Notes under the pieces: generated by a model
What the model was told of the DNA's origin: nothing
The model's database searches: none
What the model saw: the letters and a program-made list of their open reading frames with translations, nothing else
From: Geodermatophilus amargosae
Lineage (GTDB): Bacteria; Actinomycetota; Actinomycetes; Mycobacteriales; Geodermatophilaceae
Assembly: GCF_900116515.1 (NCBI RefSeq)
Contig: NZ_FPBA01000002.1
Span: forward strand, 248,001 to 312,000
Direction: 5' to 3'
DNA length: 64,000 nt
Shown: positions 1-64,000 of the stretch, piece by piece
How positions within the stretch are numbered: position 1 is the stretch's first letter
Layout: every line of letters begins with the position of its first letter
Program-made: the position numbers and the translations under genes

Positions 1-697
1 TCTCCAGGCCCCCGAGGGTCTGGACGTCCGGGGCCCAGTAGTCCGCGGACCGCTCGTACCGGATGACGACGCCGGGCTGGTGCTCGGTCACGCGGTAGGG
101 ACCCGTCCCCACCGGCTGGAGGTCGAGGTCCGGGTTCCCGAAGGCGGCGGGGCTGACCATCATCCCGGCGCGGTCGGCCAACAGCGCCGGCAGCGAGCCC
201 GCGGGCGCGCCCAGCCGCAGGTCCACGGTCCGCTCGTCGACGACCACGACCTCGCTCACCGCCGCGAGGTCGGCCTTGAGCGAGGAGTTGGGGAGGCTCT
301 TCGCGCGGTCGATGTTGGCCTTGACCGCCTCGGCGTCGAACGGCGTGCCGTCGTGGAAGACGACCCCCTCGCGCAGCGTGAGGCGCAGAGTCCGGTCGTC
401 GTCGGTGAACTCCCAGGACTCGGCGAGCATCGGCTGGAGCTCACCCTCGGGCGTCACGTCGACCAGCCGGTCGTACACCGGGTAGAGGTAGACGTTCACG
501 AACTGGTTGGTCGTGGTCGCGGGGTCGTAGTTGCTCCCCGCCGGCGTCCCGAACGAGAAGCGCAGCGTCGCGTCCTCGTCGGCCGGGCCGGCTGACGACC
601 CCGAGCCCCCTCCGGTGCCGGAGTCCCCGTCCGACCCCCCGCACGCGGCGGTCACGAGGGCGGCGGCCATCACCACGCTGAGCATCCGGATGCGCAT
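1..697 (-). CDS. ABC transporter substrate-binding lipoprotein, family 5 (partial)
   Basis: Extracytoplasmic solute-binding lipoprotein of the peptide/nickel/opine class (SBP family 5), feeding a two-permease, two-ATPase importer presumably encoded beyond the left edge. The frame opens at an ATG preceded by AAGGGAGACGAG, a good ribosome site, and runs out of the window after about 232 residues. Residues 1-19 form a short lipoprotein signal ending in VTAAC, followed by a Gly/Ser linker. The family pattern follows: a region reading LYPVYDRLVDVTPEGELQPM, then a segment like LAESWEF, then LREGVVFHDGTPFDAEAVK, and later GTGPYRV. It is divergent from the CoA-ligase/FAHD/MBL unit, so it may import that pathway's substrate, but this is inference. 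The C-terminal half is missing because of the window edge, not truncation. Confidence 0.85.
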   Translation of the reverse strand, partial: MRIRMLSVVMAAALVTAACGGSDGDSGTGGGSGSSAGPADEDATLRFSFGTPAGSNYDPATTTNQFVNVYLYPVYDRLVDVTPEGELQPMLAESWEFTDDDRTLRLTLREGVVFHDGTPFDAEAVKANIDRAKSLPNSSLKADLAAVSEVVVVDERTVDLRLGAPAGSLPALLADRAGMMVSPAAFGNPDLDLQPVGTGPYRVTEHQPGVVIRYERSADYWAPDVQTLGGLE

Positions 698-728
698 CTC
701 GTCTCCCTTGACAGGTGTGATCCAGGCC

Positions 729-760
729 ATGTTTATATTCAATTGATTGTTGAGGCAAGA
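729..760. promoter_or_regulatory. AT-rich divergent promoter/operator region
   Basis: This short stretch is far richer in A and T than its surroundings. It contains TATATT and a perfect 8-bp palindrome TCAATTGA at 739-746. It lies between the minus-strand binding-protein gene and the plus-strand CoA ligase. TATATT could be a -10 box for the ligase, and on the other strand TATAAA could serve the binding protein. The regulator is not identifiable. Confidence 0.4.
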
Positions 761-802
761 CCTTCTTCGCCGCCCGGCCCACACACCCCCGGAGTCCTCA
801 CC

Positions 803-2386
803 GTGCAGCGCCGAGAGCTGAGCTGGCCGTCCTTCGCCGGCCTGTGGTCGCGGGCCGTGCGCGACCACGCGGCCCGGCCCTTCCTCGTCTTCGAGACCGA
901 GGAGGGCACCGCCGTCACGTGGACCTACGCGGAGTTCGACGCGGTGGTCGGCAGGACGGCGTCCGGACTGGCCGCCCGCGGCGTCGGCAGGGGCGACCGG
1001 GTGCTGCTGGTCCTGCCGAACTCGGTGGCCTTCGTGGCCGTCTGGCTGGCCTGCTCGGTCCTGGGGGCGACCTTCAGCAGCAGCGACCCGCGGGCCCGCG
1101 CCCCGGAGCTGGCGCACCAGCACGCGCGCCTGCGGCCCCGGCTGGTCGTGTGCGGGGCCGACCAGGCAGGACAGGTCCCCAGCGGGGCGCTGGACGGCCG
1201 GACGGTCGTCGTGTCCTCGGCCGTCGACACGACCGTGGGCGGCCTGGCCCGGGACGGCGACTCCCCCGCGCCGGCGCCGGCGGTCACCGCCGAGGACGTC
1301 CTGAGCGTGCTCTTCACGTCCGGCACCACCTCGGCACCCAAGGGGGTGGTCGTCAGCCAGGGGGTCTACGCCCACACCGGCCTGGTCATGGCCGAGGCCG
1401 CCGGGCTCGGGTCGCGCTCCCGCTTCCTCGTCGCGCTCCCCCTGTTCCACGCCAACGCCCAGTACTACTGCTTCGCGGCGGCCATCGCGGTCGGCGCCTC
1501 CGTCGCCCTGGTGCCCGCCTTCTCGGCGACGAGGTACCTGACCCAGCTCGAGCGTCTGGAGGCCACGCACGCCTCGCTGTTCGCAGCACCGCTGCGGATG
1601 GTCCTGGCCCGGGGCGGGGACCGTCCGCTGCGCCGCCCACTGGAGCACATGTGGTTCGCGCAGGACCTCACCGCCGACGAGTACGCCCGGGTCACCCGAC
1701 TGGTCGGCTGCCGGCCGCGACAGCTCTACGGCATGACGGAGACCGGCCCCGCGGTGCTCAGCCAGCCGGCCGGGGCAGCCGGCCCGGCGGGCCTCGGAGG
1801 CGTCACGCCGGGGTGCCTCGTCCGCCTCGGTGACCTGCACTCCGGCGCGCCGCTCCCCCTGCCGGGACACGGCGAGATCCAGGTCGGGGGCCTCCCCGGC
1901 CGCACCGTCTTCACGGGCTACCTCGACGACCCCCGCTCCAGCGACGGGGTGGTCACGGCGCGGGAGGCGGACGGACGGATCTGGTTCCGCACCGGCGACC
2001 GGGCCACCGTCGCCGCCGACGGCACGTGGTCCTTCTCCGGCCGGAGCAGCGAGCAGCTCAAGGTGGCCGGCGAGAACGTCTCGGCCGTCGAGATCGAGCA
2101 GGTCGTCGCCCGGCACCCCGGCGTCTTCGAGGTCGCCGTCACCGCGCGCCCGGACCCCGTCCGCACCGAGGTCCCGGTGGCCCACGTGGTGCCGGCGGGG
2201 GTGCCGGCACCCGACCTGGTCGAGTCGGTCCTCGCCTGGTGTGCCGCGAACCTCTCCCCCGCCAAGCGTCCGCACGAGGTCCACCTCGTCGAGGAGCTCC
2301 CCCGGACCTCGGTCGGCAAGATCCGCAAGTTCCTGCTCACGGCCGACGGTCGGCCGGAGCCCGGACCCCAGGAGGCACAGCCATGA
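803..2386 (+). CDS. AMP-binding acyl-CoA synthetase/ligase
   Basis: ANL-superfamily enzyme that would activate a carboxylic acid to an acyl-adenylate and then a CoA thioester; substrate unknown. From the GTG start (GGAG 8 nt upstream) it is 527 residues, the usual size. The adenylate-forming P-loop (LFTSGTTSAPKG) lies near residue 170. YGMTETGP follows the middle, GRIWFRTGDRA gives the hinge-preceding aspartate, and the C-terminal catalytic lysine is in TSVGKIRKF near residue 506. A longer TTG start at 743 is possible but has no ribosome site and would add a low-complexity extension. The stop overlaps the next gene's ATG (ATGA), so the ligase, FAH-family enzyme and MBL enzyme are probably one operon for degrading an organic acid. 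The exact acid cannot be told from sequence. Confidence 0.85.
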   Translation: MQRRELSWPSFAGLWSRAVRDHAARPFLVFETEEGTAVTWTYAEFDAVVGRTASGLAARGVGRGDRVLLVLPNSVAFVAVWLACSVLGATFSSSDPRARAPELAHQHARLRPRLVVCGADQAGQVPSGALDGRTVVVSSAVDTTVGGLARDGDSPAPAPAVTAEDVLSVLFTSGTTSAPKGVVVSQGVYAHTGLVMAEAAGLGSRSRFLVALPLFHANAQYYCFAAAIAVGASVALVPAFSATRYLTQLERLEATHASLFAAPLRMVLARGGDRPLRRPLEHMWFAQDLTADEYARVTRLVGCRPRQLYGMTETGPAVLSQPAGAAGPAGLGGVTPGCLVRLGDLHSGAPLPLPGHGEIQVGGLPGRTVFTGYLDDPRSSDGVVTAREADGRIWFRTGDRATVAADGTWSFSGRSSEQLKVAGENVSAVEIEQVVARHPGVFEVAVTARPDPVRTEVPVAHVVPAGVPAPDLVESVLAWCAANLSPAKRPHEVHLVEELPRTSVGKIRKFLLTADGRPEPGPQEAQP

Positions 2387-3333
2387 GATGGGTGACCTAC
2401 GACGCCGACGGCACCGACCGCGTCGGCCTGGTCGTCGACGACCGGATCCACGGGCTCGAGCCGGGGACCACGCTGGTCGACCTGCTCGGGGACGACGGAT
2501 CGCGACTGCAGGCAGCGGCCGAGCGCGCCACGTCCGCGCCCCAGGACACCCGTCCGTTCGAGGGCGCCACCCTGCGGGCGCCGCTGCAGCCGCCGGCCAT
2601 GCGGGACTTCCTGTGCTTCCTGCAGCACATGCGCAACTGCCGCGCCGGACTCGGTGCCGCGGCCCAGCTGAATCCCGAGTGGGAGCAGATCCCGGCCTTC
2701 TACTTCACCAACCCCGTCGCGGTGATCGGTCCGCACGACCCCGTGCCGGTGCCCCCCGGCTGCGAGCGCTTCGACTTCGAGCTGGAGGTGGCGGCCGTGA
2801 TCGGCCGGACAGGCTCGGACCTGGACCCCGCCACCGCGGCCGACCACGTCGCCGGGTACACGATCTTCAACGACTGGAGCGCCCGGGACCTGCAGGCCCG
2901 CGAGATGCGCCTGAACCTCGGCCCGGCCAAGGGCAAGGACAGCTCGACGACGCTGGGGCCGGTGTTCGTCACGGCCGACGAGCTGGCGCCGCACGCCAGC
3001 GGCAACTCCTTCGCCCTCGACATGCGCGTCTGGGTCAACGACGAGGAGGTCGGCGGGGGCTCCATGGAACAGATGGACTGGTCGTGGGGCGAGATCGTCG
3101 CCTACGCCTCCCGCGGGACGACACTGCGCCCGGGCGACGTGCTCGGATCCGGCACCGTGCCCACCGGCTGCCTGTTCGAGCACTTCTCGATGAGCGGCGG
3201 CGACGCGGGCCAGGGCTTCCGGGGGTGGTTGGAGCCGGGTGACCGGGTGCGCATGCGCGTGGAGGGGATCGGCGAGATCGAGAACGAGGTGGTGCCCGGT
3301 CCGGCCGTGCACCCCCTGCGGACCGGGTTCTGA
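2383..3333 (+). CDS. Fumarylacetoacetate hydrolase (FAH) family enzyme
   Basis: 316-residue protein of the FAH superfamily, whose members hydrolyse, hydrate, decarboxylate or isomerise beta-keto or enol acids with a divalent metal. An N-terminal small domain (MRWVTYDADGTDRVGLVVDD) precedes the catalytic fold. The metal-binding glutamates are in FELEVAAVIG near residue 132, and the signature GYTIFNDWSARDLQ starts near residue 158. The C terminus carries LEPGDRVRMRVEGIGEIEN, typical of the family. Translation is coupled to the upstream CoA ligase through a 4-nt overlap. Family members in aromatic catabolism often process ring-fission products; the assignment here stops at family level. Confidence 0.88.
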   Translation: MRWVTYDADGTDRVGLVVDDRIHGLEPGTTLVDLLGDDGSRLQAAAERATSAPQDTRPFEGATLRAPLQPPAMRDFLCFLQHMRNCRAGLGAAAQLNPEWEQIPAFYFTNPVAVIGPHDPVPVPPGCERFDFELEVAAVIGRTGSDLDPATAADHVAGYTIFNDWSARDLQAREMRLNLGPAKGKDSSTTLGPVFVTADELAPHASGNSFALDMRVWVNDEEVGGGSMEQMDWSWGEIVAYASRGTTLRPGDVLGSGTVPTGCLFEHFSMSGGDAGQGFRGWLEPGDRVRMRVEGIGEIENEVVPGPAVHPLRTGF

Positions 3334-3343
3334 GGCGGCAGCG

Positions 3344-4285
3344 GTGTCGGACCTGGAGTTCTCCCGCGGACTGCACCACCTCGTCGACGGCTGCCACGCC
3401 TGGCTCGAGCCGGACGGCAGCTGGGGATGGAGCAACGCCGGCCTGGTGGTCGGCTCGGACGAGTCGCTGCTGTTCGACACGCTCTTCGACGTCCCCATGA
3501 CCCGGTCCATGGTCGAGGGGATGCGGGAGGTGACCGCGTCCGCGCCGATCAGGACGGTCGTCAACAGCCACTCCAACGGCGACCACTGGTTCGGCAACCA
3601 GGTGTTCCCCGACGCGCGCATCGTCGCCTCGTCGGCGACCGCGCAGGAGATGCAGCACGCGGGGCCGGACCTGATCATGAGCCTCCGGGACGCGCCGGGT
3701 GGTCCCGGGCGCTTCGCCCGGGAGATCTTCGCGCCCTTCGACTGGAGCGACTGCAGTCCGCTCCGCCCCACCGAGACCTTCGACGGACGGCAGGTCCTCG
3801 ACGTCGGCGGTGTCGAGGTCCACCTCCTGGAGCTCGGACCGGCACACACCGCCGGCGACAGCGTCGCGTGGGTCCCCTCCGCCGGGGTCCTGTACACCGG
3901 GGACCTGCTGTTCATCGGGGGGACGCCGATCATCTGGGCCGGGCCGCTGCGGAACTGGGTCCGGGCCTGCGACACCATGCTCGGGCTCGAACCGGTCCAC
4001 GTCGTCCCCGGACACGGACCGGTGACCGACACCTCCGGGATCCGGCAGGTCCGGGACTACCTCCTCTTCGTCGAGGAGGAGGCCACGAAGCGGTACCGGG
4101 CCGGGATGAGCCCGACCGAGGCGATGCACGACATCGCACTCGGGCGCTTCGGCGAGTGGGCGGAGTCCGGCCGCATCGCGCAGAACGTCATGGCGGTGTA
4201 CCTCGAGCTCGACCCGTCGCTCGAGCGCCCCGACACCCGGGAGATCTTCGCCCGGGTGGCCGCCCTCGAGGGCTACCGGGACTGA
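3344..4285 (+). CDS. Metallo-beta-lactamase-fold hydrolase (variant metal motif)
   Basis: 313-residue MBL-fold protein, starting at a GTG 10 nt after the FAH stop with a GAGG nearby. The canonical HxHxDH motif reads H76-S-N78-G-D80-H81, so the second histidine is asparagine. The remaining expected ligands are present: H168 in PAHTAGDS, D187 in YTGDLLF and H224 in VPGHGPV. The enzyme may therefore bind one tight metal or use an altered site; members with an SHxNGDH sequence exist. The C-terminal third (about residues 235-313) is helical, with FVEEEATKRYRAG. It is the last gene of the ligase-FAH-MBL unit and is followed by a strong hairpin. It might be a thioesterase- or lactonase-like hydrolase of the same pathway; substrate unknown. 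Confidence 0.82.
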   Translation: MSDLEFSRGLHHLVDGCHAWLEPDGSWGWSNAGLVVGSDESLLFDTLFDVPMTRSMVEGMREVTASAPIRTVVNSHSNGDHWFGNQVFPDARIVASSATAQEMQHAGPDLIMSLRDAPGGPGRFAREIFAPFDWSDCSPLRPTETFDGRQVLDVGGVEVHLLELGPAHTAGDSVAWVPSAGVLYTGDLLFIGGTPIIWAGPLRNWVRACDTMLGLEPVHVVPGHGPVTDTSGIRQVRDYLLFVEEEATKRYRAGMSPTEAMHDIALGRFGEWAESGRIAQNVMAVYLELDPSLERPDTREIFARVAALEGYRD

Positions 4286-4305
4286 GTCGCGGTCCCGCTC
4301 CCACC

Positions 4306-4347
4306 GGCAGCAGCCCGCGCTGAGCGACGACCTCGCGGGCTGCTGCC
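4306..4347. terminator. Bidirectional hairpin terminator
   Basis: Perfect 14-bp stem GGCAGCAGCCCGCG with a 14-nt loop, between the convergent MBL-fold and MarR genes. There is no U tract, as is common in very GC-rich actinobacteria. Confidence 0.7.
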
Positions 4348-4356
4348 ACGGCGCCC

Positions 4357-4845
4357 TCAGCCCCGCGCGGGCGGCTCGCCGGCCCGGTCGCCGGTGAGCC
4401 GCCGCGTGGCCTCCACCTGGGCGGCGGTGGCGGCGCGCAGGTAGCGGACGACGGTCGCCAGCTCGGCCTCGTCGAAGTCCGCGCCGAGCTCCTCCAGCCG
4501 GTGCACGAGGTCGGAGAAGACCTCCTGCTGGCGGGCCAGGTGCCCGGGGTCGATCTCCACCAGGGACCGGCGGCCGTCGGTCGGGTGCGGCACCCGGCGG
4601 GCCACCTGCTTGCGCTCGAGCCGGTCGAGCAGTGCGGTCACCGAGGCCGGCGCCAGCCCGGTGTGCACGGCGAGATCCGCGGGCGTCAGCGGACCGGCAC
4701 GGTGGATGACCTCCAGGGCCTTGGTCTCGGTGACCGACAGCTCGGCCAGCCCGCCCACGGCCGTGTGGAACATGACGACCGCCGTGGAGAGCTCCCGGCC
4801 GGCGGCCAGTGTCTGCGCGACCAGGTCCTCGTGTGCCCTTGACAC
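4357..4845 (-). CDS. MarR-family transcriptional regulator
   Basis: 162-residue winged-helix regulator. The DNA-binding region runs from about residue 53 to 98 (LTPADLAVHTGLAPASVTALL, then the wing RVPHPTDGRRSLVEI). Flanking helices form the dimer interface. It starts at a GTG with no ribosome site but with TAGGCT 6 nt before it, which fits leaderless transcription. The divergent FAD monooxygenase is the obvious target: the shared intergenic region carries a perfect 10-bp inverted repeat just upstream of the MarR -10 box. The expected logic is autoregulation plus repression of the monooxygenase, relieved by a small ligand. That is inference from family behaviour. Confidence 0.9.
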   Translation of the reverse strand: MSRAHEDLVAQTLAAGRELSTAVVMFHTAVGGLAELSVTETKALEVIHRAGPLTPADLAVHTGLAPASVTALLDRLERKQVARRVPHPTDGRRSLVEIDPGHLARQQEVFSDLVHRLEELGADFDEAELATVVRYLRAATAAQVEATRRLTGDRAGEPPARG

Positions 4846-4851
4846 GGCCGG

Positions 4852-4857
4852 AGCCTA
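4852..4857 (-). promoter_or_regulatory. -10 box for leaderless marR transcript
   Basis: TAGGCT on the minus strand, 6 nt before the GTG start, consistent with transcription beginning at the start codon. Confidence 0.45.
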
Positions 4858-4865
4858 ACCGTGAC

Positions 4866-4891
4866 AGTTCGTTCGTTAGATCGAACGAACT
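4866..4891. promoter_or_regulatory. MarR operator: perfect 10-bp inverted repeat
   Basis: AGTTCGTTCG and CGAACGAACT are exact reverse complements separated by TTAGAT. The repeat sits between the divergent MarR and monooxygenase genes and overlaps the likely -35 region of the regulator and the promoter of the enzyme gene. It is the strongest candidate operator in the window. Confidence 0.75.
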
Positions 4892-4905
4892 AGGGGGAAG
4901 TGGCC

Positions 4906-6105
4906 ATGGAGGCCATCGTGGTGGGTGGCGGACTGGCGGGGTTGACGACGGCGCTCGCGCTGCACCTCGTCGGCGTGGAGGTGACCGTCCACGAGGCCGC
5001 CGGGCCGGCCGAGGGACAGGGGGCCTGGCTCACGCTCGCCGCCAACGGCCTCGATGCGCTGGTCCCGCTCGGACTGGCCCGCGAGGTCGAGGCGGCCGGC
5101 TTCCCCACGCCCCGGATGGCCGTGCGTGCCGCCGACGGCCGGGAACTGGTCGCCTTCGACTCGTCGGCCCCCCGCCCCGACGGACTAGGGGCGACGAGCA
5201 TCCGCCGTGCGGACCTGTACGCGGTGCTGCGGTCGGCGCTCGCCCGCGACGGGATCCCCGTCCACCACGGCCGGCGGCTCGGTGACGCCGGGTCGCTGGC
5301 GGGCGGGCGGGTGCGGGCGTGCTTCGCCGACGGCGCCACCGCCGACGGCGACCTGCTCGTCGGCGCCGACGGCCTGCGCTCGCGCACCCGGACGCTGGTG
5401 GACCCGGCGGCGCCGTCGGCCCGCTACACCGGCCTGCTCAACGTCGGCGGGTACGCCCGCGGCCTCGACCTCGGGCGGCCGCCGGGGGTCATGGACTTCT
5501 GGTTCGGCCGCCGCTGCTTCCTCGGCACCGTCGCCGACCCCGACGGCGACGTCTGGTGGTTCGCCAACCCGCCCGGCGCGCAGGAGCCCAGCCGCGCCGA
5601 CGTCGCCGCCGACGACGCCGAGGCGTGGCGACCGCGCCTGCGCGAGCTCTTCGCCGGGGACCGGCTGCCCGTCGGCGACCTGCTCGACGCCAGCGATGCC
5701 CTCTTCGCCGGCTGGCCGACCTACGACCTCCCGCGGGTGCCCACCTGGCACTGCGACGGCATGGTGCTCGTGGGCGACGCCGTCCACGCGGCCTCGCCCG
5801 CCTCCGGGCAGGGTGCGTCGATGGCCTTCGAGGACGCCGTGGCGCTGGCCCGCTGCCTCCGTGACGTCCCCGGGGTCGACGACGCCTGCGCCGTCTATGA
5901 ACGGCTGCGCCGCCGGCGCGTCGAGGCCGTCGTCCGCCGGGGGAAGCGCACGGGGGACGCCAAGGCACCGGGGCCGGTGGGGCGCTGGGTGCGGGACCGG
6001 GTGGCGATGCCGCTGTTCGCGCGGCACCTGGCGCGGCGCACCACCCCGCTCGACGCGTGGCTCACCGGCTCCCACGTCGACTGGGACACCGACGTGGCGG
6101 TCTGA
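4906..6105 (+). CDS. FAD-dependent monooxygenase (PHBH fold)
   Basis: 399-residue group A flavoprotein hydroxylase-like enzyme. The N-terminal dinucleotide fold gives GGGLAG at residues 7-12, and a charged end HEA closes the first strand. The family's middle motif reads LLVGADGLRSR near residue 155. The FAD ribityl-binding motif reads GDAVHAASPASGQGASMAFEDA around residues 290-311. I chose the ATG because AGGGGGA lies 7 nt upstream; the GTG two codons earlier touches that site. It is divergent from the MarR gene across the perfect inverted repeat. Such enzymes hydroxylate or epoxidise aromatic or polyketide-like small molecules with NAD(P)H and O2. A detoxification role under MarR control is plausible but unproven. 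Confidence 0.88.
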   Translation: MEAIVVGGGLAGLTTALALHLVGVEVTVHEAAGPAEGQGAWLTLAANGLDALVPLGLAREVEAAGFPTPRMAVRAADGRELVAFDSSAPRPDGLGATSIRRADLYAVLRSALARDGIPVHHGRRLGDAGSLAGGRVRACFADGATADGDLLVGADGLRSRTRTLVDPAAPSARYTGLLNVGGYARGLDLGRPPGVMDFWFGRRCFLGTVADPDGDVWWFANPPGAQEPSRADVAADDAEAWRPRLRELFAGDRLPVGDLLDASDALFAGWPTYDLPRVPTWHCDGMVLVGDAVHAASPASGQGASMAFEDAVALARCLRDVPGVDDACAVYERLRRRRVEAVVRRGKRTGDAKAPGPVGRWVRDRVAMPLFARHLARRTTPLDAWLTGSHVDWDTDVAV

Positions 6106-6124
6106 GCCTGCCGGCCCCGGGTGC

Positions 6125-7645
6125 TCACCGTCCGCGGGGACGCCCGTCGGAGCGGTCGCGGGCGTGCAGCAGCTGCGCGGCGGTGGTCGCGACCACCAGC
6201 TGCTCGTGCGATGCCGGGTCGTCCACCGGCCGGCCCAGCAGGGTCTCGATGCGGGCCAGCCGCTGGTACAGCGACTGGCGGTGCACGTGCAGCGCCGCCG
6301 CCGTGCGGGTCCGGCTGCCGCCGGCCCGCAGGTGCACCGCCAGGGTGTGCACCAGGTCGCTGCCGGTGGCGGCGTCCCAGGCGGTGAGCGGGGCGAGGGC
6401 GTCCTCGACCAGCCGCCGCAGCGCGCGGTCGTCGAGCCCGGCGAACAGCTGCGGCAGGGTCAGCTCCCGGGTGGGCACGGTCCCGCATCCCAGCAGCGTG
6501 GCGGTCGGCAGGGCCGCGTGCGCCTGGCGCAGGGAGTGCCCGGCCTCGGCCAGCGGCACTGCCGGCCCCACCGTCGTGACCGTCCCCGTCGCGGGCAGCA
6601 GCCCGGTCAGCCACCCGACGGGATCGGTGCGGTCGGGGGACCCCGGGACGGCGACCAGCCCCAGCGCCTCCCCGCGCACCCGTCCCGCCAGCAGTTCCAG
6701 CCCCTCGCCGTGGGCGGCCCGTGCCCAGCCCGCCAGGACCGGGCGCGGGTCGGGGGCGCTGGCGGCCAGGCCCACGACCGCGGCACCCGGAGCCGGGTGG
6801 AAGTCGGCGAGCCCGGCCCGCAGCAGCAGCTCCCGCGTCCCGGGCACGGTGTCGGTGAGCAGGTCCGCCAGGAGGGCGGCGGCCGGGTCGCCCGCCGAAC
6901 CGGCCCCCGACTGACCCACCGCCACCGCGGCCACGCGGGCCAGCCGCGGCGCGAGCAGGTCCAGGCCGGCGGAGTCGGTCGCCGAGCCCGCGCCCAGCGC
7001 CACCGCACCCCAGTCGACGTCCCAGACCCGGACCGGCGCCGCCGCGGCCGGGCGGCGCAGCAGCCGGTCGGTAGCCCGCTCGTCACGGACCCCGGCCGCC
7101 GCGACGACCCGGCCCGACCGGGTCACCAGTGCCACCGGGCCGCCGGTGACGGCCGCGGCCGCGGTGACCAGGCCCGGTGTCCCGCCGCCGGCGGCGAGCG
7201 CTGCGTGCACGTCGGCGAGGACGGCGTCGACCATCCGGATCCGGCGCGCGTCGGCGTCGAGGATGACCGCGTTGGCCTCCCGGCAGACCCGGATGAAGGG
7301 CACCACCTGGCGCAGCACGTACAGCGGCAGCCCGCGACGGCGCGCCTCGTCGAGCAGCTCCCCCGGCAGGTCGGGCAGCGACCGGCCCAGCTCCACGGCG
7401 ACGGCCGCGACCCCGCGGCCGGCCAGCTCCCGCACCCAGTGGCGGCGGGCCCCGGCATCCACGCCGGCCAGCCCCAGGCCCGTCGTCAGCAGCAGGTCGC
7501 CCGCCGACAGCAGCGGACCGATCTCGTAGATCTCGCTGGAGTGCACCCACCGGACCGACGTCTCCGGCGAGGCCGGCGCCACGGCCTCCTCCGGAGCCGC
7601 GTCCCGTACGGCCGGGAGCGCGAGGAACTCGGCGATGGTGAGCAC
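6125..7645 (-). CDS. PucR-family transcriptional regulator
   Basis: 506-residue regulator with three parts. Residues 1-125 form the PucR/purine-catabolism N-terminal sensory domain (LTIAEFLALPAVRDA...). A degenerate central region of about 250 residues follows. The C-terminal PucR-type helix-turn-helix is near residues 435-475 (GSRTRTAAALHVHRQSLYQRL). The start GTG is preceded by GGAGAGGGG. It is divergent from the cytosine-deaminase-like and NCS1 permease genes across about 150 bp holding a GATCACC/GGTGATC repeat. By family precedent it probably activates nucleobase uptake and breakdown. Its 3' end converges with the monooxygenase, 19 bp apart. Confidence 0.88.
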   Translation of the reverse strand: MLTIAEFLALPAVRDAAPEEAVAPASPETSVRWVHSSEIYEIGPLLSAGDLLLTTGLGLAGVDAGARRHWVRELAGRGVAAVAVELGRSLPDLPGELLDEARRRGLPLYVLRQVVPFIRVCREANAVILDADARRIRMVDAVLADVHAALAAGGGTPGLVTAAAAVTGGPVALVTRSGRVVAAAGVRDERATDRLLRRPAAAAPVRVWDVDWGAVALGAGSATDSAGLDLLAPRLARVAAVAVGQSGAGSAGDPAAALLADLLTDTVPGTRELLLRAGLADFHPAPGAAVVGLAASAPDPRPVLAGWARAAHGEGLELLAGRVRGEALGLVAVPGSPDRTDPVGWLTGLLPATGTVTTVGPAVPLAEAGHSLRQAHAALPTATLLGCGTVPTRELTLPQLFAGLDDRALRRLVEDALAPLTAWDAATGSDLVHTLAVHLRAGGSRTRTAAALHVHRQSLYQRLARIETLLGRPVDDPASHEQLVVATTAAQLLHARDRSDGRPRGR

Positions 7646-7677
7646 CGGACCCCTCTCCGACCCGACACGACGTCACG

Positions 7678-7708
7678 GATCACCGCGCCGATCCCTGACG
7701 GGGTGATC
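7678..7708. promoter_or_regulatory. Possible operator, GATCACC / GGTGATC
   Basis: A 7-bp inverted repeat with a 17-nt spacer lies in the divergent region between the PucR gene and the deaminase/permease unit. Its position suits a PucR site, but the spacing is wide and a chance repeat is possible. Confidence 0.3.
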
Positions 7709-7794
7709 GTTGCGCACACCGGCCCGCTCGCCCAGCCTCGACCGCAGTCGTCGCCGCGGCACCGGTCGCGGCCCGAGTCGCGAGGAGGCCGTCG

Positions 7795-8292
7795 ATGGCC
7801 GCTCCCCTGACACCGCTGGACCCCGCCACCGCGCGGGTCTGGCTCGCCGTCGCGCTCGAGGAGGCCCGGTCCGGGGCCGCTGCCGGCGGCATCCCCATCG
7901 GTGCGGCCCTCGTCGGCCGTGACGGCGAGGTGCTCGGTCGCGGGCACAACCGGCGGGTCCAGGACGACGACCCCTCCGTGCACGCCGAGACCGCGGCCTT
8001 CCGGGCGGCCGGCCGGCAGCGCTCCTACCGCGGGACCACCATGGTCACCACCCTGTCGCCGTGCTGGTACTGCAGCGGGCTGGTGCGCCAGTTCGGCATC
8101 TCCCGCCTGGTGGTGGGCGAGGCACGGACCTTCTCCGGCGGCCACGACTGGCTGGCCGGGCACGGCGTCGAGGTGCTCGTGCTCGACGACCCGGAGTGCG
8201 CCGACATGATGCGCGACTTCATCGCCGCCCGTCCGCAGCTGTGGCACGAGGACATCGGCGCCGACGAGCAGGACGCGGAGGTGCGGGCATGA
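7795..8292 (+). CDS. Cytosine/nucleoside deaminase (CDA superfamily)
   Basis: 165-residue zinc deaminase. The active-site HAE is at residues 63-65 (zinc ligand His63, proton shuttle Glu65) and PCWYC at 89-93 supplies the two cysteine ligands. The size and the LSPCxxC context resemble the small yeast-type cytosine deaminase rather than the large amidohydrolase CodA. The coupled neighbour is an NCS1 cytosine-permease-like transporter (ATGA overlap) and the divergent gene is a PucR regulator. Cytosine, or a related base such as isocytosine, creatinine-like or hydroxymethyl compound, is therefore the likely substrate. Deamination of cytosine would give uracil and ammonia. GAGGAG precedes the ATG. 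Guanine deaminase activity cannot be excluded. Confidence 0.85.
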   Translation: MAAPLTPLDPATARVWLAVALEEARSGAAAGGIPIGAALVGRDGEVLGRGHNRRVQDDDPSVHAETAAFRAAGRQRSYRGTTMVTTLSPCWYCSGLVRQFGISRLVVGEARTFSGGHDWLAGHGVEVLVLDDPECADMMRDFIAARPQLWHEDIGADEQDAEVRA

Positions 8293-9590
8293 GCAGCGCC
8301 CCGGTCCGGAGCGACGCGACCTCGCCGGAGGTCGTCGACCCCGACTACCCGATCGACCCGGTCCCGGCGTCGGCCCGCCGGTCCCTGTTCTCGCTGGCGA
8401 TCGTGCTGCTCGGGTTCACCTTCTTCACCCCGACCATGCTCGCCGGCGCGCAGATCGGGGAGGCGTTCCGGGCGACCACGCTGTTCTGGGTGCTGCTGCT
8501 GGGCAGCGCCGTCCTCGGCGTCTACGTCGCGGTGATCGGCGGGATCGGGGCCCGCACCGGCCTGACCACCGTCATGATGTGCCGCTACACGCTGGGCCGG
8601 ACGGGGGCCAAGCTCGCCTCACTGCTGCTCGGCGGCACCCAGGTGGGCTGGTACGGCGTCACCGTCGCGACCCTGGCCGCGCTCACGGCGGGTGCGCTGG
8701 GCTGGGAGAGCCGCGGCGCGGAGGTCGCGCTGATGCTCGTCGGCGGCGCGGTCATGGGCGTGACCGCCTACTACGGCTACAAGGGCATGTACGCCCTCTC
8801 CCTGGTGTCGGTGCCGCTGATGCTGGTGCTCGCCGGCTGGGTGACCTGGCGCTGCCTCGAGGAGGTCGGCGGCTGGAGCGGGCTGACCGGCATCGAGCCG
8901 TCCGGGTCGATGACCGTGGCGGTCGCCGTGACCGTCGTCGTCGGCACCTTCGCCTCCGGCGGGACGCAGGCACCCAACTGGACCCGCTTCGCCCGCACCC
9001 CGCGCGCCGGCTTCTGGGCCTGCGTGGTCGCCTTCCTGATCGGCGAGCTGCTCATGCTCGGCTTCGGCGCCATCGGTGCGCTGGCGTTCGGCGAGGGGGA
9101 CTTCGTCCTCGTCCTCTACCAGCTCGGGCTGGTGGGGTGGGGGCTGGTGTTCCTCGTCGCGAACCTGTGGACCACGAACGACAACACCGCCTACAACTTC
9201 GGCGTCGCCGGGGCGGAGATCGCCAACTCCCCGTCCAAGAAGCCGTTCGTGATCGGCGGCGTGGTGCTCGGGACGCTGCTCGCGGTCACCGGCATCTACG
9301 ACAACCTCATCGAGTACCTGGTCTGGCTGGGGATCCTGATCCCGCCGCTGGGCGGCGTGGTCATCGGCGACCACCTGGCCCGCTGGCGCGGCGGGATGAG
9401 CGGCGGTACCGAGCACCTGCCCCCGGTCGAGTGGCGCAACGTCGCGGTCTACGCAGTCGCCGCGGTCGCCGCCTGGTGGAGCAACGAGGTGCAGTGGTTC
9501 ATCCCGCCGGTGGTCGGCGTCCTGGTCGCCGTCGTCGGCGTGCTGGTCGTCCAGCGCGGCCGCCGCCCGGCGACCCGGGCCGTCGTCTGA
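8289..9590 (+). CDS. NCS1-family nucleobase permease (cytosine permease-like)
   Basis: 433-residue integral membrane transporter with about 12 predicted helices, of the nucleobase:cation symporter-1 family. Recognisable features include a cytoplasmic N terminus rich in Pro/Asp, the first helices reading FTPTMLAGAQIGEAF, a mid-protein GTQAPNWTRFAR segment typical of CodB-like proteins, and NLWTTNDNTAYNFGVA. It overlaps the deaminase stop by 4 nt (ATGA), so transport and deamination are expressed together. Together they would let the cell take up cytosine or an analogue and convert it inside. A perfect 15-bp hairpin follows the stop. Confidence 0.88.
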   Translation: MSSAPVRSDATSPEVVDPDYPIDPVPASARRSLFSLAIVLLGFTFFTPTMLAGAQIGEAFRATTLFWVLLLGSAVLGVYVAVIGGIGARTGLTTVMMCRYTLGRTGAKLASLLLGGTQVGWYGVTVATLAALTAGALGWESRGAEVALMLVGGAVMGVTAYYGYKGMYALSLVSVPLMLVLAGWVTWRCLEEVGGWSGLTGIEPSGSMTVAVAVTVVVGTFASGGTQAPNWTRFARTPRAGFWACVVAFLIGELLMLGFGAIGALAFGEGDFVLVLYQLGLVGWGLVFLVANLWTTNDNTAYNFGVAGAEIANSPSKKPFVIGGVVLGTLLAVTGIYDNLIEYLVWLGILIPPLGGVVIGDHLARWRGGMSGGTEHLPPVEWRNVAVYAVAAVAAWWSNEVQWFIPPVVGVLVAVVGVLVVQRGRRPATRAVV

Positions 9591-9594
9591 CGCC

Positions 9595-9636
9595 GGGAAC
9601 GCACCCCGGAGCCCGACCGCCCCGGGGTGCGTTCCC
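9595..9636. terminator. Hairpin terminator after the permease
   Basis: Perfect 15-bp stem GGGAACGCACCCCGG with a 12-nt loop, starting 5 nt after the permease stop codon. Confidence 0.72.
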
Positions 9637-9661
9637 AGGCGGACCGGGCAGGATGGGCTCC

Positions 9662-11227
9662 GTGGCCAGGCCCAGCATCGTCCCGATCGCGCTCACCGTC
9701 GACGACCGAACCGGCTACACCCTGTGGGCGCCGCCGTGGGAGGAGGACGGCGAGGAGTGGCAGGCGTTCCTCGGCACCTCCGAGGGTGAGACCGCCTCCG
9801 TGCACCTCTTCCCCACCCCGGCGGCCCTCGCGGCGTTCTGCCGCACCAGCACCGACCACGACCTCGCCGACCACCCGGTCTGGCCGGTCGTGACCGGTCT
9901 CGGCGCGGAGGACCTGACGCCCGACGACGATCACCGCTACGACCTCGACGGCGTCTACGACATCGCCGCCGAGAACCCCGACCGGTGGGCCGTCGAGGAG
10001 CTCGCCGCCACCATCGACATCGTCAGCCGGCTGGCCGAGTGCCTGGACACCGCCGGCGTCGAGGACGAGGACGGCGCGACCGCGGCCCGGTCCCCCCGGG
10101 ACGCCGACGACGCGGATGCCGACGCGGTGACCGACGCGGACGCCGACGAGGACCTGGCCGACGAGGACGAGACCGGCGACGACCTGGCCGACGACGACGA
10201 GACCGAGTTCCCCGCGCTGGCCGAGCTCGTGGCCCGGCCCGAGATCGGGTCGCTGGGCCTCGGTGTCGAGGCGTTCGTCGGGCGCTCCGGCGAGGACGCG
10301 TGGATCGGCGTCGGCGGCGCGCTCGACGACCTGTGGGAGGACGTCATCGAGGAGCTGTCGGCGCACCTGGACTGGACCGGCGCCGGCACGACCACCCTCG
10401 GGGCCTACCCCTCGGTGAGCGACGAGGACGGCGTCGACGTCGACGTCGACGAGGACGAGGACGAGGCCGGGGACGCGGCCGGGCCGACGGCCGCGCCCGC
10501 CGTCACCGCTACCGCCCGCGGCGCGGAGGCGACCGTCGCGCGGGGCTCGGACGGCTCGGGCAACCGGCCGGCCATGGGCTCCACGGCGGCCGCGCCGGAG
10601 GAGGCGGCGACCGCCGGGGTGAGCACCATCCGCGGCGGCAGCCGGATCACCGCGACCCCGGCCGCGGTGGCCGCGGCGGCGGAGTTCTGGGAGGCCGTCG
10701 GCATCCTGCCGGTGGAGCTGGTCGTCCCCGAGGGCTCCGGCGTCACCCTGCGCTGCTACGTCGACGACGTCGCCCGCTTCCTCGGCCGCGACGGGGAGGT
10801 GTACCTGTTCGACACCCCGTCCGACCTCGCCCGCTTCTGCGCCGGCGACGAGCAGCACGACCTCACCGAGATCGCGTCCTGGCCGGAGGTCGCCGACACC
10901 GACACGATGCCGCTGCCGGCCGAGCAGGACCGCTACGACCTCACCGAGCTGTCGGAGGTCCTCACCGAGGTCGCCGACGGCGCGGCCGGCCTGGTCGACC
11001 ACCGGGCGTTCGCCCAGCCGGTCGAGGGCGTGCGCGACGTCGCCGAGTACGCGGGCCTCACCCGGGTCGACGAGCTGCTGGCGCCCACGGAGCCGCTGGG
11101 CCGCGCGGTGGCCCGTGCCGAGCGTGAGCCCGACGCCACGCTGCGCGCCGAGGACGCCGCCCCGCTGCGGGCCGCCTGGGACGAGGTCGTCGCGCAGGTC
11201 AGCGGAGCGCTGGTCTTCCGGTCGTGA
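9662..11227 (+). CDS. Acidic protein with duplicated domain ('primosomal protein'-like, function unknown)
   Basis: About 521 residues. Two related modules flank an acidic linker. The first (about residues 3-125) contains VHLFPTPAALAAFCR and DDHRYDLDGVYDI. The second (about residues 330-460) contains VYLFDTPSDLARFC and EQDRYDLTELSEV. Between them lies a stretch dominated by Asp and Glu, split by GLGVEAFVGRSGEDAWIG. Actinobacterial relatives beginning IVPIALTVDDR...YTLWAPPWEED are often labelled primosomal protein, a label I cannot support from motifs. The GTG start is favoured because CAGGAT lies 7 nt before it; an ATG at 9653 is the alternative. No signal peptide or membrane segment is visible, so it is probably cytosolic. 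It converges with the helicase gene on a stack of hairpins. Confidence 0.7.
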   Translation: MARPSIVPIALTVDDRTGYTLWAPPWEEDGEEWQAFLGTSEGETASVHLFPTPAALAAFCRTSTDHDLADHPVWPVVTGLGAEDLTPDDDHRYDLDGVYDIAAENPDRWAVEELAATIDIVSRLAECLDTAGVEDEDGATAARSPRDADDADADAVTDADADEDLADEDETGDDLADDDETEFPALAELVARPEIGSLGLGVEAFVGRSGEDAWIGVGGALDDLWEDVIEELSAHLDWTGAGTTTLGAYPSVSDEDGVDVDVDEDEDEAGDAAGPTAAPAVTATARGAEATVARGSDGSGNRPAMGSTAAAPEEAATAGVSTIRGGSRITATPAAVAAAAEFWEAVGILPVELVVPEGSGVTLRCYVDDVARFLGRDGEVYLFDTPSDLARFCAGDEQHDLTEIASWPEVADTDTMPLPAEQDRYDLTELSEVLTEVADGAAGLVDHRAFAQPVEGVRDVAEYAGLTRVDELLAPTEPLGRAVARAEREPDATLRAEDAAPLRAAWDEVVAQVSGALVFRS

Positions 11228-11228
11228 T

Positions 11229-11267
11229 GCTCGTGCTCTGCCCACTCCCCGTGGGCAGAGCACGAGC
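11229..11267. terminator. Very long perfect hairpin
   Basis: Perfect 17-bp stem (GCTCGTGCTCTGCCCAC) with a 5-nt loop TCCCC, starting immediately after the stop of the upstream plus-strand gene. It probably terminates that transcript; there is no U run. Confidence 0.78.
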
Positions 11268-11275
11268 GGGCACGC

Positions 11276-11326
11276 ACGACGACGGCGGCCGGCCCCGGTT
11301 GTCCCGGGACCGGCCGCCGTCGTCGT
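11276..11326. terminator. Second long hairpin, near-perfect 23-bp stem
   Basis: Arms 11276-11298 and 11304-11326 pair over 23 positions with a single mismatch. It stands between the 17-bp hairpin and repeat copy A, in the space between convergent genes, so it can stop transcription from either side. Confidence 0.72.
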
Positions 11327-11331
11327 CCATC

Positions 11332-11385
11332 GGCCCCGTCCCGGGTCCCACCCTGAGCGTGCGAAGGGTGGGGAGGACGGGGTCC
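11332..11385 (-). repeat. Conserved-loop hairpin repeat, copy A
   Basis: Two nested stems: outer GGCCCCGTCC with GGACGGGGTC (11332-11341/11375-11384), inner CCCACCCT with AGGGTGGG (11347-11354/11365-11372). The loop is GAGCGTGCGA. It ends 5 nt before the helicase stop codon read on the minus strand, so it is the first structure in that transcript's 3' end. Copies B and C elsewhere keep the loop while both stems change in a compensated way. Confidence 0.72.
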
Positions 11386-11389
11386 TTAC

Positions 11390-12865
11390 TCAGTCACGCG
11401 CAGGTGCCGGACGGTCGCCCCGCCCGCCGCGCGAGCCCTCACCGGGGCCGCGGTAGCGGTCACGGTCGCCGGAGGGCCGGCGGGGCCGCTCGCCGTCCCG
11501 GCGGGGACGGTCGCCGCCCTCGCCGTAGGACCGGCGGGGACGCTCGCCGTCCCGGCGCGGACGCCGGCCGGCGGGACCGCCGTGCGGACGGCGCGACTCA
11601 CGGGCGGGCCGCTCGATCGGCTCGACCGCCACGCCCTTGGCCACCAGGTCGGTGATCGGGGCGTCGCCGGGGCGGATGCGGTCGACACTCGGGTCGACCT
11701 TCGCCTGCCGGAACCGGCGCTTGGCCTGACCGACCTGGTCGGGCAGCAGCAGCGAGACCACGACACCGGCGGCACCGGCCCGGGCGGTGCGGCCCGAGCG
11801 GTGCAGGTAGGTCTTGTGGTCGGCCGGCGGGTCGTAGTGCAGGACCAGCGAGACGTCGTCGACGTGGATGCCGCGGGCGGCGACGTCGGTGGCCACGAGG
11901 ACCGGGCTGCGCGCGTCCATGAACGCCTCGAGCGCCCGCCGCCGGGCCGACTGCGGCAGCCCGCCGTGGATCGCCTCGGCCTTGATGCCGACGGCCTGCA
12001 GGTTCTCGGTCAGCCGGTCGACGCCGAGCTGGGTACGGGCGAACACGATCGTCCGGCCGGGACGGGCAGCGAGCTCCTGGGTCACCGGCACCTTGTCGCG
12101 GAACGCGACGGTGTAGGCGAGGTGCTCGGCCGGCGGGGCGTCGTCGCCGGCCCGCTTGACCTCGTGCCGCGCCGGGTCCTTGAGGTAGCGGCGGACCAGG
12201 CTGTCGACCTCGCCGTCCAGGGTGGCCGAGAACAGCAGCCGCTGGGCGTCGGGGCGGGTCTGGTCGAGCAGCTCCTTGACGACGGGCAGGAAGCCGAGGT
12301 CGGACATGAAGTCGGCCTCGTCGACGACGCTGACCTCGACGTCGGCGAGGGTGGCCTCGCCCTGGCTGATCAGGTCCTGCAGCCGGCCGGGGGTGGCGAC
12401 GACGACGTCGACGCCGCGGCGCAGCTGGGTGATCTGGCGGTACATCGAGGCGCCGCCGTAGACGGTGGCGAACTGCACGCCCATGGCCTGGCCGAGCGGG
12501 GCCAGGGCGTCGGAGACCTGCTGGGCCAGCTCGCGCGTGGGCACGAGGACCAGCGCGCGGGGGGCACGCGGGCCGCGGCGGGCGGTGAGGCCCAGGCGGG
12601 CCAGCATCGGCAGGCCGAAGGCGAGGGTCTTGCCCGAGCCGGTGGCGGCCTTGCCCAGCACGTCACGCCCGGCGAGGGCGTCGGGCAGGACGGAGGTCTG
12701 GATCGCGAACGGGGCCCGGATGTCGCGCCGCTCGAGGGCGGTCACGAGCGGCTGGGGCAGGCCCAGCTGGGCGAAGGTGGGACCGGTCGGCTCGGGAGCC
12801 GGCGCGGGGGTGTTCTCGGTGTCGAACTGGGTGTCGACGACGTCGACGGGGTCGATCAAGGACAT
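11390..12865 (-). CDS. DEAD-box ATP-dependent RNA helicase
   Basis: Superfamily 2 RNA helicase of about 491 residues. The Q motif is in FAIQTSVLPDALAG, the Walker A is ATGSGKT, then PTRELA, TPGR, the DEAD box (VVDEADFM), SAT, and in domain 2 ATDVAARGI and HRSGRTARAG. The C terminus is a basic Arg/Gly tail with repeated RPRRDGER units, as in RhlE/CsdA-like helicases that act on structured RNA or ribosome precursors. I chose the ATG reading MSLIDP; an upstream ATG at 12988 lies inside a GC palindrome and lacks a ribosome site. The gene ends at the repeat copy A hairpin. It stands alone between convergent and same-strand neighbours. Confidence 0.9.
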   Translation of the reverse strand: MSLIDPVDVVDTQFDTENTPAPAPEPTGPTFAQLGLPQPLVTALERRDIRAPFAIQTSVLPDALAGRDVLGKAATGSGKTLAFGLPMLARLGLTARRGPRAPRALVLVPTRELAQQVSDALAPLGQAMGVQFATVYGGASMYRQITQLRRGVDVVVATPGRLQDLISQGEATLADVEVSVVDEADFMSDLGFLPVVKELLDQTRPDAQRLLFSATLDGEVDSLVRRYLKDPARHEVKRAGDDAPPAEHLAYTVAFRDKVPVTQELAARPGRTIVFARTQLGVDRLTENLQAVGIKAEAIHGGLPQSARRRALEAFMDARSPVLVATDVAARGIHVDDVSLVLHYDPPADHKTYLHRSGRTARAGAAGVVVSLLLPDQVGQAKRRFRQAKVDPSVDRIRPGDAPITDLVAKGVAVEPIERPARESRRPHGGPAGRRPRRDGERPRRSYGEGGDRPRRDGERPRRPSGDRDRYRGPGEGSRGGRGDRPAPARD

Positions 12866-12989
12866 GCGGGTGTGGGACTCCGATACAGCTCGGGCGCGTC
12901 CCGTGGTGGTGGGTGGGCGCCGTCGATCGGCGTCCTCACGGCGGCCACCGGCCCGGACGGGGCGGTCGACCTGCACGGATGCGCTCATG

Positions 12990-13008
12990 CCCGGACGGAC
13001 CGTCCGGG
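12990..13008. promoter_or_regulatory. Perfect 9-bp palindrome upstream of the helicase
   Basis: CCCGGACGG, one A, then CCGTCCGGG. It lies about 125 nt upstream of the helicase start, in the gap to the adenosine deaminase gene. It could be an operator or a 5'-leader hairpin; nothing decides between these. Confidence 0.35.
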
Positions 13009-13087
13009 AGGATGACCGGCGAGTGCCGGCACCTCCACGATAACAGCGGCGATCACCGCGCCGTTCCGGCTCCCGCGGTGGCCGTGC

Positions 13088-14167
13088 TCACCCCGCCCGC
13101 AGCGCGTCGAATCCCGGCCGCACCACCTCGGTGAGCAGCCGGGTCCGCGCGGCGTCGTCGAGGAAGGCCGCGGCCAGTGCCCGCTCGGTCACCGTCTGCA
13201 CGTCGTCCCAGCCCCAGCCGTGGACGGCGGCGACGTCGGCCACCTCGCTGGTCACCGAGACGCCGCTCATCAGCCGGTTGTCGGTGTTGACCGTGACCGT
13301 GAAGCCGAGGGCGTGCAGCCGGGCGATCGGGTGGGCGGCCAGCGAGGGGTAGGCGCCGGTCTGCACGTTCGACGACGGCGCGACCTCCAGCGGCACGGCC
13401 TCGTCGAGGACCCGCTGCGCGACCGGGCCGAGCGGGCCGTCCCCTGGCACCTCGTCGGCGATCCGGATGCCGTGGCCCAGCCGCTCAGCGTGGGCGCCGT
13501 CGAGGGCGGCGCGGATGCTGTCGATGCCGGCGGCCTCCCCCGCGTGGATGGTCCGGTGCACGCCGGCCCGGTCGAGCAGCGCGATGGCCTCGGGGTGCCG
13601 GTCGGGCGGGAAGCCGATCTCCGGTCCGGCGAGGTCGAAGCCGACGACGCCGGCGTCCCGGTACCGCACGACGAGGCCGGCGACCTCCTCCCAGCGGTCG
13701 TTCTGCCGCATGGCACAGAGCAGCGCGCCGACGGTGATCGGCGTGCCCGCGGCGGTGGCGGCGGCGCTCCCCGCGGCGAACCCGTCGAGGATCGCCTCCA
13801 CGGCTTCCTCGATCGGCGTCCCGCCCGCGGTGAGCAGCTCGGGGGCCATGCGCACCTCGGCGTACACGACGCCGTCGGCGGCCAGGTCGAGCGCGCACTC
13901 CCGGGCCACCCGTCGCACGGCCTCGGGCCGCTGCATCACGCCGACGGTGTGCGCGAACGTCTCCAGGTAGCGCACCAGCGAGCCGGAGTCGGCGGCCTCC
14001 TGGAACCAGGTGCCCAGCTTCGCGGCGTCGCCGGTCGGGAGGTCGCGGTAGCCCGCCTCGTCGGCGAGCTCGATCACCGTCTGAGGCCGCAGCCCGCCGT
14101 CGAGGTGGTCGTGCAGGAGGACCTTCGGAGCGCGGCGGATCGAGTCGGCGTCGAGCGGTGCGGGCAC
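13088..14167 (-). CDS. add: Adenosine deaminase
   Basis: 359-residue zinc amidohydrolase converting adenosine or deoxyadenosine to inosine forms. Metal ligands are in HDHLDGGL near the N terminus (the HxH pair), HAGEA around the middle, and VNTDNR near the end. PSSNVQTG is the family's adenine-pocket loop. The start GTG has no ribosome site, but TACGGT lies 6 nt before it, suggesting leaderless expression. A frame extension upstream into low-complexity sequence is rejected. Nearby nucleoside transporter, cdd and deoA genes make a salvage neighbourhood; the same group (Rv3313c-Rv3315c) is close together in mycobacteria, from memory. Confidence 0.92.
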   Translation of the reverse strand: MPAPLDADSIRRAPKVLLHDHLDGGLRPQTVIELADEAGYRDLPTGDAAKLGTWFQEAADSGSLVRYLETFAHTVGVMQRPEAVRRVARECALDLAADGVVYAEVRMAPELLTAGGTPIEEAVEAILDGFAAGSAAATAAGTPITVGALLCAMRQNDRWEEVAGLVVRYRDAGVVGFDLAGPEIGFPPDRHPEAIALLDRAGVHRTIHAGEAAGIDSIRAALDGAHAERLGHGIRIADEVPGDGPLGPVAQRVLDEAVPLEVAPSSNVQTGAYPSLAAHPIARLHALGFTVTVNTDNRLMSGVSVTSEVADVAAVHGWGWDDVQTVTERALAAAFLDDAARTRLLTEVVRPGFDALRAG

Positions 14168-14173
14168 CCGGAG

Positions 14174-14179
14174 ACCGTA
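14174..14179 (-). promoter_or_regulatory. -10 box for leaderless add transcript
   Basis: TACGGT on the minus strand, preceded by TGTA, ends 6 nt before the GTG start of add. Confidence 0.45.
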
Positions 14180-14328
14180 TACAGCCGCCGGTCGGGAGCC
14201 GGGGACGGCAGGGAGTGCGAGGGGACCGGTCGCGGGGGCCCGGAGGGCCTCCCGACCGGGACACGGGAGGGGTCCAGCGGCAGCCGGGACGGCACCTGGC
14301 CGCGGTGTCGTCCGGTAGGACGACGATG

Positions 14329-15165
14329 TCACCGGGTGCCGCGCTCCTGCCAGCGGAAGGTCAGGACGCACAGCACCAGCCCGGCCAGGCACCAGGCGCC
14401 CAGCACGAGGGCCACCCGGCCGAGCTCCCACGTCCCCGCCGGCTCCTGCGCGGCGAGCGCGTCGGGCAGGAACACCGAGCGCAGGCCCTGCGCCATCCAC
14501 TTGAGCGGGAAGACCGACGCGACCGTCTGCATCCAGACCGGCACCTGGCTGAACTGGAAGAAGACCCCGGAGATGAACTGCAGCACCAGCGCGATCGGCG
14601 TCACGGTGGCCGACGCCGAGCGGCCGTTGCGCGCCAGGCTCGACACCGCGATGCCCAGCAGCGTGCACGCCGCGGCGCCGAGCGCGGTGACCCAGGCGAA
14701 GGTCAGCCAGTCCGCCCCGGAGGGCAGCTGGACGTCGTAGAAGACGACGCCGACCAGCAGCAGGATCGCGATGATGAGCACCGTGACGGCGAGGACCTGC
14801 ACGACCTTGCCGACGAAGTAGGCACTGCGCGGCATCGGGGTGCCGTAGAGCGACTTGAGCGTGCCGTCGGCGCGCTCGGTCGCGATGGAGATCGCCATGT
14901 TCTGCAGGCTCGCGCCCAGGATGCCCGCGGCGATCACCCCGGCCACGAAGTACTGGATGAAGGTGACCCCGCTGCCGAGGTCGTAGTCGAGCACCGCGCC
15001 GAACACGACCAGCAGCAGCACGGGGAACACGAGGGTGAAGACCACCGACTCGCGCTGCCGGAAGAACTCCTTGAGCTCCACCCCGGCGCGGGAGCGGTAG
15101 ACGGCGGCCATCGAGGGCAGCGCCGTCCTGGGCTGGGTCGTCCCCGTCGCCGGCACGGCGCTCAC
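14329..15165 (-). CDS. ABC-2 type transporter permease
   Basis: 278-residue membrane protein of the ABC-2 exporter family, with about six helices. After an N-terminal amphipathic region (RSRAGVELKEFFRQRESVVF) come VFPVLLLVVFGAVLD, the family-typical GTPMPRSAYFVGKVVQV loop, and a C-terminal hydrophobic helix ending FRWQERGTR. The GTG start overlaps the ATPase stop by 4 nt (GTGA), so the two make one exporter operon. The substrate (drug, lipid or polysaccharide) cannot be told. It lies between the thymidine phosphorylase and adenosine deaminase genes but has no evident salvage role. Confidence 0.88.
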   Translation of the reverse strand: MSAVPATGTTQPRTALPSMAAVYRSRAGVELKEFFRQRESVVFTLVFPVLLLVVFGAVLDYDLGSGVTFIQYFVAGVIAAGILGASLQNMAISIATERADGTLKSLYGTPMPRSAYFVGKVVQVLAVTVLIIAILLLVGVVFYDVQLPSGADWLTFAWVTALGAAACTLLGIAVSSLARNGRSASATVTPIALVLQFISGVFFQFSQVPVWMQTVASVFPLKWMAQGLRSVFLPDALAAQEPAGTWELGRVALVLGAWCLAGLVLCVLTFRWQERGTR

Positions 15166-16073
15166 GCGCGGTCCTCCCCGATCATCTGCAGGTACACGTC
15201 CTCGAGGGTCGGCCGGGCCACCGCCAGGTCGGGCACCTCGCCGGGGAAGCGCGCGGCCAGGTCGCGGACGAACGCCGTCGGGGTCGCGGTGGCCTCGGAG
15301 CGCCGGGCGCCGCCCTCGGTCCAGGTGACCACGGCCGGTGCCCGGCCCCGCCCGCCCAGCTCCGAGGGGACGGCGACCTCCGCCAGCCGGCCGCGGGCGA
15401 TGACGCCCACGCGGTCGGCCAGCGCCTCGGCCTCGTCGAGGTAGTGGGTGGTCAGCAGCATCGTGGTGCCGAGGTCGCGCAGCGAGCGGATCAGCGACCA
15501 GAACTGCCGGCGGGCCTCGGGGTCGAAGCCGGTGGTCGGCTCGTCGAGGAACAGCAGGGTCGGGCGGCCGACGATGCCCAGCGCGACGTCGAGCCGGCGG
15601 CGCTGACCGCCCGACAGCGACCGGCCCCGCGAGCGCGCCTTCTCCGTCAGCCCGACCAGCTCGAGCACCTCGTCGGGGTCGCGCGGGTCGGGGAAGTAGG
15701 ACGCCTGGGCGCGCAGCAGCTCGCGGCAGGTCAGCTGGCTGTCGCCGGCGCCGGACTGCAGCACGATGCCCAGCTGCGCCTTCCAGCGGCGCCCGCCCGA
15801 GGCCGGGTCGGTGCCCAGCACGCGCACCTCGCCGCCGTCCCGGTCGCGGAAGCCCTCGCAGATCTCGACCGTCGTCGTCTTGCCGGCGCCGTTCGGGCCC
15901 AGCAGCGCGAAGATCTCGCCGCGCCGGATGTCGAGGTCCAGGCCGTCGACGGCGGTCGAGGCGCCGTAGCGCTTCACCAGCCCGCGGACGGAGATGGCCG
16001 CGTCCGGATCCGGCTCCCTCCCGGGTACCGCCGCGAGCCCGCCAGGGGCGGGGAGGAGGGAGTCCTGCTGCAC
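15162..16073 (-). CDS. ABC transporter ATP-binding protein (ABC-2 exporter)
   Basis: 303-residue nucleotide-binding subunit. The Walker A is GPNGAGKTT, the signature is LSGGQRRRLD, the Walker B is LLFLDEPTTGFD with its glutamate present, and the H-loop histidine is in TTHYLDEAE. The C-terminal extension (after GVIARGRLAEV) ends with the DrrA/CcmA-type tail reading PTLEDVYLQM. I use the GTG reading VQQDSLLP, which has GGGGAGGA about 12 nt upstream; longer starts add an Arg-rich stretch. It is coupled to the downstream permease. Daunorubicin-type drug export and antibiotic-peptide export are both possible. Confidence 0.88.
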   Translation of the reverse strand: MQQDSLLPAPGGLAAVPGREPDPDAAISVRGLVKRYGASTAVDGLDLDIRRGEIFALLGPNGAGKTTTVEICEGFRDRDGGEVRVLGTDPASGGRRWKAQLGIVLQSGAGDSQLTCRELLRAQASYFPDPRDPDEVLELVGLTEKARSRGRSLSGGQRRRLDVALGIVGRPTLLFLDEPTTGFDPEARRQFWSLIRSLRDLGTTMLLTTHYLDEAEALADRVGVIARGRLAEVAVPSELGGRGRAPAVVTWTEGGARRSEATATPTAFVRDLAARFPGEVPDLAVARPTLEDVYLQMIGEDRA

Positions 16074-16142
16074 GAGGGTCCAGTGTCCTCCCCTGTTGCG
16101 GAGCGGCGCCGACCGCCTCCGGTGCGGGCACCACCGCCCGAC

Positions 16143-16208
16143 GATCACGGAGCTGCGGGAACGACGCACCGGTCGCAGGCGGCGTGTCGCCGCCGCGGCC
16201 CCGTGATC
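16143..16208 (-). terminator. Possible terminator downstream of deoA
   Basis: An outer 8-bp inverted repeat (GATCACGG at 16143-16150, CCGTGATC at 16201-16208) encloses an inner hairpin GGCGGCG-TGT-CGCCGCC at 16178-16194. It lies between the deoA stop and the ABC exporter start on the minus strand. Confidence 0.4.
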
Positions 16209-16235
16209 ACCGGGAGGGGACGCCCCCGGTCCTCC

Positions 16236-17507
16236 TCAGACCGAGATGCGGTCCAGCAGCAGGGGCAGCGGCTCGTCGCCGGTGTCGACGCCGACCGCGT
16301 CCTCCAGCGCCTCCAGGGCCCGCGGGATGCGCGCGGCGTCGTCGGTGTGCAGCTCCAGCAGCGGCTGCCCCTCGGTCACCTGCTCCCCCACCGTCGCCGT
16401 CCAGGTGACGCCGGCGGCGGCCGAGACCGGGTCCTCCTTGCGCGCCCGGCCGGCGCCCAGCCGCCAGGCGGCGACACCGAGGGCGTAGGCGTCCAGGCGG
16501 GTGAGCGTGCCGGTGGCCGGGGCGGTCACCACGTGCCGCTCGGCCGGCTGCGGCAGCGGCGCGTCGGGGTCCCCGCCCTGGGCGGCGATCATCCGGCGCC
16601 ACACGTCCATCGCCCGGCCGTCGCGCAGCGCGTCGGCGGGGTCGACGTCGGGCCGCCCGGCACCGGTGAGCATCTCCCGCGCCAGGGCCAGCGTGAGCTC
16701 GACGACGTCGGCCGGTCCGCCCCCGGCCAGCACCTCCACCGACTCGGCCACCTCGACGGCGTTGCCCGCGGCGCGGCCGAGCGGGCGGTCCATCGCGGTC
16801 ACCAGCGCCACGGTGTTGACGCCGGCCGCCTCGCCGAGGCCGACCATCGTGCGGGCCAGCTCGCGGGAGGCCTCGGCGTCCTTCATGAACGCCCCGGACC
16901 CGGTCTTGACGTCGAGCACCAGCGCGTCGGCGCCCTCGGCGATCTTCTTGCTCATGATCGAGCTGGCGATCAGGGGGATCGACTCGACCGTCGCGGTCAC
17001 GTCGCGCAGCGCGTAGAGCTTCTTGTCCGCCGGCGCGAGGTCGTGCCCGGCCGCGCAGATGACCGCGCCCACCTCGGCCAGCTGCCGCAGGTAGGCCTCC
17101 TCGTGCACGTCGGCGCGCCAGCCCGGGATGGCCTCGAGCTTGTCCAGCGTGCCGCCGGTGTGGCCCAGTCCCCGCCCCGACAGCTGCGGGACCGCCACCC
17201 CGCACGCGGCGACCAACGGCGCGAGCGGCAGCGTGGTCTTGTCGCCCACGCCGCCGGTGGAGTGCTTGTCCGCCGTCGGCCGGCCCAGCGAGGACAGGTC
17301 CTTGCGCTCGCCGGAGTCGATCATCGCCTGGGTCCAGACGGCGAGCTCGCCGCCGTCCATCCCGCGGAAGAACACCGCCATGAGCAGCGCGCTCATCTGC
17401 TCGTCGGGGACGGTGCCGTCGGTGTAGGCGCCGATCACCCAGCGGATCTGCTCGTCGGTCAGCCGCTGCCCGTCGCGCTTGGCGCGCAGCACGTCGATGG
17501 CGTCCAT
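16236..17507 (-). CDS. deoA: Thymidine/pyrimidine-nucleoside phosphorylase
   Basis: 423-residue class II nucleoside phosphorylase converting thymidine (or deoxyuridine) and phosphate to the base and deoxyribose 1-phosphate. The phosphate/nucleoside site reads KHSTGGVGDKTTL near residue 80, followed by LSGRGLGHTGGTLDKLE, ALRDVTATVESIPLIASSI and DVKTGSGAFM, all family hallmarks. It begins 2 nt after the cdd stop, so cytidine deamination and phosphorolysis run in sequence. It closes the operon that begins with the BMP lipoprotein and the nucleoside ABC transporter. Confidence 0.94.
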   Translation of the reverse strand: MDAIDVLRAKRDGQRLTDEQIRWVIGAYTDGTVPDEQMSALLMAVFFRGMDGGELAVWTQAMIDSGERKDLSSLGRPTADKHSTGGVGDKTTLPLAPLVAACGVAVPQLSGRGLGHTGGTLDKLEAIPGWRADVHEEAYLRQLAEVGAVICAAGHDLAPADKKLYALRDVTATVESIPLIASSIMSKKIAEGADALVLDVKTGSGAFMKDAEASRELARTMVGLGEAAGVNTVALVTAMDRPLGRAAGNAVEVAESVEVLAGGGPADVVELTLALAREMLTGAGRPDVDPADALRDGRAMDVWRRMIAAQGGDPDAPLPQPAERHVVTAPATGTLTRLDAYALGVAAWRLGAGRARKEDPVSAAAGVTWTATVGEQVTEGQPLLELHTDDAARIPRALEALEDAVGVDTGDEPLPLLLDRISV

Positions 17508-17509
17508 GC

Positions 17510-17926
17510 TCAGCCCTGCCCCCGCTCGGCCGCGGCCACGAGGTCCTCAGGGCCGAACGCGTCGGGCAGCACCTCTCGCATCGGCACGATGCCCAGGGAC
17601 ACCGTCTCGATGAGCATCCCCCCGCCGCCGTGCTCCCACAGCAGCTGGCGGCAGCGGCCGCACGGCATGAGCGGCTGCCCGTCCCCGCCGACGCACGCCA
17701 CCGCGACCAGCCGGCCGCCGCCGGTGCGGGCGAGGTCGCTGACCATCCCGCACTCGGCACACAGGCCCAGGCCGTAGCTGGCGTTCTCGACGTTGCACCC
17801 GGTGACCACCCGGCCGTCGTCGACCAGCCCGGCCACGCCCACGGGGAACCGCGAGTACGGCGCGTAGGCGTGCGTCATGGCCTCCCGGGCCGCCGCACGC
17901 AGGGCCTCCCAGTCGACGTCCTCCAC
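17510..17926 (-). CDS. cdd: Cytidine deaminase
   Basis: 138-residue homotetrameric-type zinc enzyme deaminating cytidine and deoxycytidine. CNVENASYG contains the first zinc ligand region with its glutamate, and PCGRCRQ supplies the other two cysteines. The N terminus has the substrate motif AYAPYSRFPVG. The GTG start shares one base with the permease stop (TAGTG) and has GAGGGGAG upstream. Its product uridine or deoxyuridine is a substrate for the adjacent thymidine/pyrimidine phosphorylase. Confidence 0.94.
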   Translation of the reverse strand: MEDVDWEALRAAAREAMTHAYAPYSRFPVGVAGLVDDGRVVTGCNVENASYGLGLCAECGMVSDLARTGGGRLVAVACVGGDGQPLMPCGRCRQLLWEHGGGGMLIETVSLGIVPMREVLPDAFGPEDLVAAAERGQG

Positions 17927-19212
17927 TAGTGCTCCCCTCTCCGGTAGACGAGCCCGTCGGCCTTCGGCATCCGCAGCCGCTGCGAGGCGAGCGAGAGCAC
18001 CAGCAGCGTGGTGAGGTGCGGGGTGAAGGACACCAGGCCCGGTGGCAGCTCCTCGACGGTCAGGAACCCGACCAGGGCGGCCGCGGCGACGACCGCCGCG
18101 ATCCCCGCCGGCAGCAGCCTCCCGCGCCGGGCCTGCACGACCGCGATCACGGCCAGCCCGATCGCGACGAGCAGGAACAGCGCGACGACGGCCGACCGGC
18201 TCCGCAGCTGCAGGGCGTCGGTGAAGCCGAACAGGGCGGCCCCCGCGGCCAGCCCACCGGGTCGCCAGTTGCCGAAGATCAGCGCCGCGAGGCCGATGAA
18301 CCCGCGACCGTTGACCTGCCCCTCGCGGTAGATCCCGGCGATGAAGACCAGGAACACGCCGCCGAGGCCGGCCAGCGCGCCGGAGATCAGGACGGCGACG
18401 TACTTCAGCCGGTACACGGGCACGCCGAGCGAGTCGGCGGCGGCCGGGTTCTCGCCACAGGAGCGCAGCCGCAGGCCGAACGCCGTCCGCCACAGCAGCA
18501 GGTAGGACGCCGGGACCAGCAGGATGGCGATGAGCGTCAGCAGGCCGATCCCGCTGGTGAGCCCGCGCAGGATGCCGGCGAGGTCGCTGACGAGGAACCA
18601 GTGCTGCCGCTCCAGCGAGCCGAGCAGGTCGGGGCCGGAGGAGAGCACCGGGACGGAGAACGACGGCGGTGCGCCGTCGACCGGCGGGGACTGGGTGACC
18701 CCGCCACCGGCGGGGTTGTCGGTGTAGAGCAGCTCGGAGAGGAAGCGCACGACCCCGCCGGCGAGGATGTTGATCGCCACACCGGAGACGACGTGGTCCA
18801 CGCCGAAGGTCACCGTGGCCACCGCGTGCAGCAGCCCGCCGACGGCGCCGAACAGCAGCCCGCCGACGACGGCGGCGCCCCAACCCCACTGGTAGCCGGC
18901 GAAACCGGCGCCCCAGGTGCCCAGGGTCATCATCCCGTCGAGGCCGATGTTGACCACGCCCGCACGCTCGGAGAACAGGCCGCCCAGCGCCGCCAGTCCG
19001 ATCGGCACCGCGAGCAGCAGCGTCGCGGCGATCGTCGAGGAACTGGTCAGCGCCTGCTCACCGCTGATGACCCGCACCACCGAGAACAGCACCACGATGC
19101 CGACGAGGACCCAGGTCAGCCGGCGCGCACGGCCGCCGCCGGTGAACAGGTCGGTCAGCGGGCCGCGGCTGGGCCGGGTGCCACTGCCCGGAGGGGTCGC
19201 CACGGTGCTCAT
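17926..19212 (-). CDS. Nucleoside ABC transporter permease (second)
   Basis: 428-residue polytopic membrane subunit of the BMP/sugar-type (branched-chain-like) importer family. Helices start after an approximately 40-residue cytoplasmic tail. Family motifs include LGGLFSERAGVVNIGLDGMM near residue 90 and the ATPase-coupling loop LRLRSCGENPAAADSLG. The last helices end near RLRMPKADGLVYRR. It is overlapped by 4 nt with the first permease upstream and by 1 nt with cdd downstream, so stoichiometric expression is expected. It should form a heterodimeric channel with the neighbouring permease. Confidence 0.9.
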   Translation of the reverse strand: MSTVATPPGSGTRPSRGPLTDLFTGGGRARRLTWVLVGIVVLFSVVRVISGEQALTSSSTIAATLLLAVPIGLAALGGLFSERAGVVNIGLDGMMTLGTWGAGFAGYQWGWGAAVVGGLLFGAVGGLLHAVATVTFGVDHVVSGVAINILAGGVVRFLSELLYTDNPAGGGVTQSPPVDGAPPSFSVPVLSSGPDLLGSLERQHWFLVSDLAGILRGLTSGIGLLTLIAILLVPASYLLLWRTAFGLRLRSCGENPAAADSLGVPVYRLKYVAVLISGALAGLGGVFLVFIAGIYREGQVNGRGFIGLAALIFGNWRPGGLAAGAALFGFTDALQLRSRSAVVALFLLVAIGLAVIAVVQARRGRLLPAGIAAVVAAAALVGFLTVEELPPGLVSFTPHLTTLLVLSLASQRLRMPKADGLVYRRGEH

Positions 19213-20465
19213 GCCCCGGTCTCCTGCCGCTCGTCGCTTCGCTGTCCGGCGCCGGTCGTCCGGCTCTCGCCGGCGCCGGTGCCCTCGCCGCCGTCGGCGC
19301 CGCCGCCGATCGAGGCGGCGCCGGAGGCCGCCTGCCCGGGCCCGGTGCTGCCGTCGCCGGCTACCGCGGCCCCCGTGGCCGAGCCACGCTCGGCCGAGCG
19401 GCGGGCCACCCGGCGGACGACCTCGTTGGCGACGACCACGGCGAGCACGATCGTGCCCTGGATGATCGTGACCACCGAGGCGGGGAAGTCCTGGATCTGC
19501 AGGGGCACCAGGGACCGGTCGAGGAAGGCGAACAGCAGCGCGCCGAGCGCGATCCCGACCGGCTTGTTGCGGCCGAGCAGCGCGACGGCGATGCCGAGGA
19601 AGCCCAGTCCGGAGGTGAAGTCGGTGGTGTAGGAGTGCGTCGAGCCCAGCAGGTCGGGCATGCCGATCAGCCCGGCGACGGCGCCCGACAGCAGCATCGT
19701 CTTGATCACCATGCCGCGGGAGTCGACGCCGCTGGCACTGGCCGCCGAGGGCGAGAGCCCGGCCGCGCGCAGGTCGAAGCCGAAGCGGGTGCGGTTGAGC
19801 AGCACCCCGATCAGCACGCCGACGACGACCGCCACGACGAGGAACCCGTACAGCTGGCGCGGCGGGTTGGCCAGGCCGAGCAGGCCGAAGACCCCGTTGA
19901 GGCTGGGCATCCAGCCCGACTCGGGGATGTCGGCGGTGGCGATGATCGAGGCACCCTCGGGGCTGCCCCGCAGCGGCCCGGTGAGCAGGAACGACGCGAC
20001 GCCCAGCGCGATGACGTTGAGCATGATCGAGCTGATGACCTCGCTGACGCCGCGGGTCACCTTGAGCACCGCGACGATGCCGGCCCAGATCGCCGCCACC
20101 ACCATGGCCACGACCACGATGAGCAGCACGTGCAGCGGGCCCGGGAGGGCGACGGCGGCACCGGCCCCGGCGGCGAGGATGGTCGCCAGCCGGTACTGGC
20201 CCTCGACGCCGATGTTGAACAGGCCCATCCGGAAGGCGATGGCGACCGCGAGCCCGGCGAGGAACAGCGGCACCGCCCGGTTGAGGACCACGACCAGCGC
20301 GGTGACCTGCTGCGACGGGGTGTCGCCGAAGTCGACCATGATCTCGAAGACCCGCAGCGGGTTGACCTGCAGGGCAGCCATGACCGCCGAGGAGATGAGG
20401 ACCGCGACGACGACGGCGAGGACCGGCGCGAACAGCGAGAGGCCGATCCGGCGGAGGACGTTCAC
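19209..20465 (-). CDS. Nucleoside ABC transporter permease (first)
   Basis: 418-residue membrane permease partner. The first helix is near residues 7-31, GLFNIGVEGQYRLATI is the conserved early motif, and LRAAGLSPSAASASGVDSRG is the coupling loop that docks into the ATPase. The C-terminal 60 residues are a hydrophilic Gly/Ser/Glu tail with no fold visible, longer than in typical relatives. The GTG start overlaps the ATPase stop (GTGA) and its stop overlaps the second permease's ATG. Confidence 0.9.
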   Translation of the reverse strand: MNVLRRIGLSLFAPVLAVVVAVLISSAVMAALQVNPLRVFEIMVDFGDTPSQQVTALVVVLNRAVPLFLAGLAVAIAFRMGLFNIGVEGQYRLATILAAGAGAAVALPGPLHVLLIVVVAMVVAAIWAGIVAVLKVTRGVSEVISSIMLNVIALGVASFLLTGPLRGSPEGASIIATADIPESGWMPSLNGVFGLLGLANPPRQLYGFLVVAVVVGVLIGVLLNRTRFGFDLRAAGLSPSAASASGVDSRGMVIKTMLLSGAVAGLIGMPDLLGSTHSYTTDFTSGLGFLGIAVALLGRNKPVGIALGALLFAFLDRSLVPLQIQDFPASVVTIIQGTIVLAVVVANEVVRRVARRSAERGSATGAAVAGDGSTGPGQAASGAASIGGGADGGEGTGAGESRTTGAGQRSDERQETGA

Positions 20466-22060
20466 GCCGCACCCGCCGTCGTCCGGGCCCCGGTCATGTA
20501 CCCGCCGAGCTCCTCGGGGGTGACCGCGGACGGGTCCAGGGTGGCCACCAGCCGGCCGCGCAGCATGACGTGCAGAGTGTCCGACAGGCCGATGAGCTCG
20601 TCGAGGTCGGCCGAGATCAGCAGGATCCCCATCCCCTCCGCGCGGGCCGCCTCGAGCAGCCGCCAGATCGCCCCCTGCGCGCCGACGTCGACGCCGCGGG
20701 TCGGGTGCGCGGCCAGCAGCAGCCGCGGGGCGGCGCTCATCTCCCGGCCGACGATGAGCTTCTGCTGGTTGCCGCCGGAGAGCGCGACCGCGAGCGTGTC
20801 CGGGCCGGGCGCGCGGACGTCGTAGTCGCGCATGATCCGGGCGGTGTCGGCGCGGGCCGCGCGGCGGTCGATGAAGGGGCCCTTCACCGCCGGGGGACGG
20901 GTCTGGTGCCCCAGGATCCGGTTCTCCCAGAGCGGCGCCTCGAGCAGCATGCCCTGGCGGTGCCGGTCCTCCGGGATGAAGCCGAGGCCGGCCTCGCGGC
21001 GGGCCCGGGTGCTCCAGGCGGTGATGTCGTCCCCGCCGAGCAGCACCGTGCCGGCGGCCAGGTGGCGCAGCCCCATGACGGCGTCCACGAGCTCGGCCTG
21101 GCCGTTGCCCTCGACGCCGGCGATGCCGACCACCTCGCCCTCCCGGACGGTCAGGGTGACGTCGTCGACGGGCGGGCGGCCGGTGGGTGCGGCGACGGTG
21201 ACGTCGCGCAGCTGCAGCACCGGGGTCTCGCGGACCGTCGAGGTGCGGATCTCCGGCGAGGGCAGCTCGGTGCCGACCATCATCTCGGCGAGCTGGCGGG
21301 CCGTCGTCGTCTTCGGGTCGGCGGTGCCGACGGTGGTGCCGCGGCGGATGACGGTGATCGAGTCGGCCACCTTCCGCACCTCGTCGAGTTTGTGCGAGAT
21401 GAAGATGACCGTCAGGCCCTCGCGCTTGAGCTCGGCGAGGTTGCCGAACAGCTCGTCGACCTCTTGCGGCACCAGGACGGCGGTCGGCTCGTCGAGGATC
21501 AGCGTGGTGGCGCCGCGGTAGAGGACCTTGGCGATCTCGACCCGCTGCCGGTCGCCGACCCCCAGGTCCTCGACGAGCTCGTCGGGGTCGAGGCCGAGGG
21601 CGTAGGCGTCGGAGATCTCCCGGGTCCTGCGGCGGGCCTCGGCCCGGTCGAGCCGCCCGCCGCGGGTGGGCTCGCTGCCCAGGACCACGTTCTCCAGGAC
21701 GGTGAAGTTGTCGGCCAGCATGAAGTGCTGGTGGACCATGCCGATGCCGGCGGCGATCGCGTCGGCCGGGCTGCGGAAGTGGACCTCGCGCCCGTCGAGC
21801 AGGATCTGGCCCTCGTCGGGGCGGTGCATGCCGTAGAGCGTCTTCATCAGCGTCGACTTGCCGGCGCCGTTCTCCCCCACGATGGCGTGCACCTCGCCGC
21901 GCCGGACACGCAGCTCGATGTCCTTGTTCGCGACCACGCCGGGGAAGCGCTTGGTGATGCCGCGCAGCTCCACGGCCAGTGGCGTGCCGCCGCCCGGACC
22001 GCCGCCGTCCGTGGTCAGGCCGGTCGACGCGGGACCGCCCGAGGTGCCTGCTGTGGCCAT
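20462..22060 (-). CDS. Nucleoside ABC transporter ATP-binding protein (double-domain)
   Basis: 532-residue ATPase carrying two tandem nucleotide-binding domains, as in NupA/XylG-type importers. Domain 1 has Walker A VGENGAGKST and Walker B LILDEPTAVL, with a degenerate signature DLGVGDRQRVEIAK normal for this family. Domain 2 begins near residue 275, has a degenerate Walker A (VEGNGQAE), the signature LSGGNQQKLI and a Walker B whose acidic residues are replaced (LLLAAHPTRGVDVG). AAGG lies shortly before the ATG. It serves both neighbouring permeases and the BMP lipoprotein upstream. Confidence 0.92.
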   Translation of the reverse strand: MATAGTSGGPASTGLTTDGGGPGGGTPLAVELRGITKRFPGVVANKDIELRVRRGEVHAIVGENGAGKSTLMKTLYGMHRPDEGQILLDGREVHFRSPADAIAAGIGMVHQHFMLADNFTVLENVVLGSEPTRGGRLDRAEARRRTREISDAYALGLDPDELVEDLGVGDRQRVEIAKVLYRGATTLILDEPTAVLVPQEVDELFGNLAELKREGLTVIFISHKLDEVRKVADSITVIRRGTTVGTADPKTTTARQLAEMMVGTELPSPEIRTSTVRETPVLQLRDVTVAAPTGRPPVDDVTLTVREGEVVGIAGVEGNGQAELVDAVMGLRHLAAGTVLLGGDDITAWSTRARREAGLGFIPEDRHRQGMLLEAPLWENRILGHQTRPPAVKGPFIDRRAARADTARIMRDYDVRAPGPDTLAVALSGGNQQKLIVGREMSAAPRLLLAAHPTRGVDVGAQGAIWRLLEAARAEGMGILLISADLDELIGLSDTLHVMLRGRLVATLDPSAVTPEELGGYMTGARTTAGAA

Positions 22061-22237
22061 GCTGGGCCCTTCCTGCGTCGCTGCGGCCCGCGGGTGCGCG
22101 GGCTCGCGTCCACTGTGCTGCACCGGGGACGCGGGATCGACCGTGCCCCGGCTGGGTGCGCGCCGCCGGCCGTGCGGGCCGGCGGCGGTGGGGATTCTCC
22201 CCGGCGCGGAGGACCGCCGGGTGTCCCCCCTCACGAC

Positions 22238-22280
22238 GACGGCGGGCCCGGGGGGCGTGTGCTCCCCCGGACCCGCCGTC
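22238..22280 (-). terminator. Intra-operon hairpin between binding protein and ATPase
   Basis: Arms 22238-22254 and 22264-22280 pair over 17 positions with one mismatch. It lies downstream of the BMP gene and upstream of the ATPase gene on the minus strand. Such partial terminators or 3' stabilisers commonly make binding proteins more abundant than their transporter; that role is inferred. Confidence 0.6.
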
Positions 22281-22322
22281 TGCGTGCGCTCCGTGGTCAG
22301 CCGGCGCGGTGGCCGGCCGGCG

Positions 22323-23390
22323 TCACGGGGTGGTCGGGACCTCGATCTCGCCGTCGATGATCTGCTGGCGGTAGTCGTCGACCGTGTCCTGGATGTCGTC
22401 GATGAAGCCGCCCGAGGTGGCCAGGCCGACGCCGTCCTGCTCCAGGTCGTAGGTGATGTCCGCACCGCCCTCGACGCTGCCGTCGACGTAGGAGTCGATG
22501 AACGACGACACCGCGGTGTCGACGCGCTTGAGCATCGAGGTCAGGATGACCGCCTGCAGGCGAGGGTCACCGACGGTCTGGTACTGGTCGGAGTCGACGC
22601 CGATGGCGCGCGCGCCCGCGTCGGCAGCCGCCTCGAAGACGCCCTGACCCGAGCCGCCCGCCGCGTGGTAGACGATGTCGGCGCCGGCCTCGTACATGCC
22701 CTGCGCGACCAGCTTGCCGCGAGCGGGGTCGTTGAAGCCGGTGAAGTCACCGGCCGGCGAGATGTACTGCCGGTCGATGATGATCTGCGGGTTGACCGCC
22801 TGTGCCCCGGCCACGTAGCCGGCCTCGAACTTCTGGATCAGCGGGGTCTCCACGCCGCCGACGAAGCCGATGTGGCCGGTCTCGGACTTGGTGGCCGCCG
22901 CGACACCGGCGAGGAAGGAGCCCTGCTCCTCGCTGAACAGCAGGCCGGTGAGGTTGTCGGCGCCGACCTCGGCGGCCGAGGAGTCGATGATCGCGAACGT
23001 CGTGTCGGGGTACTGCTCGACGACGTCGCCGATGACCTCGCCGTAGGCGAAGCCGACCGCGATGATCGGGTTGTAGCCCTCGTCGGCCAGCTGGGTCAGC
23101 AGGTCCGCGCGGTTGGAGGCGTCGGCGTTGGGGCTGATGTCCCGGAACTCGCCGCCGTGCTCCTCCTTCGCCGCCTCGAGGCCGGCGACCGCCGCGTCGT
23201 TGAACGAGCGGTCACCGCGGCCGCCGGTGTCGAAGGCCAGGCCGATGCGCAGGTCCTCGCCGCCGGCCTCGGCACCGCCGCCACCACCGCCGCCACTGCC
23301 GCCGGCGGGCTCGTCACTGGCGCAGGCCGCCAGGGCCATGCTGCCGGCCAGCAGCAGCGCTGCGGCCTTCATCCTCCGCGCTCGGCGCAA
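22323..23390 (-). CDS. BMP-family nucleoside-binding lipoprotein
   Basis: 355-residue extracellular lipoprotein of the basic membrane protein (Med/PnrA) family, the receptor of a nucleoside importer. The signal peptide ends in the lipobox LAAC (cysteine near residue 24 from the TTG). A Gly/Ser linker follows, then LRIGLAFDTGGRGDRSFNDAA, the family's first strand and nucleoside loop. YNPIIAVGFAYGEVI and HIGFVGGVETPLIQKFEAGY are also characteristic. I use the TTG start, with GAGGAG 7 nt upstream; an ATG six codons in would shorten the signal peptide. It heads the ABC transporter, cdd and deoA operon. Confidence 0.92.
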   Translation of the reverse strand: MRRARRMKAAALLLAGSMALAACASDEPAGGSGGGGGGGAEAGGEDLRIGLAFDTGGRGDRSFNDAAVAGLEAAKEEHGGEFRDISPNADASNRADLLTQLADEGYNPIIAVGFAYGEVIGDVVEQYPDTTFAIIDSSAAEVGADNLTGLLFSEEQGSFLAGVAAATKSETGHIGFVGGVETPLIQKFEAGYVAGAQAVNPQIIIDRQYISPAGDFTGFNDPARGKLVAQGMYEAGADIVYHAAGGSGQGVFEAAADAGARAIGVDSDQYQTVGDPRLQAVILTSMLKRVDTAVSSFIDSYVDGSVEGGADITYDLEQDGVGLATSGGFIDDIQDTVDDYRQQIIDGEIEVPTTP

Positions 23391-23632
23391 GACGATCTCC
23401 TCTCTGGAGGGAGCTGCCCGCACGGACACGGAGGGCGCTCCCGTGGGTCCTGGTCGCGGCCGCCCGGAGGCAGCCGCCCGGACGTGGACGACTCGGGCAC
23501 GCTAACCGCGCTCCCCACCCGGGCCGCCATCCGTGCGGCGGACCGAGACGCGATCGTTGCGAACCGGCGCCGCGCGGGAGCCCGGGCCACGGCGCCTGCC
23601 CGCCCCACCGGGTGCCGTCGCGCCGGCGCGGC

Positions 23633-23638
23633 TACCGT
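23633..23638 (+). promoter_or_regulatory. -10 box for leaderless carboxypeptidase transcript
   Basis: TACCGT ends 8 nt before the GTG start of the D-Ala-D-Ala carboxypeptidase gene, which lacks a ribosome site. Confidence 0.4.
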
Positions 23639-23646
23639 CCCGGACC

Positions 23647-24954
23647 GTGCGGCGACGAGGGGGTGCGCGGCGCGTCCTGCTGGCCGCGCTGGTGCTCCTG
23701 TTCGCCGTCCTCGGGGCCGTTCCCGCGGCCGCCGCCCCGGGCACGCCGCGCCCCACGGTCGACCCCTCGGCCCCGACCCCGACCGCCCCGCTGTCCGGCA
23801 GGCCGCCGCAGGGCTCGGGACCCGGTGGGGTCACCGTCGGCGGTGAGGGCCTCGACACCCGCGGCACGGTCGTCGTCGACGGCGCCCCGCCGGTGCCCGA
23901 CGGCATCGTCGCGGCCGGCTGGCTGGTGGCCGACGCCGGCACCGGCGACGTGCTGGCCGCCCGCGACCCCCACGGCCGCTACTACCCGGCCAGCACGCTC
24001 AAGACGCTGACGCTGCTCACCCTGGCCCACCGCCTCGACCCCGCGCTGGTCGTCGAGGGCACCGCCGAGGACGAGCAGATGGAGGGCAGCCGGGTGGGGA
24101 TGGTCACCGGCGGCCGCTACCCGGTGTCGCTGCTGTTCCAGGCGCTGGTGCTGCAGTCGGGCAACGACGCCGCCAACGCGCTCGCCCGGGCCTTCGGCGG
24201 CACGCAGGCAACGGTGCAGGCGATGAACGCCACCGCGCTGGAGCTGGGCGCCTTCGACACGGTGGCCGGGACGCCGTCGGGCCTCGACGTCGCCGGGCAG
24301 TTCTCCTCGCCCTACGACCTCGCGCTGTTCTTCCGCGCCCTGGTCGCCGATCCGCTCACCGCGGGGATCCTCGCCACGCCGATCGCGGAGATGCCCGGCG
24401 TCGAGGGCCGGTCCACCGGCTTCCAGATCCAGAACGAGAACCCGCTGGCCGGCTACCCCGGCGGCCTGGGCGGCAAGACCGGCTTCACCGACGCCGCCCG
24501 GCACACCTTCGTCACCGCCGCCGAGCGCGACGGCCGGCGGCTCGTCGTCAGCGTCGTGGGCGCCGAGAACCTGCCGCTGCGCGCCGCCGACCAGGCCGCG
24601 CTGCTGCTCGACTGGGGCTTCGCCGTCCCGCCGTCGCTGGGCGGGGTCGGCACGCTGGTCGGCTCCGCGGCCGAGGTGACGCCGCCCGCGCCGACGTCGA
24701 GCACCGTCCCCTCCCCCGCCGGTCCCGCCGACGTCGCCGCCGGTCCGCCCGCGCTGTCGTCGCCCGCCTCCGACGGCCCGCCGGCCCTCGGTGCGGTGGC
24801 ACTGGGCGCGGCCGCGGTCGCCGTGGTGGTCGCGACCCTCATCGGCCGGCGACGGGCGATGCGCCGGATCCGGCCGGAACCGGGGGCTCCTCCTCCGGGG
24901 CGTCGGGGACCGCCGGCTGCAGGGACGGGAGCGTCGCCGTCCACGCGGCCGTGA
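23647..24954 (+). CDS. D-alanyl-D-alanine carboxypeptidase (serine-type, S11)
   Basis: 435-residue penicillin-binding-protein-type carboxypeptidase that would trim the terminal D-Ala of peptidoglycan stem peptides. The N terminus has a signal peptide ending AAAAPG, then a Pro-rich linker. The catalytic SxxK is in PASTLKTL, SxN in LQSGNDAAN, and KTG in GGKTGFTDAA. A C-terminal transmembrane helix (LGAVALGAAAVAVVVATLI) and short basic tail anchor it. Its last 116 bp overlap antisense with the BrkB-like gene. Mycobacterial dacB1 lies near yhjD and trpS as here, from memory. Confidence 0.9.
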   Translation: MRRRGGARRVLLAALVLLFAVLGAVPAAAAPGTPRPTVDPSAPTPTAPLSGRPPQGSGPGGVTVGGEGLDTRGTVVVDGAPPVPDGIVAAGWLVADAGTGDVLAARDPHGRYYPASTLKTLTLLTLAHRLDPALVVEGTAEDEQMEGSRVGMVTGGRYPVSLLFQALVLQSGNDAANALARAFGGTQATVQAMNATALELGAFDTVAGTPSGLDVAGQFSSPYDLALFFRALVADPLTAGILATPIAEMPGVEGRSTGFQIQNENPLAGYPGGLGGKTGFTDAARHTFVTAAERDGRRLVVSVVGAENLPLRAADQAALLLDWGFAVPPSLGGVGTLVGSAAEVTPPAPTSSTVPSPAGPADVAAGPPALSSPASDGPPALGAVALGAAAVAVVVATLIGRRRAMRRIRPEPGAPPPGRRGPPAAGTGASPSTRP

Positions 24955-25867
24955 AGAACGCGAACCGGATGACGATGTTGATCCAGACCAGGATGCCGAC
25001 CGCTCCGCCGAACGCCGACGAGGTGACGCTGCCGGAGATGAGCGAGAGGTAGAGGCTGCCCAGCAGCTTCATCACCTCGAAGCCGGCCGCGCCGAACAGG
25101 GCGCCGGGCAGCAGCAGCCGCAGCGGGTGCCGCGTCGAGGGCACCACGCGCAGCAGCCACAGGAAGACGACGACGTCGCCGACGAAGGCCACCCCGATGC
25201 CCAGCACGTTGGTGACGACCGCCCAGCCCGCCGCGTCCTGGACGCCGAAGAGCGTCAGCACACCCGCGGTCGCCTGGGTGGCGAACCCGGTCAGCCCGAT
25301 GCTGGCCAGGCCGGCGGCGCCGAGGGCGACCAGCGCGACGAGGTCGGCGAGGTTGTCCTTCCAGAACTCCGGCTCGTCGGCCGTCCCCTTCCAGGTGCGC
25401 TCCATGCCGATGCGGAGCTTGTCCATCGCGCGCAGCCCGGCGTAGAGGAAACCCGCGGCTCCGAGCAGCCCGGTGAGACCGGCCGCGCCGACCGTCGAGC
25501 GAAGCTCCTCGACGATCTGCCGGCCGGTCGAGCCGGGGAACGCCTCGCGGATCGCGGTGTGGAGCTCCTTCTGCAGCAGCGCGTCCCCGGAGAGGACCAG
25601 CGCGATGATCGACGCCACCAGCAGGAGGACGGGGAAGAGCCCGAGGAAGACGAAGTAGGTGACCCCGGCGGCCATGAGGTCGCCCTGGGTGCGGGTGTAG
25701 CGGCCCCCGGCCCGGGCCAGGTGGTCGAACCACGGCCGGCGACGGCGTTGCCCGTCGACGACGGCGGTGAACCGGGTGCCGATGCCGGTGATGCGGGTCC
25801 ACGGCGTGCGGACGGCGTCGTCGGTCGCATCGGCTGCGCGCGGCCGGACGTCTCTCGGTGCACCCAC
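24839..25867 (-). CDS. YihY/BrkB-family inner membrane protein
   Basis: 342-residue polytopic membrane protein (about six helices), with relatives labelled YihY, BrkB or YhjD. Family motifs include GVTYFVFLGLFPVLLLVASI and GAAGFLYAGLRAMDKLRIGMERTW, with a Trp-containing loop. The function of the family is unsettled; it was once called RNase BN, and a mycobacterial relative has been linked to envelope lipid transport. I use the GTG reading VGAPRDV; longer starts add an Arg/Pro-rich stretch. It is the last gene of the aminotransferase-trpS-ligase run and overlaps the carboxypeptidase tail antisense by 116 bp. Confidence 0.85.
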   Translation of the reverse strand: MGAPRDVRPRAADATDDAVRTPWTRITGIGTRFTAVVDGQRRRRPWFDHLARAGGRYTRTQGDLMAAGVTYFVFLGLFPVLLLVASIIALVLSGDALLQKELHTAIREAFPGSTGRQIVEELRSTVGAAGLTGLLGAAGFLYAGLRAMDKLRIGMERTWKGTADEPEFWKDNLADLVALVALGAAGLASIGLTGFATQATAGVLTLFGVQDAAGWAVVTNVLGIGVAFVGDVVVFLWLLRVVPSTRHPLRLLLPGALFGAAGFEVMKLLGSLYLSLISGSVTSSAFGGAVGILVWINIVIRFAFFTAAWTATLPSLQPAVPDAPEEEPPVPAGSGASPVAGR

Positions 25868-25907
25868 CGCTCCGAGTCTGGTCCCTGCGGGTGGGTGCCG
25901 CGCGAGC

Positions 25908-27511
<1,604 letters not shown>

Positions 27512-28660
27512 TCAGCCGACCGGTGCGCCGGGGCGCACGTCGTCCGGCCGGGCGCCGGGCTCGCCGGGGAGGACGTCGTCGAGCGCGGCGAGGAAGACGT
27601 CGTCCTCCTCGGGCGTGCCGACGGTGACCCGGATGCCCTCGCCGGCGAAGGGACGGGTGATGACCCCGCGGGCCTCCAGCGCCGCGGCGACGCCGGCGGT
27701 CGGCTCCCCCAGCGGCAGCCACACGAAGTTGGCCTGGCTGTCGGGCACCTCCAGGCCGCGACCGCGCAGGGCGGTGGTGAGCCGGTCGCGCTCGGCGACG
27801 ACGGCGGCCACCCGGTGGCCGACCTCCTCCTCGCTGGCCAGCGCGGCGACCGCGGCGGCCTGGGCGAGCATCGAGACGCTGAACGGCACGTGGGTGCGGC
27901 GGACGGCGTCGGCGACGGCGGGGTCCTCGGCCACCAGGTAGCCCACGCGCAGGCCGGCCAGGCCCCACGCCTTGGAGAACGTCCGCAGCACCGCCACGTT
28001 CGGCCGCCCGCGCATGAGCTCCAGGCCGTCGGGGACGTCGGGGTCGGTGACGAACTCGCGGTAGGCCTCGTCGAGCACGACCAGCACCGTCTCGGGGACC
28101 CGGTCGAGGAACCGCCCGAGCTCCGCGCGGCGCACCGCCGTCGACGTGGGGTTGTTCGGGTTGCAGACGAACACCAACCGGGTGTCCTCGTCGACCGCGG
28201 CGGCCAGCGCGTCGAGGTCGTGGGTGTCGGGGCTGCCGCCGGGGAGCGAGGGCACCAGTGGCACCTGGAGGCTGCGGGCGCCGGCCACCTGCGCGAGCAG
28301 CGGGTACATCTCGAACGAGCGCCAGGCGAACGCGATCGCGGTCCCGGGGTCGTTGAACGACTGCGCGAGCTGCTGGCAGAGCATGACCGCGCCGCAGCCG
28401 GGGACCACCTGCGCCGGCTCGACGCCGTAGCGCTCGGCGAGGGCGGCGGTGAGGACGGCGGCGCCGTTGTCGGGGTAGCGATGGGTCTCCCCCGCCGTCT
28501 CCGACAGCGCCCGGACGACCGCCGGCAGCGGCGGGAACGGGACCTCGTTGCTGGCCAGCTTGACCGCGCGGTCGACGCCGAGCTCGCGGGCGAGGTCGGC
28601 GGGGTTGCGGCCGGGCCGGTAGGCAGGCAACGCCTGGACGGCCGGACGTGCACTCACCAC
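27512..28660 (-). CDS. Histidinol-phosphate / aromatic aminotransferase (PLP, class I/II)
   Basis: 382-residue fold-type I PLP enzyme. ASNEVPFPP near the N terminus, NPNNPTS, LDEAYREF and the PLP-lysine motif TFSKAWGLAGLRVGY are the family pattern. FVWLPLG and GIRVTVGTPEEDD mark the C-terminal domain. It may be the phenylalanine-type aminotransferase (Pat/HisC2) rather than histidine-pathway HisC, because it is placed with trpS and not in a his operon. GGAGGA lies 7 nt before the GTG used. It is divergent from galE. Confidence 0.9.
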   Translation of the reverse strand: MVSARPAVQALPAYRPGRNPADLARELGVDRAVKLASNEVPFPPLPAVVRALSETAGETHRYPDNGAAVLTAALAERYGVEPAQVVPGCGAVMLCQQLAQSFNDPGTAIAFAWRSFEMYPLLAQVAGARSLQVPLVPSLPGGSPDTHDLDALAAAVDEDTRLVFVCNPNNPTSTAVRRAELGRFLDRVPETVLVVLDEAYREFVTDPDVPDGLELMRGRPNVAVLRTFSKAWGLAGLRVGYLVAEDPAVADAVRRTHVPFSVSMLAQAAAVAALASEEEVGHRVAAVVAERDRLTTALRGRGLEVPDSQANFVWLPLGEPTAGVAAALEARGVITRPFAGEGIRVTVGTPEEDDVFLAALDDVLPGEPGARPDDVRPGAPVG

Positions 28661-28701
28661 GGGTTCGTCCTCCGGTGCCCGACATCTCCGGGCGCAACTC
28701 C

Positions 28702-28707
28702 TAGGGT
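28702..28707 (+). promoter_or_regulatory. -10 box for leaderless galE transcript
   Basis: TAGGGT ends 6 nt before the ATG of galE, and no ribosome site is present between them. This fits leaderless transcription, common in actinobacteria. Confidence 0.5.
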
Positions 28708-28713
28708 GGCCCC

Positions 28714-29670
28714 ATGCGCGTACTCGTCGCCGGTGGGGCCGGCTACATCGGCAGCGTAGTCACCGCCGCCCTCCTCGAGGGCGGCCACGAGGTCACCGTG
28801 CTCGACGACCTGTCGACCGGGCACGCCGACGCCGTGCCGGAGGGTGCCCGTTTCGTCCAGGCCACGCTGCAGGCCTCGGCGCCGGTGCTGGCCGACGTCC
28901 GGCCGGAGGCGGTGCTGCACTTCGCGGCGAAGAGCCTGGTGGGCGAGTCGCAGGTCAAGCCGGAGATCTACTGGGAGCACAACGTCGGCGGCTCGCTGGC
29001 GCTGCTCGAGGCGATGCGGGCGGTCGACTGCCGGCGGATCGTCTTCTCCTCCACCGCCGCCACCTACGGCGAGCCCGACCAGGTGCCGATCCGCGAGGAC
29101 GCGCGGACGAAGCCGACCAACACCTACGGCGCCACGAAGCTCGCCGTCGACGCGATGCTGACCTCGTACGCCACCGCGTACGACTTTGCCGCGGTCAGCC
29201 TGCGCTACTTCAACGTGGCCGGGGCGGCGTACGGCCGGGGCGAGCGGCACACCACCGAGACCCACCTCATCCCGATCGCCCTGCAGGTGGCGGCGGGCAC
29301 GCGCGAGGCGATGACGGTCTACGGCGAGGACTACCCGACGCCGGACGGCACCTGCATCCGCGACTACATCCACGTCTCCGACCTCGCCGACGCCCACCTG
29401 CTCGCGCTCACGGCGCCGGAGCCGGGCGAGCACCGGATCTACAACCTGGGCAACGGCACCGGGTTCTCGGTGCAGCAGGTCGTCGACGCCGTCCGCGAGG
29501 TGACCGGCCACCCGGTGCCGGTGCAGGTCGGCGAGCGGCGGGCCGGCGACCCGGCGCAGCTGGTGGCCTCCAGCGACCGGATCCGCGCCGACCTGGGCTG
29601 GAGCCCGCGGCACACCGACATGGCCGGGATCGTGCGCGACGCATGGGAGGTCGCGAGGAACCGGAGCTGA
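28714..29670 (+). CDS. galE: UDP-glucose 4-epimerase
   Basis: 318-residue extended short-chain dehydrogenase interconverting UDP-glucose and UDP-galactose. The NAD fold gives GGAGYIG at residues 7-13. The catalytic pair is Y138 and K142 in NTYGATK, with the Ser/Thr in [20 protein letters not shown] and [19 protein letters not shown] are GalE hallmarks, so the epimerase call is stronger than a generic sugar dehydratase. It is a single gene ending close to the convergent CNNM-family gene. Confidence 0.93.
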
Positions 29671-29703
29671 TCGGCGTCGCTCACGAGCGCGGGGTGACCG
29701 GCC

Positions 29704-31023
29704 TCAGCCGGCCGGGGTGTCCTCCCCGGCCGGCTGCGTGTCGGGCGCCGGCGTGACCGACAGCCGCGCGATCCGCCGCCCGTCGAGCTCGAGGACGGTG
29801 AGCGTGCGGTCCTCGGCCGTCACGGCGTCCCCCACCACGGGCAGCCGCCCGAGCTCGGCGAGCACGTAGCCGGCGACCGTCTCGTACGGGCCCTCGGGCA
29901 ACCGCAGTCCGGTGACCTGCGCGAAGTCGTCGAGGTTGAGCAGCCCGTCGACCTCGTGCGGCCCGCCGGGCTCCTCGTCGGCCTCGGGGGCGACGTCGTC
30001 GTCGTACTCGTCGTAGATCTCGCCGATGACCTCCTCGATGAGGTCCTCGAGCGTCACGATCCCGTCGGTGCCGCCGTACTCGTCGACGACGACCGCCAGG
30101 TGCTGGTTCTCCCGGCGCATCTCCGACAGCGCCGTGAGGACCCCCGCGGTGCCGGGCAGCCGCTTCACCTCGCGGGCCAGGTCGCCCACGGTCGCCGCGC
30201 GCCCGGCGGGGTGTGTGGGGAGCAGCAGGTCCCGGACGTGCACGAACCCGACGACGTCGTCCTGGTCACGGCCGGCGACCGGGTAGCGCGAGTGGCTGGA
30301 GTCGTGGACCTGCTTGGCCGCGCGGCTGGCGGTCATCGACGCGTCGAGGAAGTCGACCTCGGTGCGCGGGGTCATGACCTCGCGCACCTCGCGGTCGCCG
30401 GCACGGAACACCTCGTCGATGAGCCGGCGCTCGTCGCTGCTCAGCGACTCGTGCGCGGCCACCAGGTCGCGCAGCTCCTCCTGGCTGATCGCCTCGCCGC
30501 TGGCCTTCGGGTCGCCGCCGAGCAGGCGCACCAGCACGTTGGTGGACGCCGACAGCAGCCAGATCACCGGGCGGGACAGCCGCGCGATCGTGTTCAGCGG
30601 CCGGGCGACGAAGAGCGCGAAGCCCTCGGCGCGCTGCAGCGCGAGCCGCTTGGGCGTCAGTTCGCCCACGACCAGCGACAGGTAGCTGATCGCGACGGTG
30701 ACCAGCACGAGGGCCAGCGGGTCGGCGAGGCCCTCCCCCACGCCGCGGCCCACCATCCAGTCGCTGAACGGCTCGGCCAGCGTGGTGGCGCCGAACGCGG
30801 CGGACAGGAAGCCGGCGAGCGTGACGCCGACCTGCACCGCGGCGAGGAAGCGGTTGGGGTCGCCGAGCAGCCTGGCCAGCGCGCGGCCGCGGCGCCCCCG
30901 CTCCGACAGCACCCGGACCTGTGTCTCCCTGAGGGACACCAGCGCGATCTCGGCGCCGGCGAACAGACCGCCGACCAGCACGAAGACGAAGACCAAGACG
31001 ATGTCGAGCCAGACGTCGCTCAC
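29704..31023 (-). CDS. CNNM/HlyC-CorC family membrane protein with CBS domains
   Basis: 439-residue protein. Residues 1-185 hold the four-helix DUF21/CNNM domain (LFAGAEIALVSLRETQ). Residues 200-330 hold a CBS pair preceded by VMTPRTEVDFLDA, the family's linker. Residues 345-430 form the CorC_HlyC C-terminal domain (LPEGPYETVAGYVLAELG). These proteins are associated with Mg2+ or Co2+ efflux. The start GTG has GAGGAG about 11 nt upstream. Its last codons lie inside a perfect 13-bp hairpin. Confidence 0.9.
   Translation of the reverse strand: MSDVWLDIVLVFVFVLVGGLFAGAEIALVSLRETQVRVLSERGRRGRALARLLGDPNRFLAAVQVGVTLAGFLSAAFGATTLAEPFSDWMVGRGVGEGLADPLALVLVTVAISYLSLVVGELTPKRLALQRAEGFALFVARPLNTIARLSRPVIWLLSASTNVLVRLLGGDPKASGEAISQEELRDLVAAHESLSSDERRLIDEVFRAGDREVREVMTPRTEVDFLDASMTASRAAKQVHDSSHSRYPVAGRDQDDVVGFVHVRDLLLPTHPAGRAATVGDLAREVKRLPGTAGVLTALSEMRRENQHLAVVVDEYGGTDGIVTLEDLIEEVIGEIYDEYDDDVAPEADEEPGGPHEVDGLLNLDDFAQVTGLRLPEGPYETVAGYVLAELGRLPVVGDAVTAEDRTLTVLELDGRRIARLSVTPAPDTQPAGEDTPAG
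29705..29736. terminator. Hairpin at the shared 3' ends of galE and the CNNM gene
   Basis: Perfect 13-bp stem (CAGCCGGCCGGGG) with loop TGTCCT. It overlaps the final codons and stop of the minus-strand gene and lies 34 nt beyond the galE stop, so it can stop transcription from both sides. Confidence 0.62.
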
Positions 31024-31132
31024 CGGCGGCGTGCTCCTCGCTCTGGGGGTGGTGGTCGGCGCCCATGCTGCCCGGACCGCCTCCCGCCCCTCACCCCGGG
31101 CGTCGGCCCACTCAGTTCGTGACGTCGGTCAC

Positions 31133-31169
31133 ATCACCCTCGCGGGTGATCGCTGACCACGGCTAGTCT
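31133..31169 (+). promoter_or_regulatory. Promoter region of the CAP-domain gene
   Basis: ATCACCC-TCGC-GGGTGAT is a perfect 7-bp inverted repeat at 31133-31150, followed by a -10-like TAGTCT at 31164-31169. A second short repeat GTGAC-GTCG-GTCAC lies just upstream. The 5' leader would be about 45 nt to the GTG. Confidence 0.35.
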
Positions 31170-31217
31170 CCACAAGGTCACGCTCCGTTGTTGTCGAGTC
31201 CGTGAGGACGTCCGCTC

Positions 31218-32336
31218 GTGCGCCACCGTCGGTCTTCCCCGCCGCCGTCCGCCCGCCTCACCGGCGGCATCCGGCTGCTGTCCACCCCCCTGCGCCGGGG
31301 CCGCGTCCGCCGCCTGCTGCCGGTCCTGCTGGTCGTCCTCGCCGTCGGCGGCATCGCCCTGCTGGTCCCGCTGATGGCGGCCGGCCGGGGCTCGCTGGCG
31401 ACCGCCGAGTCCTCGGCGACCTCGACCACCGACGACGTCGTCGAGGCGTCCCCCGAGCGCACCGGGGTCGTGACGATGGGCGTGGACGGCGCGCCGGTCG
31501 CCCCCGGGACCACGCCCGGCGGTCCCTCCGCGCCCGGCTCCCCCGCCCCGGGCACCACCCCGCCGGGCACCACCGGCCCGAGCACCACTGGCCCCGGCTC
31601 GTCCGCGCCGGGCTCGTCGGTCCCGGGCACCTCCGCACCCGGCTCCACGACCGGGGGTTCCCCGACCGCGGGCTCCTCGACCGCCGGGTCCTCGACCCCG
31701 GGCTCCCCGACGGCGGGCTCCTCGACCGCGGGCTCCTCCTCGTCCTCTGGGTCGTCGTCCTCCGCGTCGTCGTCCTCGGCGGGCACCTCGTCGGCGGTGA
31801 CCGGGTCGTCGGCCCCGGCGCCTGCCGCGGCAGGGAGCAGCACGTCGTCGTCGGCCGGCTCGTCCTCGGCGAGTGCGTCGTCGGCGGGGTCGACGACGCA
31901 GACGCCGACCTCCTCGTCGCAGGCCGCGCCTGCACCGGTGGCGAGCGCGGCGGCCGCTCCGGCTCCCTCGGTGGAGGGCGCGGTACTGGCGCTGGTCAAC
32001 CAGGAGCGCGCCGCCGCCGGGTGTGCGCCGGTCGTCGCCGACGCGGGGCTGGCGGGGGTCGCTCGGGCGCACAGCGCCGACATGCGCGATCGCAACTACT
32101 TCTCGCACACCACGCCCGAGGGACTGGACCCCTTCGCCCGAGCCCGGGCTGCCGGCGTCGGCTACGCGCGGGCGGAGAACATCGCCCGGGGCCAGGCCGA
32201 CCCCGCCGCGGTCATGCAGTCGTGGATGGACAGCCCCGGACACCGCGCCAACATCCTCGACTGCTCGCTGACGAAGCTCGGCGTGGGCGTGGCGGAGGGT
32301 CCTCGCGGCCCCTGGTGGACCCAGCTCTTCGGCTGA
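31218..32336 (+). CDS. CAP/SCP-domain secreted or surface protein
   Basis: 372-residue protein with a single N-terminal membrane helix or signal anchor near residues 33-53. A long Ser/Thr/Pro/Gly linker covers about residues 85-245, with repeated GSSTAGS and PGS units that could span the cell wall. A C-terminal CAP domain (about 250-372) contains VNQERAAAGC, HSADMRDRNYFSHTTPEG, AENIARG and WMDSPGHRANIL. Bacterial CAP proteins are mostly of unknown biochemical role; some have nuclease or lipid-binding activity. The linker repeats at the DNA level suggest length variation. Confidence 0.88.
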   Translation: MRHRRSSPPPSARLTGGIRLLSTPLRRGRVRRLLPVLLVVLAVGGIALLVPLMAAGRGSLATAESSATSTTDDVVEASPERTGVVTMGVDGAPVAPGTTPGGPSAPGSPAPGTTPPGTTGPSTTGPGSSAPGSSVPGTSAPGSTTGGSPTAGSSTAGSSTPGSPTAGSSTAGSSSSSGSSSSASSSSAGTSSAVTGSSAPAPAAAGSSTSSSAGSSSASASSAGSTTQTPTSSSQAAPAPVASAAAAPAPSVEGAVLALVNQERAAAGCAPVVADAGLAGVARAHSADMRDRNYFSHTTPEGLDPFARARAAGVGYARAENIARGQADPAAVMQSWMDSPGHRANILDCSLTKLGVGVAEGPRGPWWTQLFG

Positions 32337-32394
32337 CCCGTCAGCAGGCGTCGAACACGCGTCGGACGCTCCATCACCCCCGAAGAGGGGGCGA

Positions 32395-33294
32395 TCAGCG
32401 TGTGCTCGTCTCGATCGACCGGCGGGCCAGGAGTGCCCGGATGCGGGCGACGAGCCGCTCCGGTCGCCGGAGGTCGTCGACGGTCACGTGCAGGACCAGC
32501 CACCCCGCGGCGTTGAGCCGGTTGAGCCGGCGCCGGTCGTCGAGGAAGGCGCGGCGCTCGCCGTGCCACAGCCCGTCGTACTCGACGGCCAGCCGCAGGT
32601 CCGGATAGGCGAAGTCCACCCGGGCGACGAAGCCCTCGTCGTCGAACACCCGGTGCTGGGCCACCGGTGGGATCCCGGCCCGGTGGAGCAGCAGCCGCAG
32701 CCGGGTCTCCTGCGCCGACTCCGCCAGTCCGTCGGCCAGGCGAGCGACCAGCCGGGCCTGCGCGCTCCCCCGGCAGGTGGGGAGCAGCGCCGCGGTCTCG
32801 CGGACGTCGTGCAGCGGCGCCAGGCCCGCGCCGACCAGCCGGTCGAGCAAGGCGACGGCCTCGTCCGGGTCACCGAAGCGGACCAGGTCGACCGCCGTGT
32901 CGGCGCGAGGGAGACAGCACCAGACACCGCACCGCACCAACTCCTGGCCGGGCAGCAGGGTGCGGACCCGCACGCCGGCGCCGGCGTTCCAGCGCCGCCC
33001 GGCGGGCAGGACCACCTCGACGGGGTGGTCGGGACCGGCGACGTCGGGTCCGCCCCAGAGCACCGCGGCGCTGCGCCCGGTGAACCCCGCGCCTGGCGGC
33101 GCAGTCAGCCCGACGGCGCTGACGAGCAAGCGGTGCGTGACGGGCAGGGAGGCGTCGGCGTAGACGTCCTGCCGCAGCCGCACCCATGCCGAGCTGCGCA
33201 GTTGCTTCGGCGTCAGCAGCCCGCGCCGCACGACGGAGCTGCCCCGGAAGACGCGCCCCTGGAGGCGAGCCGGACGCGCAGGCTGGATCGGCAC
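32395..33294 (-). CDS. DUF559-domain protein (endonuclease-like fold)
   Basis: 299-residue protein with no identified partner. The C-terminal third matches the DUF559/very-short-patch-repair-like PD-(D/E)XK pattern: E in AESAQETRLRLL, then VDFAYPDLRLAVEYDG with its Asp and Glu-x-Asp, followed by LWHGERRAFLDDRRRLN. The N-terminal part (LLTPKQLRSSAWVRLRQDVYAD) resembles the AbiEi-like winged-helix region seen in many actinobacterial DUF559 proteins. These are abundant in actinobacteria and their role is unknown. There is no adjacent toxin-antitoxin or methylase gene, so a defence role is not supported here. Confidence 0.72.
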   Translation of the reverse strand: MPIQPARPARLQGRVFRGSSVVRRGLLTPKQLRSSAWVRLRQDVYADASLPVTHRLLVSAVGLTAPPGAGFTGRSAAVLWGGPDVAGPDHPVEVVLPAGRRWNAGAGVRVRTLLPGQELVRCGVWCCLPRADTAVDLVRFGDPDEAVALLDRLVGAGLAPLHDVRETAALLPTCRGSAQARLVARLADGLAESAQETRLRLLLHRAGIPPVAQHRVFDDEGFVARVDFAYPDLRLAVEYDGLWHGERRAFLDDRRRLNRLNAAGWLVLHVTVDDLRRPERLVARIRALLARRSIETSTR

Positions 33295-33350
33295 GAGGCG
33301 ACCCTGCCGCGCTCAACTGCCTCCGTCCGCGCTGTCCACAGGTCGAGGAC

Positions 33351-33420
33351 ACGTCAGTGGCCCCCTCACCCGCAGGCGAGAGGGCCACTGACGTGGGCTC
33401 GTCACCTCACGGCGACGAGC
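33351..33420 (-). terminator. Tandem hairpins downstream of icd
   Basis: First stem of 13 bp at 33351-33363/33382-33394 (ACGTCAGTGGCCC), second of 7 bp at 33397-33403/33414-33420 (GCTCGTC). Both lie just beyond the icd stop on the minus strand. Confidence 0.62.
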
Positions 33421-33434
33421 GAAGGGCGCTTACG

Positions 33435-34658
33435 TCAGGCCATGGCCTTCTGCAGGTTGCCGTCGATGGCCGCCAGGAAGTCCTGGGTGGTCAGCCACGG
33501 CTGGTCCTTGCTGATCAGCAGCGCGAGGTCCTTGGTCATCTGACCGCTCTCGACGGTGTCGATGCAGACCTTCTCGAGGGTCTCGGCGAACCGGGTGACC
33601 TCGGGGGTGTTGTCGAGCTTGCCGCGGTGGGCCAGGCCCCGGGTCCAGGCGAAGATCGACGCGATCGGGTTGGTCGACGTCTCCTTGCCCTGCTGGTGCT
33701 GCCGGTAGTGGCGGGTCACCGTGCCGTGGGCGGCCTCGGCCTCGACCGTGCGGCCGTCCGGGGTGGCCAGCACCGACGTCATGAGGCCCAACGAGCCGAA
33801 GCCCTGCGCCACGGTGTCGGACTGGACGTCGCCGTCGTAGTTCTTGCACGCCCAGACGTAGCCGCCCTCCCACTTGAGGGACGCGGCGACCATGTCGTCG
33901 ATGAGCCGGTGCTCGTAGGTGATGCCGGCCTTCTCGAACTGGTCCTTGAACTCGGCCTCGAAGACCTCCTCGAAGATGTCCTTGAACCGGCCGTCGTAGG
34001 CCTTGAGGATCGTGTTCTTCGTGGAGAGGTAGACCGGGTAGTTCCGCGACAGGCCGTAGTTCAGCGAGGCGCGCGCGAAGTCCCGGATCGACTCGTCGAG
34101 GTTGTACATCGCCAGGGCGACGCCGGCGCCCGGCGCCTGGAAGACCTCGTGCTCGATCGGCGCGGAGCCGTCCTTGGGCGTGAAGGTCACCGTCAGGGTG
34201 CCCTCGCCGGGGAATCGGAAGTCGGTGGCGCGGTACTGGTCACCGAAGGCGTGACGGCCCACGATGATCGGCTTGGTCCAGCCCGGCACCAGCCGCGGCA
34301 CGTTCTGCATGATGATCGGCTCGCGGAAGATGACGCCGCCGAGGATGTTACGGATGGTGCCGTTCGGCGAGCGCCACATCTTCTTGAGGCCGAACTCCTC
34401 GACCCGCGCCTCGTCCGGCGTGATGGTGGCGCACTTGACGCCGACGCCGTGCTGCTTGATGGCGTTGGCGGAGTCGATGGTGACCTGGTCGTCGGTGGCG
34501 TCGCGGTGCTCGATGCCCAGGTCGTAATACTCCAGGTTGACGTCGAGGTACGGCAGGATCAGCTGGTCCTTGATGAACTGCCAGATGATCCGGGTCATCT
34601 CGTCGCCGTCGAGCTCGACGACGGTGCCCTCGACCTTGATCTTGCTCACGTCAGACAT
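33435..34658 (-). CDS. icd: NADP-dependent isocitrate dehydrogenase
   Basis: 407-residue homodimeric-type (eukaryote-like) NADP isocitrate dehydrogenase, converting isocitrate to 2-oxoglutarate and CO2 in the citric acid cycle. [40 protein letters not shown] and the cofactor region [12 protein letters not shown] are recognisable. GAGAGG precedes the ATG. It is separated from mdh by a hairpin but lies in a citric-acid-cycle block with mdh and, about 8.5 kb further, sucD and sucC. Confidence 0.95.
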
Positions 34659-34672
34659 TCCCTCTCTGCAGC

Positions 34673-34691
34673 CCCGGCCCCTCGGGCCGGG
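34673..34691 (-). terminator. Short hairpin between mdh and icd
   Basis: Perfect 8-bp stem CCCGGCCC with loop CTC, 26 nt beyond the mdh stop on the minus strand. Confidence 0.5.
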
Positions 34692-34716
34692 AGTCGGTCA
34701 GTCGCGGTGCCGAGGA

Positions 34717-35670
34717 CTACAGCTCCGCGACGTCGGCCTGCTTGGCGCGCACGGCCTCCGCCGCCTCGCGCAGCCCGGCCAGTTCGCTCTCGGTGAGGTC
34801 CCCCTCGACCACCCGGCGCACACCCTGGCGTCCGATCTCGGCCTCGACGCCGAGGTAGACCCCCGAGATGCCGTACTCGCCGTCGACCCACGCGCACACG
34901 GGCATGACGGCGCCGGAGTCCTCCATGACGGCGCGCGCCATGCGGGCCGCGGCCGCCGACGGCGCGTAGTACGCCGACCCGGTCTTGAGCAGCGCGACGA
35001 CCTCGGCCCCGCCGTTGCGGGTCCGCTGGACCAGGTGCTCGATGCGGTCGGCCGCCATCACGTCGGCCAGGGGCTTGCCGTCGACGGTGCAGCGCGAGGG
35101 CACCGGCACCATCGTGTCGCCGTGCGAGCCGAGGGTCAGGGTCCGCACCGAGCCGACCGGGACGCCGAGCTCCTCGGCGACGTTGTTGGAGAACCGGGCG
35201 GTGTCGAGCATCCCGGCCTGGCCCATCACCCGCTGCTTCGGGAAGTCCGTGGCGATCTGCGCCAGGGCCGTCATCTCGTCCAGCGGGTTGGACACCACGA
35301 TGACGACGGCGTCGGGCGAGGTCGACGCGACGTTCTCGGCGACCTGGCGGACGATGCCCGCGTTGGTCTCGATGAGGTCCATCCTGCTCATGCCCGGTTT
35401 GCGGGGCAGGCCCGCGGTGATCACGACGACGTCGGACCCCTCGGTGCCCTCGTACGAGCCGCCGCCGACGCCGACGACCCTCGTCTCGAAGCCCTCGATG
35501 GGGCGGGACTGGTTCATGTCGAGGGCCAGGCCCTCGGGCTTGCCCTCGACGATGTCGGTGAGCACGACGGTCTCGAAGACGTCGTACTCCGCGAGCCGGA
35601 GGGCGGTGGTGGAGCCGTAGAAGCCGGCACCGACGACGGTGACCTTGCCGTTCCTGGGCTGCTCTGCCAT
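34717..35670 (-). CDS. mdh: Malate dehydrogenase (LDH-like type)
   Basis: 317-residue NAD-dependent enzyme oxidising malate to oxaloacetate. GAGFYGSTTALRLAE is the NAD loop, RKPGMSRMDLIETNAGI carries the substrate arginines, VSNPLDEMT the cofactor contact, and LGSHGDTMVP the catalytic histidine near residue 180. I use the ATG with TAGGTT 7 nt upstream, suggesting a leaderless transcript; a TTG three codons earlier is less likely. Although in a folD-DUF3017-mdh string, it probably has its own promoter. Confidence 0.93.
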   Translation of the reverse strand: MAEQPRNGKVTVVGAGFYGSTTALRLAEYDVFETVVLTDIVEGKPEGLALDMNQSRPIEGFETRVVGVGGGSYEGTEGSDVVVITAGLPRKPGMSRMDLIETNAGIVRQVAENVASTSPDAVVIVVSNPLDEMTALAQIATDFPKQRVMGQAGMLDTARFSNNVAEELGVPVGSVRTLTLGSHGDTMVPVPSRCTVDGKPLADVMAADRIEHLVQRTRNGGAEVVALLKTGSAYYAPSAAAARMARAVMEDSGAVMPVCAWVDGEYGISGVYLGVEAEIGRQGVRRVVEGDLTESELAGLREAAEAVRAKQADVAEL

Positions 35671-35677
35671 GGGCGTC

Positions 35678-35683
35678 AACCTA
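35678..35683 (-). promoter_or_regulatory. -10 box for leaderless mdh transcript
   Basis: TAGGTT on the minus strand ends 7 nt before the ATG of mdh. Confidence 0.45.
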
Positions 35684-35721
35684 GACCCGGCACCCGGCGC
35701 GCCGCCTGCGGGCCGGTGCAG

Positions 35722-36021
35722 TCAACTGCCGGGGACCACGACGCTGAGGACCGCGACCGCGACCCCGGTCCCGGCCATGAGGACGACGTCGACCGGCCGG
35801 CTGCGGACGGCGAGGAAGCCGACCCGGCGCTCCGGCAGGACCAGCCGCAGCAGCCCGGCGCCCACCAGCGCCAGCCCGACCACCAGCAGGCCGCGCCGCC
35901 AGTGCTCGATGGCGACCATCCCGAGCCCGACCGCGACCGCCACCAGCACCGCGAGCAGCGGCAGCTGGCGCAGCAGCCCGGCCAGGAACGGCCGGCGCAG
36001 GTGGAGCGGCGGGCGGGTCAT
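35722..36021 (-). CDS. DUF3017 small membrane protein
   Basis: 99-residue protein with three hydrophobic helices (about residues 15-38, 42-62 and 75-97) and a basic loop LPERRVGFLAVRSRPVD, matching the DUF3017 family found next to folD in many actinobacteria. Function unknown. Its ATG shares one base with the folD stop (TGATG), so translation is coupled. Confidence 0.82.
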   Translation of the reverse strand: MTRPPLHLRRPFLAGLLRQLPLLAVLVAVAVGLGMVAIEHWRRGLLVVGLALVGAGLLRLVLPERRVGFLAVRSRPVDVVLMAGTGVAVAVLSVVVPGS

Positions 36022-36890
36022 CAGGCGGTGAGGACGTCGACCGCGGCGGCCCGCTCGGCGGCGAGGACCACGTTCTGCAGCAGCATCGCGCGGGTCATCG
36101 GCCCGACGCCGCCGGGGTTGGGCGCCACGTGCCCGGCCACCCCGACGACGTCCGTCGCGACGTCGCCGGCGATCTTCCCGTCCACCCGGCTGACACCGAC
36201 GTCGAGGACCGCGGCGCCCGGCTTGACGACGTCGGCGCTGATCAGGCCCGGGACGCCGGCCGCGGCGACGACGACGTCGGCGGCGCGGAGGTGCGCGGCG
36301 AGGTCGCGGGTCCCGGTGTGGCAGAGGGTCACGGTGGCGTTCTCGGTGCGGCGGGTGAGCAGCAGCCCGAGCGGGCGGCCGACGGTGATCCCGCGGCCGA
36401 CGACGACGACCTCGGCGCCGGCGACCGGGACGTCGTGGCGGCGCAGCAGCTCGACGATGCCGACCGGGGTGCAGGGCAGCGGCCCGTCGACGCCGAGCAC
36501 GAGCCGGCCGAGGTTGACCGGGTGCAGGCCGTCGGCGTCCTTGGCCGGGTCCATCGCCTCGAGGACGGCGTACTCGTCGACCTGGCGAGGCAGCGGCAGC
36601 TGGACGATGTAGCCGGTGCACGCCGGGTCGGCGTTGAGCTCCTCGACGACGGCGAGCACGTCGGCGAGCGTGGCCGTGCCGGGCAGCTCGCGCTGGATGC
36701 TGGCGATGCCGACCTGCGCGCAGTCGGAGTGCTTGGCGTCGACGTACCAGCGGCTGCCCGGGTCGTCACCGACCAGCAGCGTGCCCAGGCCCGGCCGGTG
36801 CCCCGCGGCGGTCAGGGCCGCGACACGGGTGGTGAGCTCCTGGCGGATGGTCGCTGCGGTCGCCTTGCCGTCCAGGATCGTCGCGGGCAC
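36021..36890 (-). CDS. folD: Methylenetetrahydrofolate dehydrogenase/cyclohydrolase
   Basis: 289-residue bifunctional enzyme interconverting 5,10-methylene-, 5,10-methenyl- and 10-formyl-tetrahydrofolate with NADP. The folate-binding lysine region is [10 protein letters not shown], followed by [11 protein letters not shown] and [30 protein letters not shown] is the NADP loop, and [15 protein letters not shown] ends the family signature. Its product feeds PurN and PurH, encoded about 1.5 kb further along the same strand. The start GTG has no strong ribosome site. Confidence 0.94.
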
Positions 36891-36982
36891 CCCGACAGTG
36901 TGCCGGAGGCGTCACCGCGCCGGCCGCCGCGGCCCTACGCTCGCGGCAAGGCCCCGCACGGCCGATCCCGCGAGGAGAGCTG

Positions 36983-37591
36983 ATGACCGAGCGCGACCCG
37001 TCCACCCAGCGGTCCGGCGCCGCCGGGCGGGGGCAGACCGAGCCCGGTCTCGACCTCGTGACCGGCTCCTCCGCGGCCGGCGGAGGCGGGTACGGCTCCC
37101 CGGGCGGGTACCCCTCGACGAGGCCGGGCTACTCGAACGAGCCGGTGGCGGTACGCGGGCCGGAGTCGCTGGGCGGGCTGCTGCTCATCCTCGCCGGCAT
37201 CGCCGCGGCGGTCAGCCTGGCGCTGCGCTGGGTGACCGGGAACGGCGACACCGGCTGGCGCCTGGTCCGCCGGGGCTTCGACGAGATCGCCGGCGGGTTC
37301 GGCGGCCTGCTCGACACCGGCTTCTGGCAGCCGCTGGCCGTCGTCCTCGGGGGCGGGGTGCTGTTCCTGCTCGGCATCCTGCTGTGGCTGCCCGCTCGGA
37401 CGCACCGCTTCCTCGGCTTCCTCGCCCTGCTGGTCAGCGGGCTGGCGATCGCCGGGGTGGTCGTGCCCCTCGTCGCGGAGGGCTGGCAGACGTCGGCGTT
37501 CGGCATCGGGTTCTGGTTCGCCTGCGCCGTCGGCGTCCTCGGTCTGCTCGGCTCCCTCAAGGCCCTGCTCACCGGGCGCCGCTACCGGTAG
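36983..37591 (+). CDS. Four-helix membrane protein of unknown function
   Basis: 202 residues. A hydrophilic Gly/Ser/Pro-rich N-terminal region of about 60 residues precedes four membrane helices (about 65-83, 115-135, 144-166 and 172-192). I do not recognise the family. GAGGAG lies 5 nt before the ATG. It is divergent from folD and convergent with the pentapeptide gene, with one base between the stops. Confidence 0.75.
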   Translation: MTERDPSTQRSGAAGRGQTEPGLDLVTGSSAAGGGGYGSPGGYPSTRPGYSNEPVAVRGPESLGGLLLILAGIAAAVSLALRWVTGNGDTGWRLVRRGFDEIAGGFGGLLDTGFWQPLAVVLGGGVLFLLGILLWLPARTHRFLGFLALLVSGLAIAGVVVPLVAEGWQTSAFGIGFWFACAVGVLGLLGSLKALLTGRRYR

Positions 37592-37592
37592 G

Positions 37593-38324
37593 TCAGCCCT
37601 CGACCAGGGCGCCGTACGCGGCGGCGACCTGGACGGCCTGGACGAGGTCGAGCCGGACGCCGGTGAGCTCCAGCGCCCGCCACGGCACCGCCTCGGTGGC
37701 GGCGCCCCGCAGGTCGCTGCCGCGCAGCTTCGTGCCCTGCATGCGGACCCGGTCGAGGTCGGCGCCGGTGAGGTCGCACTCGCGCAGGTCGGTGTCGGTC
37801 AGGTCCGCCTCGCGGAAGCGCTGACCGGACAGGTCGCTGCCCGACAGGTCGACCCCGCGCAGCGACGTCCAGCTCCAGTCGGTGTCGGTGCTGGTCAGCG
37901 GCCGCAGGACGGCACCGGGGAACTGCGAGCCGGTGAGCTTGCAGCCGTCCCAGACGACGTCGATGAGCCGCGCGCGGTCGAACCGGCAGGACAGGAACGC
38001 GCTGCCGGAGTGCCGCGAGCCCCCCATCCGCACGCCGGTGAGGACGCAGGAGTCGAAGACGCAGCGGCGGGTGACGACCTCGGTGAGGTCGGCGTCGTCG
38101 AAGCGGCAGCGGGTGAAGGTGACGCCGTCGAGCTCCGCGCCCCACCAGTCGACGCGGGCGAGGTCGACGTCCTCGACCTCCTCCCCCGGCCCGGGCGGAC
38201 GCAGGTGCGGTCGTGGCCCCGGGGAGGGGCCCGCCGCGAGCTTGCGGGGGGTGGGTGGCACGCGGCCCCCTCGCAGGGGTCCGCTGCGGGCCTGCGAGGG
38301 GCGGGGGGCGAGGGGGTCCTTCAT
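37593..38324 (-). CDS. Pentapeptide-repeat protein
   Basis: Up to 243 residues. From about residue 65 the sequence follows the A(D/N)LXX right-handed-helix pattern, for example LRGVDLSGSDLSGQ, READLTDTDLREC and LTGADLDRVRMQG. Pentapeptide proteins can mimic DNA or act as scaffolds; function here is unknown. The start is doubtful: the ATG encoding MKDPLAPRPSQ lies within hairpin repeat copy B, so the first 20 residues are translated repeat sequence. A GTG at residue 22 is an alternative start, and the folded repeat begins well downstream of either. Confidence 0.75.
   Translation of the reverse strand: MKDPLAPRPSQARSGPLRGGRVPPTPRKLAAGPSPGPRPHLRPPGPGEEVEDVDLARVDWWGAELDGVTFTRCRFDDADLTEVVTRRCVFDSCVLTGVRMGGSRHSGSAFLSCRFDRARLIDVVWDGCKLTGSQFPGAVLRPLTSTDTDWSWTSLRGVDLSGSDLSGQRFREADLTDTDLRECDLTGADLDRVRMQGTKLRGSDLRGAATEAVPWRALELTGVRLDLVQAVQVAAAYGALVEG
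38264..38319 (-). repeat. Conserved-loop hairpin repeat, copy B
   Basis: Outer stem GGCCCCCTCGC with GCGAGGGGGTCC (38264-38274/38308-38319). Inner stem is weaker (CCGC with GCGG). The loop GGGCCTGCGA keeps the family pattern with a purine change at its second base. It lies 6 nt beyond the purN-purH stop on the minus strand and runs into the first codons of the pentapeptide gene. Confidence 0.7.
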
Positions 38325-38325
38325 C

Positions 38326-40479
38326 TCAGTGGGCGAAGTGGCGGGTCCCGGTGAGGTACAGCGGGACGCCGGCCGTGCGCGCCGCGGCGACGACCTCCTC
38401 GTCGCGCACCGAGCCGCCCGGCTGCACCACCGCGCGCACGCCGGCGTCGAGCAGCACCTGCAGGCCGTCGGCGAACGGGAAGAACGCGTCGGAGGCGGCC
38501 ACCGACCCCGCGGCCCGCTCCCCCGCCCGCGTCACCGCGAGGCGGGCGGCGTCGACCCGGTTGACCTGTCCCATCCCGACGCCGACGGTCGCCTTGTCGT
38601 GGGCCAGCAGGATCGCGTTGCTGCGCACCGCGCGTACGCTGCGCCACGCGAAGACGAGGTCGTCGAGGCCGGCGGGGTCCAGCGGCTCCCCGCACGCCAG
38701 CGTCCAGGTGGTCGGGTCGTCGCCGGCGGCGTCGATGCGGTCCGCGGTCTGCACGAGCATCCCGCCGCTGATCGGCCGGAACTCGACGGGGTCGGGCTGC
38801 TCGGCAGGCACCCGCAGCAGCCGGACGTTCTTCTTCGCGGTCAGCGCGGCGAGGGCGTCCTCGGTGAACGACGGCGCCGCGACGACCTCGGTGAACACCC
38901 CGGCCACCTGCTCGGCCATGGCCAGGTCGACCTCGCGGTTGGCGGCGATGACCCCGCCGAAGGCCGAGACCGGGTCGCAGGCGTGCGCCTTGCGGTGGGC
39001 CGAGGCGATGTCGGCGCCGACGGCGATCCCGCACGGGTTGGCGTGCTTGATGATCGCCACGCACGGGTCGCGGTGGTCGTGGGCGGCCCGCCAGGCGGCG
39101 TCGGTGTCGACGTGGTTGTTGTAGGACATCTGCTTGCCGTGCAGCTGCTCGGCGTGCGCCAGGCCCGGCCGCCCGTGCCGGTAGAGCGCCGCGCGCTGGT
39201 GGGGGTTCTCGCCATAGCGCAGCACGTCGGCGCGCTCCCAGCTGCCGCCGGTCCAGGCCGGGAAGCCGGTCTCGTCGTCGGGCGCGAGGACGCTGCCCAT
39301 CCAGGAGGCGACGGCGATGTCGTAGCTCGCGGTGTGCCGGAACGCGGCCACGGCCAGCCGCTGCCGCTCGGCGAGGGTGAAGCCGCCGGCGGTGACCGCG
39401 GCGAGCACGTCGTCGTAGCGGGACGGGTCGACGACGACGGCGACCGACGGGTGGTTCTTCGCTGCGGCCCGCACCATCGCCGGGCCGCCGATGTCGATCT
39501 GCTCCACGCACTCGTCCGGCGTCGCGCCCGAGGCCACCGTCTCGGTGAACGGGTAGAGGTTGACCACCACGAGGTCGAAGGCGGCGATGCCGAGCTCCTC
39601 GAGCTGGCTGACGTGGTCGGCCTTGCGGCGGTCGGCGAGGATGCCGGCGTGCACGGCCGGGTGCAGCGTCTTGACCCGCCCGTCGAGGCACTCGGGGAAG
39701 CCGGTGACCTGCTCGACCGGGGTGACCGGCACGCCGGCGTCGGCGATCCGCCGGGCGGTCGCGCCGGTGCTCACCAGCTCGACGCCGGCGCCGGCCAGCC
39801 CGCGGGCAAGGTCCTCGATCCCTGCCTTGTCGTAGACACCCAGCAGCGCGCGGCGGATCGGGGTGCGGTCGCTCATCGGGGGCTCCTCCGTCGTCCCGGT
39901 GACGAGTCGCGCCACCGTCTCCACCAGGAGCGTGCGCTCCACGGCCTTGATCCGTTCGTGCAGGCGGTCCTCGTCGTCGCCGGGCAGCACCGGCACCTCG
40001 CGCCGGGCGAGCACCGGCCCGGTGTCCACGCCTGCGTCGACCAGGTGCACCGTGCTGCCGGTGACGTCCACGCCCGCGGCCAGCGCGTCGCGGACGGCGT
40101 GCGCGCCGGGGAAGGCCGGCAGCAGGGCGGGGTGGGTGTTGACCAGCCGGCCCTCGTAGCGGGCCAGGACGGCAGGACCGACGATCTTCATGAACCCGGC
40201 GGACACCACCAGGTCGGGCCCGTGCGCGGCGATCGCGTCGGCCAGCGCGACGTCCCAGGCGCCCCGGTCGGGGAAGTCGCGCAGCCGCACGGTGAAGACC
40301 GGCAGGCCGCGGCGGCGGGCGTGCTCCAGGCCGGGGGCCTCGCGGTCCGCGCCGACGGCGACCACCCGCGCCGGGTAGCCGGCGTCGTCGGCGGCCTCGA
40401 GCAGCGCCGCGCACAGCGACCCGGCGCCCGAGAGCAGGACGACGACCCGCGCCCGCGGTGGAGACTCGGGGCCGGGCAC
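38326..40479 (-). CDS. purH: PurN-PurH continuous reading frame (GAR transformylase + AICAR transformylase/IMP cyclohydrolase)
   Basis: One uninterrupted 717-codon frame holds two purine enzymes. Residues 1-195 are PurN, phosphoribosylglycinamide formyltransferase: [10 protein letters not shown] (phosphate loop), [12 protein letters not shown] and [12 protein letters not shown] with its catalytic Asp. From residue 202 ([19 protein letters not shown]) begins PurH, with the IMP cyclohydrolase domain (GGRVKTLHP-type: [14 protein letters not shown]) and then AICAR transformylase (YGENPHQ, KHANPCG). No stop separates them. A strong GGAGGA lies 8 nt before the internal ATG at 39876, so PurH may also be made alone. 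PurN and PurH are separate proteins in most bacteria, including the equivalent mycobacterial genes. Confidence 0.9.
39876..39892 (-). promoter_or_regulatory. Internal ribosome site before the purH ATG
   Basis: On the minus strand GGAGGA is followed by about 8 nt and then ATG at 39876, inside the continuous purN-purH frame. It would allow free PurH to be translated as well as the fusion. Confidence 0.55.
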
Positions 40480-40510
40480 GACCGCGACCCTATCGACGCG
40501 GCACGCGGCC

Positions 40511-41707
40511 TCAGCCGAGGGACCGCCAGCGGGCGGCTGCCGCCCCGACCCCCGCGGCGATGCCGGCCTGCACGGCGACCATCAGGGCGGTGGCCACCGG
40601 CGGGGCGCCGACGTCGGCGAGCGCGCCGTTCCCGAGGGACCCGCCCGCCACCGCGACGAGGACACCGGCGGCGACGCCGAGCAGCAGCCCGGTCAGCACG
40701 CCCCACAGGCCCGCGAGCACCGAGCCGCCGTCGTCGTCGGCCATGCGGCGCCCCAGGACCGCCCCGGCGACCAGGCCGGCCAGCGCCGGGACCGCCTGCG
40801 AGACGAAGGCCAGCAGCGGCACCGCCTGGGTGTCGGGCAGCGCGGCCAGCAGCGGCAGGGCAGGGACCGGCCCCAGGCTGATCCCGTGCACCGAGACGAC
40901 GGTGCCGGCGCCGACCGTGAACCCGGGTCCGGCGGCCACCCCGAGCGCCGCCGCGGCGGCGTTGGGCAGCAGCAGCGCCCCGAGCGCCAGCAGCCCGGCC
41001 GCACCGGCACCCGAGCCGCCCAGGGCGTCCTCCACGGCGGCGTACCCGGCGGTGTCGGAGGCCACCGCGACGGCCACCACCGCACAGCCCAGTCCGACGG
41101 CGGCGAGCAGCCCGGCGAGCACGGCGGGCAGCAGCGGCCGGACCGGCCCGGGCAGCCGGTCCAGCGCGGTCTCGGGCAGGTCGGTCTCGCGCAGCACGCC
41201 CCAGCCGACGGCGACCAGGGCGAGGACGGCCGCGCCGAGGGCGCAGCGGAGCAGGTCGGTGCGCGCACCCGGCCCGTCGACGGCGAGCGCCAGCAGGACG
41301 GCCAGCAGCGCGTGCACCGCGACCCCGGCCGCCACGACGCCCGCGGCCGCGCGGGCGCCGGCCGGCTCGACGAGGCGAGCGACGCCCCGTCCGGCCCGGG
41401 ACAGCCCCCAGGCGACGGCGAGGGTGAGCAGCAGTGGCGCGAGGACCAGCGGACCGGACTCCAGGCGGATGCCGCCGCCGTCGGCGAGCAGCCACAACTG
41501 GCCGCCGACCCGGGCCGCACCTGCGGCCGAGAGGCCGCCGGCCGGGTCGAGCGTCTCCACCACGACGACCGCCAGACCCAGGCCGAGCAGCCCGAGCAGC
41601 GTCACCGCGGCGGTGGCGACGGCGGTGAGGGCGGCCGGGTACCAGTGCCGCCGGGCACCGGGGCCGCGCTGGGCCGGCAGGGGCAGGCGCGCCAGCAGGG
41701 AGACCAC
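40511..41707 (-). CDS. DUF6350 integral membrane protein (PerM-like)
   Basis: 398-residue polytopic protein with about ten hydrophobic segments rich in Ala, Leu and Val. The position directly upstream of purN and downstream of a DUF5336-like gene and sucCD equals that of mycobacterial Rv0955 (PerM), a membrane protein reported to support cell division and persistence; this rests on gene order recalled from memory. Few soluble motifs are visible ([20 protein letters not shown]). The GTG reading VVSLLARLP is used, since earlier codons give low-complexity sequence. The gap to purN is 31 nt, so they may be co-transcribed. Confidence 0.75.
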
Positions 41708-41785
41708 GCCCCACTCTCGCAAGCGCGACCGCCGTCTGTCCGCCGCACGCGCCGGGACCTCGCCGGCGCACGGTCCCCGGACGTC

Positions 41786-41821
41786 GACGAGGGCCGGCGG
41801 CAGGTGCCGCCGGCCCTCGTC
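41786..41821 (-). terminator. Strong hairpin after the DUF5336-like gene
   Basis: Arms of 17 perfect base pairs (GACGAGGGCCGGCGGCA) nearly touch, leaving a minimal GG apex. It starts 30 nt beyond the minus-strand stop of the Pro/Gln-rich protein gene. Confidence 0.72.
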
Positions 41822-41850
41822 GGGACGGATGCCCCTCGCGGGGCGGGAGG

Positions 41851-42993
41851 TCAGGGCTGGCCGTGACCGGAGGCGGTGGAGCCGCCGGGCTGGCCGTGCT
41901 GACCGGAGGAATGCTGACCGGAGGAATGCTGCCCGGAGGACTGCTGACCGGGGTCGGTCGCCGGGGACGGGGTGTACGGCTGCCCGTACCCCTGCGGCGC
42001 CTGGCCCTGAGGTGCCGGACCCGGCTGGCCGTACGGACCGGGCTGGCCGTACGGCCAGCCGGGCTGGCCGTACGGGCCGGGCTGGCCGTACGGGCCGGGC
42101 TGGCCGTACGGGCCGGGGCTGGTGGACTGGCCGGGGCTGGTGGACTGGCCGGGGTTCGTGGACCGACCCGGGTGCCCACCCTGGCCGGCGCCGAAGTCCG
42201 GCGCCTGCTGGTTGGCCCACTGGGAGGCACCGGCGAAGGCCCCGGGCAGGGCCGGCTTGTTCCGCATCTCGGGCAGCAGCCGGAGGAGGGCGAACGCCGT
42301 GACGGCCGCGGTCACGAGGAGCGCGAGCAGGCCGACGAGGCTGAACTCCCACTCGAAGGTCTGGATCCAGGCGATCAGCGTGAGCAGCAGTGCCAGTGCG
42401 GCGAGGCCCACGGTGATCCAGCTGCGCGGGAAGCCCAGGCGGACCTCGGTCACCGCCGGCAGGAGCGCCCAGACGGCGGCGGCCAGCAACAGGACGAAGC
42501 TGAAGGTGACCAGGCCGCTGAAGGAGAACCCGCTGACGTTGTAGTCGTCGGAGAAGTAGATCTCGTCGAAGTCGATCCAGGTCAGGAGTGCGAGGACCAG
42601 GTAGGCGATCGCGCCGCCGGCGACGGCGTAGTCGGCGACCTTCAGCCGCTTGAGGTCGAACCCGGCGCCGGCGGGGCGGCCGGGGCCCTGCCCGAACGGC
42701 GACGGAGCGCCGTGGGGCTGGCCGTAGGGGGGCTGCTGACCGTAGGGCTGCTGACCGTAGGGCTGCTGACCGTAGGGCTGCTGACCGTAGGGCTGCTGCG
42801 CTCCGTAGGGCTGGCCGTAGGGCTGCTGACCGGGAGCCGGCTGGCCGTGGGGCTGCTGGCCGTAGGGCGCCTGGCCCTGCGGTGCGCCGTACGGCGGCGG
42901 GGAGGCCGGGGGCTGCTGCCCGTACCCCGGCTGACCGCCCGGGCCCGGCTGCCCGGGGACCCCGGGCTGCTGGGGCGGCTGGCTGGACGTCAT
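41851..42993 (-). CDS. DUF5336-like membrane protein with Pro/Gln/Gly/Tyr-rich tails
   Basis: 380 residues. The N-terminal ~115 residues consist of QQPYGQ-type repeats. About residues 125-270 carry four membrane helices ([74 protein letters not shown]). The C-terminal ~110 residues repeat GQPGPYGQP and SSGQH. The fold and position next to sucD match mycobacterial Rv0954 (34-kDa antigen-like), by gene order recalled from memory. Role unknown; such tails may form flexible or phase-separating regions. AGAGGT precedes the ATG used. Confidence 0.78.
42062..42154 (-). repeat. 18-bp tandem repeats in the C-terminal coding region
   Basis: Three near-identical 18-bp units containing GGCTGGCCGTACGGGCC occupy 42062-42115, followed by two copies of CTGGTGGACTGGCCGGGG. 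They encode the GPYGQP and GQSTSP repeats and are in frame, so changes in copy number would keep the frame. Confidence 0.8.
42733..42792 (-). repeat. Four perfect 15-bp tandem repeats
   Basis: Unit CTGCTGACCGTAGGG repeated four times without change, encoding the N-terminal PYGQQ repeats of the DUF5336-like protein. Perfect identity suggests recent expansion. Confidence 0.88.
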
Positions 42994-43134
42994 CGATCGG
43001 CTACCTCTCGTCACTCCAGGTACGGCATCGCGGATGCTCTCCCCCACCGTGGCCCGGGACAACCGCGCCACGCGCGCGTCTCACCAGCACGGGCGAGATC
43101 GTGACCGCCTCGCAACCGGGCTGCTCGACGCCGC

Positions 43135-43166
43135 TGCCCCGGCCCCCGAGGACGGGGACCGGGGCA
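43135..43166 (-). terminator. Hairpin terminator after sucD
   Basis: Stem of 14 positions (43135-43148/43153-43166) with one mismatch and a 4-nt loop AGGA, about 20 nt beyond the sucD stop. Confidence 0.65.
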
Positions 43167-43186
43167 GCACGACGGCTTGGCCGGCC

Positions 43187-44065
43187 TCAGGAGCCGACGA
43201 TCTCCCGCATGAGACGCGCGGTCTCCGACGGCGTCTTGCCGACCCTGACCCCGGCGGCCTCGAGGGCCTCCTTCTTGGCCTGCGCGGTGCCGGCCGAGCC
43301 GGACACGATCGCGCCGGCGTGGCCCATCGTCTTGCCCTCGGGGGCGGTGAAGCCGGCCACGTAGCCGACGACCGGCTTGGTGACGTTGGCCTTGACGAAG
43401 TCGGCCGCGCGTTCCTCGGCGTCGCCACCGATCTCACCAATCATGACGATGGCCTCGGTCTCCGGGTCGTCCTGGAACGCCTGGAGGGCATCGATGTGCG
43501 TGGTGCCGATGACCGGGTCGCCACCGATGCCGATCGCGGTGGAGAAACCGATGTCCCGGAGCTCGTACATCATCTGGTAGGTCAGCGTGCCCGACTTGCT
43601 GACCAGGCCGATCTTGCCCTGCTTGGTGATGTTGGCCGGGATGATGCCGGCGTTGGAGCGCCCGGGGCTGATCAGGCCGGGGCAGTTCGGGCCGATGATC
43701 CGGGTGGAGCCGCCCTGGGCGTGCGCCCAGAAGTAGGTCGAGTCGTGCACCGGGATGCCCTCGGTGATGACGACGGCGAGCCCGATCTGGGCGTCGACGG
43801 CCTCGATGACCGCGCCCTTGGCGCTGGCCGGCGGCACGAAGATGACGCTGACGTCGGCGCCGGTCTCCTTCATCGCGTCGGACACGCTGCCGAACACCGG
43901 CACGCTGGCGCCGTCGAAGTCGACGTTCTCGCCCGCCTTCTTCGGGTTGACGCCGCCGACGATGGCGGTGCCGGAGGCGAGCATGCGCTGGGTGTGCTTG
44001 CGCCCCTCCGAGCCGGTCATGCCCTGGACGATGACCTTGCTGTTCTCGTTGAGGAAGATCGACAT
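43187..44065 (-). CDS. sucD: Succinyl-CoA ligase alpha subunit
   Basis: 292-residue CoA-binding subunit of succinyl-CoA synthetase, which phosphorylates ADP while cleaving succinyl-CoA. [17 protein letters not shown] and [10 protein letters not shown] form the CoA-binding domain, [13 protein letters not shown] the middle. HAGAIVSG carries the phosphohistidine. It begins 31 nt after the sucC stop, so the subunits are co-transcribed. Confidence 0.95.
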
Positions 44066-44096
44066 TCTGGTGTCCTGTCGGGAGTCGGGACGGCGA

Positions 44097-45257
44097 TCAG
44101 GCGGCGAGCTCGGCGGCCCGGCGCGCGGCGCCGTCCATCGTGTCCACCACGGTCACCAGCGGGTGGTTGGCCTCGGCGAGGATCCGGCGGCCCTCCTCGA
44201 CGTTGTTGCCGTCGAGCCGGACGACCAGCGGCTTGGTCGCCTCGTCGCCGAGGATGCCCAGCGCGCTGACGATGCCGTTGGCGACGGCGTCGCAGGCGGT
44301 GATCCCGCCGAAGACGTTGACGAAGACGCTCTTGACGGCCGGGTCACCCAGGATGATGTGCAGGCCGTTGGCCATGACCTCGGCGGAGGCGCCACCGCCG
44401 ATGTCGAGGAAGTTGGCCGGCTTGACGCCGCCGAACTCCTCCCCGGCGTAGGCGACGACGTCGAGGGTGCTCATGACCAGACCGGCGCCGTTGCCGATGA
44501 TCCCGACCTCGCCGTCGAGCTTGACGTAGTTGAGGTCCTTCTCCTTGGCCGCGGCCTCGAGCGGGTCGGCGGAGGCGGCGTCCTCGAGCGCGGCGTGCTC
44601 GGGCTGACGGAAGGAGGCGTTCTCGTCGAGGGTCACCTTCGCGTCGAGCGCGAGCACGGTGCCGTCGGGGGCCTTGGCCAGCGGGTTGACCTCGACGAGC
44701 GTGGCGTCCTCCTTGGAGAAGACGTCCCACAGCTGCACGGCGATGGCGATGACCTGGTCGCGGACCTCGGCGGGGAAGCCGGCGGCGTCGACGATCTCGG
44801 CGGCCTTGGCCTCGTCGACGCCCTTGCTGGCGTCGACCGGGATGCGGGCCAGCGCCTCGGGCCGCTCGACGGCGAGCTGCTCGATCTCCATGCCGCCCTC
44901 CTTCGAGGCCATGGCCAGGAAGGTGCGGTTCCCCCGGTCGAGCAGGTAGGAGAAGTAGTACTCCTCGGCGATGTCGCTGGCCTGGGCCACCATCACCTTG
45001 TGGGTGATGTGCCCCTTGATGTCCAGGCCGAGGATGTCCTGGGCGCGCGCCTTGGCCTCCGCGGCGTCGTCGGCGAGCTTGACGCCGCCGGCCTTGCCGC
45101 GGCCGCCGGTCTTCACCTGCGCCTTGACGACGACGGTCTGCCCGATCTCGCGGGCGATCGCCTCGGCCTGGTCGGGTGTCTCGGCCACGCCGCCGGGCAG
45201 CACGGGCACGCCGTGCGAGGCCAGCAGGTCACGCGCCTGGTACTCGAAGAGATCCAC
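44097..45257 (-). CDS. sucC: Succinyl-CoA ligase beta subunit
   Basis: 386-residue ATP-grasp subunit. [18 protein letters not shown] is the typical N terminus, [18 protein letters not shown] the nucleotide region, [20 protein letters not shown] the metal site, and [15 protein letters not shown] the C-terminal interface. The GTG reading VDLFEYQ is chosen; TACGGT lies 8 nt before it, which suggests a leaderless sucCD transcript. A longer start would add the foreign-looking MGRGLRSLF. Confidence 0.93.
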
Positions 45258-45265
45258 GAACAGGG

Positions 45266-45271
45266 ACCGTA
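45266..45271 (-). promoter_or_regulatory. -10 box for leaderless sucC transcript
   Basis: TACGGT on the minus strand, 8 nt before the sucC GTG. Confidence 0.4.
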
Positions 45272-45321
45272 AACCTCGTCCCATCCGGCCGCCGCACCGG
45301 CATCGGGGGCCGTGCCCGGGC

Positions 45322-45693
45322 TCACGGCCCGCCGGCGGCCTCGCGCAGCGCGGCGACGACGTCGTCGGGTGCGGCGCCGTCGGCGAACCCGCGGACGCCC
45401 TGCGGGAGACCGGCGGTCGAGCCCAGGACGAAGGCGGTGACGTCGTCGACGCCGGCGGCGGACAGCCGGTCCAGCACCTCGGCGAGCAGGTCCGGTGGCG
45501 CCCCGGCCACCCCGACCGCGTCGGCGTCCTCCTGGACGACGGTCGCGGCCAGCCGGCCGGCCGAGGTGACCTCGCCGGTCAGGACCACCTCGGCGCCGGA
45601 GTCGCGCAGCGCGCGGGCGAGGGCGACCGCCCGCGGGTCGTGCTGCCCGTCGGGGCCGGCGACGACGACGCGCAGCCGCTCGCCCGCCGTCAC
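45322..45693 (-). CDS. Cobalamin-binding-like domain protein with degenerate B12 motif
   Basis: 123-residue protein resembling the Rossmann-like B12-binding domain of methylmalonyl-CoA mutase: [25 protein letters not shown], then [19 protein letters not shown], then [15 protein letters not shown]. The DxHxxG base-off motif is not intact (DGQHDPR), so cobalamin may not bind in the usual way. It may be a sensory or structural derivative. The GTG start overlaps the stop of the upstream membrane protein. It lies next to sucC, which handles succinyl-CoA, the mutase product, but the link is only suggestive. Confidence 0.62.
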
Positions 45694-46796
45694 GAGGAGG
45701 TGCGGCGCAGCCGCCAGGCGAGGACCGTGAGCAGGACGTAGGCCAGCCCCGCGGCCAGCAGCCCCGCGCCGGGGACGGTCCAGTCCAGCTCGTCGGAGGC
45801 GACGGCGTCGCGCAGACCGCCCAGCCCGGCGGCGAGCACCGTCACCGCGACGGCGAGGAAGCCGCCGACCGCGGCCAGCCGCGGCCGCAGCGAGGGGGCG
45901 AGCACCGACCCGAGCAGCACCGCGCCGGCGAGGAGCAGACCGCCGAGCAGCGCCAGGCCGGGCCGCTCGAGCAGCGCCTGCGGGCCCGGCTGCTCGACCA
46001 CGACCTCCAGGCCGGTGGACGGGTCGGCGACGATCCGGTCAGGGACGTCGGCGGCCGGGAGCGCCAGGCAGAGCACCGTGAGGACGCCGAGCACGACGGC
46101 GGCGCCGGCCAGTCCGGGGCGGGCCGGGTCGAGCGCGCCGCGGTCCTCCATGACCGTGCGGTTCCACGACGCCGCGGCGAGGACCCCGGCGACGACGGTC
46201 AGCGCCAGCGCGGCGACCTGCAGCCACCACCCGCCGCCGGTCTGCACGGAACTGGTGAGCACGCGCTCGCCGGCGAGCACCTCGATGCCCGGGCGGACGG
46301 TGGAGGTGCTGCCGCGGTAGACCTCGATGAGCATCGCGCCGAGAGCCAGCGCGCCGCCGACGCCGGCGTAGGCCAGCCCGAAGCGCGGCACCCGCCCGGC
46401 CGCCAGTCCCGCTCCCACCGCCACCGCGGTCAGCGGGACGACGAGGCCGGCCAGCGCGCCGCCGAGGCCACCGGCCAGCGCGAGTTCGCGGCCGCCGACG
46501 ACGAGGTAGGTCGGGAGGAGCGCGGCCACGCCCGCGGGACCGGCGAGCACGAGCAGGACGCCGACGGCGCGGGCGGCACCGGGTGGGTCCCCGACGACCA
46601 GGCCGTCGCCCGGTGCAGGCGCGACGGCACCGGCCGCGGGGCGGGCCGGTCGCCGGTCGGCAGCGGGGCCCGTGCCGGTCCGCCGGTCACCGGCCCGGGG
46701 CGACCCGGTCCTGCGGGCACCGGCGGTCGTGGTGCGGCGGGCGCCCGCCGCGCCGCGGGGCCGGTCGTCGCGGGCTGAGCTCTCACGGCCGGCCAC
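45690..46796 (-). CDS. Polytopic membrane protein of unknown function
   Basis: 368 residues: an Arg/Gly/Ala-rich cytoplasmic N-terminal region of about 70 residues, then eight or so hydrophobic helices with short loops. A non-helical loop carries VYRGSTSTVRPGIEVLAGERVLTS, probably extracellular. I do not recognise the family. AAGGGGGA lies 3-4 nt before the GTG used. Its stop overlaps the B12-like gene, so the two form an operon that is divergent from the lipase gene. This pair and the lipase are the genes absent from the matching mycobacterial order. Confidence 0.65.
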   Translation of the reverse strand: MAGRESSARDDRPRGAAGARRTTTAGARRTGSPRAGDRRTGTGPAADRRPARPAAGAVAPAPGDGLVVGDPPGAARAVGVLLVLAGPAGVAALLPTYLVVGGRELALAGGLGGALAGLVVPLTAVAVGAGLAAGRVPRFGLAYAGVGGALALGAMLIEVYRGSTSTVRPGIEVLAGERVLTSSVQTGGGWWLQVAALALTVVAGVLAAASWNRTVMEDRGALDPARPGLAGAAVVLGVLTVLCLALPAADVPDRIVADPSTGLEVVVEQPGPQALLERPGLALLGGLLLAGAVLLGSVLAPSLRPRLAAVGGFLAVAVTVLAAGLGGLRDAVASDELDWTVPGAGLLAAGLAYVLLTVLAWRLRRTSS

Positions 46797-46834
46797 GGGT
46801 CCCCCTTCGTCAGGATGTGTTGCGTTCCGGTATC

Positions 46835-46922
46835 GATCTCGTCGAGATCCCCGCACCGTCTGTGTGACCGTGGACACACCAGGGCATTACCGTCCCGTGA
46901 ACAGAGCACCACTCAGGTGCTC
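46835..46922. promoter_or_regulatory. Divergent regulatory region with two inverted repeats
   Basis: GATCTC-GTC-GAGATC at 46835-46849 and GAGCACC-ACTCA-GGTGCTC at 46904-46922 are perfect inverted repeats between the divergent membrane-protein and lipase genes. They are operator candidates without a known regulator. Confidence 0.35.
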
Positions 46923-46981
46923 CGCCACGACGGACCCGGGTCCCGGGACGCCGCCGCGGCCGCCGAACGGGGAGGACGTCC

Positions 46982-47872
46982 ATGCGCGCGACCGGCGACC
47001 CCGGGTGCCGTCCAGGGTGGCACACCGACGAGCTCTCCCCGGGAACGCCACGGGCCGCCCTGCGCTCCCTGGTCACCCCCGTGGCCGTCGCCGGCGGGCT
47101 CACCGAGCTGGCCTGGGTCGGCGCGCACGCGCTGCTCTACCCGCTCGGCACCCGCAAGGAGCAGCTCCGGCTGGACCCGCGCTGCCGGCCGGGTGAGCAG
47201 CCGCCGAGCGTGCGCGCGCTCTTCGCCGCCGACCCGCTCGCCGCGCGCATCCCCGTCCTGCTCGTCCACGGGCTCATCGACAACCGGTCGATCTTCACCG
47301 TGATGCGGCGCGGGCTGCGCCGGCGCGGCTTCGCCCAGGTCTGCACCTGGAACTACAGCCCGCTGCTCGGTGACGTCGCCGAGGGCGCCCGCGACCTCGG
47401 CGAGCACGTCGAGCGCATCTGCGCCCAGACCGGCCACGACCGCGTGCACCTCGTGGGCCACAGCCTCGGCGGGCTCATCTCGCGGCACTACGTGCAGCGG
47501 CAGGGCGGCGGCCGGCGGGTCGAGTCGCTGGTCACCCTGGGCACGCCGCACGGCGGCTCGGTGCTGGCCCACCTGCTTCCGACGCCGATGGTGCGCCAGC
47601 TGCGGCCGGGGTCGGCACTGCTGCAGGAGCTCGCCGAGCCCGCGCCGGACTGGTCGACGCCGACGACCGCCGTCTACAGCAACCTCGACCAGCTCGTCGT
47701 CCCCACGCGGCTCGGCCGTTGCGACCACCCGGACCTGCGGGCGCGCAACGTCCTCGTGCGAGGCGTGGGGCACATGTCGCTGCCGTTCCACCGCGGCGTC
47801 GTCGACGAGGTGGCCGCGACCCTCGCCGGGCTGCGCCCCGCCGCTCACGCGCCGCTGGCCTCCGCCGCCTGA
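46982..47872 (+). CDS. Alpha/beta-hydrolase, lipase/esterase-like
   Basis: 296-residue hydrolase. The nucleophile elbow is GHSLGG in [17 protein letters not shown], the oxyanion strand is [16 protein letters not shown], and the histidine end reads [12 protein letters not shown]. The fold resembles triacylglycerol lipase or PGAP1-like esterases. No cleavable signal peptide is evident, although an N-terminal hydrophobic stretch ([19 protein letters not shown]) could associate with the membrane. GGGGAGGA precedes the ATG. Substrate unknown. Confidence 0.85.
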
Positions 47873-48065
47873 CCGTCTCCTCACTCGTAGGAGATTTGGC
47901 GACACACAGCGTCGCCTCCCGCGGTCGGCCCTGACGGAACGTTACGGTCCGATCACGGCGCCGGTACCCACCGGCGGGCGCCCTCCCGGGCGTCTCCACC
48001 ACCGTCGCTCCCCCGACGGACCGCTCCGTGCGGTCGTCCCGGGTGCGTGGACGAAGGGTGTCGGC

Positions 48066-49022
48066 GTGACCTCGCTCCTCGAGCCCGCGGCGACCGGCCG
48101 CCGGCCGGCCGAGCCCGAGGCGACCGGCCGCATCTCCGCCGGCCCGCTGGGGAGGGCCGGCCTGCCCCCGCTCCGCCGGCCCGCGGTCCCGTCCGTGCCG
48201 GCTCCCCGTGCCGCCGTCGAGGACTCCCCCGCCGACGAGCACGTGATCGCCGGCGAGCACGTGTCCGCTGACGAGGACGTGTCCGCCGACGAGGACGTGT
48301 CCGCCGGACCGGTCGAGGAGACCGCCGAGCGGTCCACCGAGCAGTCCGCCGAGACCGGTGCGCGCCGTTCGGTCCGCCGTCCCCCCGGCCGCCGTGGACC
48401 GCTGTGGCTGGGCGCGCTCGTCGCCGGCGCACTCGTCGCCGGCATCCCCGCCCTGTCCGGCGGGACACCGGCCCCGGCCGCGTCGGTCAGCGCCGCCGAC
48501 TACGGGCTGGGCGCCGCCGACATCGGGCTGACCGGCGAGATGGAGGAGGCCGGCGTCCGCCAGGGCATCACCCAGGCCGAGGCCGCCGTCCGGCTGTCCG
48601 AGCTGGCCGCCTCCCGCGCCGCCCGCGAGCCGCAGACCGCCCTGCCCACGTCGGGCCGCCTCACCACGTGCTTCTGCATGCGCTGGGGCTCGATGCACTA
48701 CGGCATCGACCTCGCCGGCCCGCTCGGCACGCCGATCCACTCGGCCACCGACGGCGTCGTGCTGCGCGCCGGCCGCGCCTCCGGCTACGGCAACGCGGTC
48801 TACATCCAGGACGCCGACGGGAACGTGCACGTCTACGGCCACATGCGCTACTACGACGTCGAGGCCGGCCAGATCGTGCACGCCGGCGACCAGATTGCCA
48901 AGATCGGCAACGAGGGCCAGTCCACCGGCCCGCACCTGCACTACGAGATCCACCGCGGCGGCATGACCGGCCGGCCGATCGACCCCGAGGACTGGCTCGC
49001 CGACCACGGCGTCACCATCTGA
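48066..49022 (+). CDS. M23-family peptidoglycan endopeptidase
   Basis: 318-residue LytM-type zinc metallopeptidase. After a ~115-residue Glu/Asp-rich cytoplasmic region comes a signal-anchor helix (LWLGALVAGALVAGIPALSG). The catalytic domain has HYGIDLAGPLG (first His and Asp ligands), HVYGHMRYYDV, and GPHLHYEIHRGG (HxH). It should cleave peptidoglycan cross-links. A GTG with GAAGGG upstream is used. It lies opposite the uvrD-like gene, as in mycobacteria (Rv0950c/Rv0949, from memory). Confidence 0.88.
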   Translation: MTSLLEPAATGRRPAEPEATGRISAGPLGRAGLPPLRRPAVPSVPAPRAAVEDSPADEHVIAGEHVSADEDVSADEDVSAGPVEETAERSTEQSAETGARRSVRRPPGRRGPLWLGALVAGALVAGIPALSGGTPAPAASVSAADYGLGAADIGLTGEMEEAGVRQGITQAEAAVRLSELAASRAAREPQTALPTSGRLTTCFCMRWGSMHYGIDLAGPLGTPIHSATDGVVLRAGRASGYGNAVYIQDADGNVHVYGHMRYYDVEAGQIVHAGDQIAKIGNEGQSTGPHLHYEIHRGGMTGRPIDPEDWLADHGVTI

Positions 49023-49053
49023 GCCCCACCACCTGGCGACCTCCGGCCGCATC

Positions 49054-49113
49054 GCCGGCGTTCTTCGCGGTCTGCGGGCACTGCAGCACCCGCAGGGCAC
49101 GAGGAACACCGGC
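49054..49113. repeat. Long imperfect palindrome between convergent genes
   Basis: Two 27-nt arms (49054-49080 and 49087-49113) match as reverse complements at 20 of 27 positions around a CTGCAG centre. It lies downstream of both the M23 gene and the helicase gene, so it can act as a two-way transcript end. Confidence 0.55.
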
Positions 49114-49236
49114 AGTGCACCCCGCCCGCCCGGTGCAGGTCCGGCTCGTGCGGTGCCGGCCACGCTCCCGCGGCGGTGCAGCACCGCAAGAGCTCAGCGA
49201 ACACCGCAGGAGCGCCTGGGCCTCCGCTCCTCGGGC

Positions 49237-51534
49237 CTAGAGCTTGACGAGCGGGGCGTAGCGCAGGACGAGGCGCTTGGTGCCGCCGGAGCCGAAGTCG
49301 ACCGTCGCCTGGGCCTTGTCGCCCGCGCCGTTGACCTCGACCACCGTGCCGAGACCGAACGCGTCGTGGCTGACCCGGTCGCCGACGTCGACGGAGATGA
49401 CCTGCCGGTTGCCCGCGCCGCCGCGCAGCCCGCCGGTGGACAGCCCGGTGGCCGCGACCCGCGACTGGGCCGACCCGTAGCCGGTGCTCGGCGCCGGCGT
49501 CGGGTCTGTGCGCGCCCAGTGGACGGTGTCGGACGGCAGTTCGTCGAGGAACCGCGACGGCGGGTTGTAGGCCGGCTGCCCCCAGCTGGTGCGCACGGTG
49601 GCGCGGGACAGGAACAGCCGCTGCCGGGCGCGGGTGATGCCGACGTAGGCCAGCCGCCGCTCCTCCTCCAGCTCCCGCGGGTCGCCGAGGGCACGCAGGT
49701 GCGGGAACACGCCGTCCTCGAGGCCGGTCAGGAACACGACGGGGAACTCCAGGCCCTTGGCGGTGTGCAGCGTCATCAGCGTGACGACGCCGGCGTCGTC
49801 GCCGGTCACGGGGATCTGGTCGGCGTCGGCCACCAGCGAGACCTGCTCGAGGAAGTCGGTGACCGTGCCGCCGGGGTTGGCGGCCTCGAACTCGGCGGCC
49901 ACCGAGATGAGCTCGTTGAGGTTGTCGACGCGGCCCTCGTCCTGCGGATCGGTGCTGGCCTCGAGCTCGGCGAGGTAGCCGGTGCGGTCGAGGATGCTCT
50001 CCAGCAGCGCGGCCGGGCCGGAGCCGGTCTCGACGAGCTGCTCGAACTCCTCCAGCAGGGCCACGAACTCCTGCAGCGCCTTGAGCGAGCGCGGCGCCAG
50101 CGTGGTGATCTCCGGGCAGCGGCGCAGCGCGGTGGCGAAGGCGATCCGCTCGCGGTCGGCGAACTGCTCGATGCAGGACTCGGCCTTGTCGCCGATGCCG
50201 CGCTTGGGCGTGTTGATCACCCGGCGCAGGCTGACGACGTCGGCCGGGTTGGCGACCACCTTGAGGTAGGCCAGCGCGTCGCGGACCTCCTTGCGCTCGT
50301 AGAAGCGCACCCCGCCGACGACCTTGTAGGGCATGCCGACGCGGATGAACACCTCCTCGAACACACGCGAGGCGTTGTTGGTCCGGTAGAAGACGGCGAT
50401 GTCCTTGGGTTGCGCCGCGCCCTCGTCGACCAGCGCGTCGATCTGCTCGGCGACCCAGGCCGCCTCGTCGTGCTCGTTCTCGGCGACGTAGCCCTCGATG
50501 AGCTCGCCGTCGCCGGCGTCGGTCCAGAGGCTCTTGGGACGACGGCTGGTGTTCTTCGCGATGACGGTGTTGGCGGCCTTGAGGATCCGCTGCGTGGAGC
50601 GGTAGTTCTGCTCCAGCAGGATCGTCGTGGCCTGCGGGTAGTCCCGCTCGAACTCGTCGATGTTGCGGATGGTCGCGCCGCGGAAGGCGTAGATCGACTG
50701 GTCGGCGTCGCCGACGACGCACAGCTCGGCCGGCGGCACGGGACCCTCACCGGTGCCGACCAGCTCGCGGACCAGCACGTACTGCGCGTGGTTGGTGTCC
50801 TGGTACTCGTCGACGAGCACGTGCCGGAACCGGCGGCGGTAGTGCTCGGCCACGTCGGGGAACGCCTGCAGCAGGTGCACCGTCGTCATGATCAGGTCGT
50901 CGAAGTCCATCGCGTGCGCCTGGCGCAGCCGCTGCTGGTAGAGCCGGTAGGCCTCCGCGAGCACCTTCTCCGGCGCCGTCTGCGGGACGTAGGCCTCCTC
51001 GTCGACCAGCTCGTTCTTCAGGTTCGAGACCTGCGCGGCGAGGCTGCGGCCCGGGTAGCGCTTGGCGTCGAGGTCGAGGTCGCGCGCGACCATCGACATG
51101 AGCCGCACCGAGTCGCCCTGGTCGTAGATCGTGAACGACGACTTGAGGCCCAGCTTGGCGGCCTCGGCGCGCAGGATGCGCACGCACATCGAGTGGAACG
51201 TGGACACCCACATCGCCCGGGCACGCGGCCCGACCAGCCGGGCGACCCGCTCCTTCATCTCACCGGCGGCCTTGTTGGTGAAGGTGATCGCCAGGACCTC
51301 GCCCGGCTGCACCCCGCGGGCGCCGAGCAGGTAGGCGACGCGGTGGGTGAGGACGCGGGTCTTGCCGGACCCGGCGCCGGCGACGATGAGCAGCGGCCCG
51401 CCCTCGTGGACGACGGCCTGGCGCTGGGGACCGTTGAGCCCGGCCAGCATCCGGTCCAGTTCCCGGCCGGCCGAGCCGGGAGCGGAACGCTGGAGCGCGG
51501 CGGTTCCGGGGAGGGCCTGCTGCACGCTGCTCAT
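49237..51534 (-). CDS. pcrA: ATP-dependent DNA helicase UvrD/PcrA (UvrD1-like)
   Basis: 765-residue superfamily 1A helicase acting in nucleotide-excision repair and replication-transcription conflicts. LNGPQRQAV is the Q motif, VAGAGSGKTR the Walker A near residue 52, VDEYQDTN motif II, DADQSIYAFRGA motif III, EQNYRST motif IV, LMTLHTAKGLEF motif V and VGITRARQRL motif VI. The C-terminal ~50 residues (VGDRVSHDAFGLGTVVEV) form the Tudor-like domain used by PcrA to contact RNA polymerase. The ATG has TACAGT 9 nt upstream, so the message may be leaderless. Confidence 0.94.
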   Translation of the reverse strand: MSSVQQALPGTAALQRSAPGSAGRELDRMLAGLNGPQRQAVVHEGGPLLIVAGAGSGKTRVLTHRVAYLLGARGVQPGEVLAITFTNKAAGEMKERVARLVGPRARAMWVSTFHSMCVRILRAEAAKLGLKSSFTIYDQGDSVRLMSMVARDLDLDAKRYPGRSLAAQVSNLKNELVDEEAYVPQTAPEKVLAEAYRLYQQRLRQAHAMDFDDLIMTTVHLLQAFPDVAEHYRRRFRHVLVDEYQDTNHAQYVLVRELVGTGEGPVPPAELCVVGDADQSIYAFRGATIRNIDEFERDYPQATTILLEQNYRSTQRILKAANTVIAKNTSRRPKSLWTDAGDGELIEGYVAENEHDEAAWVAEQIDALVDEGAAQPKDIAVFYRTNNASRVFEEVFIRVGMPYKVVGGVRFYERKEVRDALAYLKVVANPADVVSLRRVINTPKRGIGDKAESCIEQFADRERIAFATALRRCPEITTLAPRSLKALQEFVALLEEFEQLVETGSGPAALLESILDRTGYLAELEASTDPQDEGRVDNLNELISVAAEFEAANPGGTVTDFLEQVSLVADADQIPVTGDDAGVVTLMTLHTAKGLEFPVVFLTGLEDGVFPHLRALGDPRELEEERRLAYVGITRARQRLFLSRATVRTSWGQPAYNPPSRFLDELPSDTVHWARTDPTPAPSTGYGSAQSRVAATGLSTGGLRGGAGNRQVISVDVGDRVSHDAFGLGTVVEVNGAGDKAQATVDFGSGGTKRLVLRYAPLVKL

Positions 51535-51543
51535 AGACACACC

Positions 51544-51549
51544 ACTGTA
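51544..51549 (-). promoter_or_regulatory. -10 box of the uvrD/pcrA gene
   Basis: TACAGT on the minus strand, 9 nt before the ATG; the leader is therefore absent or only a few bases long. Confidence 0.4.
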
Positions 51550-51627
51550 GTTCGGAGGAGCGACAGGACCGCCCGACGCCGGGGCAGCTGTGGAGACCTC
51601 CGGCCGTGCTGTGGCACACTCTGCGCC

Positions 51628-51693
51628 GTGCTGCTCCCCACCTCCAGCTTTTCCTACGGGCACCGGGTTCCGGTGTCCGTCGCCGCTGGCTGA
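51628..51693 (+). CDS. Putative leader peptide upstream of chorismate mutase
   Basis: A 21-residue frame (MLLPTSSFSYGHRVPVSVAAG if the GTG is read as Met) between a CACACT box 7 nt upstream and a hairpin with a T-rich tail 16 nt beyond its stop. Phe and Tyr codons occur two apart (FSY), which would suit attenuation by aromatic aminoacyl-tRNA supply for a chorismate mutase. The number of control codons is low, so the call is tentative. Confidence 0.35.
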   Translation: MLLPTSSFSYGHRVPVSVAAG

Positions 51694-51708
51694 GCAGCCG
51701 CCGCAACG

Positions 51709-51739
51709 AACGCCCCGGGCCCGAGGAGCCCGGGGCGTT
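51709..51739 (+). terminator. Candidate attenuator hairpin
   Basis: Perfect 11-bp stem AACGCCCCGGG with a 9-nt loop, followed by TTTCTCGTT. It lies in the leader of the chorismate mutase gene, and no other plus-strand gene ends nearby. GGGCACCGGG at 51658-51667 could pair with its left arm as an anti-terminator. Confidence 0.55.
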
Positions 51740-51786
51740 TCTCGTTCCCGGGGTCCGACGGCCACCGTCCCGCCCCGGAGGAAACG

Positions 51787-52092
51787 ATGAGCACCGCCCT
51801 TCCCAGCAGCGCCCTTCCCAGCAGCGCCCTTCCCAGCAGCGCCCTTCCCGCCGACGAGCGCATCGCCGAGCTGCGGACCGAGATCGACGCCTGCGACGCC
51901 GAGATCATCCGGCTCGTGCAGCGCCGCCTGAGCGTGTCCTCCGAGATCGGGCAGCTGCGCAGCGCCGCCGGCGGCACCCGGCTGTCGCTGTCGCGCGAGC
52001 AGCAGGTGCTCGCCCGCTTCCAGGACGCGCTCGGCCCCGAGGGCGCCACCCTGGGCCTGATGCTGCTGCGCCACGGCCGCGGGCGTCTGTAG
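51787..52092 (+). CDS. Chorismate mutase (AroQ type)
   Basis: 101-residue all-helical chorismate mutase converting chorismate to prephenate for Phe and Tyr synthesis. The first helix carries RIAELRTEIDACDAEIIRLVQRR, with the basic residues of the active site, followed by SSEIGQLR and LSLSREQQVLARF. Size and location beside the uvrD-like gene match mycobacterial Rv0948c, from memory. The first 20 residues are three SSALP repeats made by a 15-bp tandem repeat and are not part of the fold. GGAGGAAACG precedes the ATG. Confidence 0.88.
   Translation: MSTALPSSALPSSALPSSALPADERIAELRTEIDACDAEIIRLVQRRLSVSSEIGQLRSAAGGTRLSLSREQQVLARFQDALGPEGATLGLMLLRHGRGRL
51796..51849 (+). repeat. 15-bp tandem repeat inside the chorismate mutase gene
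   Basis: Unit GCCCTTCCCAGCAGC occurs three times exactly plus nine bases of a fourth. It encodes a disordered SSALP extension at the N terminus. Confidence 0.92.
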
Positions 52093-52098
52093 CGGCGA

Positions 52099-52125
52099 TG
52101 TCACACCGCGGGCGGCTGCGTCGTC
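52099..52125 (+). promoter_or_regulatory. ECF41-type sigma factor promoter
   Basis: TGTCACA (52099-52105) and CGTC (52122-52125) are separated by 16 nt, matching the published ECF41 promoter consensus as I recall it. It lies about 33 nt upstream of the first gene of an operon that encodes an ECF41-type sigma factor, as expected for an autoregulated unit. Confidence 0.72.
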
Positions 52126-52157
52126 TCCAGGGCATCCCCGTCGGAGAGGACGCCGTC

Positions 52158-52727
52158 ATGACCCCCAGCAGCACCGCCCGCATCCCGCTCGACCCGCCGC
52201 GCACCCTCGTCACCCGTGCCGTGGACTGGTACTCGCGCCGCACCTTCGGCGCGACGCTCACCCCGGCCGCCGCGATGGGGCACCACCCGCGCCTGCTCGT
52301 CACCCAGCTCCGCCACGAGCAGGCCCTCGCCAGGTGGGACCGGCTCGACCCGACGCTCAAGACGCTCGCCGTCATGTCGGCGGCGGTGACGGTCGGCTGC
52401 TCGTGGTGCGTCGACTTCGGGTACTGGGTCACCGTCCAGGAGGGCATCGACCCCGCCAAGCTGCGGGCGGTACCCACCTGGCGGGACAGCGACGAGCTCA
52501 CCGACCTCGAGCGGCGGGTCGTCGAGTACGCCGAGGCCATGAGCACCACGCCGATGGGCGTCACCGACGAGATGGTCGCCGGCCTGCGGCGCGACCTCGA
52601 CGACGCTGCCCTGGTGGAGCTGACGACGATGGTCGCCGTGGAGAACTCCCGGGCCCGCGCCAACAGCGCACTCGGTCTGCACAGCCAGGGCTTCCGCGAC
52701 CGCTGCGAGCTCCCGGCCCGGGCATGA
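52158..52727 (+). CDS. Carboxymuconolactone decarboxylase/AhpD-like protein
   Basis: 189-residue protein with the CMD/AhpD helical fold. The core reads LDPTLKTLAVMSAAVTVGCSWCVDFGYW, giving a C-x-x-C pair (CSWC) but no histidine at the position used by AhpD. Later AMSTTPMGVTDEMVAGL and VELTTMVAVENSRARANSALG fit the family. ECF41 sigma factors are characteristically encoded with such proteins. GGAGAGGA precedes the ATG. Its stop overlaps the sigma factor ATG (ATGA). The likely role is redox or peroxide handling, or sensing for the sigma factor, but the reaction is unknown. Confidence 0.85.
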   Translation: MTPSSTARIPLDPPRTLVTRAVDWYSRRTFGATLTPAAAMGHHPRLLVTQLRHEQALARWDRLDPTLKTLAVMSAAVTVGCSWCVDFGYWVTVQEGIDPAKLRAVPTWRDSDELTDLERRVVEYAEAMSTTPMGVTDEMVAGLRRDLDDAALVELTTMVAVENSRARANSALGLHSQGFRDRCELPARA

Positions 52728-53623
52728 CCGACGTCCTGGCGGCCTTCGACGCGCACCGGCGGCTGCTGTTCACCGTCGCCTACCAGATGCTGGGCAGCGT
52801 CGCCGACGCCGAGGACGCGGTGCAGGACGCCTGGCTGCGCTGGTCGGCGACCGACCGGGACGACGTCGCCGACCCGCGCGCCTACCTGGTGCGGGTCATC
52901 ACCCGGCTGGCCCTCGACCGGCTCGACTCCGCCCGCGCCCGCCGGGAGACCTACGTCGGCCCCTGGCTGCCCGAGCCGCTGCTCACCGGGGGTGCCGGCG
53001 ACCCGGCCGACGACGCCGTGCTCGGCGACGAGGTGTCGCTGGCGCTGCTCGTCGTCCTCGAGACCCTCTCGCCCGCCGAGCGCGCCGTCTTCGTCCTCCG
53101 CGAGGTCTTCGGGGTGCCGGCGGGTGAGGTGGCCGCCGTCCTCGGCCGCTCGGAGGCCGCGGTCCGGCAGCTCGGCCACCGCGCCCGGGAGCACGTGGCG
53201 GCCCGCCGGCCGCGGTTCGACGCCGACCCGCAGGCCCACCGGGAGGTCACCGAGCGGTTCCTGGCCGCGACCACGGGCGGCGACGTCGACGCGCTGCTGG
53301 CGGCGCTGGCCCCCGGTGCGGTGCTGGTGACCGACGGCGGTGGCAAGGTCAAGGCGGCGCTGCGGCCGATCACCGGCGCGGACAAGGTGGCCCGCTTCCT
53401 GACCGCGGTGGCGTCGGACGGCGCCTCGCTGCCGGGGCTGCGGATCGGCCTGGCGGAGGTCAACGGCCTGCCCGGGGTGGCGGCGTGGACCGACGCCGGC
53501 CCCTTCGTCGCGGTGTCGCTGGTGGTCGCCGACGGGCTGGTGCAGCAGGTCTTCGTCGTGCTCAACCCGGACAAGCTGGCCGGTCTGCGGAGGGACGAGG
53601 GTCCGCCTACGCTCCGCCGGTGA
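52724..53623 (+). CDS. sigJ: ECF sigma factor of the SigJ/ECF41 group
   Basis: 299-residue extracytoplasmic-function sigma factor. Region 2 is residues 1-75 (TVAYQMLGSVADAEDAVQDAWLRW), region 4 about 100-160 (LSPAERAVFVLREVFGVPAGEVA, then SEAAVRQLGHRAREHV). A C-terminal SnoaL/NTF2-like extension of about 120 residues contains GGKVKAALRPITGADKVARF and VFVVLNPDKLA, the ECF41 hallmark that replaces a separate anti-sigma factor. The C-terminal domain tunes activity in this group. It is operon-coupled to the CMD-like gene upstream and the PIG-L gene downstream (GTGA overlap). Confidence 0.92.
   Translation: MTDVLAAFDAHRRLLFTVAYQMLGSVADAEDAVQDAWLRWSATDRDDVADPRAYLVRVITRLALDRLDSARARRETYVGPWLPEPLLTGGAGDPADDAVLGDEVSLALLVVLETLSPAERAVFVLREVFGVPAGEVAAVLGRSEAAVRQLGHRAREHVAARRPRFDADPQAHREVTERFLAATTGGDVDALLAALAPGAVLVTDGGGKVKAALRPITGADKVARFLTAVASDGASLPGLRIGLAEVNGLPGVAAWTDAGPFVAVSLVVADGLVQQVFVVLNPDKLAGLRRDEGPPTLRR
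53608..53613 (+). promoter_or_regulatory. Possible internal -10 box before the PIG-L gene
   Basis: TACGCT ends 6 nt before the GTG of the PIG-L gene. It lies within the sigma factor coding sequence and could give a leaderless internal transcript. No -35 is evident. Confidence 0.3.
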
Positions 53624-54354
53624 CCGCTCCTGCGCCCCGGAAGCCCGCCGAGCACGTCGAGCGCGTCCTCTGCGTGCTCGCCCACCCCGACGACGTCGAC
53701 TTCGGCAGCGCCGGCACGGTGGCGACCTGGACGGCGGCCGGCACCGAGGTCACCTACTGCATCGTCACCGACGGCGACGCCGGCGGGTTCGACGAGACGC
53801 CGCGCGAGCGGATGGGGCCGCTGCGGCGGGACGAGCAGCGCGCCGCGGCCGCCGCCGTCGGGGTGACCGACGTGCGCTTCCTCGGGTACCCCGACGGGCG
53901 GCTGGAGCTGACGCTCGACCTGCGCCGGGACATCAGCCGGGTCATCCGGCAGGTCCGGCCGCAGCGGGTGCTCACCAGCTCGCCGGAGCGCTGGTACGAG
54001 CGGGTCGGCGCCAGCCACCCCGACCACATGACCGTGGGCGAGTCGACCCTGCGCGCGGTCTACCCCGACGCCCGCAACCCGTTCGCCTTCCCCGAGCTGC
54101 TGGCCGACGACGGCCTGGAGGCCTGGACGGTGGACGAGGTGTGGCTGGGCGCCAGCCCGCGGGCCGACCACGCCGTCGACGTCACCGACGTCGTCGAGCT
54201 GAAGTTCGCGGCACTGAAGAGCCACGTGACCCAGGTCAGCCACGTCGAGGACCTCGAGGCCTTCGTCACGGGCTGGATGGCGCAGACCGCCCGCCGCTTC
54301 GGCCTCCCCGACGGGCGCCTCGCCGAGGCCTTCCACGTGGTGCACACCGCCTGA
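53620..54354 (+). CDS. PIG-L family deacetylase
   Basis: 244-residue zinc N-acetyl-sugar deacetylase of the MshB/Mca/PIG-L family. The catalytic AHPDD motif is near residue 18 and the second zinc histidine is in ASHPDHMTVGE. GDAGGFDETPRERM and RFLGYPDGRLE are family segments. Substrates of relatives include GlcNAc-inositol (mycothiol synthesis), mycothiol conjugates and antibiotic sugars. Being third in an ECF41 operon suggests an envelope or thiol-stress role, which is inference. Confidence 0.87.
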   Translation: MTAPAPRKPAEHVERVLCVLAHPDDVDFGSAGTVATWTAAGTEVTYCIVTDGDAGGFDETPRERMGPLRRDEQRAAAAAVGVTDVRFLGYPDGRLELTLDLRRDISRVIRQVRPQRVLTSSPERWYERVGASHPDHMTVGESTLRAVYPDARNPFAFPELLADDGLEAWTVDEVWLGASPRADHAVDVTDVVELKFAALKSHVTQVSHVEDLEAFVTGWMAQTARRFGLPDGRLAEAFHVVHTA

Positions 54355-54366
54355 CCGCCGCGGACG

Positions 54367-54406
54367 CGACGACGGGGCCGGCCCCGGAGGACCGGCCCCG
54401 TCGTCG
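54367..54406. terminator. Bidirectional hairpin terminator
   Basis: Perfect 15-bp stem CGACGACGGGGCCGG with a 10-nt loop between the convergent PIG-L and M28 peptidase genes. Confidence 0.75.
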
Positions 54407-54412
54407 GGGGTG

Positions 54413-56104
54413 TCAGGCGTCGTGGTGGTGACCCAGTCCGCCGTCCTCCCCCGCGAACGTGCCCTCGGGGCCGGCAGGCGCCGGCAGCTGGAACGGCCTG
54501 CCGGGGACCCGCTTGCCCGGCACGCCGTTCACGGACTCCGTGGAGTACGCGAACGTCAGCATCGCGAAGGCGATCAGGTCGCTGTTGACCTCCAGCGCGT
54601 GCGGGTCGAGGTTCTCGATGGTGTCGCACGCCTGGTGGTAGCACGGGTCGAACTGCTCCCCGGCCGTGCCGCCCCAGATCGCCGCCTGCTCCTCGGTCTT
54701 GATGACCTCGGCGCCGGTGAACAGGCCACCGGAGGGGATGCCGGCGAGGATGAACGCCTCGTAGTCGCTCCGCCCGGAGAACTCGGTGTCGTCGTAGGGC
54801 TCACCGACATGGGTGTAGTACGACTCGTAGAGGTCCTCGATCGCGATCGAGCCCGGCGGGATGGTGACACCCTCGGGCGCCGGGAACGTCGACTCGTCGG
54901 AGTCGTACACCATGAAGACGTAGTTCGGTGAGCCGACCATGTCGTAGTTCATGTAGAGCGCGATGCGGTCCCGCTCGGCCTGCGTCAGCCCCTCGACGTA
55001 GTCCGCCGAGCCGACCAGGCCCTGCTCCTCGGCGGCCCACCAGGCGAACCGCAGTGTGTTCTGCGGCTTGGTGTCGGCCATCATCAGCGCCGTCTCGAGG
55101 ATCGCTGCCGAGCCGGAGCCGTTGTCGTTGATGCCCGGCCCCTCGATGACGCTGTCGAGGTGCGCGCCGGCCATGACCACGTTGTCGGCGTTCTTGCCCG
55201 GCAGCTCGGCGATCACGTTGTGGTCGATGCGGGTCTCGGCGGGCAGGACGTTCACGTACGCGGTCGAGGTCGCCGCGGCCAGCGCGAGGCCGTCCGCGGA
55301 GCTCGCGCCGACCACGGGGATGCCGTGGGTGACCGGCCCCGGAGCCCCTGGGATCGGCTCGTCCACGCTGGTGGCGTCGGCCACGATCAGCTCTTCACGC
55401 TCCGGGGTGTTGCCCTGGTTCATGACGATGACCGCCTCGGCGCCGGCCTGCTGGGCGTAGTAGGCCTTGGTCCCGAAGAAGCAGGTGCCGCGCTGCACGA
55501 GCGCGATGTCGTTCTCGCCGCTCCAGTCGACACCTTCGAAGTCCGCGGCCTCGCAGCCGCTGGTCGAGACCGCGGTCGGGCCCGTCTCCAGGTTGATGTC
55601 GACCGCGATGACCTGGCCCTCGACCGCGCCGGAGCCGCTGCCCGTGAAGACGCCGGTCTCGTACTCGGCTGCGCCCGGGGTGAGCTGGCGGAGCACCGCC
55701 GGGAAGTTGAACGTGATCTCCACCGGGTCCAGCGTGACCGCGTAACCGGCGTCCCGGAGCAGGCCGGCCACGTACTCGACGCTGTCCGCGTAGCCGTCGG
55801 TGCCTGCGGCCCGGGTCCCCGGGTAGACCGGGTCCGTGCTGTTGTCGGCGATCTTCTGGAACTCCTCCAGGTGCTCCATGACGCCTTCGAGCGTCACGCA
55901 CTCCAGGAGCTTGTCGTAGGTGTTGTTGCTGCGGTCCTCGCACCCGTGACCACCCGGCGCCCCGTGGTGCGCCGGCCACCCGTGACCACCCGGCGTCGCC
56001 CCCGCAGCGGTCGCGGGCAGCGCGAGGGCCACCAGCAACCCCCCTGCGGCCGCTGCGACGGCCTTCGTGCCGGTCCTCGCGGACCCCGTCCGACGATCTG
56101 TCAT
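54413..56104 (-). CDS. Secreted M28-family aminopeptidase with PA domain
   Basis: 563-residue exported zinc peptidase. A signal peptide (basic start, hydrophobic stretch AAGGLLVALALPATAAGA) leads into a short His/Gly region. About residues 165-290 are a PA (protease-associated) domain (ENDIALVQRGTCFFGTKAYYAQQAG). The M28 catalytic core follows: MAGAHLDSV, GINDNGSGSAA, WAAEEQGLVGSADY with the catalytic Glu, YMNYDMVG and CYHQACD. Streptomyces aminopeptidase S is a close type. GAGGGGGAA precedes the ATG. Three 11-bp-spaced repeats upstream suggest control by an OmpR/PhoP-type regulator. Confidence 0.9.
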   Translation of the reverse strand: MTDRRTGSARTGTKAVAAAAGGLLVALALPATAAGATPGGHGWPAHHGAPGGHGCEDRSNNTYDKLLECVTLEGVMEHLEEFQKIADNSTDPVYPGTRAAGTDGYADSVEYVAGLLRDAGYAVTLDPVEITFNFPAVLRQLTPGAAEYETGVFTGSGSGAVEGQVIAVDINLETGPTAVSTSGCEAADFEGVDWSGENDIALVQRGTCFFGTKAYYAQQAGAEAVIVMNQGNTPEREELIVADATSVDEPIPGAPGPVTHGIPVVGASSADGLALAAATSTAYVNVLPAETRIDHNVIAELPGKNADNVVMAGAHLDSVIEGPGINDNGSGSAAILETALMMADTKPQNTLRFAWWAAEEQGLVGSADYVEGLTQAERDRIALYMNYDMVGSPNYVFMVYDSDESTFPAPEGVTIPPGSIAIEDLYESYYTHVGEPYDDTEFSGRSDYEAFILAGIPSGGLFTGAEVIKTEEQAAIWGGTAGEQFDPCYHQACDTIENLDPHALEVNSDLIAFAMLTFAYSTESVNGVPGKRVPGRPFQLPAPAGPEGTFAGEDGGLGHHHDA

Positions 56105-56122
56105 CCCGTTCCCCCTCGTCAG

Positions 56123-56150
56123 GTCCGCCGGGCCACGATGACCGGCGGAC
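56123..56150 (-). other. Hairpin in the leader of the M28 gene
   Basis: Perfect 9-bp stem GTCCGCCGG with a 10-nt loop, 19 nt before the ATG on the minus strand. It could influence mRNA stability or be an operator. Confidence 0.4.
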
Positions 56151-56259
56151 ACGTCCCGGTTCCCGATCGGGCGAGGATGGTCCGGGGCGGTCAGGAGGTA
56201 CAGGGCCGCTGCCGACCGTCGGAGGACGGCGTCCACGGGTCCGGAGCTCCCCTCGTCCG

Positions 56260-56289
56260 CCTGTGAGACTGCTGAGAGCCAGCTGAGAG
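56260..56289 (-). promoter_or_regulatory. Three 11-bp-phased direct repeats upstream of the M28 gene
   Basis: On the minus strand CTCTCAGC, CTCTCAGC and CTCACAGG recur at exactly 11-bp intervals (plus-strand starts 56282, 56271, 56260). Phasing of one helical turn is typical of OmpR/PhoP-family response regulators. The site lies about 155 nt upstream of the peptidase start. Confidence 0.5.
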
Positions 56290-56393
56290 GCGTGCCCCAC
56301 CGATCACCGGAGGAGTGTGACGCCGGACACGCCACCGCCATCTCCTGACGCTGCGTGACCGGCGCGGGACGGTCTGCTGCCCGCCGGACCACC

Positions 56394-57047
56394 TCAGAGC
56401 AGACGGTTGGTGGCCGCCCAGCGGGTGAGCTCGTTGCGGTTGGACAGCTGCAGCTTGCGCAGCACGTTCGACGCGTGCGACTCCACGGTCTTCACCGAGA
56501 TGAACAGCCGCGAGCCGATCTCCCGGTAGGTGTAGCCGCGGGCCAGCAGCTGCATGACCTCGCGCTCGCGGGCGCTGAGCAGGTCCAGGCCGGGGTCGGT
56601 GGCCGGGTCCTCGGCCGGAGCCGACGGCGTGCTGGCGGCGAAGGCGTCGAGCACGAAGCCGGCCAGCCGGGGGCTGAAGACGACGTCGCCCTCGGCCACG
56701 CGCTGCACCGCGGACCGGAGGTCCGGCCCGGAGATGGTCTTGGTGACGTAGCCGCGGGCGCCCGCGCGGATGACCGCGATGACGTCCTCGGCGGCGTCGG
56801 ACACCGACAGCGCCAGCCAGCGCACCTCGGGCAGCTCCGTGCGCAGCGTCTCGAGCACGGCGCGGCCGCCTCCGCCGGGGAGGTGGACGTCGAGCAGCAC
56901 GACGTCGGGACGGGCGGCCCGGATGCCGGCGATCGCGGCGTCGGCGTCGGCGGCCTCGCCCACGACGGTGACGGAGTCGCCGAGCTCGGCGCGGACGCCG
57001 GCGCGGACCATCGCGTGGTCGTCGACGAGGAAGACGCGGGTGCTCAC
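56394..57047 (-). CDS. NarL/LuxR-family response regulator
   Basis: 217-residue two-component regulator. The receiver domain (1-120) has the acidic pair in VFLVDDHAMVR, the phosphorylated Asp in VVLLDVHLPGG and the Lys in GYVTKTI. The C-terminal LuxR helix-turn-helix is about 155-210 (LSAREREVMQLLARGYTYREIGSRLFISVKTVESH). The GTG start overlaps the kinase stop (GTGA). It is the natural partner of the upstream kinase and is expected to act on envelope-stress genes. Confidence 0.93.
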   Translation of the reverse strand: MSTRVFLVDDHAMVRAGVRAELGDSVTVVGEAADADAAIAGIRAARPDVVLLDVHLPGGGGRAVLETLRTELPEVRWLALSVSDAAEDVIAVIRAGARGYVTKTISGPDLRSAVQRVAEGDVVFSPRLAGFVLDAFAASTPSAPAEDPATDPGLDLLSAREREVMQLLARGYTYREIGSRLFISVKTVESHASNVLRKLQLSNRNELTRWAATNRLL

Positions 57048-58357
57048 GCGGCCGCCTCGCGCGGCAGCACGAGCTCGACCTCGGTGCCCTCGCCGGGCGC
57101 CGAGCGCACCGTCGCCGTCCCGCCCAGGCGGGCCAGCCGGCCGGTCACCGAGTCGCGCAGGCCGCGGCGGTCGGCGGGGACGGTCGCCGGGTCGAACCCG
57201 GCGCCGCGGTCGCGGACGTACACCGACACCGACTGCGCACCCACCTCGGTGTAGAGGTCGGCCGAGGTGACCCCGGCGTGCTTGGCGGCGTTGAGCAGCG
57301 CCTCCCGGGTGGCCGCGCCGAGGGCGGCCAGTGCGTCGTCGAGGGGGGCGTCACCGACGACCACCGGGTCGACGGTCAGCGCGTGGTCGCCCTCCACCTC
57401 GGCGACCATCTGCGAGACCAGCGCCGCCCAGGTGCCGCCGCCGGCCGACGACGCCGGCTCGTAGAGCCAGCTGCGCAGTTCGCGCTCCTGGCTCCGGGCC
57501 AGCCGGGCGACGGCCTGGTGGTCGCCGGCGTGCCGCTGGATGAGCGCGAGGGTCTGCAGCACCGAGTCGTGCAGGTGCGCGGCGACCGCGGCCCGCTCCT
57601 CGGAGCGGACGCGCGCGGTGCGCTCGGCCTCGCGCGAGTCCAGCAGCCGCCGCCAGAACGGCGCGGTGGCCAGCACGACGCCGACCAGGATGACGATGGT
57701 GGCGACGAAGCCGTTGCGGGCGGCGGCCAGCTGGCCGGTGGTGGCGAGCAGCAGCACCAGGCCGAGCGCGGCGAGCACCGCGCCTCCGGCGAGCACCCAC
57801 CGCACGCCGGGGCGGGCCAGCGTGCTGTCGGTGTCCAGTTGCCGCCAGATGACGGCCAGCCCGCCGCCGACCAGCAGCAGCGGGGCGATGAGGTCGTTGC
57901 TGCCCCAGGTGGCGAGGTTGGTGACCAGCACGAGCGCGCCGAGGCCGAAGAACGCCAGCCCGACGGCCTGCCGGCGACTCGGCTGGGACGTGGCGCCGGG
58001 GGCCACCTCGCCCAGCGGCACGAAGAACCACAGCACCGCGTAGGCGACGACGCCGATGCCGGTCACCGCGAGGACGACGAACGCCGCACGGACGACGAGC
58101 GGGTCGGTGCGCAGGTGTGCCGCCGTCCCCGCCGCGACCCCGGCGAGCAGCCGTCCCGACCGCGGGCGCACGAGCGGCGGGCGGGTGTCCGCCGACGCGG
58201 TCACCACGGCGGTCGCCCCCGCGGACACCAGGACGCCGCCGGTCGCCGCGGGGGCGCCGTCGGGCGGCGCCGGAGCTGCTGTGGGCACGGCGACGGGACC
58301 GACCGGCGGCGGAGCACCGGCCGGCGTCCCGCCCGGAGTGGGCGCCGTCCTCGTCAC
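57044..58357 (-). CDS. Sensor histidine kinase with N-terminal PspC domain
   Basis: 437-residue membrane kinase. A Pro/Ala-rich start of about 60 residues precedes a PspC domain (RPRSGRLLAGVAAGTAAHL, then VLAVTGIGVVAYAVLWFFVPLG). Further helices follow. The HisKA_3-type dimer domain carries AAHLHDSVLQTLALIQ with its phosphohistidine. The ATPase part has ALLNAAKHAG (N box), VRDRGAGFDP and a C-terminal GEGTEVELVLPRE. It resembles LiaS-type kinases. It is divergent from a separate PspC-LiaF-like protein, a pairing expected to sense cell-envelope stress. Confidence 0.9.
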   Translation of the reverse strand: MTRTAPTPGGTPAGAPPPVGPVAVPTAAPAPPDGAPAATGGVLVSAGATAVVTASADTRPPLVRPRSGRLLAGVAAGTAAHLRTDPLVVRAAFVVLAVTGIGVVAYAVLWFFVPLGEVAPGATSQPSRRQAVGLAFFGLGALVLVTNLATWGSNDLIAPLLLVGGGLAVIWRQLDTDSTLARPGVRWVLAGGAVLAALGLVLLLATTGQLAAARNGFVATIVILVGVVLATAPFWRRLLDSREAERTARVRSEERAAVAAHLHDSVLQTLALIQRHAGDHQAVARLARSQERELRSWLYEPASSAGGGTWAALVSQMVAEVEGDHALTVDPVVVGDAPLDDALAALGAATREALLNAAKHAGVTSADLYTEVGAQSVSVYVRDRGAGFDPATVPADRRGLRDSVTGRLARLGGTATVRSAPGEGTEVELVLPREAAA

Positions 58358-58482
58358 GGCACCGATCGTCGCACCGCAGGGACCCCGCCCGGTACCGGGA
58401 AGACCCCGGACGGGCCGGACCAGGGTCGGATGGGGGCCTTCCCCGATGTCGCACGGGACGGCGGACGGGGACGCTCTGTGCC

Positions 58483-59361
58483 ATGACCGCCCCGTTCCCT
58501 CCTCCCGCTCCGTCCCTCGAGCCCCCGCCACCCGTCCGGCCCACGCTTCGGCGCAGCCGCAGCGACAAGATGGTCGGCGGCGTCGCCGGCGGGCTGGCCG
58601 AGTACAGCGGCGTCGACCCGCTGCTGTGGCGCGTCGGCTTCGTCGCCCTGACCCTCGCGGGCGGCACCGGCGTCCTCGTCTACGTGCTGCTCCTGCTCCT
58701 CATGCCCAGGGCGCCGCGCCGCGCCGCCCTCGACGGCGCACCCGCCGAGCCGCCCGGGCCGCGCTCCCCCGTCGCCGGGCTGACCGTCGCGGGCCTGCTC
58801 ATCGCCGTCGGGCTGATGGTCCTGGTGACCCGCTACACCGACCTCGAGCCCGGGCCCCGCGGCTTCCTCGCCACCGCGCTCCTCGTCGTCGGCCTGGGCC
58901 TGGTCGCCTCGGCGGTGACCCGGGCACGGGCGCCACGCGGCGGACTGATCGCGCTGGGCTCGGTGCTCACGCTGGCGCTGCTGTTCACCTCGGCGGTCCC
59001 CACGTTGACCGAGGACGCCGGTGTCGGGGACCGGGAGTACCAGCCGGCCACCGCGGAGGACGTCCGCCCGGTCTACCGCCTGGGCGCCGGCGACATGGAC
59101 GTCGACCTGTCCCGCGTCGACGTCGACGACCTCGACGAGCCGATCGAGGTCCGCATCGAGATGGGCGCGGGCGACCTCGACGTGGTCGTCCCCGCCGACG
59201 CCGACGTCCGGATCGAGGTGGAGCACGGCATCGGCGAGACCGAGGTGTTCGGGGACAGCTCCGGTGAGGGCTACTACCGGGCGCCCGGCGGCGACGACGA
59301 ACCCGAGTTCGTCCTGAGCTTCGACCACGGGGTCGGCGACCTGGAGGTGTCCCGTGCCTGA
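58483..59361 (+). CDS. PspC-domain protein with LiaF-like C-terminal domain
   Basis: 292 residues. Residues 20-75 are a PspC domain (RRSRSDKMVGGVAGGLAEYSGVD, then a helix). Three or four further helices lie between 90 and 165. The C-terminal 110 residues form a beta-rich LiaF/DUF4097-like ('toast-rack') domain with repeated acidic strands: YRLGAGDMDVDLSRVDVD, IEMGAGDLDVVVPADADV and VLSFDHGVGDLEVSRA. In Gram-positives LiaF inhibits LiaS. Here the kinase itself also has a PspC domain and is transcribed divergently. The next gene overlaps the stop. Confidence 0.85.
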   Translation: MTAPFPPPAPSLEPPPPVRPTLRRSRSDKMVGGVAGGLAEYSGVDPLLWRVGFVALTLAGGTGVLVYVLLLLLMPRAPRRAALDGAPAEPPGPRSPVAGLTVAGLLIAVGLMVLVTRYTDLEPGPRGFLATALLVVGLGLVASAVTRARAPRGGLIALGSVLTLALLFTSAVPTLTEDAGVGDREYQPATAEDVRPVYRLGAGDMDVDLSRVDVDDLDEPIEVRIEMGAGDLDVVVPADADVRIEVEHGIGETEVFGDSSGEGYYRAPGGDDEPEFVLSFDHGVGDLEVSRA

Positions 59362-59653
59362 CTACAGCGAGTTCCCCACCACCCCGACGGCCTGGCAGGA
59401 GCGCGCGCTGGCCGAGGACTGGCAGCACGGCTCCACCCTCCTGCCGGTCGAGCAGCCGCCCCGGCGCCGCGTCGACCTGGTGGCCCTGGTGCCCGGCGTC
59501 GCCTTCGTCGTCCTCGCGCTGGTCTTCCTCGCCGGGGTCACCGTGCCGCTCGGCTTCCTGGCCGACGGCGGGCTGCTGTGGCTGGTCCTGGTCGGCGTCG
59601 GCGTGGCGCTGATGGTCAGCGAGCTGCGGAGGGCGCGCCGCAGGCGCGGCTGA
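59354..59653 (+). CDS. Small two-helix membrane protein
   Basis: 99 residues: an aromatic hydrophilic N terminus (DYSEFPTTPTAWQERALAEDW), two helices (about 43-63 and 68-88), and a short Arg-rich tail. The GTG overlaps the upstream stop by 8 nt, so it belongs to the PspC/LiaF-like transcript. I do not know its function; it may assist the envelope-stress module. A strong hairpin follows. Confidence 0.72.
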   Translation: MPDYSEFPTTPTAWQERALAEDWQHGSTLLPVEQPPRRRVDLVALVPGVAFVVLALVFLAGVTVPLGFLADGGLLWLVLVGVGVALMVSELRRARRRRG

Positions 59654-59672
59654 CCGCACGGGGCGGACAGGA

Positions 59673-59709
59673 CGAGGGCCCGGGGAGCGACGAGCTCCCC
59701 GGGCCCTCG
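59673..59709. terminator. Bidirectional hairpin terminator
   Basis: Perfect 16-bp stem CGAGGGCCCGGGGAGC with a 5-nt loop, between the convergent small membrane protein and dienelactone-hydrolase-like genes. Confidence 0.78.
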
Positions 59710-59716
59710 CGCGTCC

Positions 59717-60301
59717 TCAGCCGGTGACCCGGTCGACGAAGGCCAGCGCCTCGCGCCAGAGCCGCTCGGTGGCCGCCGCGTCGTACTCGGCGGGCAGGCC
59801 CGGGTCGGTGAACAGGTGACCGTCGACCGGGTACTCGAACACCTCCAGCTCACCGCCGGCCGCGGCCACGTCGTCCGCGAGGGCCCGATCCCACTCGTCG
59901 GACCGGAACGGGTCTCCGGTCGCCCGGTGCAGCTGCGCCGGGAGCCCGGCCGGCCAGGACGGCGCCCCGAGGACCGCCATCGGCAGCGCCCCGGAGACCA
60001 GCAGCACGCCGCTGACCCGGCGCTGCGTGGCCACGGACTCGGCCATCCCGGCGCCGTTGGAGAAGCCGGCGGACACGAACCCGTCGGGCAGGTCGCGGAC
60101 GGCGTCGGCCGCCCGCGCCATCAGCGCCGGGAAGCCGACCTCCTCCACGTACGCGCCGGCCGTGCCGTAGTCGTCGAAGACCCGCCCGTCGTACTGGTCG
60201 ACGACGAGGACCTCGTGCCCGGCGGCCCGCAGCCGGGCGGCGGCATCGGTGACGCCCTCGCGGACGCCGAGGACGGAGTGGAAGAGCGCGACGGTCGACA
60301 T
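59717..60301 (-). CDS. Dienelactone hydrolase-family protein
   Basis: 194-residue alpha/beta-hydrolase of the DLH family. ALFHSVLGVREGVTDAA is the first strand. The nucleophile region reads SAGFSNGAGMAES, with Ser in the place often held by Cys in true dienelactone hydrolases. The acid is near ATGDPFRSDEWDRALAD and the His in YPVDGHLFTDPG. The nearby ATG (MSTVALFH) is used; an upstream start adds basic low-complexity sequence. It is divergent from a WYL regulator across an 8-bp inverted repeat. Substrate unknown. Confidence 0.83.
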   Translation of the reverse strand: MSTVALFHSVLGVREGVTDAAARLRAAGHEVLVVDQYDGRVFDDYGTAGAYVEEVGFPALMARAADAVRDLPDGFVSAGFSNGAGMAESVATQRRVSGVLLVSGALPMAVLGAPSWPAGLPAQLHRATGDPFRSDEWDRALADDVAAAGGELEVFEYPVDGHLFTDPGLPAEYDAAATERLWREALAFVDRVTG

Positions 60302-60322
60302 GGACCCACGGTGACGGAGGGT

Positions 60323-60344
60323 CGGTGACACCGTCCTGTCACCG
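60323..60344. promoter_or_regulatory. Operator-like 8-bp inverted repeat
   Basis: CGGTGACA-CCGTCC-TGTCACCG is perfect and lies in the 64-bp gap between the divergent hydrolase and WYL-regulator genes. It is the best candidate site for the regulator. Confidence 0.6.
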
Positions 60345-60365
60345 TCTCCTGCGACGATCCGGAGC

Positions 60366-61052
60366 GTGAACCGCACCGACCGGTTGCACGCGCTGACCGA
60401 GGAACTGCGCCGGGCCGGCCCGCGCGGGCGGACGGCGCAGCGGCTGGCGGCGTGGCTGGAGGTCTCGCCGCGCACGGTCAAGCGCGACGTCGGCGCCCTA
60501 CAGCAGGCCGGCGTCCCGATCTGGGCCAGCTCCGGTCCCGGCGGCGGCTACGTCCTCGACGCCGCGGCCACGCTCCCGCCGGTGAACCTCACGCCGGCGC
60601 AGGCCGTGGCGGTCGCCGTGGCGCTGGCCGGCGCAGCGGACGCGCCGTTCGCCGTCGACGGCCGCGCGGCGCTGGAGAAGGTGCTCGACGTGCTCGGCCC
60701 GCAGGCCCGCGCGGAGGCGGAGCGGCTGGGCGGACGGGTGTGGGTGCGGTCGCGCGCGGACGGCCGCCCCGACCCGGCGCCGGTGGTGGAGCAGGCGCTG
60801 GCGAGCCGCCGCGTCGTCGCGATCACCTACCGCGACCGCCGGGGGACGACGTCGCGCCGGCGGGTGGAGCCGCACCTGCTCGCCCGCACCGGCGACCGCT
60901 GGTACCTGGTCGGCTGGTGCCGCGAGCGCGACGCCCCGCGCTGGTTCCGGTGGGACCGCATCGAGGCCGCCGCCCTCACCCCGGAGCCCGCACCCGAGCG
61001 CGACCCGGCCGTCTACGGAACCCCGCCTCCGGACGCGCACGCCGTCAGGTGA
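60366..61052 (+). CDS. YafY-type HTH/WYL-domain regulator
   Basis: 228-residue regulator. Residues 1-60 are a DeoR-like winged helix (RTAQRLAAWLEVSPRTVKRDVGALQQAGVPIWASSG). The WYL domain is about 140-220 (VAITYRDRRGTTSRRRVEPH, then DRWYLVGWCRERDAPRWFRWDRI), which binds nucleic-acid or small ligands in other members. GGAG lies directly before the GTG start. The divergent dienelactone-hydrolase-like gene and the intervening inverted repeat suggest local control. Confidence 0.88.
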   Translation: MNRTDRLHALTEELRRAGPRGRTAQRLAAWLEVSPRTVKRDVGALQQAGVPIWASSGPGGGYVLDAAATLPPVNLTPAQAVAVAVALAGAADAPFAVDGRAALEKVLDVLGPQARAEAERLGGRVWVRSRADGRPDPAPVVEQALASRRVVAITYRDRRGTTSRRRVEPHLLARTGDRWYLVGWCRERDAPRWFRWDRIEAAALTPEPAPERDPAVYGTPPPDAHAVR

Positions 61053-61063
61053 GGCGCTGGAAC

Positions 61064-61119
61064 GGCCCCGTCGCAGGGGCCCACGCCGAGCCTGCGAGGC
61101 GTGGGGGGCGACGGGGTCC
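61064..61119 (-). repeat. Conserved-loop hairpin repeat, copy C
   Basis: Outer stem GGCCCCGTCGC with GCGACGGGGTCC (61064-61074/61108-61119). Inner stem CCCACGCC with GGCGTGGG (61080-61087/61098-61105). Loop GAGCCTGCGA. It is the best-paired copy. It lies 2 nt beyond the guaA stop on the minus strand. Confidence 0.75.
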
Positions 61120-61121
61120 TC

Positions 61122-62684
61122 CTACTCCCACTCGATGGTGCCCGGCGGCTTGCTCGTGACGTCGAGGACGACCCGGTTGACCTCGCGCACCTCGTTGGTG
61201 ATACGCGTCGAGATCCGGGCGAGCAGGTCGTAGGGCAGCCGGGTCCAGTCCGCGGTCATCGCGTCCTCGCTGAAGACCGGCCGCAGCACGACCGGGTGCC
61301 CGTAGGTCCGCCCGTCGCCCTGCACGCCCACCGAGCGGACGTCGGCCAGCAGCACCACCGGGCACTGCCAGATCTCGCGGTCCAGCCCGGCGGCGGTCAG
61401 CTCGGCGCGCACGATGGCGTCGGCCCGGCGGAGTACGTCGAGCCGCTCCTGGGTCACCTCGCCCACGATCCGGATGCCCAGGCCCGGGCCGGGGAACGGC
61501 TGGCGCCACACCATCGCCTCGGGCAGCCCGAGCTGCGCGCCGACCGCGCGCACCTCGTCCTTGAACAGCGTCCGCAACGGCTCGACGAGGGTGAACTGCA
61601 GGTCCTCCGGCAGCCCGCCGACGTTGTGGTGGCTCTTGATGTTCGCCGTCCCGGTGCCGCCGCCGGACTCGACGACGTCGGGGTAGAGCGTCCCCTGCAC
61701 GAGGAAGTCGACGCTCTCGCCGTGCTCCTTCGCGTCGCCGACGACGTCGAGGGCGGCCTGCTCGAAGACCCGGATGAACTCCCGGCCGATGGTCTTGCGC
61801 TTCTCCTCGGGGTCGCTGATCCCGGCGAGGGCGGCGAGGAACTGCTCGCGGGCGTCGACCACCCGCAGGTCCACCCCGGTGACGGCGACGAAGTCGCGCT
61901 CGATCTGCTCGGTCTCGCCCTCGCGCATCAGCCCGTGGTCGACGTAGACGCAGGTGAGCCGGTCACCGATGGCCCGCTGCACCAGCGCCGCGGCGACGGC
62001 GGAGTCGACCCCGCCCGACAGCGCGCACAGCGCGCGGCCCTCGCCGACCTGCTCGCGGATCCGCTCGACCTGCTCCTCGACGACGTTCGCCGTCGTCCAG
62101 GTGGGCTCGAGGCCGGCGATGTCGAACAGGAAGTGCTCGAGCACGGTCTGCCCGTGCGCGGTGTGCCGCACCTCCGGGTGGAACTGCACGCCGGCCAGCC
62201 TCCGGTCGACGTCCTCGAACGCCGCGACCGGCGCCCCGCTGGAGGTGGCGGTGACGGTGAACCCGGGCGGCGGGGTGCTGACGGCGTCGCCGTGGCTCAT
62301 CCACACCGACTGCTGCACCGGCAGGTCGCCGAACAGCCGGCCGCCGGTGGTGACCGTCAGCGGCGTGCCGCCGTACTCACGGTCGCCGGTGTGCGCCACC
62401 GTGCCGCCGAGCGACTGCGCCATGGCCTGGAAGCCGTAGCAGATCCCGAACGCCGGGACCCCGCCCTCGAACAGCGCCGGGTCGACCTGCGGCGCGCCCT
62501 CGGCGTAGACGCTGGACGGCCCCCCGGAGAGCACGATGGCCGCGGGCTTGCGGGCGATGACCTGCTCGGCCGGCACGCTCGAGGGGACGATCTCGGAGTA
62601 GACGCCGGCCTCGCGGATGCGCCGGGCGATGAGCTGGGCGTACTGCGCGCCGAAGTCGACGACGAGGACGGTCGGGAAGTCCAT
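61122..62684 (-). CDS. guaA: GMP synthase (glutamine-hydrolysing)
   Basis: 520-residue bifunctional enzyme converting XMP to GMP. The class I glutamine amidotransferase domain (residues 4-195) has SGGPSSVY, the catalytic Cys in GICYGFQAM and His in VQFHPEV. The synthase domain carries the PP-loop [14 protein letters not shown] near residue 220, and the C-terminal dimer domain contains [14 protein letters not shown]. The ATG shares one base with the guaB3 stop (TGATG), so it is the last gene of guaB-guaB3-guaA. Hairpin repeat copy C follows the stop. Confidence 0.96.
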
Positions 62685-63835
62685 CAGGACGCGCTGCTCC
62701 CCTGTGCACTGCCACCGATCACCAGGTCCACGCGCTGGAACTCCTTGAGGTCGCGGTAACCGGTCTTGGCCATCGTGCGGCGCAGCGCACCGAAGAGGTT
62801 GGTCCGGCCGTCGGCCGTCTCGGCCGGTCCGAGGAGCAACTGCTCCAGCGAGCCCACCGCCGGGACCGGCGCCGAGGTGCCGCCGCGCGGCAGCCGCGGG
62901 TGCGCGGCCACGGAGTCCCACCACACGCCGCCGGCCGGTGCCTCCCGCGCCGAGCGCAGCGGCTCGCCGAGCTGCACGGCGTCGGCTCCGCAGGCCAGCG
63001 CCCGCGCGATCGCGCCGCTGGTCTCGATCCGGCCGTTGGCGATGACGTGCACGTACCGGCCGCCGGTCTCGTCCAGGTAGTCGCGGCGGGCGGCCGCGGC
63101 GTCGGCGATCGCGCTGGCGAGGGGCACGCGGATGCCCATGACGGCGTCACCGGTGGAGAAGCTGTCGGCACCCACCCCGACGATCACGCCGGCCGCGCCG
63201 GTGCGCATGAGGTGCAGCGCCGTCGTGTAGTTGGCCGCGCCGCCCACGATCACCGGGACGTCGAGGTCGGCGATGAAGGACTTGAGGTTGAGCGCCGCGC
63301 CCTGGGTGGTGACGTGCTCGGCGGAGACGATGGTGCCCTGGATGACCAGCAGGTCCACGCCGGCGGCGAGCACCGTGGGCGCCAGCTGCTCGGTGTGCTG
63401 CGGCGAGACGCGCACCGCCGTCGTCACCCCGGCCTCGCGCATCTCCTTGATGCGGGCGGTGACCAGGTCGGGCTTGACCGGCTCGAAGTAGACCTGCTGC
63501 AGCAGCGACACCGGCGGCGGCGCCTCGGCGCCGGCCTCGCGCAGCTGCCGGTAGACCGGCAGCGGGTCGTCGTAGCGGGTCCAGAGGCCCTCGGCGTTGA
63601 GCACGCCGAGGCCGCCGGCCTGCCCGACGGCGATCGCCGTCGCCGGGCTCACGACGGCGTCGCTGGGGCTGGTGACCAGCGGGATGTCGAACCGGAAGGC
63701 GTCGATCTGCCAGGCAGTGGAGACGTCGTCGACGTCGCGGGTGCGGCGGGACGGGACGATCGAGACCTCGTCGAGGTCGTAGCCCCGGCGGGCGAAGCGG
63801 TTGAGGCCGATCTCGACGGTGTCGCGGGCGGGCAT
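62684..63835 (-). CDS. guaB3: GuaB3-type IMP dehydrogenase-related protein
   Basis: 383-residue member of the IMPDH/GMP reductase family, of the shorter GuaB3 type common in actinobacteria. [23 protein letters not shown] is the barrel entry and [14 protein letters not shown] the late barrel strand. The loop that holds the catalytic cysteine of IMPDH reads [15 protein letters not shown], so the cysteine is replaced by serine. Catalysis by the usual covalent mechanism is unlikely, and the protein may be regulatory or have a different activity. It lies between guaB (2-nt gap) and guaA (1-nt overlap). Confidence 0.9.
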
Positions 63836-63837
63836 CG

Positions 63838-64000
<163 letters not shown>

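Follow-up and report, generated by a model that had tools for sequence, protein, structure and literature searches.

REP elements (the GTAG and CGTC superfamilies, associated with RAYT/TnpA-REP) are short, imperfect hairpins with irregular stems that occur in high copy number, often near gene ends. MITEs are likewise small, non-autonomous and dispersed, and the intrinsic terminators of high-GC actinobacteria are GC-rich hairpins at gene ends. A passage in PMC3733652 states that GTAG REPs 'often provide' the TAG stop of flanking ORFs. For E. coli, an excerpt of PMC12306157 places 446 of 4,072 predicted REPs within 15 nt of a stop codon, and cites a report that REPs no more than 15 nt from a stop, which form a stable hairpin just past it, stall ribosomes (Liang et al. 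2015). The main text of the REP survey mentions neither Geodermatophilus nor Actinobacteria, and searches of the open-access literature in PMC listed no description of such repeats in Geodermatophilaceae. Here, we analyse hairpins in a 64-kb stretch of Geodermatophilus amargosae DNA (the window), which we consider likely to belong to a mobile palindromic element, non-autonomous and present in high copy number in this family.

Results

Copies of the element in the window

A sequence-only reading of the window had described three minus-strand hairpins of a dispersed family. A covariance model (R1) recovered all three where they had been placed, together with a fourth copy and a fragment that had been overlooked.

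11332..11388, minus strand: copy 1 of the hairpin element (R1, 83.2 bits), directly after the helicase-like stop codon
11390..12865, minus strand: helicase-like gene whose stop abuts copy 1 (from its translation; start from a home-made gene call; named by eye)
16012..16068, minus strand: fourth copy of the hairpin element (R1, 61.5 bits)
38225..38255, minus strand: inner-hairpin fragment beside copy 2 (R1, 25.4 bits, E 0.032, model positions 17-47)
38264..38322, minus strand: copy 2 (R1, 63.1 bits), 3 nt past the purN-purH stop
38326..40479, minus strand: PurN-PurH-like continuous reading frame abutting copy 2 (from its translation; named by eye)
61064..61122, minus strand: copy 3 (R1, 75.3 bits), abutting the guaA TAG stop
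61122..62684, minus strand: guaA-like gene whose stop abuts copy 3 (from its translation; named by eye and in the sequence-only reading)

The fragment is probably a piece of a further copy. The fourth copy coincides in part with the N-terminal coding end predicted for an ABC-type ATPase-like gene (15162-16073); in the related genome G017 the same place is occupied. The three original hairpins do lie at gene ends in the sense orientation, but their first base falls at about -1 to +3 nt relative to the stop and not 2-6 nt after it; at guaA the TAG stop overlaps the first base of the element. Their minus-strand placement is true of these three genes, but copies genome-wide lie on both strands, and there was no significant strand bias beyond that of the gene strand in five genomes.

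Architecture and covariation

The element, about 57 nt long, opens with RAGG and a bulged A, has an outer and an inner stem around a 10-nt loop (TCGCNNGCTC) and ends in GGGGCC; the inner stem often carries an A·C mismatch. On the gene strand it reads (G)AAGGACCCC..TCGCANGCTC..GGGGCC, the reverse complement of the loop and GGGGTCCT end of the sequence-only reading, whose constant loop turns out to be nearly constant. The whole is a single hairpin with a two-tier stem, palindromic almost throughout, in which 79 of 87 copies leave the bulged A unpaired between GG and CCCC; unpaired bases or mismatches of this sort are also a feature of REP/RAYT stems. With their flanks, copies 1 and 3 are GC-rich hairpins with predicted energies of -35.3 and -38 kcal/mol. 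The paired inner stem that had been described for all three does not extend to the copy at 38264, where it is degraded and the minimum-energy fold of the copy's own sequence is a different one.

Stem covariation is strong, as the sequence-only reading had proposed. Among ten copies, 6 of 19 pairs changed on both sides and four of five measures were higher than in any of 500 shuffles; the exception, further pair types, was level with the shuffles (7 versus 6.8; 346/500 shuffles). In an alignment of 88 copies, covariation extends to 14 of 18 pairs, the paired share of cells is 92.3% and all five measures lie above all 500 shuffles.

Copy number and distribution

A literal pattern search of the window's own genome returned nine matches against none for the reversed control, so chance is not an explanation, and the model found at least 142 copies there at E≤0.001 (150 candidates scored). 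Matches were present in 27 of 36 Geodermatophilaceae genomes, many with more than 100 copies. Elsewhere in the order, 24 genomes of other families gave none, and neither did a strictly filtered search of a further 196 genomes of the class, in which only 28 candidates were scored for each genome; the hairpin family was thus found here only in Geodermatophilaceae. Copy number varies even within one genus, from 1 (G066) to at least 150 (G035, all 150 candidates scored). Since 94 of 102 copies lie outside called genes, the element resembles the REPs in being a short imperfect palindrome with more than 100 copies that is mainly extragenic. The scan of the genome and its relatives thus yielded further copies with covariation and, as described below, a preference for stop codons, and not the dispersal within genes that would have spoken against a family of this kind. 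No Rfam family matches: a search of the window gave no match at or above the gathering threshold, and when six loci were searched permissively there were two matches, neither over the element.

Relation to stop codons

Gene-end statistics come from 146 copies found in five genomes, over 2.45 Mb of sequence, and use home-made gene calls. In this sample, 85 copies begin in the interval from -4 to +8 nt around a stop codon on their own strand (at +1 in 43 cases), and no sense copy starts at +9 to +17; compared with the E. coli REPs, 85 of 146 within 8 nt is a close register. Between 2.7 and 4.7% of called gene ends carry the element. The remaining 61 copies include 20 that test as nested and six that adjoin another copy, irrespective of the neighbour's orientation.

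This tight tie to genuine stop codons is the striking feature of the element. A stop-like trinucleotide as the sole target was rejected, since the gaps between divergent genes (101,236 of 336,497 intergenic bases) hold 2,674 such trinucleotides yet only three of the 146 copies. Against this, among the 61 copies that do not abut a stop, 18 have a stop trinucleotide within that same window of offsets, a higher share than the 12,042 of 73,472 random intergenic positions; part of those 18 may be missed gene ends. TAG is over-represented at the filled stops of G000 (9/18 versus 54/421 overall) but not in the other genomes (G017, 2/13; G009, 0/11; G024, 4/34; G023, 2/9), and the excess was therefore not used.

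Orthologous gene ends

Orthologous gene ends often differ in carrying the element. The helicase-like gene end is also filled in G009 and G017, and the purN-purH end in G009 is without an element. The guaA gene has a match in all 57 Geodermatophilaceae genomes searched, and 9 of 30 guaA 3' ends fetched from that search carry the element; those of G009 and G017 do not, although GuaA is 98% identical. The idea of a second hairpin family after guaA was set aside; a strict pattern returned six copies in 4 of 57 genomes.

We collected 32 one-sided orthologue pairs, which derive from 23 filled genes and are therefore not independent. In 30 pairs the two C-termini agree (the two exceptions being kept in the count), and the idea that the element supplies the stop codon at most sites was rejected on these grounds. 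In 21 pairs the unfilled partner has no element motif within 110 nt and no scored copy within 200 nt. At the other 11 a motif match is present or a copy lies close by; some of these are remnants or rearranged copies, so that some of the differences are decay or rearrangement. Of 22 orthologous stops filled in at least one of G000 and G017, nine are filled in both. The difference between a filled and an empty site is usually larger than the element itself, and no clean insertion footprint or target-site duplication was evident by eye in the filled/unfilled pairs. On comparison of these sequences, movement would best account for the presence/absence differences.

Nesting

An existing copy can also host another one in its loop, the insert replacing the host loop. 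A nested-junction pattern had 106 matches in 13 of 26 genus genomes, none of them in the window's own genome, and the reversed control had none. In 26 of 30 fetched nested loci the right arm of the host could be seen by eye to resume past the insert, and at position 271780 of G024 the nest is three deep. At one locus a 220-nt nest follows a TGA exactly in G015, where G024 has ten other bases, within aligned blocks that are 91.5-96.2% identical.

Discussion

The element behaves like a mobile REP-type palindrome, yet it failed two REP tests. A GTRG foot is found in just 20 of the 146 copies (5 of the 85 at gene ends), and the Y1 transposase (PF01797) had no match in 57 family genomes, in a search whose control rings matched in 5 of 14 genomes; a separate comparison gave 0 of 25 genus genomes versus 2 of 16 genomes of other families. 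It also differs from REPs in its two-tier stem, conserved 10-nt loop, loop nesting and tight stop register. An insensitive scan of about 2.5 Mb and the fetched loci recovered 46 ordinary copies and no convincing ORF-bearing version; 29 pairs more than 1 kb apart looked chance-like.

In the mobile-element reading, copies would land in the sense orientation immediately past genuine stop codons, or in the loop of an existing copy. The substrate would be a folded single DNA strand, recognised through its stem irregularities and loop by a putative transposase acting, by analogy, as TnpA-REP does for REPs; the protein-binding site once suggested for these hairpins would most likely be of this kind. 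Once transcribed, a hairpin against the terminating ribosome could affect translation termination and mRNA 3' ends.

The rival that survives best accepts a REP-like element but makes it an mRNA 3' feature, in which the stop-abutting hairpin slows termination or blocks 3' exonucleases and selection, not insertion preference, leaves the copies that abut stops. We regard this as a serious possibility, if not the one we favour: the register, with its empty interval at +9 to +17, is tighter than a terminator needs, and stop-proximal E. coli REPs are reported to stall ribosomes (Liang et al. 2015, as cited in an excerpt of PMC12306157). The differences between orthologues of close relatives argue against a function needed gene by gene, and nests of double or triple the length are tolerated. 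A bolder extension of the mobile-element reading, which we put forward tentatively and think rather unlikely, is that insertion itself reads genuine translation stops and not the letters TGA, TAG or TAA. It would be coupled to mRNA or to a ribosome at termination, an RNA intermediate being one conceivable route; loops would be a second target, and the enzyme would be unrelated to Y1 transposases.

Lineage-specific intrinsic terminators without a U-tract, held at gene ends by RNA selection, would account for the stable GC-rich hairpins, their sense orientation and the stem covariation, and a selected RNA such as a terminator was the main suggestion of the sequence-only reading. We now find it improbable. 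The conserved loop and sequence-related family set the element apart from actinobacterial terminators, and no T-run follows it: among positions +1 to +22 past the 85 stop-abutting copies, T exceeds 15 of 85 only at +2 (24), +3 (29) and +12 (29). At some sites a separate hairpin, common to the unfilled orthologue, follows (by eye); a hairpin lies within 70 nt past the element in 33 of 85 cases (shuffled, 17/85), a rate resembling that of element-free stops (227/711 codirectional, 176/397 convergent). Because orthologous ends differ and copies nest, a fixed selected RNA fails to explain the whole pattern. Stem mismatches on the gene strand, moreover, are A·C more often than G·U (100:21 and 40:15 in two counts).

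An ordinary MITE of a putative DDE-type insertion sequence would likewise be small, non-coding and dispersed, with complementary arms, but is doubtful to a similar degree, since the element is one hairpin, palindromic almost throughout, and not a pair of terminal repeats flanking a spacer, and neither the relation to real stop codons nor loop-directed nesting would be expected. Inspection by eye and the insensitive scan recognised no target duplication and no parent transposase. That the antisense RNA is the functional one, for example as a terminator against antisense transcription, is very improbable: the fourth inner pair is an A·C mismatch, which would be U·G there, in 44/88, 52/103 and 22/44 copies against 0, 1 and 1 with G·U, but without this and one other pair A·C and G·U stand at 34:20 and 13:14. 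Neither strand thus shows a clear wobble preference overall, and the gene strand does not favour G·U above A·C, so the fold may be important in its DNA form.

If the mobile-element reading is right, a whole actinobacterial family has undergone REP-like colonisation without the Y1 transposases proposed to drive REPs, and another mobilising enzyme probably exists. Nesting in its own loops would then make the order and target of insertions readable. The use of real stops, with stop-like trinucleotides ignored, offers a testable choice between a translation-targeted element and very strict selection at stops.

Structure of the element

All three hairpins described in the sequence-only reading are present on the minus strand of the window, each abutting the stop codon of a gene. 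The window also contains a fourth copy, found at the same place in genome G017, which may have been turned into coding sequence.

11332–11388 (−), copy 1, at the stop of the helicase-like gene
16012–16068 (−), fourth copy, overlapping an ABC-type ATPase-like gene at its predicted N-terminal coding end
38264–38322 (−), copy 2, at the stop of the purN-purH reading frame
38326–40479 (−), PurN-like and PurH-like sequences in one reading frame with no intervening stop, an apparent fusion
61064–61122 (−), copy 3, at the stop of guaA

Read on the gene strand, the consensus is RAGG-A-CCCC-outer stem-inner stem-TCGCNNGCTC-inner stem-outer stem-GGGGCC, and a literal pattern of the element identified nine sites on both strands of the source genome (reversed control, none). 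In an alignment of ten copies (A2), from which covariance model R1 was built, 94% of cells are paired, and both partners have changed in 6 of 19 pairs. Of five covariation measures, only that of further pair types fails to exceed all 500 shuffles; slid registers score far below the true register. A larger alignment of 88 copies out of 1.64 Mb (A5, locus L161 excluded), fitted to R1 and so biased towards its structure, displays covariation in 14 of 18 pairs, with 222 doubly changed cells versus 75 in shuffles and 5–16 in slid registers. The proposal of covarying stems is confirmed for the family. Copies 1 and 3 adopt the family structure; in copy 2 the inner stem is degraded and the minimum-energy fold differs.

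Copy number and distribution

Scanning the genome and related genera with covariance models recovered many further copies, so that the family is larger than first noted. Among the best 150 candidates in the source genome, at least 143 match R1 (E ≤ 1) and at least 142 match a second model, R2 (E ≤ 0.001); 26 copies in 452 kb extrapolate to approximately 340 genome-wide. This genome also carries a c-di-AMP riboswitch (RF00379; locus L008, 2697–2840, minus strand; 63.5 bits, gathering score 38).

R1 matched 26 of 26 genomes of the genus and 8 of 11 from other genera of the Geodermatophilaceae; 24 genomes representing the order's other families gave no match. R2 matched 27 of 36 family genomes and none of the nine from genera g5, g8 and g10, whose assemblies are fragmented, comprising 190 to 550 contigs each. 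The origin of the element, or its loss from some lineages, may lie within the family. In a class-wide scan with strict filters and the best 28 candidates per genome, the source genome alone matched out of 197. The closest named guaA loci come from Blastococcus, Geodermatophilus and Modestobacter, and R1 finds a clear copy in four of nine (Candidatus Blastococcus massiliensis, Blastococcus sp. MG754426, Geodermatophilus poikilotrophus and G. obscurus, the last on the strand opposite to guaA). Outside the family, 71 loci yielded three R1 matches, all weak (E 0.4 to 0.81).

Position relative to stop codons

Position was assessed for 146 copies (R2, E ≤ 0.01) in 2.45 Mb from five genomes, a sample from which copies spanning stretch borders may be missing, using genes called by a home-made hexamer caller. 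The element starts between −4 and +8 nt of a same-strand stop codon in 85 copies, 43 of them at +1, and sense copies are absent from +9 to +17. Within the first 102 copies, 16 are found 18 to 56 nt from a stop, of which at least 12 appear nested by eye. Automatic sorting of the 61 copies other than those 85 placed 20 between complementary arms on both sides, 6 adjoining another copy, 9 in convergent, 15 in codirectional and 3 in divergent gaps, and 8 inside called genes; on inspection by eye, nesting or a missed gene end explains some of the copies sorted into gaps. Divergent gaps account for 101,236 of 336,497 intergenic bases, and their 2,674 stop-like trinucleotides outnumber the 2,257 called genes. 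Since these gaps are so rich in such trinucleotides yet contain three copies, the letters of a stop codon alone are insufficient, and a real end of a gene appears to play a part in placement. The register could come either from insertion preference or from selection.

Presence and absence at orthologous gene ends

Genomes G000, G009 and G017 have a median protein identity of 95–96% over the stretches compared. An abutting copy is present in both partners of 9 and in one partner of 13 of the 343 G000/G017 orthologue pairs, with corresponding values of 3 and 11 of 276 for G000/G009, and 3 and 8 of 242 for G017/G009. Of these 32 one-sided pairs, 30 end in agreeing residues, which marks the stop codon as ancestral. 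Element motifs (within 110 nt) and scored copies (within 200 nt) are both missing from the partner in 21 pairs; a motif match or nearby copy is present in the remaining 11, some being remnants or differently arranged copies. Among 30 guaA loci retrieved after a search of 57 genomes, nine have the element at the 3′ end; it is absent there from G009 and G017, both with 98% identical GuaA. Gene ends also differ between G015 and G024 (aligned blocks 91.5–96.2% identical), where a 220-nt nest lies exactly 3′ of a TGA in G015 and ten other bases occupy this place in G024.

A different hairpin abuts the guaA stop in three other genomes (L174, L183, L190), and a strict pattern for it gave six copies, distributed over 4 of 57 family genomes. 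Gene-end insertions of ~110–125 nt with GATCAGSTGA-like palindromes, at the following sites, resemble copies of another small mobile element.

G015, contig C10 near 59 kb (locus L335)
G024, 311787–311897
G009, 3′ end of gene 160
G017, 3′ end of gene 119

Nesting

In G024, the loop of many copies is interrupted by another copy. The junction pattern drawn from these cases, CCNCANCGTRGAAGGACC, occurs 106 times, spread over 13 of the 26 genomes of the genus; the source genome and the reversed control have no match. Across the 30 loci retrieved (L301–L330), the insert sits in two or more kinds of host arm, and by eye the host right arm continues after it in 26 (L302, L308 and L323 are ambiguous, L324 is cut off). 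L316 and L323 are apparently three-deep nests.

Nature of the element

Most likely, this is a family-specific mobile palindromic element; our confidence is slightly lowered by the one-sided pairs, since in 11 of 32 the partner site is not cleanly empty. A role mainly as a terminator is less likely: no T-tract follows the element, many orthologues lack it, and a further hairpin 3′ of it (33 of 85; shuffled, 17) is about as common as after element-free stops (227 of 711 codirectional, 176 of 397 convergent).

In the 88 copies, A·C mismatches are commoner than G·U pairs (83:15), as they are in two further alignments (100:21 and 40:15), the first largely including those 88. Much of the excess stems from the fourth inner pair, without which, together with one other pair, the ratios are 34:20 and 13:14. 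Selection on gene-strand RNA should favour G·U, so these counts do not support such selection and are compatible with a DNA hairpin. The argument is a weak one, in that the copies are related and the alignments model-fitted.

An element beginning at the stop codon would fall inside the footprint of the terminating ribosome, so that an influence on termination is plausible. E. coli REPs lying within 15 nt of the stop reportedly stall ribosomes (Liang 2015, as cited in PMC12306157).

REP elements with single-strand transposases are the nearest system known to us. TnpA-REP is described in PMC8266576 as recognising folded single-stranded REPs bearing stem mismatches, and GTAG REPs, in PMC3733652, as often supplying a flanking ORF with its stop codon. 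Unlike these, the element has no general GTAG foot: GTRG occurs in 20 of 146 copies, and in the junction CCNCANCGTRGAAGGACC it is part of the pattern rather than a family-wide foot. The REP-type Y1 transposase domain (PF01797) was found in 0 of 57 family genomes. Since it departs from REPs in these two features, we term the element REP-like only. An insensitive scan for versions with an ORF in the loop returned nothing convincing, and searches of the open PMC literature listed no description of such repeats. Within one genus, g11, G066 has a single copy and G035 at least 150 (150 of 150 candidates scored), and this pair provides a natural contrast in which to find the mobilising gene.
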